This document shows, one piece after another, positions 1-64,000 of a stretch of 64,000 bases of DNA. Every line of letters begins with the position of its first letter. Within the stretch, counting starts at the first letter, position 1. Source of the DNA: Ulota crispa (lineage: Eukaryota; Streptophyta; Bryopsida; Orthotrichales; Orthotrichaceae); contig OY987242.1 of assembly GCA_963920765.1 (NCBI GenBank), forward strand, positions 31,086,002-31,150,001. The letters run 5' to 3'. A program made the position numbers and the translations under genes. The notes under the pieces are model-generated. The model searched no databases and was not told where the DNA came from. It saw nothing but the letters and a program-made list of their open reading frames with translations.

Positions 1-1515
1 CTAGAGGTGTTTTTCTACTTGAATTGGTTTACTAACCACATACTTTTCTAGTTGATGAGTAAAAATGGGCCTTCGATTGACAAACAACAAGTGTTGATTG
101 TACACCCTTTGCGATTCCGCCATGACCCCGCCGCGACCCTGTCACGACTCCAGGGTGACACCGGCGCGACGCGTCAATTGCAGAGCTTGGGGCAACGCGT
201 GGGTTGTGGCCAAAGTTTCTTAGTTCATTGGGTGTTTTCATCTCATAGTGGTTCAGTCAATTTTTTGCTGGCATGTGATCCCCTTCTAGTGCAAGCTATT
301 GTCTTTGGGGTCAAAGCACAAGGTCAATGTAGCAAAGGGGATTGGTAATCACTATCCGCTCATGACATTTGTTACATGCTGCGCGTGACTGCATTGCGCA
401 AAGTGCTAGTTGTATCGGCTATTGCGAAGCTCTTGATTTGCAATCTGGTTTTCTTTTTAGATCAAAGTGGTATGTTTTTTTACATGCAGAGAATCCCCTC
501 CGCTCCGGCCTTAAAGCATTTAGGGCCGAAGCTTCTCTTGTGCACAACATAGGGGATCGCATTTTCATAACTTTTTTGGATGCGGGTAAATGCTATGCGT
601 GCAACGCGTGCTGTGAAGTTTATTGTAAGGGTTCAAGATCTGAATACGCAAGGTCGTATCCCTTGGTTCCTAGATTATATTTGAAGATTGAGCTCCTTTG
701 GCAAAACGCAAAATCCTTCAAGGCCAAAGCTTAGTGCAATACTGGCTAAGGAGATTGCTCCGTCTGATGGTCTATCTCTCTGTTGCTATTAAGTAATGTG
801 GTGCCTACCTACAGCAGGCTGTAATGTGCGTGGCTAGTATCTCCAAGAGTAAAAAATTGAGTTGGTGCAATAGTAGGTCCGTTTTACTAGTGCCTTCCAA
901 GTATTTGTTGCTAGAGGCATCTTCTCTTGATGTCCTTTGTTGTGACGCTAATTCCTTTGGGTCCAACCCCTTTAGCTTCTCCAGTTAAGGAGATCATCTA
1001 TTTAACCTCAACCTTTGCAACTTTTTGCTCATATACTAGGAGTGACGGTGGGGGAATGCAAGTAATTAATAGGCTTCTGTAGGTGATGTCTTGTGCCTTT
1101 GTAAGGACGTGAGCACTTATCTTATGCTTGAGATCTCCACAGAATTTTTTTGAAAGCTTCGGAGCCAAATGATCTACCTGTGTTGCTAATGGAGATAGTA
1201 TATATTCATTGCTTTGTATCATGTCATAATTTTGTTGTGCTAAGTGAACGACTATCACAAGCGTTATGTCTCCTAGCATAAAATGGAGATTAGCCCAAAA
1301 GTTTAAATACATGCATGTCTCCGTTCTGAATACAAATTCTCCTCAGTTCTTGCAAGTTATCCATCATTGCCATTTTTTGAAATGGGTTGTGCGGTAATTT
1401 TTATGCTGCTTAGCATTCAGATGATATTTGAGATAGAAATATTTTGAAGCATCAATTCTGTCAAATGTCTTACTTTTTCTCACTGCTGCAAATCGTTCCG
1501 GAGTTTGTCAAGAAG
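1..1515. other. Stretch with no recognised gene
   Basis: I see no recognisable protein family, RNA gene or clear repeat here. Open frames exist on both strands but are short, have no family resemblance and no sensible splice continuation. The stretch immediately precedes the decayed ParB-like/methyltransferase gene, so part of it may be that gene's former promoter and leader. A GC-richer patch lies near 110-200. Confidence 0.5.
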
Positions 1516-4500
1516 ATGGCTAATTCTGTCAACATGGATACTGTGCGAGAAACTGCAGCAACTCAAGTAGCTGGTACATCACAAGAATCTGCTCCCGCCC
1601 AAGTAGCTGGTTTTTCAACGGCACCTGCTCTGGCCCAAGTAGCTAGTACATCAACGGACCCTGGTGGAGACAATGTTGATCTGAACATTGGTGAGGACAA
1701 GTTTTGTTTGCAGCAACGGAACAACACAGTTAGGGCAATTGAAGAAATGCAAATCCAGCCAAAGGCTTTATCACATTTCCACATTCCATTATGTTGCATG
1801 ACTTCTCTGCCCCTTGTGCGTCCAACCCTACCTTTGGATGTTACAAAAATTGAGCAAAGCTTTGCGCACAGTAATCGCCCAGGTAGTAGCATTTTCTATG
1901 TGGCAATCACTTATCCAAATGGCGGTGAGAAGCGTTTCATTGCTGCTGATGTTGAAAAGTGGGGACCTCTCTGAGTTGCTAAGAGTGAGAAATTGGACTT
2001 GTTTCTTAATAATAATTCGGAGATAAGCTACCTTGGTGGACGCATGTTCTTCATTTGCGATGGGAATCACCACTTCAAGGCATGGACAGCTTACATTGAG
2101 TAGCTTCACTCCTCAGATCCAGAGTGGCATTATGCTATTGATTGCATTTGTCTTGACACTTGTGGGAGAGATGCCATCCTGCTCAATGCTATGCACAATG
2201 TTAATAGGTACAACATTTTGCTGAATTTTTGTTTGCATCATTTTTTTCCCAATGCTATTGTTGTGAACTCTTCACCTTTGTTTTGAGGATTATTTTTATC
2301 ATGCAGGGCCAACAAAACTTATTTTGTAAAGACGAACATGGTGCATATATTCCACCATGTCAAAACACTCGGGTTGCAAACTTTGGAGAGTTTGAAGCCG
2401 AATTTAAATCTAGCAGAGTATTCCAAGTGCATCAACAACCCGCATCGAGAGAAGACTTGGTACCCATGCGTGACAGACATCTTTGTCAATCTTGTCTTCC
2501 GCGTAAGATACTAGACCATCTGACCTTTCAATTCAGTTTCATTTGCAATGTTGAAAACGCAATGAACATTTGATACTGCTGTAATGGCAGCACGAGATAG
2601 CCGAGGCCTTTGATGTTGCTGTTAAGAAGTACTGGGACAATGCCAGCATTAAAGAAAAGAGCAAATATGGTGCCACTGCAGTAATGCATGAGGCAGCAAT
2701 TGTGAAAAGCAAAGCGTTGGGTGGATCATTTGGAAAAATGTGGCAGTTGCTAACTCGGTCCTTGGAGACGAATTCCTTGAGGAGGTTCGAACTTTGAACT
2801 CTGCTTCTTATGATTGTTTATGCGTTCCATCACTTTTTGCTATTGGAACAACGTCTTAGCTATTTGTAAGATAGATATAGTGGTTCCATGTTCTTGTAAT
2901 TGTGCCAACATTTGCATCGTTGGGGTAGTTTGCCGCAAGCGTTGCCCAGCACAACCGCCGCATGGTAGTGTTTCAGTAGGACCGTCAAGCACTCTAATCA
3001 GTTAGCCCTTTTGAATTTGGACCTGCTAGCTTAGTTTTGCAAGGAATGGCATAGGGTTTACTAGGGTATTTGAAGGCTAGTCTGTAGTTTCCTTCCAAAA
3101 AGTGAAGATGCAACAGCTTACTATGTTAGGTATCCACTAGATCGTTTGATCTCCTTGGCTTCAGTCATCGAAGGCTTCAGATCCAAAGGGTGTAGTGAGA
3201 TAATGAGGGGGAGTGCCTACAATGAAGTCAGAGAAGTGCCTGCTCTGGAAAGGAACTTCATCTCACACTGGCTCAAACCCTAAACCGCATTTGCATTGCT
3301 AGGCGATTACTTCATTTTGACGGGTACATGAGTTGTCGATCCCCTTGTTGATCCCCTTCACAGCTAGCCCTTTAGCCTTTGGACCCAAGGACTTGCTTGT
3401 CAAACCAAGGGCGACCCTACGCCTCCTCCTTTTTTGATCATTTCAGGCGTCTTGATCTTGGTATGTACACCTTAACTTCTTTTTTTGGTTTCCTAGGTTA
3501 CTAAGCATTGGAGCGTTGTGTCACAACCAAAAATGAAGTTAGAGAAATTGCAACTAGTTGCGACTGCATGTGCCTTGCCTCCTCACAAATTGCAATGGCT
3601 GAAGTGTCGGAATTCAAGTGACCATTCAAATAATGCTTATTGGTTTCCTGCAAAGCCTGTGAGCAAAACAAACTTGAAGAGTTGGTTGAACAAGGCTTGC
3701 TCTTACGCCAGGATAAGTATTCTTTTCCAATCTGCATATGTTATTCTTATATTTGTGCAATAGACTTCCTTTGACAATGTTTTGCCAAGTTATTACGGCT
3801 TGTTAATGATGTTGTTGTTGATTTTTATTTACAATACAGTTGGAGGACACTTTGATGGAGCTCAACTCAGTCATTTTGGCTGAGGATAATGTAGTAGTTG
3901 ACTTAAATGATGACCCAAAGCCACTCACAATTACTAAGTATGTTGATTCATGGCGTCTGAAGTTGTAGGATTATGGTTTCTTGGCCTTTTTCAAAGGATC
4001 AATTGCTTACTCGAGGTCCAAGCCCTTTGAGAAACAGCTCCAAATTGATTTGGCTGTGAAATGAGTGTTATTTAGGTTTGTCATCCCTCCACTCTCATTG
4101 AAATTATTGTTACTTGCCCTATTTTTTTCATAATTTAGTTTCTTTTTGAAGATGCATCATTGGCTGAAAGTTGGGATGTGCAGGTACTACAAGTACGAGC
4201 TTGTTCCAAAGAACACCATTACTGAGTCTAGCTTGCCTATCTTCTTTACAACATGGGTAGACAAGAACTCCAAAGACTGTATGTTTACCCCTAATCAAGC
4301 TAGGGATTGGTCCAACGCGCACTTGAAAGCAAAAATGTGGAACTTGGATTGTGCCACCGGTCCACCACCAAATGAAGAAGCTGTAAGGAAGGCAATTCTT
4401 GATGCAAGTGACATCCAAGGGCCTTGCCCTCCTACTCAAGGCTTAGCAAGTGACAATGACGACAAGCCAGATCTTTCAAATTTGGATCCTAAAGAGTGAA

Positions 4501-6446
4501 AGAAGATCCTGGCGCAAAGGCAGAAGTTGGCAAACAAAACTCGCGAGAACCAAATCAAGGAGGTTGAAGCTGAGCAAAAGAGAGACTTAGCAGTAGCTCA
4601 GAAGTTGAAATGAGCAGAAGATAAGGCCAATCAGAAAGTAAACAAGAGCAGCGTGCAAGGATCTTGTAGGAGTGCCCGGGTGTTGGCCCAAGGCAACGCT
4701 GCCCTCACACCATTGCTAGTTGCCACAACGCAGCAAGGCAGTGCTGCAAAATCTCCATCTCAGGGTGCTTCCCTAGCAGGTTTGCAGTTGGCAAGGCATT
4801 TGAAGCGCCCATCTTCAATGCCCACGCAGTCCATTACAAGTTTGGAGTTCCACACTTGTCTGGTTTTTGCAAAGATGGAGTCCTCTTTTGTTGAGCGTCA
4901 AGAATTCTTGTATTTTGGATCTGTGGCTCTAGGGGATGCTTACTATGGAATTCACTCACGCTTTCCACTTGATTTCAATGATTTGACATCATTTGTAAAT
5001 GCGGTGTGTACCCTACTTCTGAAAATATATTCATGGTCAAGATACATTCATGGTTTATATTTATATCGTTTGGTTTTCTTTTTAAGAGTTCTAATTGCTT
5101 TAAATCTTGCAAAACATGAATGACCATTGCAGGCCCTCCTATGGCGTAGCCGACCGCCAAACAGCAGTGGACCTTATCATTGCTGGTATTCTAGAGGGCT
5201 TACTAGTCCTAGGAATTTCATGCCCTACGTCATCAGTTCCTTATTGGAATGATCTGAAGCCGCATTATTTGGAGACCTTGTTTGATTATGGAAGGTCATT
5301 TTTGCATGATGACGGTGCGCTCCTTGTGTTTCATTCGGAATCCATGCCCATGGCCTTATTGAGAGGATGCTTAGCTAAATTCAAGTTCAAGATTTTGCAT
5401 CGCTGGACCGGAGTCAATAGGATGCGTTTGACCAACACCTCAAACCCTTCCAACATTGTAAGCCTTTTGTTCATTATTTTTCCATGCTTCTCTATGTTTC
5501 TTTGTTCATTTGTAATTGTCTTCATCTAACTACCACATATTGGCTTTTCTTCAGACAAACATGTTTGACATCAAGATCTTGGTTTGTGACCTTAAGGCTC
5601 CGCTGCAATCCAATTTCAATTTGCAAGAGGTTCCTGAGATTAAAGAGGCTGGTATTAACCTTAAATTGGACATCCATAACTGCGTGACTATGGACTCTCA
5701 GCTTGTTTATGGAGGTAATCCAGTTTGTGGTGGTAGAGAGAAGGATGAACGCTTCATCCAAATGATGATCTTGTCAACCACCCTACACGGCGACATTGTC
5801 CTTGATTGCAATGCTGCAATAGGTCAAACCGCATCCCTCTTCTAATCAATATCTATACACACATGGATTTTAATATTGCTGTATTTCATGTTTATTTGTA
5901 CTCTAGTATATTTATCTTCAACAGGCAGTAGCATCAAGGCTTGCAAAGCTGCAGGTAGAAAGCTTGTTGCAATGGAGGATGATGAGGTTGTTTTTTGCAA
6001 CATTCTTTTGCCCTTAGTTGCTCCTTTTGTGCCTAGCACATCGAAGAAGCAATGTGTGGAGCATGTAGAAATTGATGACGATTTAGAGGTTGAAGATTTT
6101 ACTGATGTTATAATGCATGTCAATCTAAACCGATTCTATACGTAAGTTTGTACTCTAATTTCATTGTTCGTCACTTTCTTCAATTGACTTTTTAATGTGT
6201 CTTTCCCTAAACTTGATTCATTGCTTGATTCTCATTTTCAGCACAAGCGTGAAGGCCAAACCTTCTACACCTTTGTTGCAGCATTCTTCTCATTCCACCT
6301 CTTCAGTAGAGCCTTCCTCTTGCAGCAAGAGCTCGGACTCTAGCTTTATACTACCTGTGTACGCTGAACAGCAGGCTATATTTTCAGTAGAGGTTGGTGT
6401 CAAAGTTGGAAAGGAAAAGGGTTACAAGGGAGATCCAAGTGTCTAG
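1516..6446 (+). pseudogene. Decayed ParB/sulfiredoxin-like domain plus beta-class amino-methyltransferase-like gene
   Basis: Ten exons can be traced: 1516-2207, 2307-2502, 2591-2784, about 3497-3712, 3840-4073, 4184-5005, 5133-5457, 5555-5822, 5925-6141 and 6242-6446. Most junctions have GT/AG ends and keep frame; the junctions around exon 4 are unclear. The product would be about 1100 residues. Exon 1 has a repeated AQVAGTS-like tract, then the motif ICDGNHHFKAW, which resembles the GNHR motif of ParB/sulfiredoxin-like folds. Exons 8-9 join to give LDCNAAIGSS followed by AAGRKLVAMEDDE. This matches the SAM-binding D-x-F-x-G-S-G ... GR-x-x-x-x-x-E pattern of N6_N4_Mtase enzymes. GDAYYGI in exon 6 may be a degraded DPPY motif. 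In-frame stops at 1972, 2101, 3966, 4062, 4497 and 4611 make it a pseudogene. The fold assignments come from motifs read by eye. Whether this was a host gene or a mobile-element gene is unknown. Confidence 0.6.
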
Positions 6447-7639
6447 ATATATTTAAACACTGCGGTTACAGAGTCTTTGGCTGATGATGAAACCTAAATC
6501 CTTGGATCTCTCGTGATACATCCGAATCCTTCTCTTTATCCTTCATTGACGCCAAGACATTCCTATCTAGACGTATAGAGGAGTGCCACTTTTCATATGA
6601 TTTGTTTTGGTCTTCTTTAGGGTATCTATCTTTTTATCTTTTTTTGGTGTTGTTTTTTCTTGAGATGTTCTTTCTTTCCCTATGTAAAGGATTAACAATT
6701 TTACTTATTTTTCTTTTGCACATGATTGTTTTAGAGTATAGTTTACCTTGACAATCTCTAATCATCTACACTCTTGTTGTAAGATGTCCACTAAACCCTA
6801 AACCCAATATCTCCCCAAGTCAATTTACATTTCCCGCTAAACCCTATCATAAACCCTAAGCCCACACTACATGAAATGATTTTATTTATTTTTAAGATGT
6901 AGACCCTATATCCTAATTCTCTTACCTCTTTTAAATTTAAGCCTAAACAGCATTTTTGAATCTATTTTGATTTATATCTGACTTTTTCTTGCCTTTGAAC
7001 ATTATGTAAAAGTTGAAATATTTGTGCTCTATCATTCCCCTAAACCCCTCTATTTTGTCCACGGTTTTAGGTTCCTTTCTACACGAGTTTAGGACTACTT
7101 ATTCTCATGCAAAATTCCATACTTTGCTCATGGCTCATGGCTCACAGCTCATGAAATAGCATTCCCCTCTCTAATAGGGACCCTATGAGCTTCAACTTTG
7201 CCATTTTATAAAAAATAATCTACAATATTTTTTCCACAAAAATTATGTTTCAAGACAGCTTGTTGAAAGGCTAACCCTATTGATTTTTTTCTTGAATTTT
7301 CCAAGGCCTTGGGGTACCTCAAACCTTTAAACACTTGAGTATGGATATGTCTACCTTCAAATAGGATCTTTAAATCAAAACATGAATTCAAATTTCTCAA
7401 ATTCTATCTTCTGATGGTAAATATCAAAACTCTCACATTTTTTGGCTAGTGAAATATAGTGTTTTTCCACCTTGGTCCCACATTGACGTTTGTGCAATAA
7501 AATGAGCCTCCCCAAACATGTCGCATAAACCAAAATGAAATTTAGAAAGACATGGAAACTTGTCAAAGGACTTTGTTTGTTTTTTTCCTTCATTTATACA
7601 TATGTCCGCCTTTTTATATATATGGGTAGAATAGATGAT
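6447..7639. other. AT-rich intergenic, telomere-like short motifs
   Basis: No gene is visible. Scattered AAACCCTA-type heptamers occur at about 6791-6862, but they are interspersed rather than a true telomeric array. A motif around 7128-7165 (runs of GCTCATG ending in TAGCATTCCC) recurs around 27714-27755, which suggests a dispersed repeat end. Confidence 0.4.
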
Positions 7640-8041
7640 GGGACAAACTAGGGAGACACCCCCTAGTTGCTAGAGAGACACTCCAATAGCCCAACCTATT
7701 AAATTCAAGATTATTGTTATGTTGAAATAAGAAAGAAAATTAAAAATATATTTTAGTGCACACCATCTGCAAGCATTGCAAACATATAACAAAAATATCT
7801 TATTTGTGACATGGTCAAGGGTTTAAACTAGTCGTTCCTTTCATTTGTAAGTTTAACTCTTGACTGTGTCACAAATGAGACATATTTGTTGTATGTTTGC
7901 AAAGCTTTCAGATGCAAATGTGCACTAAAATATTCTTTTGATTTTATTTCTTATTGCAACATAACAATAATCTCAAATTTAATAGGTTGGGCTATAGGGA
8001 TGTCTCCCTAGCAACTAGAGGGTGTCTCCCTAGTCTGTCCC
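7640..8041. mobile_element. Foldback MITE with arms of about 190 bp
   Basis: The sequence is a nearly complete palindrome. The left end GGGACAAACTAGGGAGACAC is mirrored by GTGTCTCCCTAGTCTGTCCC at 8022-8041. Pairing continues inward through the TAATAGGTTGGGCTAT-type segment and the TTTAGTGCACA-type segment towards a centre near 7830-7840. There is no coding capacity. I found no convincing target-site duplication, so the superfamily is open. The right end directly abuts the next repeat. Confidence 0.75.
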
Positions 8042-8274
8042 TATACTGAATATTGTGTTTAGGTTGCCCCACACTAATTCTCATATCTTACACTTGTATT
8101 GTTGTAAAAATGATTTTCATTGCTAATTAATGCGCAAAAACCAATTTTAAAGGGCCTTGCAACCACTACAAAGCTGCTGCAGAAAAAATTAACAAGGTTC
8201 AAGTTGTAAACCATGTGAAATCTAAGCATGGTCAACCATTAGTGTAGGGCAATCTAAATGCAATATTCAGTGTA
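8042..8274. mobile_element. Short TIR element, family with TACACTGAATATTG ends (copy 1)
   Basis: The left end TATACTGAATATTG and the right end CAATATTCAGTGTA are inverted repeats, continuing into TTTAGGTTGCCC. The interior matches the element at 16541-16831; both contain a TTGTAAACC segment followed by TGTGAAA. It is non-coding and about 233 bp. Target-site duplications are obscured because a different MITE abuts the left end. Confidence 0.6.
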
Positions 8275-11034
8275 AATAATATGTATATGATACATATTGG
8301 ATAGAGAATGTATGATGTGCTATCCATTCATATACAAGGACGCATGCAAGTGGCCAACAGTGAAAATATTTTGGATGAAGTGGCTTTAGCTTTTTTTCTA
8401 ACCAAAAAATGGTTGAGTAGCAAGTATGGCTTTATATTTTTTACACATGTAAAGTTGGATGCTTTCAACCTTTTGTCAGAGCTAAATCTCATGATGGTTT
8501 TGTGAGAAATTAGAATATTGCACTAGTAGGGTGAGGCAACATCAACTGGAACCCTGTAAACCAAGCTCCTACTCCCAATCCCATGTATAAAAGGTGGTTA
8601 AATATTTCACATTTTTTCAAAAATACTATAGAACAGTTAGCCACACCAAATTTGGTGTAGTAAAAAAGCTATAATTAGCACAAAACATTTTAACTGGTGG
8701 CCAATATCGTGCTGTGTACAATACAGTACCTCAAAGCCTACCACCTTACTTGCACCTTGGTCGTTGGGGTGGGGGTACAAGTACAACCGCGGTCACAGAT
8801 AAACGTGGCATCTTCTAGCACCTCTAGACCATGGTCTTTGGAGTGGCACCCCACTCAACCCTACCCCTGCCTCTGCCCCACGCCTGCACTCTGCCGAGTC
8901 CCTTGTCTTGCTCCTTGCTGGCTCGAGCCCCCAAATCCCTCCAACGACGCCATAGCCACCGCGACAATTGCGTTGCGATTTCCACAGTTTTGCACAAGCC
9001 CTGCCCGTTTGAAGTTATAGTATAGCAATAGCCACCACATGATGGTTACTATTTTGCATCCCTGTCTCGCACCTGAATCCTCCACTCAACCTACTATTTG
9101 TGCATTTTCTTTTTTTCTTTAACTTATTTCCCCTGCTTTCTAGCCACTCTGTTCTCTTTCCCGTGTGGATTCATCCCTAGATTCATTCACGTTTTCTTGA
9201 TTGCTTTGATGTTGACATTGTGGCTGGAGCTTCAAAGGAGGAGCTATTGGAATGGAGCCTTAGCTGTCTTAGAGAAGAGAGGAGTAGTCGTGGAGCAATT
9301 GCTTGCTCTTGTATGAGAGGTAGTGAGAGAAAGAAATAGAGAGAGGGGCAGAGACTTGTGGTGACTCCGTTGTTGCCTCGTGTTAGATCTTAGATCAAAA
9401 TTGCGAGGAGCAAGAAAAATTGGATTTGAAACAAGAATTGAAGTGGAGCAAGTCATGTGTTAGGGTTTTGGGAACATTTGTGGCAAATATTTGCGTATTC
9501 TTTTATGCTGAATACAATCGGCAGCTTTGTCGGGGAAAGGCCTTTGCGAATTTAAAGAAATGTGAGTTGCTGTGAATGTCTAGAAAGATTGTTGCAATCT
9601 TTGATAGTTCATTTGGTACTTTAGAGTGATCTAAATATGATTCCTTTGGGAGAAAACACTAGCGTGATGATGTTTATTTGCAATGTCGGCAGTATTGCGT
9701 TGAAGCAATTCTTCTCGCGCACTTTTGATACAATTTTCTGTGCATTTGGAGTAGGTCATCAACGTTCTCATTCTTGATCTTCGGGCAGCTTAAAGTGAAT
9801 TTATGGATGATGAAGTTGAATTGAGCTACTAGTAACTGCGTCCAGCATGGAATTTGGTTATGATCAAAGATTATTCTAAGGGATACAAAGTTTGTCCGTT
9901 TGCGTCTCATTTTACTAGGAAGGTATTTAGATTCAAAGGAAATGAGTTGTCTGTAGGTATTTGTGTGAATGGATTTGAAAGTGAAAAAGAAGCACATGGA
10001 GAGTCAATGGAAGAGGATCATTGAATTTGTTACTGCATTTTAAATTTGGATTTAGTCTCCCTAAACTTTACACCTGCAATTTGAACATTCTAATGAACTT
10101 GTATTGAATTCCCCTTAGCATTTGGTCATTGTCATTGTAGATATGGTTAGAATACCACAATCATTGAACATTTCTCTTAAGCTAGAAGAGCATAGGATGA
10201 TTTTTGGCTGTACTAGCATTTTATACGTGGTATCTATCCTTGTTGCCAGCAAATTTAGTGCGCTCTTTACAAGTCATTGAGACCTTCTTTGGAGTTAATG
10301 TATTTGAGAACCCTATCCACATTTTCTAATTGACTAGCCTCCTTTTCAGGCTCTCTAATTTTGAGTCCGCCGGGTCTTGTATATAGACATGTTGAATTTT
10401 TGAATTTTAGTTCATTGAGATGTCGATCTTTAGATTCAAAGGAGAGACGAGTTCTCTGAAACTGTATGATGATCAAATCTAGGCTTCTCATTTGATTCCT
10501 AAATCTAGATTTGTTGCTATTGGAGGTTTTTTCTAACACATCCATTCCTCTCTTTTCTAGTTCATATTTATAACAACTTGCATATTTCTCGAATCTAAAT
10601 TAAGTTTTAGTGGTTTAGGAAAATCTAGTATACTGTGCTAAAAACAAAAATGATGAGAAATAGGTAAGTAATGCATTGAAGTTGAGTAGTTTCAAAGTAG
10701 CAAAGTAAATTTTTATTCTTGCAGAAGTTATGATGTGATTTTCATTTAATTTTTTTGGATTTTTTTCTCAATGAAGGAACTTTAGTTTTAGTGGACGTCT
10801 TCATGCGCATGAGCTTAGTAAGCTGAAGTTTTTATATCCAATTATCTTGCTAGTGTATTTACTGGTTCTCTTGTTGTTATTTTACAAGGACTTCCAGCTT
10901 AGATTTTGAAGGCGTGAATTAGTAGAGGCGGGCATGTCCAGGGGTAGGCGGAAGTTTTTTGACACGGGGTTGGTTTTAACCTCCCAACTTCTGAGATAAA
11001 ATTATTGCATTGGGGGTTGGAACTAAAAGGGGCT
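8275..11034. other. Intergenic region upstream of DUF668 pseudogene
   Basis: No gene is recognised. A GC-richer patch at about 8740-9000 and a purine-rich AGAGAG segment at about 9315-9355 resemble promoter or leader sequence. They could be the former 5' region of the DUF3475/DUF668 pseudogene downstream. The remainder is AT-rich, and open frames on the minus strand at 9674-9997 and 10267-10545 show no family resemblance I trust. Confidence 0.35.
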
Positions 11035-12921
11035 ATGGGGAGCCAAGTTAGCACCATCAAAGCCGCAGCGGGGAAGCTTGACATGACATCTAGGAAGATA
11101 GCCAATAAATCGGAGAAAGTGAAGATTGGTATTCTTGCATTTGAGGTGGCCAATGTCATGTCCAAGAGTATGCAACTCTAGCAATCACTCGGTGACCAGG
11201 AGATACTACGGTTGCGCATAGAGGTAATCAAAGTAGAAGGCGTATTGAACTTAGTCTCAGACAACAAAGCCGTCCTCTTAAGCTTGGCTCTAATGGAGAA
11301 GCTGCAAGATCTAACGGCAGTAGCAAGTGCAGTCGCTTGCCTTGGTGAGAAGCGTCAAGAGCCAGCGTTGCACTCGTTCAAACACATCTACAACAACTTG
11401 TTAAGACAGGATATCAATTTACAAGCCTTGGAGCTCCCACACAAGGAAATGGAATCCAAAATGAAGAAGATGGAGAGGTACATAACCTCCACCGCTACTT
11501 TCTACCATGAATTGGAGGCTCTCACAGACATAGAGCAAGCACTATCTAGGCTACAAGAAGACAACAAAGTGCCAAATGGAGAATCATTGAGTGCATTGGA
11601 AAATAAAGCAATGTGGAAATGGCAAGAGATCAAGTATATGAGAGATCTTTTGTTGTGGAATCACACTTACAACAAAATTGTAAAACTATTAGCACAGATC
11701 GTGTGCACCATTTAGGGGAGAATCTTTAGCATTTTTGGTTCACCAATGCTTGATTTGTCACATGTATTTGCGAGCCAACAAAATGGTGAATTGGCAAGAC
11801 TAGCATGGCAAAATTGGTCTTCTGGCTCACAGGCAACGTTGTGAAATCCAAGACTCTCTTATCCTCAAAGCTTTGGATCTCTAGGTCACCACTCTTCTTC
11901 CTTGAACAACCTCTCTTCCTTTAGCTTAGAGGATGTGTTGAGGTCATTCAATCCCCTTGGCTCAACCCCGACTGAAGACCGAGGGTTAGGAATCGCCGAA
12001 TTAGCTACCCAATCCGCTAGAGCTGTCTGTGAATATCATCCCGCCTCTCCTCCCTTCTCTCCCGGGTCGCTAATCCCATGTCAAAACTTCATAAGTAGTC
12101 CTGTACAATCCTCTAGCAAACCTTATGCTAGCCCTAGATTGAGACCGATACCAATGTCAGGGCACATGTTTGGACCAATGTTAGGACCATTCGTAGGACC
12201 GCTAGTAATGGAGCCTCTAAGGCAATTTACCAATAGGTTGTTGAACGCCATTCTCCAAGCTGAAACCACGGAAGAATTCACGTCTGCGCATTTGTATGCA
12301 ACTTGGCATAGTATCAAACCAGGGCCGATGGAATCCATGGCTTTGAAACAAGACAGGCAAGGCATTAGGGAGCTTTGTGACCCTAAAAGCAGGCATAAGA
12401 TGGAGTTGTGCTTGACCTTGGGAGGAGTGGCACTTGCATTGCATTATGCCAATGTGATTATCATCGTGGAGAAGATGATCCAGTGTCCTCACCTCACTGC
12501 TAAAGATGGCCGAGATGATCTCTAACGTATGCTTTTGAAAATGGTGCAAGTGGCTCTCTGCTCAAGGTTACAGGCTACCATGGTAGCCTGTGAGTTCAGG
12601 AAATACGACTTTATGATTGTTGCAGATTGGAAAGACACTCTAGAGAGAATCCTCAGCTGGCTAGCTCCGCTGGCGCACAACATGATCCGGTGGCAGTCAG
12701 AGCACAATTTTGAGCAGCAGCAAGTGGTGTCACGCACAAATTGCTTGCTCTTGCAAATGCTCTACTTTGCGGACTTGATGAAGACAGAAGCCGCCATTAC
12801 GGAGCTCTTGGTGGGGTTGAACTACATTTGTGGGCTTGAGCAAGAATTGAAGCAAAATTCAATGATGATGGAGGAGTATGCTCTAAAAGACCCAAACAAG
12901 TATCTTGGTTGGCAGTTCTAG
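11035..12921 (+). pseudogene. DUF3475/DUF668 (PSI-like) pseudogene
   Basis: One continuous reading frame of about 628 codons from the ATG at 11035 to the stop ending at 12921 resembles plant proteins with an N-terminal DUF3475 and a C-terminal DUF668. Recognisable segments are IGILAFEVANVMSKS (about residues 34-48), a following QSLGDQEI, the middle MRDLLLWNHTYNKIV, and ALALHYANVIIIVEKM with NMIRWQSEHNFEQQQ and KTEAAITELLVGLNYIC in DUF668 (from about residue 455). These proteins include the PSK SIMULATOR group, reported to act in growth signalling. Four in-frame stops break it: TAG at 11179 (where the family has Trp), TAG at 11713, TGA at 11842 and TAA at 12523. No introns are seen. Some family branches are naturally intronless, so this does not prove retroposition. 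Confidence 0.85.
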
Positions 12922-14870
12922 CCCGCCTTGCATGAGCACTGTGATGGGTGGGCAGGCATTGAACATTGTAAATTTAGTGTCGATTTCCTTGAGCTGGCTC
13001 TAGCAAATTTGTACTCATACCATTTTAGCTTTGTCAAATATTGATGATTATATGCCATTCATGAACAAATTTTTCCCTGTAATGAAAGGAGTTGCTAGGA
13101 TTTGATTTAGACATTTGATCACGCCTTAATTTTGGTTTCCTCTTCTTTTTTTTCTCCATCTTACCAATTCTTTTAGAGGATAGTACAATCCCTTGGGTCC
13201 AACCGTGGGAAGGTCTAGTAGTGATTTCTCTCTCTTGGTTCTCGACCTGCTTTAAATAGTCTTTTCATTCACCCTACGAGCTTTTTTAGTACTTCTTTGT
13301 ACTAAATTGTAGGGTATCCATTTAATTCCTTAGAGTTTTTAAGTATAGTTCCTGCTTGCCATCTAGTCTTGATTGGTAGGAAAATTTGGAATTTATGAGG
13401 AGTCTATGTTTACCTTTATCAATCGTGCTAACTCACTGCGGCTTTCATCTGGTCTCCGAATCACAATGTTCCCAGCCTGAGGCTACAGCCAGTACATACT
13501 TGCTCATCTTTTCTTCTTGCACTTGTTGACTTTGTCGATTAAATGAGTTGCAGCTCTCGTTTTTCCAATTTCAAAACTTAATAAATTCCCTAAGGCTTTT
13601 GCTCAGTTTGTACTGTTGCTAATGAAATCTAATTTTGAATTCTAATGTTATAGCAGCCTAGACATCTCAAGAGTAAGTGAGACTTGAACGGGATGTTTGA
13701 AAGCACTACCAACGTAATGGAAGCTTTGGGAATCTGTTCACTGAACGTGAAGCCCTTTGTGCCTCTTTTTGTCTTTTAAGTTACCAAACGTAACGGTTTG
13801 AAGTGCTATGTTTGTAGGAAACCAAACTTCCTTTGGCCTATTGTGGTGTAAATGCCAATGTCAAGCAAGAGTATTCATCTCGTGGCTTTGACTCTTCTTT
13901 GTTGATTTTATTTATATCAAGGTACAAATTCGCTCTTGTAGCAACTATGCATTTTGTAGGATTCTTCCAATTTGACTACTACACTATATGCTCTTTTTCT
14001 TGATGTTGGATTGTTACTTAACCTCACAAAATAGACTTCTCTAGTGTTTGAAAAAATTCTCTCTAATCATGTATTAATCTCTATTTTCTAAAACTGTGCA
14101 CTAGGTAAAACTGAATTAAAGATCACTTGTCTAAGGTCAAGTCCTGTTTCTTTGATGCAAGACATGGCATTTTTACATCTGATTACTAGCGCCAGCCTCT
14201 CAACTAACTTGGATAGTCTGCAACAACTGGCTGAGCAGCAGTGATCCGCTTTCAAGTTGCTTTGTTTTCCCCACGAGAGATACTGTTGAGTAAGCTATAG
14301 GTTGGCACTTTATTTTATGAGCTAAAATTGGAAGAGCACTGCAGAACGGCTCAGCATACAAAAGTTCATTTTATACTTTTTACTGAGGGGTTTTTGAAAC
14401 AAGGTGAAGTTGGTGAACCTATGGGTCTATGCTAGAATATAACTTCAAAATAGGGTTTTTTTTTCCTACATGTTTTTTGATTAGGTTATAATCGCTTGTA
14501 TCATCACTTGACTTTCAACTTTGCTACAAAAAAGCAGCATGTCACGTCACACGTGACTGGAATGATCATTGATGGGCTAAAGGTCCTTCATATTTGACTC
14601 CTTGGGATTCTCCATCATGCAGCTTTTTCTTGCTTTTTGTTGTTGTTATTGGATCCCTTATACATGGTTGTTGCTCTTGTTCTTGACAATTCCTTCACTC
14701 CACAAGTTCCCAAAAAACATTCCCAAAATCATGTATCACGCTCTTCCTAAATAATTTGATCATTGTGGCTTTCTTCAACAACTAGAAAAAACCTGAATGG
14801 ACCAAAGTCACCGAACACTTGAAAGGAATTCCTTTTTTCTTAGTGCCAATTCTTTAGAATTAGTTGCCAT
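12922..14870. other. Intergenic, no feature seen
   Basis: This is the 3' flank of the DUF668 pseudogene. It is AT-rich with several short direct words but no family-like reading frame, RNA gene or clear terminal repeat pair. Confidence 0.4.
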
Positions 14871-15024
14871 TAAGATAGGTACACCCATTCCCAATCCTTG
14901 AACCTAATGCAACATAGAAGATAAGCTATCAATGGCTTGCCTAGATTTTAGATCAAAAATGTATACCTTGTGTACAAATGAGTGGCATTAGGTTCAATGA
15001 TTGGGAATGGATATACCTATCTTA
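14871..15024. mobile_element. 154-bp MITE with 40-bp terminal inverted repeats
   Basis: The left arm begins TAAGATAGGTACACCCATTC and the right arm ends GAATGGATATACCTATCTTA. Pairing runs for about 40 bases each side with a few mismatches and a short loop. It has no coding capacity. A target-site duplication is not obvious, so the superfamily is unassigned. Confidence 0.7.
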
Positions 15025-15868
15025 CACATTTCTATATGAAGTGGGGTTTGGAACAAAACTATGAGCTCCAATTTGAACCTTTACTAATCAAAATTCAATG
15101 GGACTTGAAGACTAGGTAAGGATTGCTCCTAGAACTTGTGCCAAAATGTGCATGATCTTCAAGTTTTCTAGTAGTTAACTAATAGTCACTTTTCATGTGA
15201 AGGGTTGACAAATGTTTTGTCTTTTTTAGTGAATTTGGTTACCTTTGATGATACATGAAATTTTGCCCTATGGTCTTTTGCCTTTTGTATTGGAGAATGG
15301 GTAAATGGATTTGCGATGAAGTACTCTACCAACTTTATAATAACAAACTTCATTGCTGCATCAAAATCAATCATGGTGATCAGCATACTCAAACTTTGGA
15401 AAACTCCAATTTTCAAAATACTCATGCTTTTTGCAAAAACTTGTCAAAATACCATTTCCAATTTTTTTGTTTTGTTTTCCAACAGACTTCCATGCATGAC
15501 TCCATAATTCCCTTGTTGTTTCCGCAGTTACCCAACCATGGAAGTTGACCCTTAGCACTAATAGAAATGGAGAAATGGAGCAGAAGTGGTGCAAAATAGC
15601 AAAATAGCAAAAAAGTTAGCTAGAGCGATCAAAGCTTTGAACCGGCATTTCTAATCCAGTAGGTACAAAGCAGTCCAGAACTATTGTTTCTAAACTCTAC
15701 CTTACAAGGACTATTTATGGCAAAATGTTGCCTCCAGGGGCTTGCTTCATCTTTATGTTAGACCTGACCCAACTCACACGTTGGGCGGATTATCAAACAT
15801 TCATTACACTAAATATTGCATTTTGATAACTTGACAATTAGGTTGCCTTACCCTAGAAATTTACCTTA
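15025..15868. other. Intergenic, no feature seen
   Basis: AT-rich sequence between two MITEs. Overlapping open frames around 15186-15610 on both strands are low-complexity and unlike any family known to me. Confidence 0.4.
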
Positions 15869-16307
15869 TAATTTATTGGGGAAATTACAAATAGGGGCAT
15901 GAAAATGAAAAATATTATAGATAGGGGCATAGTTTCAAAATAAGTACAAATAGGGGCGCAATTTCAAAAAATTTGAATTTTTTTTGCTTTGGACATTGGT
16001 TGATTTAGACACATCATATGAAATTTTAGCTAACTTTCAAAAACTCAAAGACCTTTCTAAAAATTGCCATCCTCTTTACTATAATCTCTTTATTTAGGCT
16101 TGATTTGGAGAGGCCTTTAGTTTTTTGGAAGTTAGCTAACATTCAATGTGATATATCTAAATCAACCAATGTCCAAACCAAAAAAATTACAAAAATTTAC
16201 AAATTATTTTGAAAGTGTGCCCCTATTCGTAATTATTTTGAAACTACGCCCCTATCTATAATATTTTTCATTTTCATGCCCCTATTTGTAATTTCCCCTA
16301 ATTTATT
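15869..16307. mobile_element. MULE-type MITE with 9-bp target-site duplication
   Basis: A 421-bp palindromic element (15878-16298) begins GGGGAAATTACAAATAGGGG and ends with its inverse. It is flanked by the exact 9-bp direct repeat TAATTTATT at 15869-15877 and 16299-16307. A 9-bp duplication with long terminal inverted repeats is the hallmark of Mutator-like elements. Each arm also carries three spaced copies of an ATAGGGGC-type word. It is non-coding, so it would need a transposase in trans. Confidence 0.88.
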
Positions 16308-16460
16308 ACTTGGGCACTTGGAGGTGCATGCAAGTCTCTAAAAACTTGAATTTCACATGGTTTACTACTTGGAAGCTACTAGTTTGTTGTTTCGGAGCTT
16401 TGTTGTTGTTGCTAGATCTTTTAAAATTTGTTTATTATAGGAATTATTGATGAAGGTTTT

Positions 16461-16540
16461 TGTAGCAGCACTAAATATTTAAATAGTGTAGAATGTCAAG
16501 AAATTAGTGTGGGGCAACCTAAAGGCAATATTCAATGAGG
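16461..16540. repeat. Inverted partial copy of the adjacent TIR element
   Basis: This about 80-bp stretch is the near-perfect reverse complement of 16541-16615 (for example TAGTGTAGAATGTCAAGAAA against TTTCTTGACATTCTACACTA). The two form a hairpin of about 75-bp arms at the left end of the element that follows. It probably arose by an inverted duplication of the element's end. Confidence 0.75.
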
Positions 16541-16831
16541 TACACTAAATATTGCCTTTAGTTTGCCCCACACTTATTTCTTGACATTCTACACTATATA
16601 AACATTTAGTGCTATTACAGTCATTTTCATCAACAATTCTTGCAATAAACACATTTTAAAGATTCTTGACAACAACAATGATGTTGTAGAAAAACAAATT
16701 AGCAACATCCACATTGTAAACCTTGTGAAACTCCTAAAATCTAGAGAGTTGCATGTGCGTCCAAGTGTCCAACCCATGAATCATGAGGTAACTTTCCAAG
16801 ATAAGGCAACCTAAATGTAATATTCAGTGTA
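16541..16831. mobile_element. Short TIR element, family with TACACTGAATATTG ends (copy 2)
   Basis: The termini TACACTAAATATTGCCTTTA and the inverse near 16803-16831 match those of 8042-8274, and the interiors align over their length. It is about 291 bp and non-coding. The left side is extended by an inverted copy of its own end at 16461-16540. Confidence 0.65.
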
Positions 16832-16932
16832 AAATACAGTAGTCTAATAGCACCTTTGTGAGGCCAAAAGTGATCAATTAATTTTAAGAATAACTAATTA
16901 AAACATACCGTCTATTGTACTTCTTGTCTATC

Positions 16933-17165
16933 TTAACCCTTGAACAACGAGAAGGCCCTTTGCGACTAGTACAATACAGGGTATTTTTCTTGTATTTGGA
17001 ATGGATCCACACCTCTACTACATTTGAGATCAACAAAGAGTTGGAGAATAAATCAATGCGGTTTTAATGAGCTTCTTTAAATCCAAAATTTAAAAAAATT
17101 GTTGGTAGCAAATGACAATTATACATTGACGTATATACTATGCCCTATCGTCATTCAAGGGTTAA
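16933..17165. mobile_element. TTAA-bounded short element (225 bp)
   Basis: The element 16937-17161 is flanked on both sides by TTAA (16933-16936 and 17162-17165). Its left end CCCTTGAACAACG and the inverse of its right end, CCCTTGAATGACG, agree at 11 of 13 positions. The interior is the reverse complement of the interior of 21505-21736 (shared segment GGAATGGATCCAC), so the two are one family in opposite orientation. It is non-coding. Confidence 0.7.
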
Positions 17166-19288
17166 CCCCTACTTGATCCAGTGGACGTATTTTGTCCCAA
17201 AAAAAACATTTTTGTACCAATATTGGAACTTGAGGTGAATTACATAATTGTTGCCACTTTTGGTTTGAATTTTTGCATGAGTGACAAGAAAAACTCAAAA
17301 TTCACATGAAAAGCTTGTGACCGTGCAACAAAATCTTTCGTGTGTTGTAGAGAGATATACCATACTATACAAAAACCCTACAACGAGTAGCGTATGTGTA
17401 TCCAAACAGAGATATTGATTAAGTTACTCAGTGATTAGGTGTTTTGGAAAAATGGTGGTTAGGCATGTTACTTTGTTATATGGTGTGCCCTTAACAAATT
17501 CATTCAAAATTGAGAAAATAATTTGGTACATCACTTTCTTGCATTTTGAGACCTTTCATGCACTGTATAGAGATTTTTGTTACTTGTACAATGATGTCCA
17601 AAAAACTTTATATTTCCCATACTGTGAATAAAAGACATTCTTGCTATAATAAAAATTTGCTTTAATTGGGGTTTTTGAGCATTGGATATAGACTTTTGTA
17701 ATCAAACTATACTTTATATCACACGAAGAAAAACGTATTGAGGACCACTCAGGGTTTGCTGACTAAGCTTTCCAAGTTTAAGTTATGAATGTATGTAAAT
17801 AAGTCTCATGCTAACAAAAAAAAATATGATCCTTACATTCATCTAATGCATATGTTACTAGATTGGTGTATTGATTATTTCTAGCATTTGCTTTGTGTAC
17901 AATACATCTTTAAATATTTTACAAGTATCCTAAACTTTGTGTACAATACATCTTCAAATATTTTACAAGTATCCTAAACTTATGGAATACAATTTTGTTT
18001 CTTTGAAAGAATAACTTATTTAACTCAAAAGTTTATACTTCAAAAAAACTTTTTAAAAAAAGTGAAAATACATGAAGGTAGTTTCATAAATACTAATAAG
18101 GAATATACGATTTTGAGAAAATTGTTTTTTCAAATAAATAAGACCTCTCTTGAATAGCCCGGATTCCACTAATGAATGGCAAGTTGAATTCCCCATTTGA
18201 AGTCCAGTTAGATCTCAATCCAACCATCTCGTTAATCTTTGTAAGAAAATCAATCTAAATACCTCGTTGAAACAGGAGGAATATTATGCTAAAGTCTTAT
18301 ACTTTACCATATTCATTCTTAAAGGAACACCATGATTGGAGTTTATAACTATAAATGCCAAGGAATAAGTCCTTGTAGAAACTGATAAATTTCACATCAC
18401 GACCAATTTTGAAAGGAATTTTAGATTGTTTGTTTTAAATTGTATTAATTATAGTTGGTGTGTAATGATGGATATAAATGTACTCATAATTTGTAAACAT
18501 AATCAAAAGCTTTTGTTGAGAATCTATCATTTTGACTATTATTTGAGACTGCACTTCATGATGTACTTTTAAATTTCCTTTAAATCTACAATATTTTGGG
18601 CCGTTGAGGAATTCAAGAAATTCCTAAAACTCACTCTTTTTAAATTGTAATCTAAAATGTTCAACTTTGGTGACTTTAATGAATGTTCATAATCTACTAC
18701 CGTATGTACACATGATCATCATCCATTAAATGGGTGCAAATAGTACTTATATGCAGATTTGCAATCTTTTTGAGCTATTTCATTCATATGTTTTGGATTT
18801 TGTCAACATTTCAATATAACAATAATTCTTTAAAGTTTATTATAACTATTATTGTTCATAATTGTTGTATATACATTTTAATTTGGAATCATGTCAAGAC
18901 AATTGTTTTTTAGATTACAATAACATATTGCAATCATTATGATCATTGCATGAATTCATACTCATCTAATTGTCAAAATGGAAAAAAAAGACATAAACTA
19001 GGGAATTGGAGAGCTTTTTTTGCACAAATTGAAACAACAACAAAAGAAAGGTGTGTAGCTAGTTGAGCAAAAACTTAACATTTTCCATTCATGACAATAG
19101 GAAAAGAACCATATTTGCACTTTTCTATCCAACTATTGCTCAATTGAATCCTTGCATGCATGATCATTCAATATTGTCATTTTAGATATAGAAAAATGAT
19201 TGTGACTTTAGTTGTTGTTACCAACTTTTTCAAAATTGCATTCAATATAGACAATTTTATTTCATGCATATCTATGTGTTGTGTATCC
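17166..19288. other. AT-rich intergenic with one small tandem duplication
   Basis: No gene is seen. At 17891-17978 a 44-bp unit (CTTTGTGTACAATACATCTT...) is present twice in direct tandem with a single difference. The rest is AT-rich sequence without family-like frames. Confidence 0.5.
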
Positions 19289-19591
19289 AAGCACTACAAG
19301 AAAAAGGGCCATTTTTGACTAAGGATTTTGACTACCAAAATAGTACAACAACTAAGACTATTTGACTAGTCCAATATCAAGCAAGTGGTTTAATTTATGA
19401 CTACATGTAGTCATAAATTAAACTAGTTATGACTACGTGTAGCCATAAATTAAATTATTCATGACTAATTAAATTATGTATGACTACATGTGGTCATATA
19501 CTCATATTGACTAGTCAATTAGTCTTAGCCAAGTTAGTCTTTTTTGTAGTCAAAATCCTTAATCAAAAATGACCTTTTTTTTGTAGTGAAG
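19289..19591. mobile_element. CACTA-type MITE with AAG target-site duplication
   Basis: The 297-bp element 19292-19588 begins CACTACAAGAAAAAGGGCC and ends with its inverse TTTTTTTTGTAGTG. A 3-bp direct repeat AAG flanks it at 19289-19291 and 19589-19591. CACTA ends with 3-bp duplications are diagnostic of the En/Spm superfamily. The interior contains subterminal repeats of the ATGACTACATGTAGTCAT type, as expected of transposase-binding subterminal regions. It is non-coding. Confidence 0.88.
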
Positions 19592-21500
19592 GTTGTGTGT
19601 ATTTGGAATGTTTTATACCTTTAACTATTTCAAGGTATAAATAAAGACTACTATAATATCCATCAAATCTTACAGTTTTAAGGACAATGATGATGAATGA
19701 CTCTATACAAAAGATTTATTTCTAACTACAAGGCCAATCATATGAACATTAATTTAAGATAGGTTGACCTATTACCCAACAAAACTTATAAGCAAACATT
19801 ACTATAAGTCAATGAGATTAATTGTTTTTAATAGAACTTACACAAATTCCCTCTCAACTAATTTGACATAAAAAAATGATGTACTAAATATTCCATACAA
19901 AAGTAATAAGAAGTCAAAGTTCAATTAGTAATTTTCCTAAATTCATGCCTTAATTTCTATCATTCCTAGCATTACACATTCTACAATGGATCTTGAACAC
20001 TTTGCAAAAATTGTGTATTTATCATTTAAATATACTAAACCACATACTTGGATCAATAATTGTCTTAATTTTTTAAACCAAAGATGTATTGATGGCAAAG
20101 CTAGGTTGTAGGTGAAACTAACATATGAAAATGTACTTAACATGCCAATAAACTAACACAGACTTAATTAGCATTGTATCATTGGTTAGCTTGTCAAATA
20201 TGAGATCATTCAATCTTTGTTACATTAATTATAGCAATAACTTATGTCAGTTTAAAACCTCCTCTTTTTTAATAAAAAGCAACACTGTATTAATCCCTAA
20301 AGTTATTTTGACTATGATTCACCAAAAAACACTTAGAATGAGTTGTTTTGATAACAAAGGTTTGGACAAAGGTAAAAAGAAAAATGTGAAATGAAGTCTT
20401 GATGCAATTTACTATAGGATCTAGTAGAAGAATATATATTTTTGCAATAGTAATAGGATGAAAGTTACATGGAGCATGGGTTGTGAGATTAAAAGGTTTG
20501 AAGTGAGAAACATACACTTTTCTTTGGGGCATCAAGTTTTGGGCAACTTCAATTTGGGGAGGTTTTTGCATTAGTTGATTTCACTTTTGCTTATACTCTT
20601 TTAAGCTAATGCTTTTGATAGAGCTAGCCATATGTCCAAAAACATTAATAACATTTTGAATTGGGGAACACATACTATAAAATTAGAATAGGAAACTAGC
20701 TTCAAGAAAATTCTCATACAAATTTTTTTTCAACAATATTTGGCTTCCACATAGAAGAATCTTTTTAAATTGTGATAATAGGAGCCTTATAGTTTAATTC
20801 ATTTCAAATGAAGGGGAAAAAAGGGAATTGACCAGAGATTGTGATTTTGACAAGCTTGATCAACATTGGGCCACATTTACCTAAGGTGAAGTAAAGGGCA
20901 ATAAGCAAAAGAGTTGCCTTAATGAAATGAGGTTGGGTCAAGGTTTGACAAGGAAATAACTATGCCTCTCAACCTTGGAGCAACATCCCAAAATTTCAGC
21001 TGTAATGTAAAAAAATGTGCCTGTCCTGCCCTTCAAACAAGTAGAAATAAGTTTTCTATCATAATTTTTTTTACAACAAATTAAAATGGTTTGAAAATTG
21101 TTGCATTGAAATTATAGTTCTACTAAACACATCCTCTAAATGTGTTGTGGAAATCAATTTATTATTGTATAAGTAATAACCTGCCTAAATTTGCTACGTT
21201 GCCAAAAATTGTTGTTTGGTCCTTATGGGTTAATGACACATGTTTTGCATCAATGATAGTCAAGCAAATAAATAACATGTGTTGTTGGACATCAAACACA
21301 CATTTCACAAAGGAACCAATGTCTGAAGTTCCTTGTAGGAAAAACTACCCTTACAAGTATGCGTTGCATGTGCTTCTCATAATGCCTCTTTTAATTTCAT
21401 GTGACTTTTCAGGTGATTTCACCCTCTCTTTCTCTCCGTTTAGTTCTTCTTCTCCCCTCCTTGAATTTCAGATTTTGGGTTACTGATAAACACCCAATGT
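19592..21500. other. AT-rich intergenic, no feature seen
   Basis: No gene, RNA or clear transposon terminus could be supported. Short open frames at 19943-20571 and 21142-21486 have no family resemblance. Confidence 0.4.
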
Positions 21501-21740
21501 TTAACCCTTAATCCTTAAATGTCCCATGGGCATAGTAGATACATTGCTATATATTTGGCATTTGCTGTCAACAATAAATTCTAACTTGGGATCTCAAATA
21601 GCCCATTAGAATTGTGTTTATCTATATTCCAGCTTCTTGGTTGATCTCAAATGTAGTAGATGCGTGGATCCATTCCAAATACAAGAAGAATACATCATAT
21701 TGTATTGCTTGTGGTGGTCGGTTGGTTGTGTATGGGTTAA
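21501..21740. mobile_element. TTAA-bounded short element (232 bp), relative of 16937-17161
   Basis: TTAA at 21501-21504 and 21737-21740 brackets 21505-21736. The interior is homologous in reverse orientation to 16937-17161: both carry TGTATTTGGAATGGATCCA-type sequence and a GTAGTAGATG/CATCTACTAC-type segment. Terminal inverted repeats are weak beyond the first bases (CCC ... GGG). Confidence 0.6.
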
Positions 21741-24700
21741 TACCTCAAGGAGGGCAGCACCGGTAGCAATAGAAAACTACATGCAAACAAATGATAGGGT
21801 GCCTAAAAAACAATTGAGATAGAATTTAGAATTTGTTTTTTAATACTACAGGGTACAAAAATGCCATGACATGTCTTCAAACTATTGTAGAGTATAGAAA
21901 AATAGGTCTAATTAGAAAAAAAATTAGACCCAGGATACCCTCCTTTTTATTCTTTTTTTTTGCCAAATGTATTAAATGATGTTGCCTTGTGAGTGGCATA
22001 TTCAAGTATTCAATAATTTTATACCCTCCTAGTAAATGAGTATCATTGATAATTTTTAGTGAAGATACAATAGTAGAATTGAGTACACTTTTCTCTTAAA
22101 TTCTAGTTGTAAGTAGTCATTAATGGGAGAAAAAAAGTTGAAAGGAATTTAATGTAGGACAGAAATTGTAATAGACTTTTTTTAATCTAAATTACCGTAT
22201 CATTTATTCATATCAGTTTAGAATTATAAGTAATGCAAGCCCCTTCTCTAGTAGTCCAAAGTAGAAAATCATAAAACTATAGTGTTTTTAAAATAAATAA
22301 ATAAAAACTAATACCCGCTTAAAAAATCCTTGATGTTTGCACTTATTCCCTTATTTTTTGTACACACCAACCCCTAAGGTTAATACCTAATACTTTATAA
22401 TAAAACTTACAATAAAGAGTTTAGAAAAAAATCCAATGACATTTTACCCTCTCTTTAGGCCCTTTTCCTCTGCCTTCTTCATCTCTAATACAAATTGTGG
22501 TGTTCATAGAGAATTATATCAACTAACACTTGAGGCAACATAGATGTAGGTGGGATCTCATTTATAGCTATTGAGTGACTTTATGTTTGAATTGTTGTCC
22601 TTGAATTATGTAATTTGGAAGGCTTAAAATGAAAGAAACATTCTCTTTTTATTTGATTTGGATGAGTACAATTAGGCATATTATGGGAGGTGGTCATGCA
22701 ACAAAATGGTTAGGATGTGGCTCTTACGTTGGATTTCTGTTGGGGTTACTTCCAAACTTGAGCAATGTCCCACAACACAAAAACCTCCATAAAGTGTAGC
22801 CATGCATGTATTTCTAGTTGAATCAATACTTGGAACTTGGGACATATTGTTAGGCTATAATTTAGCGCCCTCCACCAATCATGTTCTTCGGTTACATTAA
22901 AACTTAGAACTACTAGCATATTTAACCAAATTTGAATTATTCATGCAACTTTGGTCTATTTTTGCAAAATATAATGAATTATTTTAGTGTTGAAGTGTGT
23001 GAACTCCTTGATGTTGATATTTAGTTTAAATCTCTTAAGTATTTTGCATAATCTCTATGTGCTTTGCAGAGATCTCCCAATTTTTGCATGTGTCTTCAGC
23101 TTTCCTTTTCTGGACGATTGATTATAAATTATGAACAGTATAAAATTAGTTTAAAAATTGATTATCAACATTAACCCCTAAAGGATGTTGCTGTTTTGTA
23201 TACAGACTTCCAAGTTGTATATGGATGGGGTATTTGGATAGCACATGAACCCCATTGGAGTTGTAAGTTTCAAGTCAAGTCATAGACATACTACTTGTTA
23301 ACTAGGATTTTTTGGGGAATTTTTAACATTTGTCATATAGTAATTTCTTTAAGTACTAGATGGTTCTTGTACAAATACAAACAACACTTTTGGCAAGCAA
23401 CCTCCTTTACGAATTAACGGAGATTTTTCAGCTTCAACCACTAAATTTGAACTTTTCTTGGTTTCCTTGGGGTTTTCTCATGTGCACGCACATGATATTT
23501 CCTATCTATATCTATAAAAGAATCCCAAGACCCCATTTTGGATGAAAAGTAAAGAGTTTGAGTGGAACTATGAGTTGCATTCCATGCATGTAAGTTGCAC
23601 CTTTTACATTTTCTTTATGTAACAAGTTGCACTTTTTACGTATTCTATTGTTGCACCTTTTACATTTTTTATTTAATGCCCCATTGGCACAACGGATACA
23701 TAAACTAGTGCTTACATAATAGATGTGTTACTGTATTATTTTTAGAAAATTTTCCCTTTTTTTTAATAGTTTTAAATTTTGTTTGGTTTTTTTGCCATTC
23801 TAATTGGCTGGCTTTGTATTGACCAATCTATCCCGATGATTGCCTAGGCATAGTGTGAAAGCATAGATCCCAATATTTCCAACTCTGCAACCAATCAAAT
23901 TCTAAGACTTCAACAAGACTTAGGACATGGTAATGGACCGCCTTCTAGGATGAAAATATCTTTCAACAATATTTTGCCAAAATGTATTACATTTTTTTTG
24001 GGAGAATATTAGGTTGTAGTGGAAACTATAATTGAACATGCTCCACAGTCTTAAGATGATATTGCTTTTCTTTGGATAAACATGAATTGCTATATTTAAA
24101 CAAAAAGATGTTTTATATCCGTGTTTTACATATGGCATCCATGTTCACAAATGTGAATTGCTTTGTCACTCTATGAAAAAACAATTACATTGCAAAAATT
24201 ATATGTATACGTTGAAGGTTGGTTTTGGAGGGAACTCAAATAAAACCATGGACACTTCTTGCCTAGGGGTGTTTTTTAATCCCTTTCAAACCATCCTTCA
24301 CCCAACAAAAAGACATGACAAAAACATTCTTGTGTTCCCATCAACGTTCCCAGACGTTCCTATGTAAAAGTGCCACTGCAAGAGGGATTTTTTTTTTTAT
24401 ATCTTTGAAAAACCCTGGCATCTCCACTTGTCCTGCAAAATAGTATGTTAGGAACACATTTGGATGGTAAGAGAGTAATTATTACTTGAACCCATCAAAA
24501 GATTCTCCCTTGCATTGAAAAATTTGCATTTTTCAATGCACAGCAATTCCTTTAAACACTACTTTTCTTTGATCAAATAAAAAGTTATGTAAACAATGAT
24601 GAAAAATCTCTACTTTTTTCAAACAAGAAGGCTTTTATTGATTGAACACTACTCCTGGTGAGGGAATTACATTTGAACACTGGAAACAAGAGACGGTGTT

Positions 24701-25937
24701 TCGCTGGGATGAATTCCAACAGGTCCGGTAGAGATGCTGTGAGAGGGAATTATCAAAATATCAAGATAAAAGTCCCAGTAAAATCCATATAAAATTTTCC
24801 AGCCCATTAAAAGTCTCTGCAGGTACTTGTATTGACTTTTACCAAAGTCAAGTCAGAAGAAAAGAACGCCAGCCAAAAAGAGAAGGGTATGCTTTAGGCA
24901 CCCGCCTCCTAATACTTTACCATCTGCTGAGACTACAACTGCGTGGGACTCCACAGTCCATTGATACAGGCCCCTGTATTTTGTACAGAAAACATCAGCC
25001 CTCGATGTCCAAGTCCTTTCCAACAAAGGTGAAATTGCACTTCGTGTATGCATTTAGAGGAGGCATCATCAATCGAGCACTCCAAACGAGTCATTATGCT
25101 TCTTACAAGGTGTAAGATTAAAACTTGTGATTATTATCATTGGAAAGCGTGTAAAAAAATCTTTAAACGAACACAATGATTTATGGATTTAGAAATTGAA
25201 CAATAAAAATAAAAATCATTGAAAGCAAGAGACAAAAATCATGCTCAAGAAAGGAAATCCATGGTAATGACAAAGCAATATTTGAAAGTTGGTTTGCTAC
25301 TATCATGGATTCTCTTGCATGATTTGCCGTTTCTTTTGTCTTTTGGCTTGTGGCTTGCTGTTAATGTGCTCTATTTTGGTTATTCAATTTCCAAATTCAT
25401 GCATTGTTGTGCTTCATTGAAAAGTTTTCATAAGCCTCCATTGATTATAATCACAAGTTATAATGATTTATCAAGCAAAAAACAGTAATATATATGGTGA
25501 GTCACTTAGAGTGTTGGATTGATGATGCTTTGATTATTAGCAATGACACTATTCATTCATTGTTGTATAACATGTTTTTCTAAATGAATGTGGACATGAC
25601 ATTGTTTACCAATAGTGATGTCATTTTATCAATTGCAAAGAAAAAGATAATACATGCAATACATAAATATCTATTTTGCATTTTTATGTGATGAAAGTGA
25701 TCCAATCGTGTTTCTTCAACTTGTTCTGATCTCCTCTTTATTTCTTTGCAATGCTTTCGCAACGTAACCAACCCTAGAGGCCTAGTGTTCATAGGTTATA
25801 TTTTCTTTTTGTAAAACTATCATTTAGGTGTGATAGCTTGAGCAAGCGTTCTTTAGTTCAACTCAATGCAAGTCATTCATTGTGTTTATTTTCAATATCA
25901 TGTTTTTTTCATGTTTGCTTGGATGTGCACATATTAA
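21741..25937. other. Long AT-rich intergenic region
   Basis: No gene is recognised. A single left-type TTAA terminus (TTAACCCCTAAAGGATG) lies at 23171 without a matching right end. About 24640-25070 is somewhat GC-richer but carries no family-like frame. At about 25125 and 25440 a 20-bp inverted repeat (ACTTGTGATTAT-type) may mark a small decayed element. Confidence 0.4.
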
Positions 25938-26484
25938 TTAACCCCTAAACACCCAAGAGGTTTGGATAAAACATAAATGCGTTATAAAATGATATTTTTG
26001 TAACTTCAATGAATTTTGTTTCAAAAGAGAAAACAATAATCATGATGTTTAATAATTATCCACACGGTCAAACATCCAAAAAAAGTTTTGGACTCTTTTT
26101 TAATGTGTTTAGAAGCATTTATCATTTAATATTCATCAAAATTACAAATTTTATTCATAGAATTTGAAATTTGAAATTTGGCATGATTGGTTAAAAATGA
26201 ACATTCTATTCTAAAACCCAAAAATGTAATATTTTTGAAGGAGGGAATATCATTAGTTTCCCAAAATAGAAAATTTACAACATTAGCAAATATTGAAGTG
26301 TTTATCTTTTGAAAATTTCTTCTTGGTGGAGTTTAACTTGGATTGACACGATTCAAATTGGTTTGGAAAGTAGACTTGCTTTTTTATTCATTTTTTTTTT
26401 CAAAAAATGTTTTTTTCTTGTCTTAAGCAATTTGCAAAAAAGGGCAGCAACCATACAATGGTGGATTGGGCGTTTAGGGGTTAA
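25938..26484. mobile_element. TTAA-bounded element (539 bp)
   Basis: The element 25942-26480 lies between TTAA at 25938-25941 and TTAA at 26481-26484. The left end CCCCTAAACACCC and the inverse of the right end, CCCCTAAACGCCC, differ at one of 13 positions. It is AT-rich and non-coding. Confidence 0.75.
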
Positions 26485-26649
26485 GAGATTTGAAAGATCA
26501 TTTGGTTCTTGCTCAAGTCTTTAATTGATTTTTCCTAGGGTTGTTTTTGTTATTGTGATTAGCATGCACGCTTGGCCACTTTGTTTGCTTCTAGTTTAGT
26601 AACTATTGGACTGTCCTATTGTACCACGACCTAAACTGTTGGTTAAGGG

Positions 26650-26899
26650 TTAACCCTTGAGTGCCCCATGACCTCAAAATGGGGCGCTCAGAAATGAAAA
26701 AGTTCTTGTTTGACTTATTATAATTTTTCTATTGGTACGGTCAAACCATTTGTCCTTTTCCATATACTTTGGAGCTTGTCTCACCTACCATTCAATACAG
26801 TTAGATTTTGTGGATCTTGCTTGAGATGACAATTTGGTTGGACTGAATGTGAGTGGGTTTAGATTTTGATGAATTATGGGCTGAGCGCTCAAGGGTTAA
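26650..26899. mobile_element. TTAA-bounded short element (242 bp)
   Basis: The element 26654-26895 is flanked by TTAA at 26650-26653 and 26896-26899. The left terminus is CCCTTGAGTGCCC and the inverse of the right terminus is CCCTTGAGCGCTC. An internal GGGGCGCTCA lies near the left end. It is non-coding and of the same size class as the elements at 16937, 21505 and 33604. Confidence 0.78.
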
Positions 26900-27892
26900 G
26901 GTAGACGGTCCTGAATTCAAAAAAATCAATGGAACCATGGTAAAGCATGTGTCTTTTTGTGCCCGACTTTACTACAACTTTAAAACCTCATCAGTGGTTC
27001 CAAAAGAATCCAGAGAACATGGATAAAAGTACATTGCAAATTTACCAAAAAAAAAAGGTCAACAGATAAGAAAATAACAGAGATGTGCAATAAGTGGGTC
27101 AAAACAAAAACATGTGATTTTTGACTGACAATAGGAGAGACTATTCCTGTCCTTTTCAATCCTCTTTTGGTTCAACTAATTTCCAATATCACTATAATAG
27201 TAATCCAATAATGATAATTCAAAGTATAAAACAACGATTTAAATCTCAGACATTTGTTGGAATTAGTTAAAAGTCCATGTTTTCATCCAGATATGGACAC
27301 CTAAATTTTTAATATGCTATTGTGCGGAATACAATTCCATCTTTTTATATTTTTGACTGTATGGGTATGCAAAAAAAAAAAAAAATTATAACATTCAATA
27401 TGAATGCAATTGCAAACGTACCAACATTTGGTAAAACTTCCTTATGATGAGTAATAAAAACTTTTGCTCAAGATCGAGGATGTTATTTTTGTTTGTAGGT
27501 CAAACAATGCTATTTTGTGAGTATAAAATGGTGAGCCATGAGTAGTGAGCCAAGATTTGTGAGCTAGAATTGATTCTCAGCTGAAAATCAATTAATTTTT
27601 AAAAAAATCACAAGGTTTCACATGATAACATTTTAAATTACATAATTATAAGACCTTATGTACACAATTAAAGATGAAATTTGGTATTGTAACAAAACAT
27701 CTAGGCTCAAGGATCATGGTTCATGGATCATTGCTCACTGTATAGCATTCCCTTTTGTAGGTCTCCCTTATGTATTGTGATAAACCGTAACTCATTATGT
27801 AAAAAAGCTTGGGATTAATGTCACAAATTGAAGCAATGAAAAGCAAGGATAGGAACCTACTCAATCTCCAAAACAACCTTGCCCTCTAATGT
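26900..27892. other. AT-rich intergenic
   Basis: No gene is seen. A short poly-A tract lies at about 27371-27384. A segment at about 27714-27755 resembles 7128-7165 and could be the end of a dispersed element. Confidence 0.4.
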
Positions 27893-29540
27893 ATAGTACA
27901 GTACCCAAAAGAAAAAGTACATAGCACCCTTTTATGGCATCCAAAGAAGTATGTATAACTATGTATAACAAAGAATATAACTAATATTTCATTCTCACAT
28001 TTTTAATGTGCTATCCTCATGCAATCTTGATCAAGCATATCAAATCTCAGGTACTAAAACCCAAAATCCTATTTTTGGTAAGTGGTTTTGTGTCAAAATC
28101 ATGGTTTTACAAGAAAGTTGATTAATAAATAGTGGTGATGAATTATTGAGATTTGATTGCATGGATATGTAGGAGACATCCATACTCACATCTTCCTTTC
28201 AAACAAACATTTCCAAAAAAATCCATATTCCTCCTACACAGATTTTAATGTCAGAGTGATTATGACCAAATTTAGTGAAATACATATTTCTTCATGGAAA
28301 TTAGTTTTTGGCAAAAAAATACATCATCATGTTTAACCCAGGAATGCCAAGGGCGCCACTCATAGGCACTTGAACTAATGAGAAACCATTTTTCATCCAT
28401 ATTTTGTTGATGTTGGGTTATGAGGAGTTGTTGCTGATCTATCATGTTGGGTTATGAGGAGTTTTCAATTGAATTTGTAGTTTTGTTAGTGTTTCTCTTT
28501 ATGTAATTGAGAAGTTAGTAAAAAAAATGGATCACAAAATATGATATAATAGTGTATTTTGGGAAGTTTTTGCTCCTTGATTTAGATCTAAAATTTCTCC
28601 ACAAAAATGATATTTTTTGAATTTGAGCCCAACTAACAAAATGAAGGACATCTACTCTAGTTTTTACTCCGATTTGAATTTTGGAAAATTTCCTAATATT
28701 GAATGTCTTATTGCAATTTTAACTTTAAATATATTTTCAATGTTTATTATTTTCTAAGTATAAAATGACACGGAAATTGAGTTTACACCATGATGTTTGT
28801 CATTGTAATACACACACATGGTGAAATTTTCAGATTTTTTGAAATGATTTTCTATTTGATGTGATTTTTCTTCACTTTTTCTTCAAAAATTCTCAAAAAA
28901 AACAAAATTGCACAAATTAATTCTATTTTTATTGTGAAGTATAGAAAACATATAGTTTCATCCCTGAAAAATAAAAATAAACTTTTTCATTCAAATCTAG
29001 TTGCCAAATGACAACAAATTAAGTGATAAGCACTAAAGATGAAAAGCAGTGGTCATAGGTCCATCACTTTGGGGTTAAAGGTACAAATTGAATCACATGT
29101 ATGAGTCAAATAACAAAAACTGATTTTCAAGACAAAATATGTAATTTACTAAATTTGGTCATGATCACCCTAACATTAAAATCTCTATAGAGGGAGTTTT
29201 GATTTTTTTTGGAAATGCTTGTTTGAAAGGAAGATGTGAGTATGGATGTCTCCTACATATCCATGCAATCAAATCTCAATAATTCATCACCACTATTTAT
29301 TAATCAACTTTCTTGTAAAACCATGATTTTGACACAAAACCACTTACCAAAAATAGGATTTTGGGTTTTAGTACCTGAGATTTGATATGCTTGATCAAGA
29401 TTGCATGAGGATAGCACATTAAAAATGTGAGAATGAAATATTAGTTATATTCTTTGTTATACATAGTTATACATACTTCTTTGGATGCCATAAAAGGGTG
29501 TTATATACTCTTTCTTTTGGGTACTGTATAGTACCCCTCA
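27893..29540. repeat. Foldback unit 1 of a five-unit tandem array
   Basis: The left arm (about 27893-28245) and the right arm (about 29205-29540) are inverted copies of about 330 bp with only a handful of mismatches away from the tips. The unit ends in GTACTGTATAGTACCCCTCA (29521-29540). Homology between the arms continues inward, interrupted by a separate TTAA-bounded insertion at 28337-29074. Transcription through it would give a long hairpin RNA. It is non-coding. Confidence 0.8.
28333..29078. mobile_element. TTAA-bounded insertion inside foldback unit 1 (738 bp)
   Basis: TTAA at 28333-28336 and 29075-29078 brackets 28337-29074, which starts CCCAGGAATGCCA and ends CATCACTTTGGGG. Its left flank (ATCATCATGT) and right flank (AGGTACAAA) are continuous in foldback unit 4. 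There the reverse complement of about 31801-31830 reads ATCATCATGTTTAAAGGTAC with a single TTAA. That is an empty site, so this is a real insertion that duplicated TTAA. Confidence 0.85.
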
Positions 29541-30431
29541 ATAAGTCTATGTTCAGACTTATTTTGCATTTCAAAGATGTTTGTAAGAAACAAAGTTTAA
29601 TTTGGATTTTTTGTCTTTTCATTATGGTGTTGTAACACTTACACAATTTCAATTAAGCATATCAAATTTTAGTTCCAAAAATCAAAAGTCCATTTTTGGT
29701 GAATTGTTTTGTATTAAAATTCATGATTTGACATGAAATTTGATTGAAGAAAATTGGCAATGGATTTTTGAGGTTTAATTGCATAAATATGTAAGGAAGA
29801 TCCATGTGCACCTTTTATGTTAAAACAAATAGCATTTAGTAAAAAAACATGGTTTACAAAGAAATCAATGCAAAAGCAATGTGGGATGTGGTAAGACCAA
29901 AATTTATAAAATAGATGTTTCTTTATGAAAATTATCTTTGGCTATTTGACTCATACACCATGATTACATTTGTACTTTTGATTATGAAAATATGTTTACT
30001 TAGCCAAAAGCTAGTTTAAAAATAAAGATATCTATTTGACAAATTTTGATCCTACCACATCCCACATTGATTTTGCATTGATTTCTTTGTAGATCATCTT
30101 TTTGTTACTAAAAGCTGTTTGTTTTAACATGAAAGGTGCACATGGATCTTCCTTACATATCCATGCAATCAAATCTCAAAAATTCATCACCAATTTTCTT
30201 CAATCAAATTTCACATCAAACCATGAATTTTAATAGAAAACAATTCTCCAAAAATGGACTTTTGATTTTTTGGAACTGAAATTTGATATGCTTGCTTAAA
30301 ATTGCATAAGAGTTACAAAACCATAACAAAAAGAAACAAATCCAAATTGTACTATGTTTTTTACAAACTGCTTTGAACTGCAAAATAAATCCGAACGTAG
30401 ATTTACTGAGGGGTACTATATAGTGCCCTCC
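29541..30431. repeat. Foldback unit 2 of the tandem array
   Basis: The left arm (about 29560-29860) pairs with the right arm (about 30115-30410). Mirrored words include AAGGTGCACATGGATCTTCC against its inverse around 29800. The unit terminates with TGAGGGGTACTATATAGTGC at about 30408. Arms are more diverged than in unit 1. It has no TTAA insertion in its spacer. Confidence 0.75.
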
Positions 30432-31372
30432 AAAAAGTCCTCAAGCACCTGTTTTGCCATTCAAAGAAATTTGGCAATGTGAAGTATAATTGGGATTTTG
30501 TTGTTTTAATTCATAAAATTTTAATTTTTATGCAATCCCAATCAAGTATACCAAATTTCAACTCCTCAAAATCAAAACCTCCTTTTTGGTGAATTATCTT
30601 GTATTAAATTCATGATTTTACATGATAATTGATTGAAAAATAATGGTAATGAGTTTTTGAGATTTAATTGCATGGATATGTAAGAAACACTCATACGCAT
30701 AGCTTCTATGCTGAAAAGAACCCCCTTAAGTAACAGAAATTTGATTTATAATTTTTTTCATGTGATTTGTAATATGTCCAATTATTGTAAAATAGATTTT
30801 TCTATGATGATCATTTTTTATTGTTTGATTCACACAATGTGACTAAGTTTGTACCTTTGAACATGGTGTTATGTTTACTTGATGAAAAGGTAGTTAAAAT
30901 TTTAAAATATATATTTTACAAAAATTGGGCATATTACAAGCATAGATAACAAATGTTGTGTTGTCCTCGTGAGATTGAGGTACATTTGGAGGGAAGGTCT
31001 TTCATGGGCCAAAACATGTCAGAGGTGGCAACCAAAACAAAAGGCTGATTTTAAGTCAAATTTAAAGAATTGTATATCAAAATTTTGTTGGGGTTATTTT
31101 CAGCATATATAGAAGCTATGCGTATGAGTGTTACAAACATATCCATGCAATTAAATCTCAAAAACTCATCACCATTATTTTCAATCAATTACCATGTAAA
31201 ACCATGAATTTTATACAAGATAATTCATCAAAAATGAGCTTTTGGTTTTGAGGAATTGAAATTTGGTATACTTGATTGGGATTGCATAAGAATGAAATTT
31301 CTATGAATTAAAACAATAAAATCCCAATTATATTCCATATTGACAAATTGAGGACTTGTTGGACGACATTGT
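30432..31372. repeat. Foldback unit 3 of the tandem array
   Basis: The left arm (about 30440-30720) and right arm (about 31090-31370) are inverted copies. Both carry the ATAGCTTCTAT/ATAGAAGCTAT core words and the TTTTGAGATTTAATTGCATGG-type segment seen in all units. The spacer differs in content from that of the other units. It is non-coding. Confidence 0.72.
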
Positions 31373-31937
31373 ACAATACCAGAAAGAAAGAGTTCATAAG
31401 TTCCTCTTATGGGATTCAAAGAAGTTTGTGCAATAAATAATAAAATTGACATTTTATTCTCACATTTTTTGTATGTGATCCTCATGCAATCCCGGTCAAG
31501 CATAACAAATTTGAGCTATTAAATATCAAAATCTTATTTTTGGTAAATTATTTTGTATCAAAATCATGATTTTACAAGAAAGTTGATTAAAAACATTGGT
31601 GATGAATTTTTGAGATTTGATTGTATGGATATGTAGGAGACATCCATATCCACATCTTTCTTTCAAACAAATATTTCCAAAAAGTTTCAAAATTCCTTCT
31701 ATAGAGATTTTAATGCTAGGGTGAATATGACCAAATTTAGCAAAATACATATTTCTTCATGAAAATTAGTTTTTTGTTATTTGGCTCACACATTGTGATT
31801 AATTTTGTACCTTTAAACATGATGATATGTTTATTTTGCCAAAAACTAATTTATTTATAGTACAAACTTCTTTGAATCCCATAAGAGGGACTTATGTAAA
31901 CTTACTCTTTCTTTAGGGTAATGTACAGTACCCCTCA
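31373..31937. repeat. Foldback unit 4 of the tandem array, right arm truncated
   Basis: The left arm resembles unit 1 most closely, with GGAGACATCCATA and GATTTGATTGTATGGATATG. The right arm keeps only the terminal part (about 31855-31937) ending GTACAGTACCCCTCA, so an internal deletion removed most of it. Its spacer carries the single-TTAA empty site matching the insertion in unit 1. Confidence 0.72.
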
Positions 31938-32862
31938 ATTATGTTTATGTTTGGCAGGGTTTTGCCATTCAATGAACTTGCAAATACTAGATTATAATTT
32001 GTGTTTTCTTGCCTTGCATTATTGTTTTGTAGTTCTTATGCAATTCCAATCAAGCATACAAAATTTTAGTTCCAAAAAATCAAAACCCTATTTTTGGTAA
32101 ATTGTTTTGTATTAAAATCATGGTTTTACATAGAAATTGATTGGAAAAAATTGTTGATGAGTTTTAAAGATTTGATTGCGTGGCTATGTGGGAAACATCC
32201 ATATGCACCTTTTTGTGTTGAAACAAATACCAATGGCAATAATAAGGTCTAAAAAGAAATTTGCTTGAAATCAATGTGGGGGTATGGTAGGACCAATATT
32301 TGTAAATTAGATATTTCTAATTTTTAACTAGCTTTTGGCTAAGTGAACATGTTGTCATGCTCAAAGGTACAAATTTAGTCATATTGTATGCGTCAAATAG
32401 CAAAATATGATTATATTGAAGACATGTCTAATTTACAAATTTTGGTCTTACCAAACCCTCACATTGATTTCATGTAAATTTCTTTTTAGACCATATTATT
32501 GTCACTTAATGGTATTTGTTTCAACACAGAAAGGTGCATATGGTTGTTTCCTACATAGTCATGCAATCAAGTCTCTAAAATTCATCAACAATTTTTTTCA
32601 ATCATTTTTAATGTAAAACCATGATTTTAATACAAAACAATTTACCAAAAATAGGGTTTTAATTTTTTGAAACTAAAATTTGGTGTGCTTAATTGGAATT
32701 TCATAAGAATTACAAAATTATAATGCAAGGCAAGAAAACACAAATTATAATCTAATTTATGCAATTATAATCTAATTTATGCAATTATAATCTAATTTAT
32801 GCAAGTTCATTGAATGACAAAACATTGCCGAACGTAAACATACTGAGGGGTACTATACAGTC
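31938..32862. repeat. Foldback unit 5 of the tandem array
   Basis: The left arm (about 31945-32230) pairs with the right arm (about 32510-32850), and the unit ends TGAGGGGTACTATACAGT. Within the right arm a 20-bp unit (ATTATAATCTAATTTATGCA) is repeated three times at about 32743-32802, absent from the left arm. That dates this small expansion after the inverted duplication. Confidence 0.75.
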
Positions 32863-32919
32863 ACCTAAAGTGACAACAACTAGCTTTTCAATTCAATTAA
32901 TTTATCTTATTTTACATTT

Positions 32920-33009
32920 TCACACCCACAATTGACACATGGCTTTTGCAAGAAGAATGATTCCAAAGAGGACGGCGAAGTTGACTCCACGGCTGAATAC
33001 AGTTTTCAT
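32920..33009 (-). CDS. Possible first exon encoding a signal peptide (gene otherwise missing)
   Basis: On the minus strand an ATG at 33009 opens a 29-codon frame whose product starts MKTVFSRGVNFAVLFGIILL and continues with AKAMCQLW. It has a basic start, a hydrophobic core and small residues, as in a secretory signal peptide. A GT after the TGG codon could be a splice donor. Downstream on this strand lies the foldback array, and I find no second exon. The local base composition is less AT-rich than the surroundings, and a TATA box and W-box cores lie just upstream. It could be the relic of a secreted-protein gene or chance. Confidence 0.3.
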   Translation of the reverse strand: MKTVFSRGVNFAVLFGIILLAKAMCQLWV

Positions 33010-33086
33010 GTTTGAGAATCTCGTCATCGAATCTTTCTACTCTCATGAAGGAATCTTTTGACGTTTCCATGTGCACAGTAAAACAC

Positions 33087-33270
33087 ATATATAGTCAAAG
33101 TGTTGACCAGATAGTCAATGGGCAGAAATGCAGAATAAGCACAGTTCAGTCCAATGTCCGGGGAGAACCGGCATTTAAGTATAATTGTGAGCCGGTTGAA
33201 AATGCAAAATACTCCACAAATTGTATTAAAATCGGATGAATTGAAATCACTGGTCAAAAAATTGGTCAAA
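33087..33270 (-). promoter_or_regulatory. Candidate promoter with TATA box and five W-box cores
   Basis: Reading on the minus strand, a CTATATATG TATA-like box lies at about 33087-33094, roughly 78 bases before the ATG at 33009. W-box cores (TTGACC/TTGACT, either strand) lie at 33093-33098, 33103-33108, 33113-33118, 33252-33257 and 33264-33269. WRKY factors bind such cores and clusters are typical of defence-responsive plant promoters. The functional link is inferred. Confidence 0.35.
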
Positions 33271-33599
33271 TTTTACAAAAAAAAATGATTACGGTATATC
33301 AAAATACTAATATAGAAAATATTTGGTGCAGTCCACGGAAAAATTGGTTGAAAATGAGAAATGCCAGATTTTAATTAGTAAACTAAAACTTTCTCCCTCA
33401 AACGCTAGTTAGTCATGTACATATTGATGGTGGTGGTATTTCTTTTTTCACTTCCCAATCCAAATTGTTGTTACTAAGTTGTTGATGGCAAGTTTAGGGA
33501 TACCCCTTCATGCTTACTCTTTTACTCCCAATCCTAGTATTAAGATTGTACTATGAGATCAAAAAGGCCTATTTCCACTAGCACATTGGATGCATCTCC
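33271..33599. other. AT-rich intergenic, no feature seen
   Basis: About 330 bases between the candidate W-box promoter and the next TTAA element hold no gene or repeat I can support. Confidence 0.4.
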
Positions 33600-33843
33600 T
33601 TAACCCCTAAGCGCCCCATAGACATATGTCTATCAAAAAGCTAGGTCAATGCAATTTGACCAACATAATCTCATTGCTCCTTCCATGAAACTACCTCCAA
33701 TTGAGCCCAACTCAAATGAGATGCTTTCCATTAACAATTCATATGGTCAATTCTTGTGGATTGTATTTTACAGTCTACATGGGCACTTTGATTGCAAGCA
33801 GGTCACACATTTTAGGTTCAAAGACTAGGCACTCAGGGGCTAA
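33600..33843. mobile_element. TTAA-bounded short element (236 bp)
   Basis: The element 33604-33839 starts CCCCTAAGCGCCCC and ends GGCACTCAGGGG (inverse CCCCTGAGTGCC). The left flank is TTAA (33600-33603) and the right flank is CTAA, a one-base variant. It is non-coding and 57 bp from the next element of the same kind. Confidence 0.72.
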
Positions 33844-33896
33844 GTTTTTGTCTTTTTCTTTATATGTCAATTAAAATAAATGTTCTATACATGCAA

Positions 33897-34546
33897 TTAA
33901 CCCCTAAATACCCAAGGCCTTTCTGAACTTTTTGGCATTTTCAAGAAAGTGACCAATCAACCAACCTTTTCATAAATCTCATTAAGGTTTTTTAAACTGT
34001 AACCGTACAAATTTAAACTTGACATGTTTGATTACATGGAAAAAGAAAACACAACAATATCACTTATAGTTTGAAAGATTATAACGTTTGAACATGAGAG
34101 TGTTAAAACGGCAAAAGTGACTTGGAGTTTTCTAATCCTCATTTCATATGAAAAATCTAAAAAGTTGGTCATCAAAAACATATGAGGTTTAAGGTCATTA
34201 CATGTTTAATTTTAGTCAATTTACACCTTTCAAAATCTACTCTTGTATTTTTTTTAAATGGATTTCTAATGCGGATTTTTCTCCAAGCTCTAGCGTATTT
34301 GAGGCTCATTTTCAAGGTCTTCCAACACTAGAAAACTCAAGATTGCAGTGGACACCCTTGTACAAAATCTTGAGTAGAAAATTATCAATGTTCATTTTTT
34401 AAATCAGATTTTTGATGTTGAAAACAAACTTCAAAACAAACTTGTATTCAAAAGAAAATACTAAAAGTGAAGATTTGATAAAGTTTTATTCATCTTCAAA
34501 GTTTTGTAAAAACCCAAATTGAATGCCTTGGACATTTAGGGGTTAA
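33897..34546. mobile_element. TTAA-bounded element (642 bp)
   Basis: The element 33901-34542 is bracketed by TTAA at 33897-33900 and 34543-34546. The left end CCCCTAAATACCC and the inverse of the right end, CCCCTAAATGTCC, agree at 11 of 13 positions. It is AT-rich and non-coding. Confidence 0.75.
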
Positions 34547-36599
34547 AAAAGTATGAGAGTCAAGCAAATGCATTCTCTTACATGATGCATTTTCTAATTC
34601 CAAACAACCCATGGGATGGTTCAATATGACCCTCAAAATTTTTGAATAAGCACGTTGGGCCTTTTAGGTGGTATGGTTATGAAACTTTCTTGTGCTTTCT
34701 ATTTAGACTTATGTTTTTTTATTCATGTTCATTCTTGTGACTCTTCTTCTATGAGGATGAAAATTTTGATGACAAAATTATAAAATTGTTTGTGGTTGAC
34801 GGATCAGTCTACGGACGTGCTAATGAGAATGGCCCATGAGAAAGAGAGACACATGTGGTGTTTCTAGCTATTTCATCATCATTGTTATGATCTATAAGAA
34901 ATGTTAGCTACATTGCATGATTGGTTTAAACCTTAATGGTAAATTCATATAAAGGGGAAGTATGAAAGCTAAAAGGTTAAGATTTCAAACTCTCTTTGAG
35001 TCTTTACATCAAGGGGTCTAATTAACATCAATCTAATGTGGCATATGACATGGTAGGGTTGATTACACTTTTAACTTGTGAGAGTTATAGTCTGCTCTCA
35101 TAGCGTTATAATCTTCAATAAGGTACGAACATTCATAAGCTTGGAACCAAGGAATTTGGAGTAGGAAAGCTAGTTGGTGAACTTTGAAAAAAATAAAGTA
35201 AGTTAGGAAGAGGAAATAAAAATTATTGGCATCATTTTGAAAGTTCCAATTGCAAGCATTTGTTCACAAAGATTTTTTAAAGTCCAAAATCACTCAAAAT
35301 GTATAGTTGTGTGTAAGAGATGTTTTTAGGGTGCTCATCTGTATATATAATAGAATACAACTCAAAAGTATCCTTGATGGTAGTTCTTGATAATTCTGTA
35401 ACTAAGGACAACAAATCCGTAACCAAATTGTGGGGATGTGAGTGCATGGGGTTTTGTAACGGCATTGTGGGGATGTGAGTGCATGAGGTTCCGTAACCAA
35501 ATTATGGGGATGGGAGGCATGGAGATAGGGGGCATGGGCATTAAGAGCATAGGGATGGGGGGCACGGGCATGACCGGTGCATTATGAGTTTGAAGTTTTC
35601 TATAATATTGGGTGTCTCTATGTTTCTCAAAATTTGAAATTCAAGAATTAAAAAAAGGAGAGACCAAGGTAGGGAAAGAAGGACAATTTTTGTGGAGATC
35701 AGTTGGTACAACGGGAAGGAGGACTTGTACATTCATTATACTAACTTGAGGAGTTCTTAAATAGTGAGATGGAGCACTCAAAATTGTCATGCCAATCACT
35801 CAAAACCATCACTTTGTCACCCATAACCAATTTTCTTTAATGGTTAGTGAGTGAAATCACAACCAGCACTGACTCGCATAGGTCTTGGGGGTGGGGACAC
35901 CCACGGAGAGGGGTGTTCCTACCTTATATTACAAGTTGGAAGGGAATAGTGAGGGTGTTTAAATCCCATGGAGAGGATGGATTTTCTTTGTTCTATGCAC
36001 ACCCCTTGAAGGTTATCTTTCCCCAAGTGGAAATGATTTGTCAATTATGGAGGACAAGGTTTTTTTTGTACCTCAAATTTTCATCACCCTTAGTGTAAAT
36101 GTACCCTAAGAGTGCATGCGTTCATTAAGTGGGTAATAAATAATTTCAAACACTAATTGCTAATGCTGTCAATAGGAACTAAATACATCTAAATGTGCTT
36201 TGAAAGCTGTATTAGTTATTTCTTCAAGTATGTAAAGAATATAACCATTAAGCGCTTTGTGATTTTTGTATAAAATTTTGAATCAATTCATGTACTTTTG
36301 TAAGAAAAACATATCTTGCAAAGATAAGATCTTGGTAAGCCATAATTTGTCTTGCTCTCGGTCTTGCTTCAAAAACTCCATATCTACATGCTTCCATTTC
36401 CTTCAAAAGCATCGTTTCTACAATACCCCTAGTGCTCTCACTAAGCTTTCGGTTTCCAGGGGGGGCAGACATACAAGTCTCCCCAATTTTAATTCACACT
36501 AAAGTTTCTCTTAAAGTTATTTTTCTTTCTTTTGATGTTGATGAAGGTTTGAGTTTTTGAATTATCAAATTTCAAAATTTTAAATAATTTCTCTTATGT
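34547..36599. other. Intergenic with a small minisatellite-like patch
   Basis: No gene is recognised. At about 35395-35575 imperfect direct repeats of GTGGGGATGTGAGTGCATG and GGGGCATGGGCAT type form a G-rich patch that reads as a low-complexity Pro/Met tract on the minus strand. I do not call it coding. Confidence 0.45.
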
Positions 36600-36889
36600 G
36601 GTGAAGGTTTCCTAGCATTACATTAACAATGATATTTAGTGTAGGTAACATTGATCACAATTAGTGATACTAAATATTACTTGTGTTATCAATCCTAAAT
36701 GTCAACATAAACACTATTTGTCAACTAATCTTTCACTAATACCATAATAGTCTAGCATGCACTAATATGGTATCCAATATTAACACTAATTGTCAACTAA
36801 TTGTTAATATGAACATTAATTTTCCACTAAGTGAAAAATAAGATGAGTTAAATCATAAAATAAATAATGCTATAAATACCAAAACACTA

Positions 36890-37507
36890 AGGGAATTGAT
36901 ATTTGTACCACACCTTTTTGATTATTTTACCACATCTACTATATATGGCCAATATTTATGATATTGTAGTAAGTGTGGATCACAAGTGGAACATCACTAA
37001 TTTGAAAATATAAGTTGATATAGAAGCTACAATTTTAGTTATGTTTTTCAATTCAAGAGCTTGCTTGTAGTATTGATTAAAGTTTTCAAATTAAACTTAA
37101 TTTATATATTTTAACTGATACTATGAGTGGGTTTGGAGTTGAAAAACATAACTAAAATTACAACTTTGATTACAAGGAAACAATATCTGAATTAACAAGA
37201 CCAAATTGACCAAACTTGTCCAAATTGACCAAACTTGTCCAAATTGACCACATTTGTCCAAATTGACTACATCTCTCCAAATTGATAGAAAATGTCCAAA
37301 TTGACAAAAAAATATCCAAATTGACGTGTCCAAACCAACAAAAATGACCAAATTGACAACTTTCCCTTATAGTATATGTCAACCTATACTTTCAAAGTAG
37401 TGATTTTTTGCTCCTAGTTCCCACTTATTATAATACCATAAATATTGGCCACATATAGTAGGTGTGGTAAAATAACCAAAAGGGCATGATACAAATATCA
37501 ATTCACT
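36890..37507. mobile_element. Foldback element copy A, with internal minisatellite
   Basis: The ends GGGAATTGATATTTGTACCAC and the inverse at about 37490-37507 are paired, and the arms also share ATATATGGCCAATATTTA-type sequence and the GAAAATATAAGTTGATATAGAAG segment. The right arm is interrupted by a minisatellite at 37200-37362. The same family occurs at 37617-38024 and 54096-54486. The outer flanks (CACTAAGGG, CACTACAAGGG) hint at CACTA-like tips. Confidence 0.7.
37200..37362. repeat. Minisatellite, unit about 19-20 bp
   Basis: About eight copies of an imperfect AACTTGTCCAAATTGACC unit are arranged in tandem inside the right arm of the foldback element. It is absent from the related copies at 37617-38024 and 54096-54486, so it expanded within this copy. 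Confidence 0.85.
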
Positions 37508-37616
37508 ACAAGGGAAATATATATTATTATTATTTTAGTAATGTTGTTGAAATTTAGTGTTACAATTTTTATTTAGTGTTGCCAACACTAAATATCATTA
37601 TTAGTAGGGAATTGAT

Positions 37617-38024
37617 ACATGTATCACCCTTTCTTGACTATTCTACCACACCCTACTATATATGGTCAATATTTACAATATTAAAGTAGGCACGGACCAC
37701 AAGAAATACTCCACTAATTTGAAAATATAATTTGACATAGAAGTTGCAACTTTACTTTTGTTTTTTAGCTTTAGACCCTGCTCAATATCAATTGAAATTT
37801 TTTAATTTGATTTAGTTTAATTCATATTTTTTTAAATTGATACTATGAGCGGGATCAAGAGCTGAAATTTTAAATTTAAATTGTATCTTCTATGTCAAGT
37901 TGTATTTTCAAATTAGTGATGTTTTTTCCTGTGGTCTGCACCTATTGTAATATTGTAAATATTGACCATATATAGTAAGGCGTGGTAGAATAGTCAAGAA
38001 GGGGTGATACATGTATCAATATCC
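37617..38024. mobile_element. Foldback element copy B (408 bp)
   Basis: The left GGGAATTGATACATGTATCA and the right TGATACATGTATCAATATCC are inverted repeats. Pairing continues through CTACCACACCCTACTATATA and the TTTGAAAATATAA segment to a centre near 37820. It is the same family as 36890-37507 and 54096-54486. It is non-coding. Confidence 0.78.
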
Positions 38025-38031
38025 TTTATAA

Positions 38032-38360
38032 TGTAATTAAGGAGCACCCATAAACGTCGAACTAAGGGTTTTGAACATGATGACTATTAATAAACAACTA
38101 GCAAATTATAGGATTTTATTAGGAATAGAAAGAAAATAAGTTTGCACTTTTGAATGTATTATTTGGATACTATGAGAATAAGTTGTGAATTTTTCAAGAG
38201 CAAACTGCCATTGCACCCATAACCACTTTTAAAATTTCATGTTCACATGTTGTACATCCTTGTCATTACATTTATCCACTTCCACAGATTTTCCAAGATT
38301 TCACAAGTGACTATTATAGGGACATTGACGCTTATGGGTGCTCCTACCTTACTGTAATTA
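38032..38360. mobile_element. Small TIR element with possible 8-bp target-site duplication
   Basis: The inverted ends AGGAGCACCCATAAACGTC (38040) and GACGCTTATGGGTGCTCCT (to about 38345) bracket a non-coding interior. The 8-bp word TGTAATTA occurs at 38032-38039 and 38353-38360. It could be a hAT-type duplication, although the right end carries seven extra bases (ACCTTAC) not present on the left, so the ends are not symmetric. Confidence 0.5.
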
Positions 38361-38373
38361 GTGTTGCCAACGC

Positions 38374-38704
38374 TAAGGTAGGAGGCTCAAATTTGGAGCA
38401 AGCTCAAATTCGGAACACCTCCTCAAATGTACTCTTTCTGTACATCTTGCTTTTCATAACACATCAACAATGTACAGCTCATGTACATTTGAGGAGGTGC
38501 GCCATTTTAGAGCCCTATGGCCTTTCCACTTCAAATATTCATAACTAATTTCACAAAATTCCAAAAAATATGAAACAACTTAAATTAAATGCAAATTCTT
38601 CTTGTCTTTCAAGAAAAGTTTACTGAAAATCATTTCAAGGAGTTTCACCTACCCAAATTTCAGTTTGAGCCCTTAGATGCTCCATTTATGAGCCTCCTAC
38701 CTTA
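38374..38704. mobile_element. Short TIR element just upstream of the ACC gene (331 bp)
   Basis: The left end TAAGGTAGGAGGCTCAAATT and the right end AGCCTCCTACCTTA are inverted repeats. The interior is homologous to about 59490-59765 on the same strand (shared TGTACATTTGAGGAGGTG and TTCCACTTCAAA segments). It is non-coding. It ends about 900 bases before the ACC start codon. Confidence 0.65.
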
Positions 38705-39600
38705 GATATCCTTATTAGTGCGGTGCAGATGCCCTAGTGTGTGCTCATTCCACTACAGTGGCAGCAACAACAGAAGCCCGAGGAACGAACGAGAGCGTCG
38801 CAAGTCAGCCGCCGACGCGGAACCACGACCAGCGTCGCCACGGTCACAGTCTTCTGCTCTGCCGTGCCCCACGAGCGGTCAAAGTCCGCCATCGCCACGG
38901 GACTTTGCCTCGCCTTTTTCGTCGCCCCCGCTCCGCTTTCTCCATCGCTGCCCTTTGACATTCGCCCCCCTCCCCTCGTCGCTCCTCCCTTTCCCTTTCC
39001 CAACAACATCTCCAACCCCCACCCCCACAACAAAATTGCTTCACCCCTGCCACTCCTGCTCCATTCCTCAAACGAGCTCACACAGCTCACCTCACACCTC
39101 ACACACCTCGATCATCACCATTTAGCATTCCACACTTCCCCTCTCGATCCCTACCAATATCTCTTTGGTGGGTACAGCTCAAATTCGTGACACCGGAGTC
39201 GGAACTTATCGATCGATCGAGCATTTGCACACCCCTGGAGTGGAGATCTTTCTAGTACAAAGGATTTGAAATTGCACCCACCAACTTCAAATTGCCGAAT
39301 GCCATTTTATTGACTCGTACGTACCCATCGACAGAAAATGACCAGGGTTTAGGTTTCTTCTGAAAATGGTGGATTTGCAATAATCCGGGGTGTGTTTAGA
39401 TTAGATAGTTCATTGAAATCGCCACCTTTGAAGTCTCGTTTTGCGCAATTGCGTCTGTTTGATTGAGTAGCTCGAGTGACGAGTTGGTGATGCATTTCTG
39501 AGGAGTGGTTTTTGAAATCGACGCAGGTGAAGAAGAGGAAGAGGAGAGCGACGAGGTTTAAGTTTTTTTGTGAAAGGGGAGGAGCGAAGGATTGGTCACC
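38705..39600 (+). promoter_or_regulatory. Presumed promoter and 5' leader of the ACC gene
   Basis: This stretch is clearly GC-richer and pyrimidine-rich compared with the repeats to its left, especially 38750-39150, as expected for a promoter and untranslated leader. The ACC start codon follows at 39601. A GGGTTTAGG motif occurs at about 39343. I cannot place the transcription start or decide whether a leader intron exists. Open frames here (38718-39190, both strands) look like composition artefacts. Confidence 0.45.
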
Positions 39601-42600
39601 ATGGTGGCCCTGGAAGTGCAGCAGCAGCAGCAGCAGCAGCCACAGGCGCCGCCATCGCTTTTGAATGGCGACAACAAGCCTGCGGTGAAGAAAGCGGCGA
39701 GCGCGTCGCCGGTGGACGAGTACTGCAATGCGTTGGGTGGCACGGACCCCATTCGCAGCATCTTGATTGCCAACAACGGCATGGCGGCCGTCAAGTTCAT
39801 GCGTAGTGTTCGCTCCTGGGCGTACGAGAGCTTCGGCGCGGAGCGCGCCGTGCTGATGGTGGCCATGGCCACGCCCGAGGACATGCGCATCAATGCGGAG
39901 CACATCCGGATGGCCGATCAGTTCGTCGAAGTCCCCGGCGGTACTAATAACAACAACTACGCCAACGTGCAGTTGATCGTCGAGGTGCGCACGCTTGCAC
40001 GCTTTTGCACGTCTTAACCCTCTTCGTCCTCAATCGTCCTCATCGTCGGCTTTGTCCGCTTCGTCGGCTTTGTCCACTTCGTCAGAGTCACCATGCTTGC
40101 AATACTGGAGTTTTAGGAGAGGAATGTGAACCTTCATGGCTTGTTTGCTGTGCAGATTGCCGAGAGGACCGGAGTGCAAGCAGTATGGCCAGGATGGGGT
40201 CACGCATCAGAAGTGCCGGAGCTGCCAGACTCGCTTCTGGAGCGCGGCATTCACTTTCTTGGTCCTCCCGCCGCGCCCATGAGCGCTCTCGGCGACAAAA
40301 TCGGTTCCTCTTTGATTGCGCAGGCGGCTGGCGTGCCTACTCTCCCGTGGAGCGGCTCTCACGTAACCTTTCTTAAACTTCAGCTTCACAATACGCTTTT
40401 GCAAGCTTGCTTGCCTTTCAGACTGCTTGCTTTTGAGACAAGTGCTTGATTTTGAGACAAGTGCTTGCTCTTCAGAGGAGTGCTTGCTCTTCAGAGGAGT
40501 GCTTGCTTCTCAGACAAGTGCTTGCTCTCCAGACAAGTGCTTGCTGTTCAGCAAAGTGCTTGATTTTCAGACAAGTGCTTGCTTGCTTGCTATTTAGCTG
40601 GCTCTGAGACCTTTACATTGTGGACTCGCAGGTGTCGGTGCCCTTCGACGTTTGCCAAGGCATTATTCCCGACGACGTTTACAAGCAAGCGTGTGTTTCT
40701 ACTACGGAGGAAGCGCTGGCGTCCTGCCAAGTTATTGGCTACCCGGCCATGATCAAGGCTTCCTGGGGAGGAGGTGGTAAAGGCATTCGAAAGGTGCACA
40801 ACGATGACGAAGTGAAGGCGTTGTTCAAGCAAGTGCAGGGCGAAGTGCCTGGCTCTCCCATCTTCGTTATGAAGGTTGCCACGCAGGTTTGTGCTCCTCG
40901 CCACTTTGCCTTAAACCCCTAAACCTCTAAACCCCCAAAACTGGCTGCTTTGAGAAGGTTTCTTTTGTTTGGTTTTTGACACCCCTTTTTTCTTTTACCG
41001 ACGCGTGAAATGTTTGTTCTGGTAATGCACAGAGTCGGCATCTCGAGGTTCAGCTGCTTTGTGATCAATTCGGAAACGTAGCAGCTCTACACAGCCGTGA
41101 CTGCAGTGTACAAAGACGTCACCAGAAGGTGATTTCTCAATCTACAATCTTCAGCTCTCACATTTGCTACCCTGTTTTTGCTTGTTTATCAGTTCATTTT
41201 TTCACTGAGACTAGACCATTAATGCTGTAATATACTGTCTTTGTAACAGATTATTGAAGAAGGACCAATTACCATTGCTCCTCCGGAAACAGTGAAGCGT
41301 TTAGAAGAAGGGGCCTGCCGGCTGGCTAAGTGCGTCAACTACATTGGAGCTGCTACTGTGGAGTATTTGTATAGCATGGATACTGGAGAGTTTTACTTCT
41401 TGGAGCTCAATCCTCGTCTCCAGGTACCCCATTTGTAGAATGTCACATTTATTGTTGATCAGAAGTAGAAATGAAAATTATCATCTGTAGCTAGTTTTTT
41501 TCAGTTGGATTGTGAATTTTGTTATATTTTTGAAAGTTTTATTTTCTGACCTGCCCCTCACTATAAAACTCCTGGTTTGTTCAGGTAGAGCACCCTGTTA
41601 CTGAATGGATTGCTGAGTTTAACTTGCCAGCAGCTCAACTTGGTGTTGCCATGGGCATTCCTCTCTGGCGTATGCCTGGTACGTTCTACTTCTTTGATGT
41701 TTCTCGTTTATAAGACGTTGGGATTTAAGGTTTGGTGACAAGATTTTTGATACCTGGAATTGAAGTATAAATTGAGGTTTTGTTGAGATTTATGCTCATT
41801 TTGTGGGTCGTTTGATTGCAGAAATTCGGCGTCTTTTTGGTCAAGGAGGTGGTGGCCATGACTCGTGGCGAAGAGTTGCAAAAGAAGCAGTGCAGTTTGA
41901 TTTGTCGAAGGTTAATACTCAGAAACCCAAGGGTCATGTTGTAGCTGTGCGAGTCACAAGTGAAGACCCTGACGACGGTTTCAAGCCCACCAGTGGTCAA
42001 GTCCAGGTAACTTTTTCTACCCAAAACCTTCAAAACCGCAGTTGTGTCAATTTCTTCCCCCTTGCTTGTGAGATTTCTATGGAAAATGGAAGTTGACAAG
42101 TATTGTAATGTGTTACAGGAGCTCAGTTTTAGGAGTAAACCTAACGTATGGGCTTATTTTTCAGTCAAGGTATCACGTCTCACGCCTCTTTTTCTTTACC
42201 CTTCGTTTTCACTAACTACTTCGTTTTGTGCAAAGTAGCATTCACTAGCAACACTCTCAGTTCCTTCTCAAAGATTGAAAATGCAGGACAAATGCAAGAT
42301 TCATTAGACTTAGCTGTAGTTAGTTGAGGATTTGACTAGATAGCAGCTTTCTGATAGTTACGAAGTTTATTCTGGTAGTAAAAAAAATTAGTGAAACTTG
42401 ATGATTTACGGGTTGCTATGGTTGATGGATTTGCAGTCTGGAGGTGGCATTCACGAGTTTTCTGATTCTCAATTTGGTAAGCCAATCGTCCTAAAATCAC
42501 ACAAAAATTGTTTTGAGACCATGGATTGGGATTTTGAAATATTCGAAATATCTTACCTTTTTGCTTGCATACAGGTCATGTTTTCGCTTTTGGAGAGACA

Positions 42601-45600
42601 CGGCCAATGGCAATTGCCAACATGGTGCTGGGGCTCAAGGAGCTTCACATACGAGGAGAGATTCGCACAAACGTGGATTATACTGTGGATATCCTGCATG
42701 TAAGCGCTTTTTCTTACTTTCTTCTTGTGTCGAAGGGTTTGTAATACATCAAAGCTCCCTCAGTTCTACAGAGATTTTGAAAAGGAGTGGCTCTAGAAAG
42801 TGCAGCTATTGATTTTCAAGGCTATGTTGTTGCAGGCACCGGAGTACAGAGACAACAAGATTCATACAGGGTGGTTGGACAGCCGGATTGCTATGCGAGT
42901 GCGAACAGAAAGGCCTCCTTGGGAGATTTCTGTTGTGGGAGGTGCTTTATATGTAAGTTTTTTTATACTTTTTTGTAATTACTTTTCTTGCAAAAATATC
43001 TCAATCTAGGTAGTATCATTTGAAAGTTGCTAAAATAATTTGCTTGTTTCCAGTGACGAGAACCTTCTAGTCTGAACCTTTGGAGTGGCTTTTCTTACCA
43101 GAAAGCAACTAGACTGATTGCAGCTCGTGTAACGGAGTACATTGGCTACTTGGAAAAGGGTCAAATTCCACCCAAGGTACATTTAAGTAGCATCATTGTG
43201 CAATTTTGAAACACGATTCATCGCTTCTCACTTGCAAATAGTTTCCACATTCGGATTTCAAAATCATCTGTTTATTTATTTTTGGGTACGTTGCAGAATA
43301 TTTCCCTTGTCAACTTCCAAATCTCCCTCAACATTGAAGGGATCAAGTACAATGTAGAGTTGAGTAAAGGAGGGCCAGGCAGCTACCTTCTCCGATTAAA
43401 TAAATCTGAAGTGCATGCTGAAGCTCACACTCTGCGAGACGGAGGTCTCCTTGTCCAGGTAGATATTTTTTCCATTGACAAGTTCAGTATTCCTCATCAT
43501 CTCTCGTAATGTAAACTTCAGCCCCACGTTAACCATGGCTTTACAATACCACAACCAGTTGAAAATGTTCATTTTTCACACGGAGATTCTAAGGAGTTGG
43601 ATTATGAACATAGTTCAAGCAAATGCTAAAACTTGTGCACATCTCTCGCTTTCTTTAGTTGTTGCGATTTAGATTTCTCCTGACATACCCGTTTTCAATT
43701 TCTTGGTTTTGTGCAGCTCGATGGGAACAGTCATGTTGTGTACGCAGAAGAAGAGGCTGCCGGCACTCGATTGCTGATTGACGGACGCACATGCCTGTTG
43801 CAGGTTTGCAATTGCAACTTCTTGATAAGAAACCATGTTTCTGTATCTACTGCACTTGCAAAACTAGCAGCATCTTCAATACTTAGCAATTTTTTTATTA
43901 CTTCGACTTCACTAACTGGACGTTTGTGAACGGCTTGTTGTGTAGAATGATCATGATCCTTCTCGGTTAATTGCTGAAACGCCGTGCAAGTTGATGCGGT
44001 TCCTGGTACCAGACGGTAGCCATGTGGACGCCGACATTCCGTATGCAGAGGTGGAGGTCATGAAGATGTGCATGCCGCTTCTGAGCCCCGCGGCTGGAAT
44101 GATTAATTTCAAATTGACCGAGGGCTCGGCTATGCTGGTAAACATATTTCCTGCATTGTTGTTAACGCCGATATCAAGCAGACTTGCTTGCAAAGCTCTG
44201 ATATGAAGCCCTTGTGGTTAATTAATTCTGTGACGCTGCTTGTTCAGGGTGGAGATCTCATAGCCTCTCTGGACCTTGACGACCCCTCCGCTGTAAGAAA
44301 GGCTTTACCTTTCGAGGACGGCTTTCCGGCCATGGGACTGCCTACAGCACGTGCTGCTAAAGTTCACCAACGATGCGCTGACAGCCTCAGTGCTGCGTGG
44401 AACGTTCTCGCTGGTTACCATCACGACATTGACGAGGTACCGACAATTTTCAAGTTTCTGGACATTTGGCAGATTAAAATGTGGGAAAGTTGCAAAGATT
44501 CTTAACTTACAAGTTGAATTGGTGTGGTGCAGGTGGTGAAGACAGTGCTCACGTGTTTGGATGATCCTCAACTACCTTTGTTACAATGGCAAGAGTGCAT
44601 GGCTGTCCTTGCGACAAGACTTCCAAAGGAGATGAAAGCACAGGTAGAGTTAACTTTACAACCAAATATCATGGGAAAATGGTTTTTGAATTAACCTTTG
44701 TCTTTGAATGAATCTGGCTAATACTTGACACTGTGTGAGCAGCTTGATACGGAGTTTCGTGAATACGAAATCAGTTTCCAGCACAATGGCGAAGGGCCAG
44801 ATTTCCCGGCCAAGGCAATTAGTGGAATTATCGAGGTAATACCATCATTCTACGGAAGTTTTGCGCTCTTTTAGACTTTAGACTCTTTTCTGTGATTTCT
44901 CAACTGATCTCTCTTTCTCTGCAGACATGCGTGGCAAAGTCCCCTGAGAGTGATAGAGTAACCTTGGAACGTCTTGTGGAGCCTCTTCATTTCCTCTCCA
45001 AGTCCTACGAGGGTGGAAGAGAAGGACATGCGTGCAACATTGTTCAAACTCTTTTCAAAGGCTATCTTCAAATAGAAGAGCTTTTCAATGATAACGACCA
45101 GGTATAAATCTGTGCATACCAGACATTCTGGTTTTTTGAGCAAGTTTCATACAACCATACGCATGTGTTGATTTTACATGAGTAGTACGTTTTTGAAGTT
45201 TCTTAATTTTTGAAACCATAACGTGGAAACATGCCATGGTCTAACAACTGGTGATGCACTTTCGGTGATTTACAGGCTGATGTCATTGAAGGGTTACGAC
45301 AGCAACATAAGAAAGATCTCGCCAAAGTGGTGGATATTGTTTTATCTCACCAGGGGGTCAAGAGGAAAAATCAACTCGTCTTAAGATTGCTGGGAGCTTT
45401 AGTGTACCCAAATCCTGCTGCCTACCGTGAGCAACTCATCCGTTTTGCAGAGCTGAACCACAGCAACTACGCTGAGGTAAATTTTCTAACCTCCTTCTCA
45501 AAACTCTAGAAAAGCTATTGAGTTCTCTTGTTTCTAAGCACTGTACTAAGTCTCTTTTTTTTTGACGATGCTTGTAGCTGGCGTTGCGAGCGAGTCAGTT

Positions 45601-48600
45601 GCTTGAGCAGACCAAAGTGAGTGAACTGCGCTCCAACATAGCTCGAAACCTTTCCGAGTTGGAGATGTTTACCGAGGACGGAGGCGAAGGTCACCACACT
45701 GGTAAGCGTCGAAGTGCCATTGAAGAGCGCATGGAAGCTCTCGTGGACGCACCATTGCCTGTGGAGGATGCTCTGGTGGCGTTGTTTGATCACAGCGACC
45801 ACACCTTGCAGCGCCGAGTCATTGAGAGCTACATTCGCAGGCTGTATCAGGTAAATTTATACACAAAAAAAATACCTCGTTTGAACTTCTAAAGGCCTGC
45901 AAAGCTCTGGTCTGTGCAAAGCTTTGTACTGTTCAATTAATGTGAATCTCGGGAGAAATTTTGTAACAGTGGTATTCTTTTTTTGTGTCGCGCAGCCATA
46001 CCTGGTGAAAGGCTCAGTGAGGATGCAATGGCACCGATCAGGGCTGCTTGCCACCTGGCAATTTTGGGAAGAGTATCCTCCTCCTACCTCGGAGACGCTG
46101 AGGACCTCGAAGGTGACAGATGATGACAGTCAAGGTGTCATGAGGTGGGGAGCTATGGTGATTCTTACGTCTCTCCAGGTGCTCTCTAACGCTGTGAGCG
46201 CTGCTCTCAAGGACGCTGAAAGCATTCTAGCACCGACTACAAGAGCGTCTGCAGTGTCGTCTTCCCACAGTAACCTTGATGGAAGCCCTCGTAGGAAGCG
46301 GTCCTTTGTTGGTGCTCCTAGTGGTTTTGGCAATGTTCTTCATGTGGCGTTAGTGGGCATCAACAACCCCATGAGCTCATTCCAAGACAGGTTAGATTGC
46401 CTTTTCTCTTCATATTGTTTTGGAGATTTTTTTCGTGTTTGTATGTGATTGCAGATATTCTCTTGTAGTTATGACATTCTAACCTTTCAATGACCACGCA
46501 GTGGAGACGAGGACCAAATCAATGAACGAGTGGAGAAACTGGCCAAGGCTCTCAAGGGTGAGAGCTTGGGCGCCATGCTGCAAGTCTCGGGTGTCGGGGT
46601 GGTGAGCTGCATCATTCAGCGTGACGAAGGCCGTGCACCCACCCGGCATTGCTTCCAGTGGAGTAACGAACTCCATTACTTCGCCGAGGAGCCGCTGCAG
46701 CGACACGTGGAACCACCGTTGTCTAATCTACTTGAGCTTGTAATGCATTTTCTCCCTCTCGAGCTCATTTTCATTTTTTTCTCTAGAAACAGGGCTGCTG
46801 CTGTGGAACATACAGTGCTCATTTTTTGAGTGATGCTCCTGCAGGGCAAGCTCAAGGGCTTCACAAACATGCAGTACGCGCCGTCACGCAACCGGCAGTG
46901 GTATATTTATAACGCCACGGACGCAAAGACCAGGACTCGGAGGATGTTCTTGAGGGCGTTAATCCGGCAACCCGTAGCAAGGGAAGCAAGTAACGGAGCG
47001 CAGCAGGGCGTCACAAGAGTGGAGGAGAGCATCACGCAGTCTTTGCAAGGAGCTTTGGACGAGTTGGAATTGGCTGTGCATGACATCAATGGCAAGGCTG
47101 ATCACATCCACATGTATCTCTGCATCCTCAGAGCTCAAGAGCTTTGCGACTTGACACAGACCTCGAGGTACTAAACACCACCGCATTTCTCAACCCATTT
47201 CCTTCAAAAATGTTAAGTATTTTTCAAACAAGTTTTAGGAGTTACGTGTCTAAATGTCGAGGATTGCGTATGCTCTGCAGGAAAGAGAATGGTAACGCTA
47301 CAAACGAAGTAGAGAACGTGGTTGAGGTGCTAGAAGGTTTGGCACATGAAATCTACTCGAAACTGGGCGCACGCATGCACCGACTTGCAGTCGCTGGTTG
47401 GGAATTCCGAGTTCGTTTGAAAGAGTTCCAGGCTGCCAATGGTGCATGGCGTGTCGTGGTTTCAAACCCCACTGGCCATACTTGCACTGTACAGGTTCGT
47501 ATCTTTGCTTCTCATCTCTCGTTTTGGTACATTTTCCTTGTATTTTGGTCGAAACACCGTTGCTTATGTTCCAGATTCTAAACATTTGTAACTCTCTGGC
47601 AGGTGTACCGAGAAGCCCAAGACAAGGACTCAGGCAAGGTGGTGTACTGCTCACCCTTCAGTTCTGCGCTGGGGCCATTGCACGGTGTGCCGTTGTCTAC
47701 GCAGTACAAGTCCTTGGACGCCATTGATCAGAAGCGCCTTGCAGCGCGGCGCCAGAACACCACTTACTGCTATGACTTCCCCTTGGTATGCTTTCTACCC
47801 ACTTTACACTCTGAGTTGCAAACCAACACGTATCTTTCTAATTCCACAACCCCAAATTCATCCTCACATTTTTTTGCAAGTTCGAGTGACTCATATAGAA
47901 ACGGTCCTCTGTCCAAATACTTTAGTTGCTTGCAATGTTCTCCACTGGTTCTAGTGATATGAAACTTGTCCAAACACTTCTTTTTAATTCCACTACCCCA
48001 AATCTAGCCTTACATTCTTTTGCAATTTCGAGTAATTCACATAGAATCGTTCTTCTGTCCAAATACTTTAGTTGCTTGCAATGTTCTTCACTGGTTCAAG
48101 GATATGAAACTTGACCAAACACTTCTTTTTAATTTCACAACCCCAAATCCATCCTCACATTTTTTTTGAAAGTTTGAGTAACTCATATAAAGACGTTCCT
48201 TTGTCCAAATACCTTAGTGGCTTGCAATGTTCTTCACTAGTGATATGAAGCTTGACATAATACGGATTATACTGTTTCAGGTATTTGAGACAGTGCTGCG
48301 TCAATGCTGGGCAGAGACCACCGAGCAACAGCAACTCTCCACGCCGATATTCAAAGCCACAGAGCTAGTCCTGGCAGACGCAAACGGGAGCTGGGGCACG
48401 GAACTAGTGGAATCTGACCGGCCAGTGTCAAGCAACAACGTAGGCATGGTAGGCTGGTTGATGCACATGTGCACCCCGGAGTTCCCCAACGGACGCAAAG
48501 TGCTAATCGTCTCCAACGACGTAACCTTCAGCGCCGGCTCGTTCGGGCCAAAAGAGGACATATTCTTCAAGTCCATGACAGACTGGGCGTGTCGGGAGAA

Positions 48601-50883
48601 GCTCCCGCTCATCTACCTGGCAGCCAACTCCGGAGCACGCATCGGCGTAGCAGAAGAAGTCCGAGCCTGCTTCCGCATCGGCTGGGCAGAAGACACGTCA
48701 CCAGAGCGAGGCTTCAAGTACCTCTACCTCACACCTGAGGATCACGACCGTCTCTCAGCGTCCGTGATTGCGCACGCGCTCAAGCTCGACTCTGGTGAAG
48801 TGAGATACGTCATCCAAGACGTGATCGGCAAGCAGGATGGACTCGGAGTAGAATGCTTATCCGGCAGTGGCGCCATAGCTGGAGCGTTTTCAAGAGCATA
48901 TCGTGAAACCTTCACTTTGACGTACGTCTCAGGCAGAACTGTCGGCATTGGAGCTTATTTAGCACGTTTAGGCATGCGGTGCATCCAGCGACTGGACCAG
49001 CCGATTATCCTCACGGGCTTTTCAGCCCTGAACAAACTGCTCGGGCGTGAGGTCTACAGCTCGCACATGCAGTTGGGCGGGCCGAAGGTGATGGCGGTGA
49101 ATGGTGTTGTGCATTTGACAGTTCCTGATGACGTGGAAGGCGTTTCGGCAATCCTGAAGTGGTTGAGTTACGTGCCAGCTCATGGCGGTGGACCGCTTCC
49201 GTGCTTGAAATCTCTGGATCCTCCGGAGAGACCTGTGGAGTATACTCCTGAGTCGTCGTGTGATCCTCGTGCTGCCATTCGGGGTGTTGATAGCAATGGG
49301 AAGTGGATGGGTGGGATCTTTGACAAGGGGAGCTTTACCGAGACTTTGGAAGGCTGGGCACAGACTGTTGTCACTGGACGTGCTAGATTGGGTGGAATAC
49401 CGGTTGGCGTTGTGGCGGTGGAGACGCAGACGGTGACGCAGCTCATTCCTGCAGATCCTGGTCAACTTGACTCGCATGAGCGCGTAGTGCCGCAAGCTGG
49501 GCAAGTCTGGTTTCCTGACTCTGCTCAGAAAACGGCGCAGGCTTTGATTGATTTTAATAAGGAAGGGCTGCCGTTGTTTATTCTGGCGAACTGGCGAGGT
49601 TTCTCTGGTGGACAGCGTGATCTATTTGAAGGTATTTTGCAAGCAGGGTCCATGATTGTGGAGCACTTGAGGGTGTACCAGCAGCCTGTGTTTGTGTTTA
49701 TCCCGAAAGCAGGCGAGCTTCGTGGTGGAGCGTGGGTGGTGGTGGACAGTAAAATCAACTCTGATAAAGTGGAGATGTATGCTGAGAAGACGGCGAGAGG
49801 TGGTGTGTTGGAGCCTGAAGGTATGGTGGAGATTAAGTTCAGGATGCGGGAGCTCTTGGAGTGCATGCATCGCGTTGATCCTCAGATCTTAGCTTTGAAG
49901 CAGGAGCTTCTGGAGCTCAAGGGTGCTCCTAGCGCTGCGGGTGATAAAATCCAGCAACAAATCAAGGCCCGGGAGAAAGCTCTTACTCCTGTTTACAAGC
50001 AAATGGCTATCAAGTTCATGGAGCTTCATGACACTCCCAACCGCATGGCCGCCAAGGGCGTCATCAAGCAGGTACGTTGCTTTAACTACTTTTATAATAG
50101 AATCATCTCACAAAGCTTGATACCTAAGCACGTCAGATTGAACTAGAAATGTACCGAATGTAGAACAGTCTTCCCAGGTAAAAACTAATAATTATGCAAA
50201 GCATAGCAGAGCGAGTTTTGCACTTGGTGTTCTGAGACTTGTAAGTGTGGTTGATAATCTACAGGTAGTGGATTGGGCGGAGTCACGGTGCTTCTTCTTC
50301 AACCGGTTAAAGCGAAGGCTTGCAGAGGAAAGCCTCATCCAGCAGCTTCAAGTGGCTGGTGGTCAGGAGCTAAGCCATTCGGCAGCTTTAGATTTGATCA
50401 AAGATGTGTTTGCGAGTTCATCAAACTCTAAACCTCAGGAATGGGCAAACGATACTCAATTTTTGGCGTGGAGTCAAAAACCAACAGGTTTGGAAGAACA
50501 CTTGACTAAGCTCCGTGAAAGCCAGTTGGTGAAGGAGATGGTCGCTCTGAGTTCCTCAGACGCTGCATTGAAGGCCCTTCCTCAGGGATTGAATGCACTC
50601 CTGCGCTCAGTAAGCCTTCAAACCTCATGTTCTGTAGAATTTTAGCAACATTGTGCATGTTGATATCTACACTGGTCTTAGTTTCTACAGCTTAACTGAT
50701 TACATTTTTGCTGAATATGAACATGTTTACCATCTATTCATAAGTTTAGGTTAGTTTCAGAGTCTTTGACAGTTGCAGTAAAACCAAGACTAAACTCTGG
50801 AATTTTCTTTGCAGGTTGACGCATCCACAAGATCGCAATTGGTGAAGGAGCTAAAACTAGCATTAGATGCATCGATGGAATGA
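39601..50883 (+). CDS. ACC1: Acetyl-CoA carboxylase, homomeric multidomain (29 coding exons)
   Basis: It carboxylates acetyl-CoA to malonyl-CoA, used in the cytosol for fatty-acid elongation and flavonoids. Exons: 39601-39984, 40156-40362, 40632-40886, 41033-41128, 41250-41423, 41585-41678, 41822-42006, 42119-42169, 42437-42476, 42575-42699, 42836-42952, 43102-43176, 43297-43458, 43717-43803, 43946-44137, 44248-44436, 44533-44643, 44743-44835, 44925-45101, 45276-45476, 45578-45850, 45996-46390, 46502-46739, 46845-47167, 47281-47494, 47603-47785, 48281-50071, 50265-50609, 50815-50883. All use GT/AG and phases agree; about 2281 residues, normal for the family. Biotin carboxylase is about residues 40-560 ([26 protein letters not shown]); the biotin lysine is about residue 724 (EVMKMCMP); carboxyltransferase follows (AANSGARIG about 1661, [15 protein letters not shown] about 1985). 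A seven-Gln run lies near the N-terminus and no clear transit peptide is seen. The usual GHASENP reads GHASEVP. Confidence 0.97.
40419..40600 (+). repeat. Minisatellite in ACC intron 2
   Basis: About eight tandem copies of a roughly 20-bp unit of the GACAAGTGCTTGCTCTTCA type fill most of the 269-bp second intron (40363-40631). Variants alternate TTGAGACAAG, TTCAGAGGAG and CCAGACAAG. Splice sites lie outside the repeat. Confidence 0.85.
47830..48260 (+). repeat. 146-bp tandem repeat in ACC intron 26
   Basis: Three copies of a 146-bp unit fill most of intron 26 (47786-48280). The word CCAAATACTTTAGTTGCTTG starts at 47913 and 48059, and the third copy (one change) starts at 48205, giving an exact 146-base period. 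Each unit includes a CTTCTTTTTAATTCCAC-type pyrimidine stretch, which may offer repeated branch and polypyrimidine-like sequence. Confidence 0.88.
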
Positions 50884-51555
50884 CTTGGTGAAGAAGACTA
50901 GTGCCTTTGTTAATACGTGTATTAGTTGTTAGATAATTTGGTGTATAACGCTCAGTAGTATTCTCATTTATTGATGGCTCTTATTGAGCCCAAATACTCA
51001 TTTTTGCACATATGTAATTGAAAAAAAGGCTGAAATAAAATCGCCCTAGTTCATACAATTGCTTGTCATGTTGGTTTTTATTATTATCAAAATCCAACTT
51101 CTGATTTTTAGTTGAGAGTTTTGTTGAATTGTTGCATGAGATGTTCTCAATTACATGGAGTTGAGAAGTTTAGGTACTTATGGAGTAGATTTGGTATGAT
51201 CTTGTCTTTGTTATAGCTTCTCTGCAAATGTATTTCTTTTAGAAATATAACTAATAGCATGCACCTGCTTAATGTCGTAGCCTAGGTACTCGTAATGCAA
51301 ACTCTTAGTGTAGATCTCAAAACATAATGTTAAGAGTTCACACAGAAGGGGCCATCTCATGGATAATGGCATCTTGTTTTAAATTGGATATATAGATTTC
51401 AATGTGCAAACCTACAAATCTAGTGGAGTTTGTGAGAGTAACACATGCCTAATATGGACTATCCGAAGTTTATAAGTATATAAGTAATAGTTCAAGAATT
51501 GCTTTGGTTTGCAAAACATGGTGTCTTGCACTATATACTATACATGGGTGCTTGG
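50884..51555. other. 3' flank of the ACC gene
   Basis: It contains the presumed ACC 3' untranslated region and then AT-rich intergenic DNA up to the first downstream TTAA element. No other gene is seen. Confidence 0.5.
51034..51039 (+). terminator. Likely ACC polyadenylation signal
   Basis: An AATAAA hexamer lies about 150 bases after the ACC stop codon, preceded by T-rich and TTGTTAG/TGTAAT-type sequence typical of plant 3' ends. The placement is plausible but not proven. Confidence 0.4.
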
Positions 51556-52504
51556 TTAACCCGTAAAGGACCATTGTCACTTTTTGGGACAAGATGGACT
51601 TCAGGCATGTACCTATGGTTAAATTATTTCATGTGATTCTTTGAATATTTTATTGAAGGTGGGGAATTCAAAGATTTGTGTGGACATCTAATTATTCTTC
51701 ATTCTGACATTTGATGAAGAAGTTATGTATGAATTTATGAAAATTTGGGGAGGACTGCCCATCCAGATAGCCCAACAACTTCTTTAAAACTTGTATTTTT
51801 TTTAAATAAAATTTTGAAATTGATTCTTTAGATTTTTTATAAGTGAGAAGCTTTGAATCATTCAATTTGAATCAATGAGATGAAAGTTATGAGGAGTTTT
51901 TGTTTGCAGGTAGTTATGGATTCTCTACTCTAAAATAAACTTTGAAGTCCTCTATTTTACTCAATTTTCAATATTTTGGAAAAAAATTTGAACCAAAGGA
52001 AGTAGATTGTTTGTTGCAACATTACAACCGTTGGGATTTGCATTTTTCATTTCAATTGTTAAATTCTTAATAATTCAGTGTTTTGACTCATTGTCTACCT
52101 CTTTATACTTACTATTTTTTCTCATGTGTTGTGTAGTTCCAATTGATTTGAAAATTCTCCCACACATGCCTAACTTGATCTCCTACATGGGAAAGTTAAA
52201 GCGCAACTTTGGGTAGAGCAAATCTTTTGTTATAAGAGAGGTCAAAGGCTTTTGAAATTTTTGGATAGCATGGAATTTTTTTTTTTTTTTTTTTTTTTTC
52301 TACTTTAGATGTAAATATCTCACTCCTTTCCATCTGGAATGAGCTAATTTTTTTCTCACAAGTACCTCTTCTAGTCTGAGACAAGATCCTACAGTTGGGT
52401 TTCCCAAAAACAAAATATAAAATCCCTTTTAACTAAAAACCTCCTAGAAGTGGCAGTTTTTAGTGATTTTCACTGAAAAAAGGGCTTGGTCCTTTAGGGG
52501 TTAA
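51556..52504. mobile_element. TTAA-bounded long element (941 bp)
   Basis: The element 51560-52500 is flanked by TTAA at 51556-51559 and 52501-52504. The left end CCCGTAAAGGACC and the inverse of the right end, CCCCTAAAGGACC, differ at a single position. A 26-T run lies at 52276-52301. The interior is homologous in reverse orientation to the elements at 52672 and 63222 (a CCTACAGTTGG / CCAACCGTAGG-type segment). It is non-coding. Confidence 0.8.
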
Positions 52505-52667
52505 TGTCAACTTTTGTAACAAAAATGATTGAATAAGATCACAATCTCACTTTCCTTTTGTTAGAAATGTGTATTATGAGTCCAATGAAGGTCAAGTGCT
52601 TGCATACAATCAATGCTTGTTTTTCATCAACGTCCATTTTTTACTCGTCATCTAGAAATGCGTATGG

Positions 52668-53584
52668 TTAACTCCTAAAATTCTTTTGTATTTAGAGGCC
52701 CAAAATTGCTTCAAAATACTAGTCCCCAAACCAGGGTCAAAATCTTCATTAAAACTTATTTTTTAACAAATCCAACCGTAGGATCCTTTGGTTGACTTGC
52801 ACAAGTACATTGTTCCAAAATTTCAAAATGAACATCCCCACCAATTGCAAGATCAATGTGCCTAAACTTCAAAATGTAGGTTTTTCTAGTCCTTCCAAAA
52901 GGTGAAGTTTTGATTTTCAAAAATTTTAGAAAAAAACACATATGTTGTATTTCTTGTGCAATTTTTGCAATATGTAGGAAAAGGGGTTGAAAGCATATAT
53001 AAAAAAATTTAACCAAAAAAAAAAATGGATTCATTTTTACAAAAATTGTAAAGTGAAAGGTATTGATGAATGAAAGATATAACTAATATGCTAATAAGTT
53101 TTGGAAGAATTTGAAAATTGTTAATCCCAATGGTGAAAATGCTCTAACAGACAATTCATAACTTTAATTTTCATTTTCATTTGTAATTTTTCAAAATTGA
53201 GAGTAAAAGACAACTTTATATGTTTTTTCTACCCTCTTCCTACCTTCATTGCCCGCAAAAGAAAACTTCTTGTAACTCTTACCTCATTATTTGGAATTAA
53301 GTGATTCAATTTTTTTGAGTAGGTCTCAATCTATACAATTCTATAAAAAAATTTAAAAAAATAGAATATATGTTTTGCTGCCTGATTTGACATTGAAATT
53401 GAAAAAACCTTATAACTTTTGCAATACTTATCCGAATGACATGAAATAAAGCTTCACATGTAGATTATGATGAGTAGCATCCATCCTAAAAATTTCATGG
53501 AAAAGTTCCAAATTATGAAGTTAATAGAGCCTGCCCGAATTCTCATAAAGCCCAAAGTGGGTTCCTTGGGCCTTTAGGGGTTAA
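52668..53584. mobile_element. TTAA-bounded long element (909 bp)
   Basis: The element 52672-53580 is flanked by TTAA at 52668-52671 and 53581-53584. The right end is GGGCCTTTAGGGG. The left end CTCCTAAAATTC has decayed from the shared pattern. A segment near 52765-52808 (CCGTAGGATC ... CTTGCACAAGTAC) matches one near 63308-63345. It is non-coding and 164 bases from the preceding element of the same family. Confidence 0.7.
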
Positions 53585-54095
53585 ACATAGGTGGGAAAGC
53601 ACCTCTATACTTGCAACCACCAAAATTATGGGAAGTAATGCAAGTAAAGTGTTTATTTATGATCAATGTTAGAGCATCTCTTGCAACCCTCCAAATGTTC
53701 AAACTCCACTCAAATCCAGATGAAAAGCAATCAATTATAGCAATGTGATCAATCTATCTCTACATTTACCTTCTCCTTCAAATATGACTTATTTGAAGTG
53801 GTCTCTAAAGTCTAAACCGTCTACAAACTATATTTTCTTGTGGCCACAGCTTACTTTATTGGTTTTGAAAGTTCCTTGGCTTGTAATTGGTTGGCACTAT
53901 ACTTAGCAGGTTGCACAGATGAGGATACAAGTGGCCGTTTCCTCTAAAATAAAATAGAAAGGAATTGAAGGGACCTCAACATTTGGAAGGTTGCAACACA
54001 TGCTCTTAGGATACAGTTAACAATTTTTTGAGCTAAAAGTGTTGACTTTATCCAAGCACCACTGTACAATAATTCACTCACACTACATGAAAAAA
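53585..54095. other. Intergenic, no feature seen
   Basis: About 500 bases of AT-rich sequence between a TTAA element and a foldback element, with no gene or terminus seen. Confidence 0.4.
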
Positions 54096-54486
54096 GGGAA
54101 TTGATACATGTACCACCCCTTCTTGACTATTCTACCACACCCCACTATATATGGTCAATATTTACAATATCAAAATAGGTGTGAACCACGGGAAAAACAT
54201 CACTAATTTGAAAATAAAACTTGACATAGAAGATGTAGTTTTGATTTTATTTTTTAGCTCTTAATCTTGCTCATAGTATCAATTTTTAATTATAAGAATT
54301 AAATTAAACATAAAGTAATAATTGATACTATGAGTGAGATTTGAAGCTAAAAAATAAAATAAAAGTTGCAATTTCTATATCAAGTTGTATTTTCAAATTA
54401 GTGATATTTTTCCCATGATCTACACCTATTTTAATATTGTAAATATTGACCATATAGTAGGGTGTGGTAGAATAATCAACAATTCC
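54096..54486. mobile_element. Foldback element copy C (391 bp)
   Basis: The left end GGGAATTGATACATGTACCA and the right end GGTAGAATAATCAACAATTCCC are paired, with arms sharing the CATATATAGTGGGG and TTTGAAAATA segments of copies A (36890) and B (37617). It lies about 300 bases before the BLOC1S2 start codon, so it may contribute to that gene's upstream region. It is non-coding. Confidence 0.75.
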
Positions 54487-54747
54487 CATGAAAAAAATAA
54501 AAATAAAATCAGTAACGATCTTGAGAGTGAAACCCAATTTTGGGGTGAATGGAGTGAGTTGGCGGGCTCTCCAAGAAAGTAGGAAGAATCTCTGAAAACC
54601 CAGGCTTCTAAAAGCGTCCCTCGTGCCAGCAAATCTTGAGGACGAATGCAAGACCGATAGCCTCCATTCCAAGGGTCTGTACTGTACAAAACCCATGGAC
54701 TGTGATTTCTTCAAAGGTTGTTCAGTTGCGGCGACACCTTTCAGTCT

Positions 54748-54762
54748 TAGGGTTTAGGGTTT
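54748..54762 (+). promoter_or_regulatory. Double telo-box before BLOC1S2
   Basis: TAGGGTTTAGGGTTT (the inverse of two AAACCCTA motifs) lies 24 bases before the BLOC1S2 start codon. Telo-boxes are frequent in the promoters and leaders of plant housekeeping and translation-related genes. The regulatory role here is inferred from position. Confidence 0.5.
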
Positions 54763-54785
54763 CCAGATCCCAAGTTTTTGCTTTC

Positions 54786-55325
54786 ATGGCGGAGACCCCA
54801 ACTGTTACCGAAGCGGAGAATTCGTCCACAATCCCATCTTCACCATCGCCGTCGTCCTCCGCACTCCCAGTTAATCACGACGACCACCTGCTTGCCAAGG
54901 CTTTGCAGACGCTCTTCCTCAACGTCACCACCGTTGTGCAAGGCGAGCTTCAGGTGCGTCTGGGTCCTTGAAACTTGTGTTGTTATTTTGTCTTTGGGGT
55001 TTTGTTGGAGTTGAAATGGACGGTGCGTGTGGTTCGGCAGGCTGCCAACAGTGAGTATGAGTTGTTGGAGCGGATGAACTTGAGAGTGGCAAGCGAGCAC
55101 GACCATCAAGCTGAATTCGCGCAAGGGCTTCGCGTGTTTGTGGAGAGGTTGAAGCAGAAGAACGATGCACTTGGTGAATGTGTTCAACAGATTGAAGAGA
55201 TTGATCACGAAGTGACGGAGCTCGAGGCGTTGGTGTCCACTCTCGACAATTACACGACCAATTTGGAATCCAAGCTCAGGATCGCTTGCGCCCAACCTCG
55301 TACCAGGCACACTCCACTTCTTTAG
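54786..55325 (+). CDS. BLOC1S2: BLOC-1 subunit 2 (biogenesis of lysosome-related organelles complex)
   Basis: Two exons, 54786-54953 and 55041-55325, join in phase to a 150-residue protein, with GT/AG ends. The N-terminal 35 residues are Ser/Thr/Pro-rich and variable. The rest is helical, with LQTLFLNVTTVVQGELQ, then YELLERMNLRVASEHD, GLRVFVERLKQKN and LVSTLDNYTTNLESKL, the arrangement of BLOC1S2 (BLOS2) proteins. BLOS2 is a coiled-coil subunit of the BLOC-1 complex, which in plants is reported to act in endosome-to-vacuole sorting. The length is normal for the family. A telo-box precedes it, and a telo-box-bearing 82-bp tandem repeat begins 25 bases after its stop. Confidence 0.88.
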
Positions 55326-55349
55326 ATTCCACGCCGAGCAGCAGCATTG

Positions 55350-55640
55350 CTTGTACAGGTTTTTAGGGTTTGGGGGACTCCGGTTTTGCTTCAGAATATC
55401 ATATCGAGCAGGAACGCATCCTGTTCTCGGGCTTGTACAAGTTTTTAGGGTTTGGTGGACTCCGCTTTTCCTTTTAAAATTTCATATCGAGCAGGAACGC
55501 ATCTGTTCTCGAGCTTGTACAAGTTATTAGGGTTTGGTGGACTCCGCTTTTTCCTTTAGAGTTTCATATCGAGCAGGAACGCATCTTTATTTGGGCTTGT
55601 ACAAGTTTTTAGGGTTTGGTAGACACAGTAAGATTTAGTA
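55350..55640 (+). repeat. 82-bp tandem repeat between BLOC1S2 and HARBI1-like ORF
   Basis: The word CTTGTACA starts at 55350, 55432, 55514 and 55596, an exact 82-base period, giving about three and a half copies. Each unit contains TTAGGGTTTGG, then a GACTCCGCTTTT-type stretch and CATATCGAGCAGGAACGCAT. It therefore delivers four telo-box-like motifs into the 3' region of BLOC1S2 and the presumed promoter or leader of the next ORF. Confidence 0.9.
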
Positions 55641-55718
55641 CCTTCGAGTGTTGCGATTCTGTCGACGCCAGCTGAAACACACGGCTCGTACCATCCAGTC
55701 CTTAGAAAATTTGCGAGG

Positions 55719-56996
55719 ATGCAGCAATGGAGGCAACAGCTGAAGCGGCAGCTAGAGGAGGGACTACAAGACGACGACTGCGAGGAGATGATGCTGGGCT
55801 TCATGCTAGCGCAAACCAGCGACATGCCAGTGAAGAAGCACGGCGGATCACGACCAGGGCGAGCAGCCAACCAGGAGCGCCAACGTGAAGTCGGCCACAA
55901 CCGTCTCTTCGCAGATTACTTCAGCGCCACACCCGTGCACGACGACAACGCCTTCCGACGGCGATACCGCATGAGACGAGGCTTGTTCCTGCGCATTCTC
56001 GAGGCAGTCTGCGCACGCGATCCTTACTTCGTCCAAAGACGCGACGCCGCGGGCGTGCTCGGCTTATCCTCAATCCAAAAGTGCACAGCCGCGTTGCGAA
56101 TGCTCGTCTACGGCGCCGCAGCGGACGCCACCGACGAGTACTGTCGACTCGGCGAGAGCACGGCGTTCGAAGCCATGAAACGCTTCGTCAAATGCGTCCG
56201 TAGCTCGTTTGAATCCACGTACCTCCGTCAGCCTCGCAAGGAAGACATTCGCAAGCAAATGGACGTGAACCAAACCCGAGGCTTCCCGGGAATGTTTGCC
56301 TCCATTGACTGCATGCACTGGCGATGGAAGAACTGCCCTGCCGCATGGCGAGGCAGCCTTGAAGACGAGGAGAAGAACCGGAGCTTCATCTTTGAAGCTA
56401 TCGTCGATCAATCTCTCTGGATCTGGCATGCTTTTATCGGACTCCCTCGAGATAAACACGACGTCAACTTACTCGACCGATCTCCCATCGTGTCGGACAT
56501 GCTCAAAGGCGACATTGACGAAGAATTAGGGTTTCTGTTAAACGGCAACTCGTATCCGGAATACTATCTCCTTGCAGATGAGATCTACCCTGCTTGGAGT
56601 TGCTTTGTGCAGACCATTGAAGAGCCGCAGGATGAGATGGAGCTTCACTTTGTGGAGAAGCATGAGGAAGCTCGACAGGACGTGGAGAAGTGTTTTGGTG
56701 TGTTGCAGGCTAGGTTTGCTATCATTCAAAACCCTTGCAGGCAGTGGCACATGGACACCGTGTCTGATATTATGCGAGCTTGTGTGATTATGCATAATAT
56801 GATCATTGAAGATGAGGCTGGGTGTGATTTAGAGGTGTTGTTTCAGCATGGGACTGCTACGCAGATGATGCGTGGGTTGACGTTTGAGGATTATACTGAG
56901 GGGACTGAGGAGTTCGAGAACCCGGAGGCTCAGTATGCTCTCCGTGCTGACTTGATTGAGCATCTCTGGAGCTTGAGAAGCTCTGATTTGTATTGA
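55719..56996 (+). CDS. HARBI1/ALP1-like DDE nuclease-family protein
   Basis: A single uninterrupted 425-residue frame. It matches plant HARBI1/ALP1-like proteins of the PIF/Harbinger transposase family: MRRGLFLRILEAV (helical start), then GFPGMFASIDCMHWRWKNCP with the first catalytic Asp, LWIWHAFIGLP, DVNLLDRSPI, YYLLADEIYPAW with the second Asp, and QDVEKCFGVLQARFAIIQNP with the catalytic Glu. The usual ADGIYP reads ADEIYP. The N-terminus has a basic RPGRAANQERQR stretch. Composition is GC-rich like the neighbouring host genes, and I see no terminal inverted repeats. In plants such proteins can be active transposases or domesticated factors (ALP1 acts with Polycomb complexes). The start was chosen as the first ATG giving full domain coverage. 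An AATAAAA lies about 14 bases after the stop. Confidence 0.9.
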   Translation: MQQWRQQLKRQLEEGLQDDDCEEMMLGFMLAQTSDMPVKKHGGSRPGRAANQERQREVGHNRLFADYFSATPVHDDNAFRRRYRMRRGLFLRILEAVCARDPYFVQRRDAAGVLGLSSIQKCTAALRMLVYGAAADATDEYCRLGESTAFEAMKRFVKCVRSSFESTYLRQPRKEDIRKQMDVNQTRGFPGMFASIDCMHWRWKNCPAAWRGSLEDEEKNRSFIFEAIVDQSLWIWHAFIGLPRDKHDVNLLDRSPIVSDMLKGDIDEELGFLLNGNSYPEYYLLADEIYPAWSCFVQTIEEPQDEMELHFVEKHEEARQDVEKCFGVLQARFAIIQNPCRQWHMDTVSDIMRACVIMHNMIIEDEAGCDLEVLFQHGTATQMMRGLTFEDYTEGTEEFENPEAQYALRADLIEHLWSLRSSDLY

Positions 56997-57700
56997 AAAC
57001 GTTTTATCAATAATAAAAACACCTTTCTTTTTAAGTTTTTGGGGGTAAATTTTAAGATTGGCTTGCCATCAATGACACTTCGAAACTTGGAATTGTTCCA
57101 TCTTGTTACTTCTACTGGTTTTGTTGCTTTTGCTGCTTTTATTGCTTTTGTTGCTTTTGTTTCTTTTATTGCTTTTGTGTTTTAGACTTCTTGTCCTGCT
57201 TCTAATGGAAGATGGTTTTTGTAGCATTAGGGGCGGTTCACCCTCCGTCCCATGTCTCGTCTGTGCAAGAACGCAAGATTCCAGCTTTGTTGAGTTATTG
57301 AGTGAAAAAACGAGAATTAAAGAAAGTCACGAGTATTGTACGCAAAATGTCGGTGGGACTTGGGATGAAAGTTGGGTCTAGTAAAATGATTCAAGCGTTA
57401 GTGAAGTCCCACCTTCTTGGCACCAAAGTTTTCAACGAGCGTTCTCATGTAGGCATTGGGACGTGGACTTGGAATATTATGAGTTCTGAGTCCCAATTTT
57501 AGGCTCTCAATTTCAATGCGATATGGTGTGAGCTGCCCTTCAAATTTATCCACTAAACTTTTCAAAAGAAAAAAAAGTAGAGGAAAATGGTCTTGGTACT
57601 AACTAGGGTATGAAAACACCACTAATTGTTGGTTTTTAGGTGTGAAATCACACTAGAAGTTCTAGGTTTAGAGGTTATCATGAGTTTGTATCACTAATAG
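56997..57700. other. 3' flank with pyrimidine microsatellite
   Basis: At about 57113-57182 imperfect TTGCTTTTGTTG/TTTATTGC repeats form a T-rich microsatellite, which would read as poly-Leu in one frame and is not coding. The rest shows no gene. Confidence 0.55.
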
Positions 57701-59489
57701 AAAAACTTGTCCTAAATGATTATTTCACAATGACTACAAATGTCCACAATGATTATAATTGAGGTCATTTGTTAATTATTGTGGACATTTACAATTGTTA
57801 CGAACTAGGGGTTTATCTTCTTATAGTTTGTTGAGTTTGACAAGTATATAAGGATGGAACATAACAATCTATTGACCTTTCTTTCTATTAGAGAGAAGTA
57901 TAGGTTTGTTAATCAATCACTTATTATCACAAAAACATTGACATCAAAGAGGTTTTGACAATCCTTGTATAAGCAATATTACACTTGTTTGGAAACTCAA
58001 AAACCAAAAATATCAACTGAATCTCAATCTTGGGTCAACTTTTTGAAGTTTTGTTTTTTATTTGTTTAATTTGTGAATATAGGTTGGAACACTAAAACAA
58101 ACCATACAAGTGTTTATTATGACAAGAATACACTACAAGAAATGTTCATGATTAGAATTCATGCACAAAGTTATGCTATTGGCTCTCCAATTTCCAAGTT
58201 CTTGTATAGTTCTTGAAGTTATAGCTTGAAATAATCCTTTTATTGTCTACAAATAATATTCAGGTTGTGTTTCTTTATGAATCAATGAATCCACACTCCA
58301 TTTGCTTAACCATTTGAGGAGGAGGTTTTCAAATTTTGAATATTGAATGAGTGTAAATAGGTTCTGTGCATATGAAAATTCTTTTTACATTCATCCATAT
58401 AATTTTAGATTCTTGTATTAGTTTTTTTATTACATCTAAGAGGTGTAGGTCTCTAAAAAGAATTGTGAAAAATCTCTTTACTTCAAAGAATGCATGCATG
58501 TTTCAACTCAAAAAAATTACTTTTCTTAATAAATGGATTTTGTCAAAAACCACTCCAAAAACTAAGCACAATAAAAACAAATAAATAAAATTCACTACAA
58601 TTTCTATATTCCAAACTTCAAAAAAAAAATCCCCATGGAAGTAGTATTTTTAAATCCACATTCAAAATTTTGAAGAGGTTTTGAATTACTTGTTTCCATC
58701 TTCTTCTTTTCTATAAACATTATTGTGCATTGGTAAATTCACCTATGCAAACATGATTTGCTAGTCCTAATCTAGATTTTGTAATTAGTAGTTATCAATT
58801 AGTTGTTTTGTTTATATAACACATCTCAACATTTTTGAAGATTTAGAGCCTTTCTCTTCAAGGTTTTATAGAGTCAAATGCCAAAAACATTCTCCCATTG
58901 TTCTTTTTCATTTTCTTTATTTCTTGAAATTTTAATTGTAGTAGCAAAAACTCCTTAAAAAAAGTGAATTATGACAACTTTTAACTACAAGTCAAGGCTA
59001 TTGTGGAACTTTTGCTACTCTCAATGCTAGCTTACCATTGGTTAATTCTTTGAAAACAATCCCAAAGTTTTTATACTGCAAGTCCAAATTAGGTTTTCAA
59101 AACATATTTTAGCATTTGAAGGACCTAATTTTAGATTTTGGATCCTCCAAAATGGGAGGCCAATTGGTCTTAAGGTCATTGTCAAATTATATTAAAATAT
59201 ATCTATTACAATAAAATTTATTCTTTGAATCTAGACAACACATACAACAGGTGGAATAAAAATACCATTAGCTCTACTTGATTTTTTTTATCCCTTCAAG
59301 GTTTGCACAAATGACTTTAACTTTTTGGCCTTAAGATCTTTACACACAAGAGAATTGGCTCCCATTATACTCTTGTTGTAACGGGTGTTTGGGGTTGTTC
59401 CTAAAACCAGTTGGACTTTAATTGTGGTTGACATGTTCCCAAATTGCATGGCCGTATTTCCCAGTGTATGGTAGTTTGTTCATAAACCG
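57701..59489. other. AT-rich intergenic with small hairpins
   Basis: A hairpin at about 57749-57792 (GTCCACAATGATTATAATTG against AATTATTGTGGAC) and a CACTACAAGAAA-type terminus at about 58131 may be parts of a degraded CACTA-like MITE. No gene is seen. Confidence 0.4.
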
Positions 59490-59765
59490 TCTAGTCATTA
59501 AAATTGCCCACCTTCTCAAACGTTCCCTTGTTGTACATGTTTTTTTTCATGGGTTTTCAAAATGTACAAGTGGTGTACATTTGAGGAGGTGGGCAGTTTT
59601 AGAGACTTTTGGTCTTTCCACTTCAAAATTTCATAACTAATTCCACAAAAGTTCCAAAAAATATGAAATAACTTGGGTTAGATGTCAATTCTTCTTATCT
59701 TTCAAGGAAAATTTACTAAAAAATAGTTCAAGAAGTTTCACATCTCCAAAATTCAGTTTCAGCGC
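59490..59765. repeat. Repeat homologous to 38374-38704
   Basis: Same-strand homology to the short element upstream of ACC, sharing GTGTACATTTGAGGAGGTG, TTTCCACTTCAAA, CATAACTAATT and CAAAAAATATGAAA words in order. Its right end is interrupted by a Tourist-like insertion at 59769. Confidence 0.65.
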
Positions 59766-60274
59766 TTAAGGCCCATTCGCACTTGGTCTTTGCTTTTAAC
59801 AAATAGCGGCTGTGAGGGTACTTAAGTTTGCGCATGTTCAGACCAGGGTCGGTCTTACACCCCAAGCCTAGGTGGCCTCTGCGTTGGCAGGTAAGGAAAA
59901 GCGGTTTTATGGAAAGCTTATGAGAAAAGTTCCCGTGATTCATGACATAATTTCCTAGTTTTTAGTAAGTTGAAATCTTCACTGAAATGAAGATCCGTGA
60001 ACAAGGCGGGAGGATAAAGCCGGTACTTTGTAATGGAATGGGGCTTTCAAAGGTCGATTACATAATATGGGCTTACTGTCGCTCTGGCAGATTAGATAGA
60101 AAAAAATTATAAAAAACTCAACAAGTGTGAACCCCTTGTTCTTATGCCCAGGACCTATTTTCTCTCCATTGCTTTTTCCTATTACCCTTTATGAACCCTA
60201 CTTTTATGTGTACAGTGATGACTTTTACAGTTTAAGAGCGCTTATACTAAGCACCATGTGCGAATGGGCCTTTA
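59766..60274. mobile_element. Tourist-like (PIF/Harbinger) MITE with TTA duplications
   Basis: The 503-bp element 59769-60271 begins AGGCCCATTCGCAC and ends with the exact inverse GTGCGAATGGGCCT. TTA flanks it at 59766-59768 and 60272-60274, the 3-bp target of PIF/Harbinger elements. It is non-coding. It is inserted at the right edge of the 59490-59765 repeat. An intact HARBI1-like ORF lies about 3 kb upstream, although no direct link can be shown. Confidence 0.82.
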
Positions 60275-61143
60275 GGTTAGTGTATAACAAATTGAAAATT
60301 TAAATTTAAAGCATAATCACAGTCACAAAAATCAATGATTTGGTCAGTTTATACATGGCTTGACATTAATCTACAAGCCACAATTGGATCTACCAATCAC
60401 AATGTCATTAACATGATGAACCAGCTGTACGCAAATGGATAAACCCTTACGCTTCCAAAAACTTGCAAAGCAAGTGTAAATGGTGACATGACAAGTTATG
60501 TTTATTAATTAGTTACAAAGGAAATATCCAATAGCATGCTTTGACGGCGGTTTATGAGTGCATTGTAGGTTTCAGACCAAGATATTTTTGTATTTTATGT
60601 TGACATCCACAAGAGCCTGTGTCACACCAAACACAAGCACTTTTCGTAAACAAACATTTTCTAAAATACTTATTAATTAAAGTAGCATCTATTTGAAGCT
60701 CCATGCTCACTACTGTGCAAAAAGTCCCTTTGAAATAAGGTGGCCCAATTGTTTCATCAACGCAACATTCACCTTTATTTGTTTATTTATTTTGGGTTTT
60801 CTTAATTTTGCTTTATTTTTCAAACTTACATTACATCTTTGCAATGCCTTAGCGGCACTTGAATTTTTTTGTTTTTTGTTTCTATAAAACTTTAACTACG
60901 TGATACTGCTCAATTGACGTACTCAAGATTTGTGATATCCATACAATCACTTATTTGAAATGAAACAATTTAGGATATCAACTTTGATAGAGATAGATGT
61001 TTTAGTTGATGAAAATTAACATACCCAAAAATTTGAAATCGTGTAAGCAACTTTACTAAAATGTGACATGTCCAGCATTAAAATGCCATATTGATTCGTT
61101 TAGACCTGAAATAAACAACCTAAAAGCCGAAAACTTCACACAC
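60275..61143. other. AT-rich intergenic, no feature seen
   Basis: No gene, RNA or convincing transposon terminus was identified here. Confidence 0.4.
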
Positions 61144-62232
61144 TTAACCCCTGAGCGCCCGGAGTGAAAACGAGAAAATGGGGCTAGGAGGGAGGAGGGA
61201 CCAGGGATCATGGTCAAAAACATTGTACATCCCAAGTTGGGAATTTAGATTGGGGAGGATTCACTGCTGAAATAGCAAAATGGGTGCTTGATGCACCCGT
61301 CCAAAAATTTGTAAAATTTTTGATCATACCATTTTGTAAATTATAATAGTCAAAGTATAGTTGACTATGTGGCAACTAGCCAATTTGGGGGGGGGGGGTT
61401 TGTGGCTTTGAACACAAAATTCATGCCTTGGAGGAGGCTTTTTAAAAAAAAAATTAGGCATGGGGTGCAATTTATTGGTATCTTGCTAGTTGCCAAATTT
61501 GATGATATTCCAACATCCGCAAGGTGCTTTTTTATATGCCCAAAGTTGCAAGGCTCATATGGCATGGTGGACAATAGACGAGGTACGGGTATAGCTTTGA
61601 CCTCCACAAGGACATGGCTTTCAATGGTACAGCTGCAAAACCCTTCTCCAATTTGAGGCATGCGTGCCAAAACACCCTTAACAATATGAAACACGCCATA
61701 GTTGATGGTCTCTATCCTTGCACCTAAACCTTAAACAATATGAAATGAAGTTCTAGCGTAGTTTTATTTTTATAATAGAATACAATCAATTAGTTGGATA
61801 GTTACAAAGCTCACACACTCCAAGAAGATAAAATGGTGGCTATGTCTAGGGGATGGGGTATATATGGGATAGAGGGTGGCCGCAGGAGAAGGAGGAGCAT
61901 TGCCCCAAGAAGATTAAATGGCGGTTATGTTTGCGGTGGTCATCCTCAAGGATGAGGTATACATGGGGATAGGGGTGGCTGTATTGTAAGGAGATAGCCT
62001 TTTGCCAGAACGGCAAGTGCACGGATCCACTAGTATTGTCATACTTGACTTGCACAATTTGTGCTTGTACAAGTGGTGAAACCCCCATTGCCCACTATGT
62101 GGCATGAGAGTAGTACCATACCCTTAACTAAGTGCAATTTTCTAGGCGGTACATTACTCATTTGGACCAGATTCTAGAGAAAATAAAATTTTGAGGGGCG
62201 ACAATATTGTCCCTAGGGCGCTAAAGGGTTAA
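61144..62232. mobile_element. TTAA-bounded long element (1081 bp)
   Basis: The element 61148-62228 is flanked by TTAA at 61144-61147 and 62229-62232. The left end CCCCTGAGCGCCC and the inverse of the right end, CCCTTTAGCGCCC, agree at 10 of 13 positions. It contains a run of eleven G at about 61387-61397. No convincing reading frame lies inside, so it appears non-autonomous. Confidence 0.78.
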
Positions 62233-62313
62233 GCAAACCACTCATCATGATAATCTTAGCATCATGATAATCTTAGTAGTTGTGCTAATAAAAACCATGT
62301 TATTCCATGTTGT

Positions 62314-63217
62314 TTAACCCTTTACAGACCACCAAACCATATTTTGGTTCAGAAGAGTAGTTTTTGGCCTTTACAATAAAATCACTCAACAATTTGGAAA
62401 CTGATCTTGAAGAACGCTTGTGACCACAAGAATTTTGCATCCAACCCAAAAAACAACAATAGATTTGGATATGGGAGTTGATAAATAACGATGTTTATAC
62501 ATCATGTCCTCAAAATACGTATCCATACTTGGTCAAAGATGGATCAAAGCAATAGCACAATACATCAAACATCCAAAAAGTATGCCACATTTCAATTGTG
62601 CAATCTTTAAAAAATTCAAATTGCTCAAGGAATACGCTTGTGTTGTTTCTCTATACGATAGTAGTACAATTGTAGTATTTGAGAATTCATTGAAATGATA
62701 CTATCATTTTATTTTTTTTAAAATTCATCCTACATTTAAGGGCAATTCTTGATTGCTTTTCACCAATCGGATTTTCCATAACAATTATCAAATTTCTTGT
62801 AGAACCGTTTTAGGGTAGCAAAGAAAATGAAATGTTTGACCCATTATGTCCACTTAGCTACACCTTGTGATTGCTATTTTTGTCTATTTTGTGTGAAACT
62901 AGTCTTGTTGGAAAGGTAGGAAACCTTGCTCTCTAGAATTGTAAGGCTTTTCTCAATCAAAGCTTGGATGAAGCATTAACATTCAAAACCACACAAGCAT
63001 GAAAAACTAGAGATTTTCCATATACGGCTCACTCAATCGTTATAATATTTCACCTCCAACGACAGATCTAGCTGAAATTTTGACACATTACAATGAACAG
63101 GGTGTCCTTCACACTTGTACGATTGGATTATTCAAATTGGGTCCATATTTGATTCAAATGCACATCTAACTTCATTGCTCTAGTTTCTAGTGGATATTGG
63201 GAAAATGTGTGTGGTCT
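62314..63217. mobile_element. TTAA-type left terminus, right end not found
   Basis: TTAA (62314-62317) is followed by CCCTTTACAGACCACC, a terminus of the same class as the other TTAA elements. No inverse end is clear before the next terminus at 63218; a degraded right end near 63211 (GTGGTC) is possible. The interior is AT-rich and non-coding. Confidence 0.45.
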
Positions 63218-63417
63218 TTAACCCCAAAACTACCAAGGCCATTTTTGCCAACCACTCAAAATTGCCCCTATTGCTGCATTCACTCAAAATTTCAACAAAA
63301 TGCTATTCTTGAAAATCTAACCATAGGATCTTGTAATGCACTTGTAGAAGAAGAAGTGGTAAAAAGTTTGTGACATTTGACCGTACAGATTGAAAGTTAT
63401 GAGCATTTGAAGGGAAA

Positions 63418-63448
<31 letters not shown>

Positions 63449-64000
63449 CCATTGTGCCCAAAAATTTTAGATGGCTTGGATTGACATTTGCTGATTTTTT
63501 TTGCACTATGAACCTTGGAGTTGTAATTTTTTCTTATAGGTAATCAAGTTAGATCTTTGTACACCAATTTTCAAGGCAATCAAAGACAAAAAAACACATC
63601 CTAAAAAATATTGCAATGCCACTATATGACAAGTTTTGCAAATACACTATGACGTTTTTGAGTGAAGCTTCCCACCACATGTTTTTAGGTATGGGAAATC
63701 CAAATTGCGTGTTTGAAGATGAACATGTACTTCAAAAGTAAAAAAAAAAGAGTTAAAAACCTCAAAAACTCTAAAATTTAGAAACTCCCAAAGCCCAATT
63801 TGACCTCTTAATGGAAATGAAAGGGGAATAATGGGGACCACTAGAGCAACATGTGGCAACCCCTCCTTGCTCCCCCCCTTCAAAGTTAATATTTTATCCC
63901 TTGCCCAAGCTGCCCCTTGAATTGCTTTTGGCTAAAAGAAAGCCCATAACTTGTGAACCGTGTAATATAATCACATGATTTTTTGCATCCCACAAACCTT
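63218..64000. mobile_element. TTAA-type long element running off the window
   Basis: TTAA (63218-63221) is followed by CCCCAAAACTACCAAGGCC. The interior near 63308-63345 matches the element at 52672-53580. A T run of about 29 lies at 63420-63448, at a position that corresponds, in inverse orientation, to the T run of 51560-52500. The right end lies beyond the window. Confidence 0.55.

Follow-up and report, generated by a model that had tools for sequence, protein, structure and literature searches.

The published hallmarks of the piggyBac superfamily are inverted ends of 12 to 19 bp beginning with CC[C/T]T together with a TTAA target site (PMC2872659), and a CCC start is not universal, as many bee elements begin with CAC (PMC10140906). 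The superfamily reportedly occurs widely among animals, fungi and protists and only occasionally in plants (PMC12732532), and further papers name plants among its hosts without detail. The view of the initial annotation that it is rarely described from land plants is in line with the former source, but the latter ones do count plants as hosts. In titles and abstract openings among the matches listed, a scope outside which subscription papers and Repbase lie, no native piggyBac MITEs of a land plant were found.

The window, that is, the whole 64-kb stretch of land-plant DNA analyzed here, contains 11 TTAA-flanked non-autonomous elements amounting to 6.0 kb or 9.4% of its length (Table 1). The initial annotation had reported at least ten elements among twelve positions, and TTAA directly precedes the given base at all twelve; nine of its ten complete elements lie between two TTAAs, and one (33604 to 33839) lies between TTAA and CTAA. 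Its count holds, with an eleventh element at 23175 to 23413 overlooked. The element it placed at 21505 is also retained, with its left end moved by 7 bp to 21512 because the homologue at 16937 aligns to TTAA followed by TCCTTAAATG, both copies being 225 bp long. At 61148 the TTAA flanks were verified, and the size of 1,081 bp proved to include about 270 bp (~61761 to 62030) foreign to the other copies: this stretch has no match in 39 other scored copies, and neither clear ends nor a target duplication was found for it. It may be either an insertion here or a deletion in the other copies; the family is about 0.8 kb long.

Table 1. Elements, lone ends and an empty-site paralogue in the window.
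Feature	Position	Strand	Remarks
piggyBac-type MITE	16937..17161	+	225 bp, TTAA both sides; at least 39 other genome places scored
16937-family MITE, inverted	21512..21736	-	225 bp
TTAA-flanked element	23175..23413	+	239 bp; 12/16 first end bases match; right end degenerate
MITE	25942..26480	+	539 bp, TTAA on either side; TIR CCCCTAAACRCCCAA; 81-84% identity to scored genome copies
MITE	26654..26895	+	242 bp, TTAA both sides, TIR CCCTTGAGYGC
MITE	28337..29074	+	738 bp, TTAA both sides, within loop of long inverted repeat 27897-29528
Empty-site paralogue of 28337-29074 flanks	31611..31852	-	uninterrupted, single TTAA
MITE	33604..33839	+	236 bp, TTAA left, CTAA right, TIR CCCCTRAGYGCC
MITE	33901..34542	+	642 bp, TTAA on either side; TIR CCCCTAAATRYCCAAGG; 90-92% identity to scored genome copies
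MITE	51560..52500	+	941 bp, TTAA on either side; downstream of acetyl-CoA carboxylase carboxyl-transferase ORF
Diverged 51560 relative, inverse orientation	52672..53580	-	909 bp, TTAA both sides, weak left end
TTAA-flanked element	61148..62228	+	1,081 bp, with ~270 bp (~61761-62030) unmatched elsewhere
Orphan left end	62318..62340	+	TTAA CCCTTTACAGACC
Left end	63222..64000	+	element probably continues beyond window edge

Most element ends begin with CC[C/T]T, the exceptions being CCCA, CCCG, CTCC, TCCT and TTCG. To relate this motif to TTAA, a terminal matrix was built from the element ends, and matches were counted at scores of at least 6. This score was reached by 22 of 786 TTAA-flanked ends versus 0 to 4 at each of 15 other palindromic tetramers, among them AATT with 4 of 1,498 ends. 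Upon removal of whole elements from the matrix, 19 of 20 ends still scored at least 5.9. At 52672, the left end is a poor match to the motif (leave-element-out score of -3.7) and was accepted mainly because of its co-linear homology with the element at 51560. Two counts speak against the association: over every position of both strands, TTAA adjoins only 22 of 134 sites scoring at least 6, and a crude count of the tetramer followed by CCC or CTC gave 32 at 393 TTAAs versus 31 at 749 AATTs. In motif scans of the window, TTAA adjoined 7 of 11 matches to CCCYTRANNNCC, 14 of 33 to CCCYTRARNGCCC and 9 of 13 to CCCCTAAANGCCC (the latter two with up to 2 mismatches), as well as all 7 matches to CCCCTAAANGCCCAAGG (up to 3 mismatches). 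Eight TIR pairs were observed, two of which link ends of separate elements; 100 Markov shuffles yielded a mean of 0.02 and a maximum of 1. The matrix scan also revealed orphan ends at 17166, 21229, 26649, 62318 and 63222; partners for the first four were looked for, and none was found. Some elements abut at one common TTAA, both in the window (17161/17166 and 26649/26654) and at loci L011, L063, L076 and L078. Such abutment is probably to be expected in part, since high-scoring ends already adjoin about 22 of the window's 393 TTAAs.

Throughout the 274.8-Mb genome, the exact 16-base terminus CCCCTAAANGCCCAAG is preceded by TTAA in 4,484 of 5,334 copies (84%), and the reversed terminus as a control gave 0. 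Two element families were sampled outside the window at 30 loci each; homology between copies ends at TTAA, the flanks are mostly unrelated, and TTAA is present on both sides in 26 of 30 full copies of one family and in 25 of 28 of the other. Within the window, the filled site at 28337 to 29074 has two TTAA copies and its uninterrupted paralogue at 31611 to 31852 has one. A search for empty sites of 51 further insertions resulted in 39 junction-spanning matches from 14 insertions, some of these rows overlapping because two loci fall within the window. The junction reads TTAA in 24 matches and is a changed or gapped site in 15, with a second adjacent TTAA in none of the 39. As uninterrupted paralogues carry TTAA only once, the site predates the insertion, and we read these sequences as the pre-insertion state and not as excision products. 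Both the genome-wide flanks and the same-genome paralogues thus agree with the target duplication claimed initially. That TTAA instead belongs to the repeat, e.g., with only TA duplicated within a longer palindromic end, is highly improbable in view of this older, single site, even though the palindromic TTAA lets left and right copies be read both as direct repeats and as inverted ends and a TA duplication with fixed T and A would leave identical letters at filled and empty sites. It is the piggyBac identity of the enzyme described below, and not the sequences alone, that sets the TA-only version aside.

The Pfam model PF13843 (piggyBac transposase) has 120 matches in the genome, with a best E value of 1.3e-73, and none in any of 14 control genomes. 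No window position occurs among the matches listed, and a six-frame Pfam analysis of 15.7 to 35.4 kb and 51.4 to 64 kb of the window detected no piggyBac transposase. Two transposases match PDB 6x67, T. ni piggyBac (E = 4.1e-20), and 9c0f, piggyBat (E = 1.7e-16). Transposase places were fetched with 1.5-kb flanks (L001 to L008) or longer flanks (L069 to L072), and paired ends were present in three of them, L069 (CCCCTCATCGCC/CCCTTCATTGCC), L070 (CCCTTGACCGCC/CCCTTCACCGCC) and L072. This low number is partly due to 1.5-kb flanks being too short; among L001 to L008, a fitting TTAA end was seen in L001 and L006 only. L072 is a TTAA-flanked element of 5,738 bp with the ends CCCCTAAATGCCTAAGG/CCCCTAAATGCCTAAAG, its terminus being one base apart from CCCCTAAANGCCCAAG, and encloses a piggyBac transposase with three conserved aspartate motifs. 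The frames of these elements are interrupted, and L071 has an open frame of 476 amino acids with N at the third conserved position. The three measured transposase-bearing elements span 5.0 to 5.7 kb, possibly swollen by nested inserts. Hence, the longer members that the initial annotation proposed to look for do encode a piggyBac-family transposase between the same kind of ends.

These relatives also bear on other superfamilies. Some Sola groups prefer TTAA. Kolobok likewise duplicates this tetramer (PMC9587614), and a fern genome table includes Sola copies (PMC6890710). An origin from Kolobok or the TTAA-specific Sola2/Sola3, with CCC ends acquired by convergence, is nevertheless very unlikely, since Kolobok termini read 5'-RR...YY-3' (PMC9587614) and the ends here read CCC...GGG, and since longer elements with these ends encode PF13843. 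For L072-type elements, the encoded piggyBac transposase rules out Kolobok and Sola.

The TE-rich parts of the window contain, by six-frame Pfam, a Plant_tran (Harbinger) transposase ORF at 55719 to 56996 (E = 2.4e-76) and a BLOC1_2 exon; two sub-threshold matches (E = 0.13 and 0.086) were attributed to chance, and an Rfam scan of the window gave nothing at gathering scores. The ORF might suggest PIF/Harbinger Tourist-like MITEs mobilized by a transposase of that kind. Harbinger duplicates 3 bp, TWA, whereas the elements here entered a pre-existing TTAA that empty sites hold once, and TTAA-CCC ends are those of elements carrying PF13843. Good inverted ends were searched for around the ORF and none was found; neither a TWA duplication nor a Harbinger transposase between the same ends was seen. 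We therefore give this origin hardly any credence.

The passage from long to short elements can be followed for L072. Four of five fetched short copies (L075 to L078, not L074) keep both of its ends; at 900 to 925 bp, they match its first 550 to 580 bp at 85 to 88% and its last 110 to 130 bp at 72 to 78% identity, indicating that these four sampled elements are internal-deletion derivatives. The window elements have only the 13- to 16-bp ends, and no internal sequence, in common with the four transposase-bearing loci compared.

Taken together, we assign a probability of about 0.96 to the window elements being non-autonomous copies of the piggyBac superfamily, moved in trans by transposases encoded elsewhere in the genome. 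They show the TTAA duplication and, at most ends, 12- to 19-bp inverted ends beginning with CC[C/T]T; a DDD-type PF13843 transposase is encoded, in interrupted frames, by longer elements with ends of this kind; and in the case of L072, both ends of a transposase-bearing element persist in short copies, the window families sharing the TIR only. The piggyBac reading of the initial annotation, drawn from TTAA duplication and CCC ends, thereby gains PF13843-bearing relatives. From what is known of piggyBac transposition, the enzyme would bind the element ends, cut at the TTAA/CCC border and insert the element at another TTAA, with duplication of that tetramer. Copies probably built up in past bursts, most transposase genes would have decayed since, and the window copies would be miniature and internally deleted forms served by transposases encoded elsewhere. 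The proposed activity in this lineage is supported as past activity only, because 110 of the 120 transposase matches contain in-frame stops and sampled copies differ by about 7% from their family majority; very recent copies were absent among those sampled.

This is a known superfamily in an unusual host. The host has plant genes together with dynein heavy chains and is therefore probably a bryophyte or some other plant with swimming sperm, dyneins serving here only to set such plants apart from flowering ones. Thousands of piggyBac-type ends and more than 100 transposase matches mean that it can proliferate in plants, and they raise the testable question of ancient inheritance or horizontal transfer. 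Tentatively, and with somewhat less than even confidence, we suggest that several piggyBac lineages radiated over a long period in this spore-bearing plant lineage, certainly with thousands of termini and perhaps with transposase-bearing elements of unusual size (5.0 to 5.7 kb). Native piggyBac would then be major in some early land plants, its scarcity in other plants reflecting loss, or else there was more than one horizontal transfer. In time, such elements could supply genome engineering with a plant-adapted relative of one of its widely used tools.

The closest described counterparts are the CMITEs of Acropora coral (PMC2872659), which likewise combine TTAA duplication, CCC-starting ends of ~13 bp and a lack of coding capacity with transposase-bearing relatives of the same-kind ends in the same genome and a locus seen in both occupied and empty form. 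One coral TIR is identical to the window end at 62228 in 12 of 13 positions. The two systems differ in host (coral versus land plant), in the length of the short elements (~96 to 108 bp versus 225 to 941 bp and one of 1,081 bp) and in that of the transposase-bearing ones (2.2 to 3.7 kb in the coral table versus 5.0 to 5.7 kb). By sequence, the enzymes belong to the same family as piggyBac (PDB 6x67) and piggyBat (PDB 9c0f), with DE, DN and GVDxxDQ motifs in some copies, but they are distant (E = 3e-13 to 4e-20) and most copies are interrupted. Repeats of the piggyBac class have been recorded in plants for Ceratopteris (PMC6890710) and red algae (PMC12732532). The Ceratopteris entry is a table line of 1,230 elements totaling 122 kb, without structure, whereas ends, empty sites, a transposase and deletion derivatives are shown here.

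All 12 positions named in the initial annotation, which listed ten elements and two left ends, are preceded by TTAA in the window sequence, and nine of the ten complete elements carry TTAA on both sides. One start was wrong (21505) and now stands at 21512, and the element at 23175 was absent from that list. The eleven elements together amount to 6,017 bp, or 9.4% of the window. Similarity between the two 225-bp copies (z = 51 versus shuffles) stops at TTAA on either side. At several places, element ends abut over one common TTAA (AGGGGTTAACCCC), both in the window and at the genome loci L011, L024, L038, L063, L076, and L078, and look as if one element had entered the flanking TTAA of the other.

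Elements and other features of the window
Position	Feature	Remarks
16937-17161	225-bp element	One family with 21512-21736, opposite orientation
17157-17170	Ends abutting over one TTAA
21512-21736	225-bp element	See 16937-17161
23175-23413	Element
from 25942	Element
26645-26660	Ends abutting over one TTAA
from 26654	Element
27897-32764	Clustered foldback elements (long inverted repeats), arms related	First foldback: arms 325 nt, 99% complementary; ends read TACAGTACCC, which suggest a TA-type (Tc1/mariner-like) family
28337-29074	Element
33604-33839	Element	TTAA/CTAA
33901-34542	Element of the 642-bp family
37182-37324	Short tandem array	CCAAATTGAC-type units
40402-40610	Short tandem array	19-nt period, near acetyl-CoA carboxylase region
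51560-52500	Element	Diverged relative of 52672-53580, inverse orientation (z = 15)
52672-53580	Element	See 51560-52500
55347-55624	Tandem array of an 82-bp unit (four copies)	Directly upstream of Harbinger ORF, close to BLOC1_2 exon
55719-56996	Harbinger transposase ORF (Plant_tran, E 2.4e-76)	425 aa, open; element ends looked for around it, none found
61148-62228	Element	About 270 bp (61761-62030) unmatched in 39 other scored copies among the matches listed; no clear ends found for this stretch

A position matrix was built from the element ends and applied at all palindromic tetramers. In the window, 22 of 786 TTAA-flanked ends reached the threshold of 6 bits, versus 4 of 1,498 for the runner-up, AATT; in a leave-one-element-out check, 19 of 20 ends kept a score of at least 5.9 bits. 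Since just 22 of the 134 sites with at least 6 bits among all window positions adjoin TTAA, the motif by itself is unspecific, whereas motif plus TTAA is specific. Four versions of the motif adjoined TTAA in 7/11, 14/33, 9/13, and 7/7 of their window matches, the longer motif being cleaner. A crude count of CCC/CTC starts gave only about twice the AATT rate (32 at 393 TTAA versus 31 at 749 AATT). Terminal inverted repeat pairs numbered eight, two of which join different elements, versus 0.02 in Markov shuffles.

The window lies at 31.09 to 31.15 Mb of a 41.4-Mb contig in an assembly of 274.8 Mb. Genome-wide, the pattern CCCCTAAANGCCCAAG occurs 5,334 times, with TTAA directly before 4,484 of these, and its reversed control 0 times. 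Seven window elements (16937, 51560, 33901, 33604, 28337, 25942, and 61148) were searched for copies, and each has at least about 40 scored genome places, with 247 to 9,627 first-look candidates. Among the matches listed, the places are mostly co-terminal for the first six and fall in two blocks for 61148. Sampled copies share 83 to 95% mutual identity and differ by about 7% from the family majority; because the samples were chosen by similarity to the window copy, younger copies may occur elsewhere in the genome.

TTAA is a target-site duplication, as the initial annotation had supposed. When the sequences on either side of 28337-29074 are joined and one TTAA is taken out, they align gap-free across the junction to an uninterrupted paralogue within 31611-31852, which has a single TTAA. 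Full-length copies made up 30 of 30 fetched loci in the 16937 family (26 with TTAA on both sides) and 28 of 30 in the 51560 family (25 of them between two TTAAs; the remaining two loci held partial copies and were set aside). Past the TTAA, flanks in both families are unrelated on average (identity of about 0.27, though individual pairs reach 0.80). The flanks of all 51 such TTAA-bounded copies in the two families were joined and compared with the available sequence, which gave 39 junction-spanning matches from 14 insertions, some being one place twice and L063/L011 being an abutting element pair rather than an empty site. The junction read TTAA in 24 of the 39 and was changed or gapped in 15 (TTGA four times, CTAA and CCAA twice each, seven others once each); a second adjacent TTAA was found in 0 of 39.

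PF13843, the Pfam family of piggyBac DDE transposase, has at least 120 matches in the genome (best E, 1.3e-73; 116 of 528 candidates scored), where one gene can match in several pieces, and none in 14 control genomes. In-frame stops interrupt 110 of these 120 matches; the ten without stops, which could be recent or domesticated, include G000:C4:3591922 (L071), C8:19570986-19572215, and C1:1180709-1181995 (L079). Two of the transposase proteins match PDB 6x67 (T. ni piggyBac) and 9c0f (piggyBat). Longer members with a piggyBac transposase were what the initial annotation proposed to look for; such members, with PF13843 between paired TTAA ends, are present in three of four longer loci, L069 (5,019 bp), L070 (5,094 bp), and L072 (5,738 bp); L071 has the right end only. 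As L069 to L072 show no mutual nucleotide similarity at E 1e-5, several diverged transposase lineages are present. The size of L072 may be swollen by nested inserts, since a 405-bp stretch matches its own reverse complement. Its ends, CCCCTAAATGCCTAAGG, are one base off the commonest MITE end among the termini listed, and its transposase frame is interrupted, yet all three conserved aspartate motifs are there. Strict patterns for these motifs, scanned in 11 loci at 10 places, found all three in L003 and L004/L072 and two in L005, L006, and L008; L071 has N in the third. The third pattern had no match in L001, L002, L007, or L079, which reads GIDVVDQ there.

For the initial 534 bp of L072, at least 39 other genome copies were scored, five of which (L074 to L078) were fetched with flanks. 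L074 matches L072 at the left end only. The other four are 900 to 925 bp long, have TTAA on both sides, and match the first 550 to 580 bp of L072 at 85 to 88% and the last 110 to 130 bp at 72 to 78%; by sequence, they derive from a piggyBac element through internal deletion. Each of their eight ends starts with CCCCTAAATGCCCAAG, a motif that is present in thousands of copies. Elements of the window have ends in common with these derivatives, whereas the interior is different, so the piggyBac assignment of the window elements rests on ends and TTAA. Taken with the transposase-bearing L072 and its derivatives, this bears out the initial annotation's piggyBac-like, non-autonomous reading; its suggestion that the superfamily is active in this lineage holds for past activity only.

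Window ORFs encode an acetyl-CoA carboxylase carboxyl-transferase and plant-type DUF3475/DUF668 proteins, and a BLOC1_2 exon is also present. Dynein heavy chain has 16 matches in the genome, 14 above the curated cut-off; flowering plants are not known to have dynein heavy chains. At least one copy lies inside a host gene, since the 642-bp-family copy at C9:1528750-1529398 sits between two dynein exon matches.

Judged by sequence, the elements comprise piggyBac MITEs together with deletion derivatives. In the portions of the literature considered, Kolobok ends are given as RR...YY (PMC9587614), and piggyBac hallmarks and coral MITEs are described in PMC2872659. Plants are named among piggyBac hosts, without detail in the text considered, in PMC10140906, PMC8086355, and PMC10794571; a Ceratopteris repeat table holds 1,230 PiggyBac entries (PMC6890710), and a Stipa table holds one 75-bp piggyBac entry (PMC8319324). 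The kind of element is already known, and the host is unusual.
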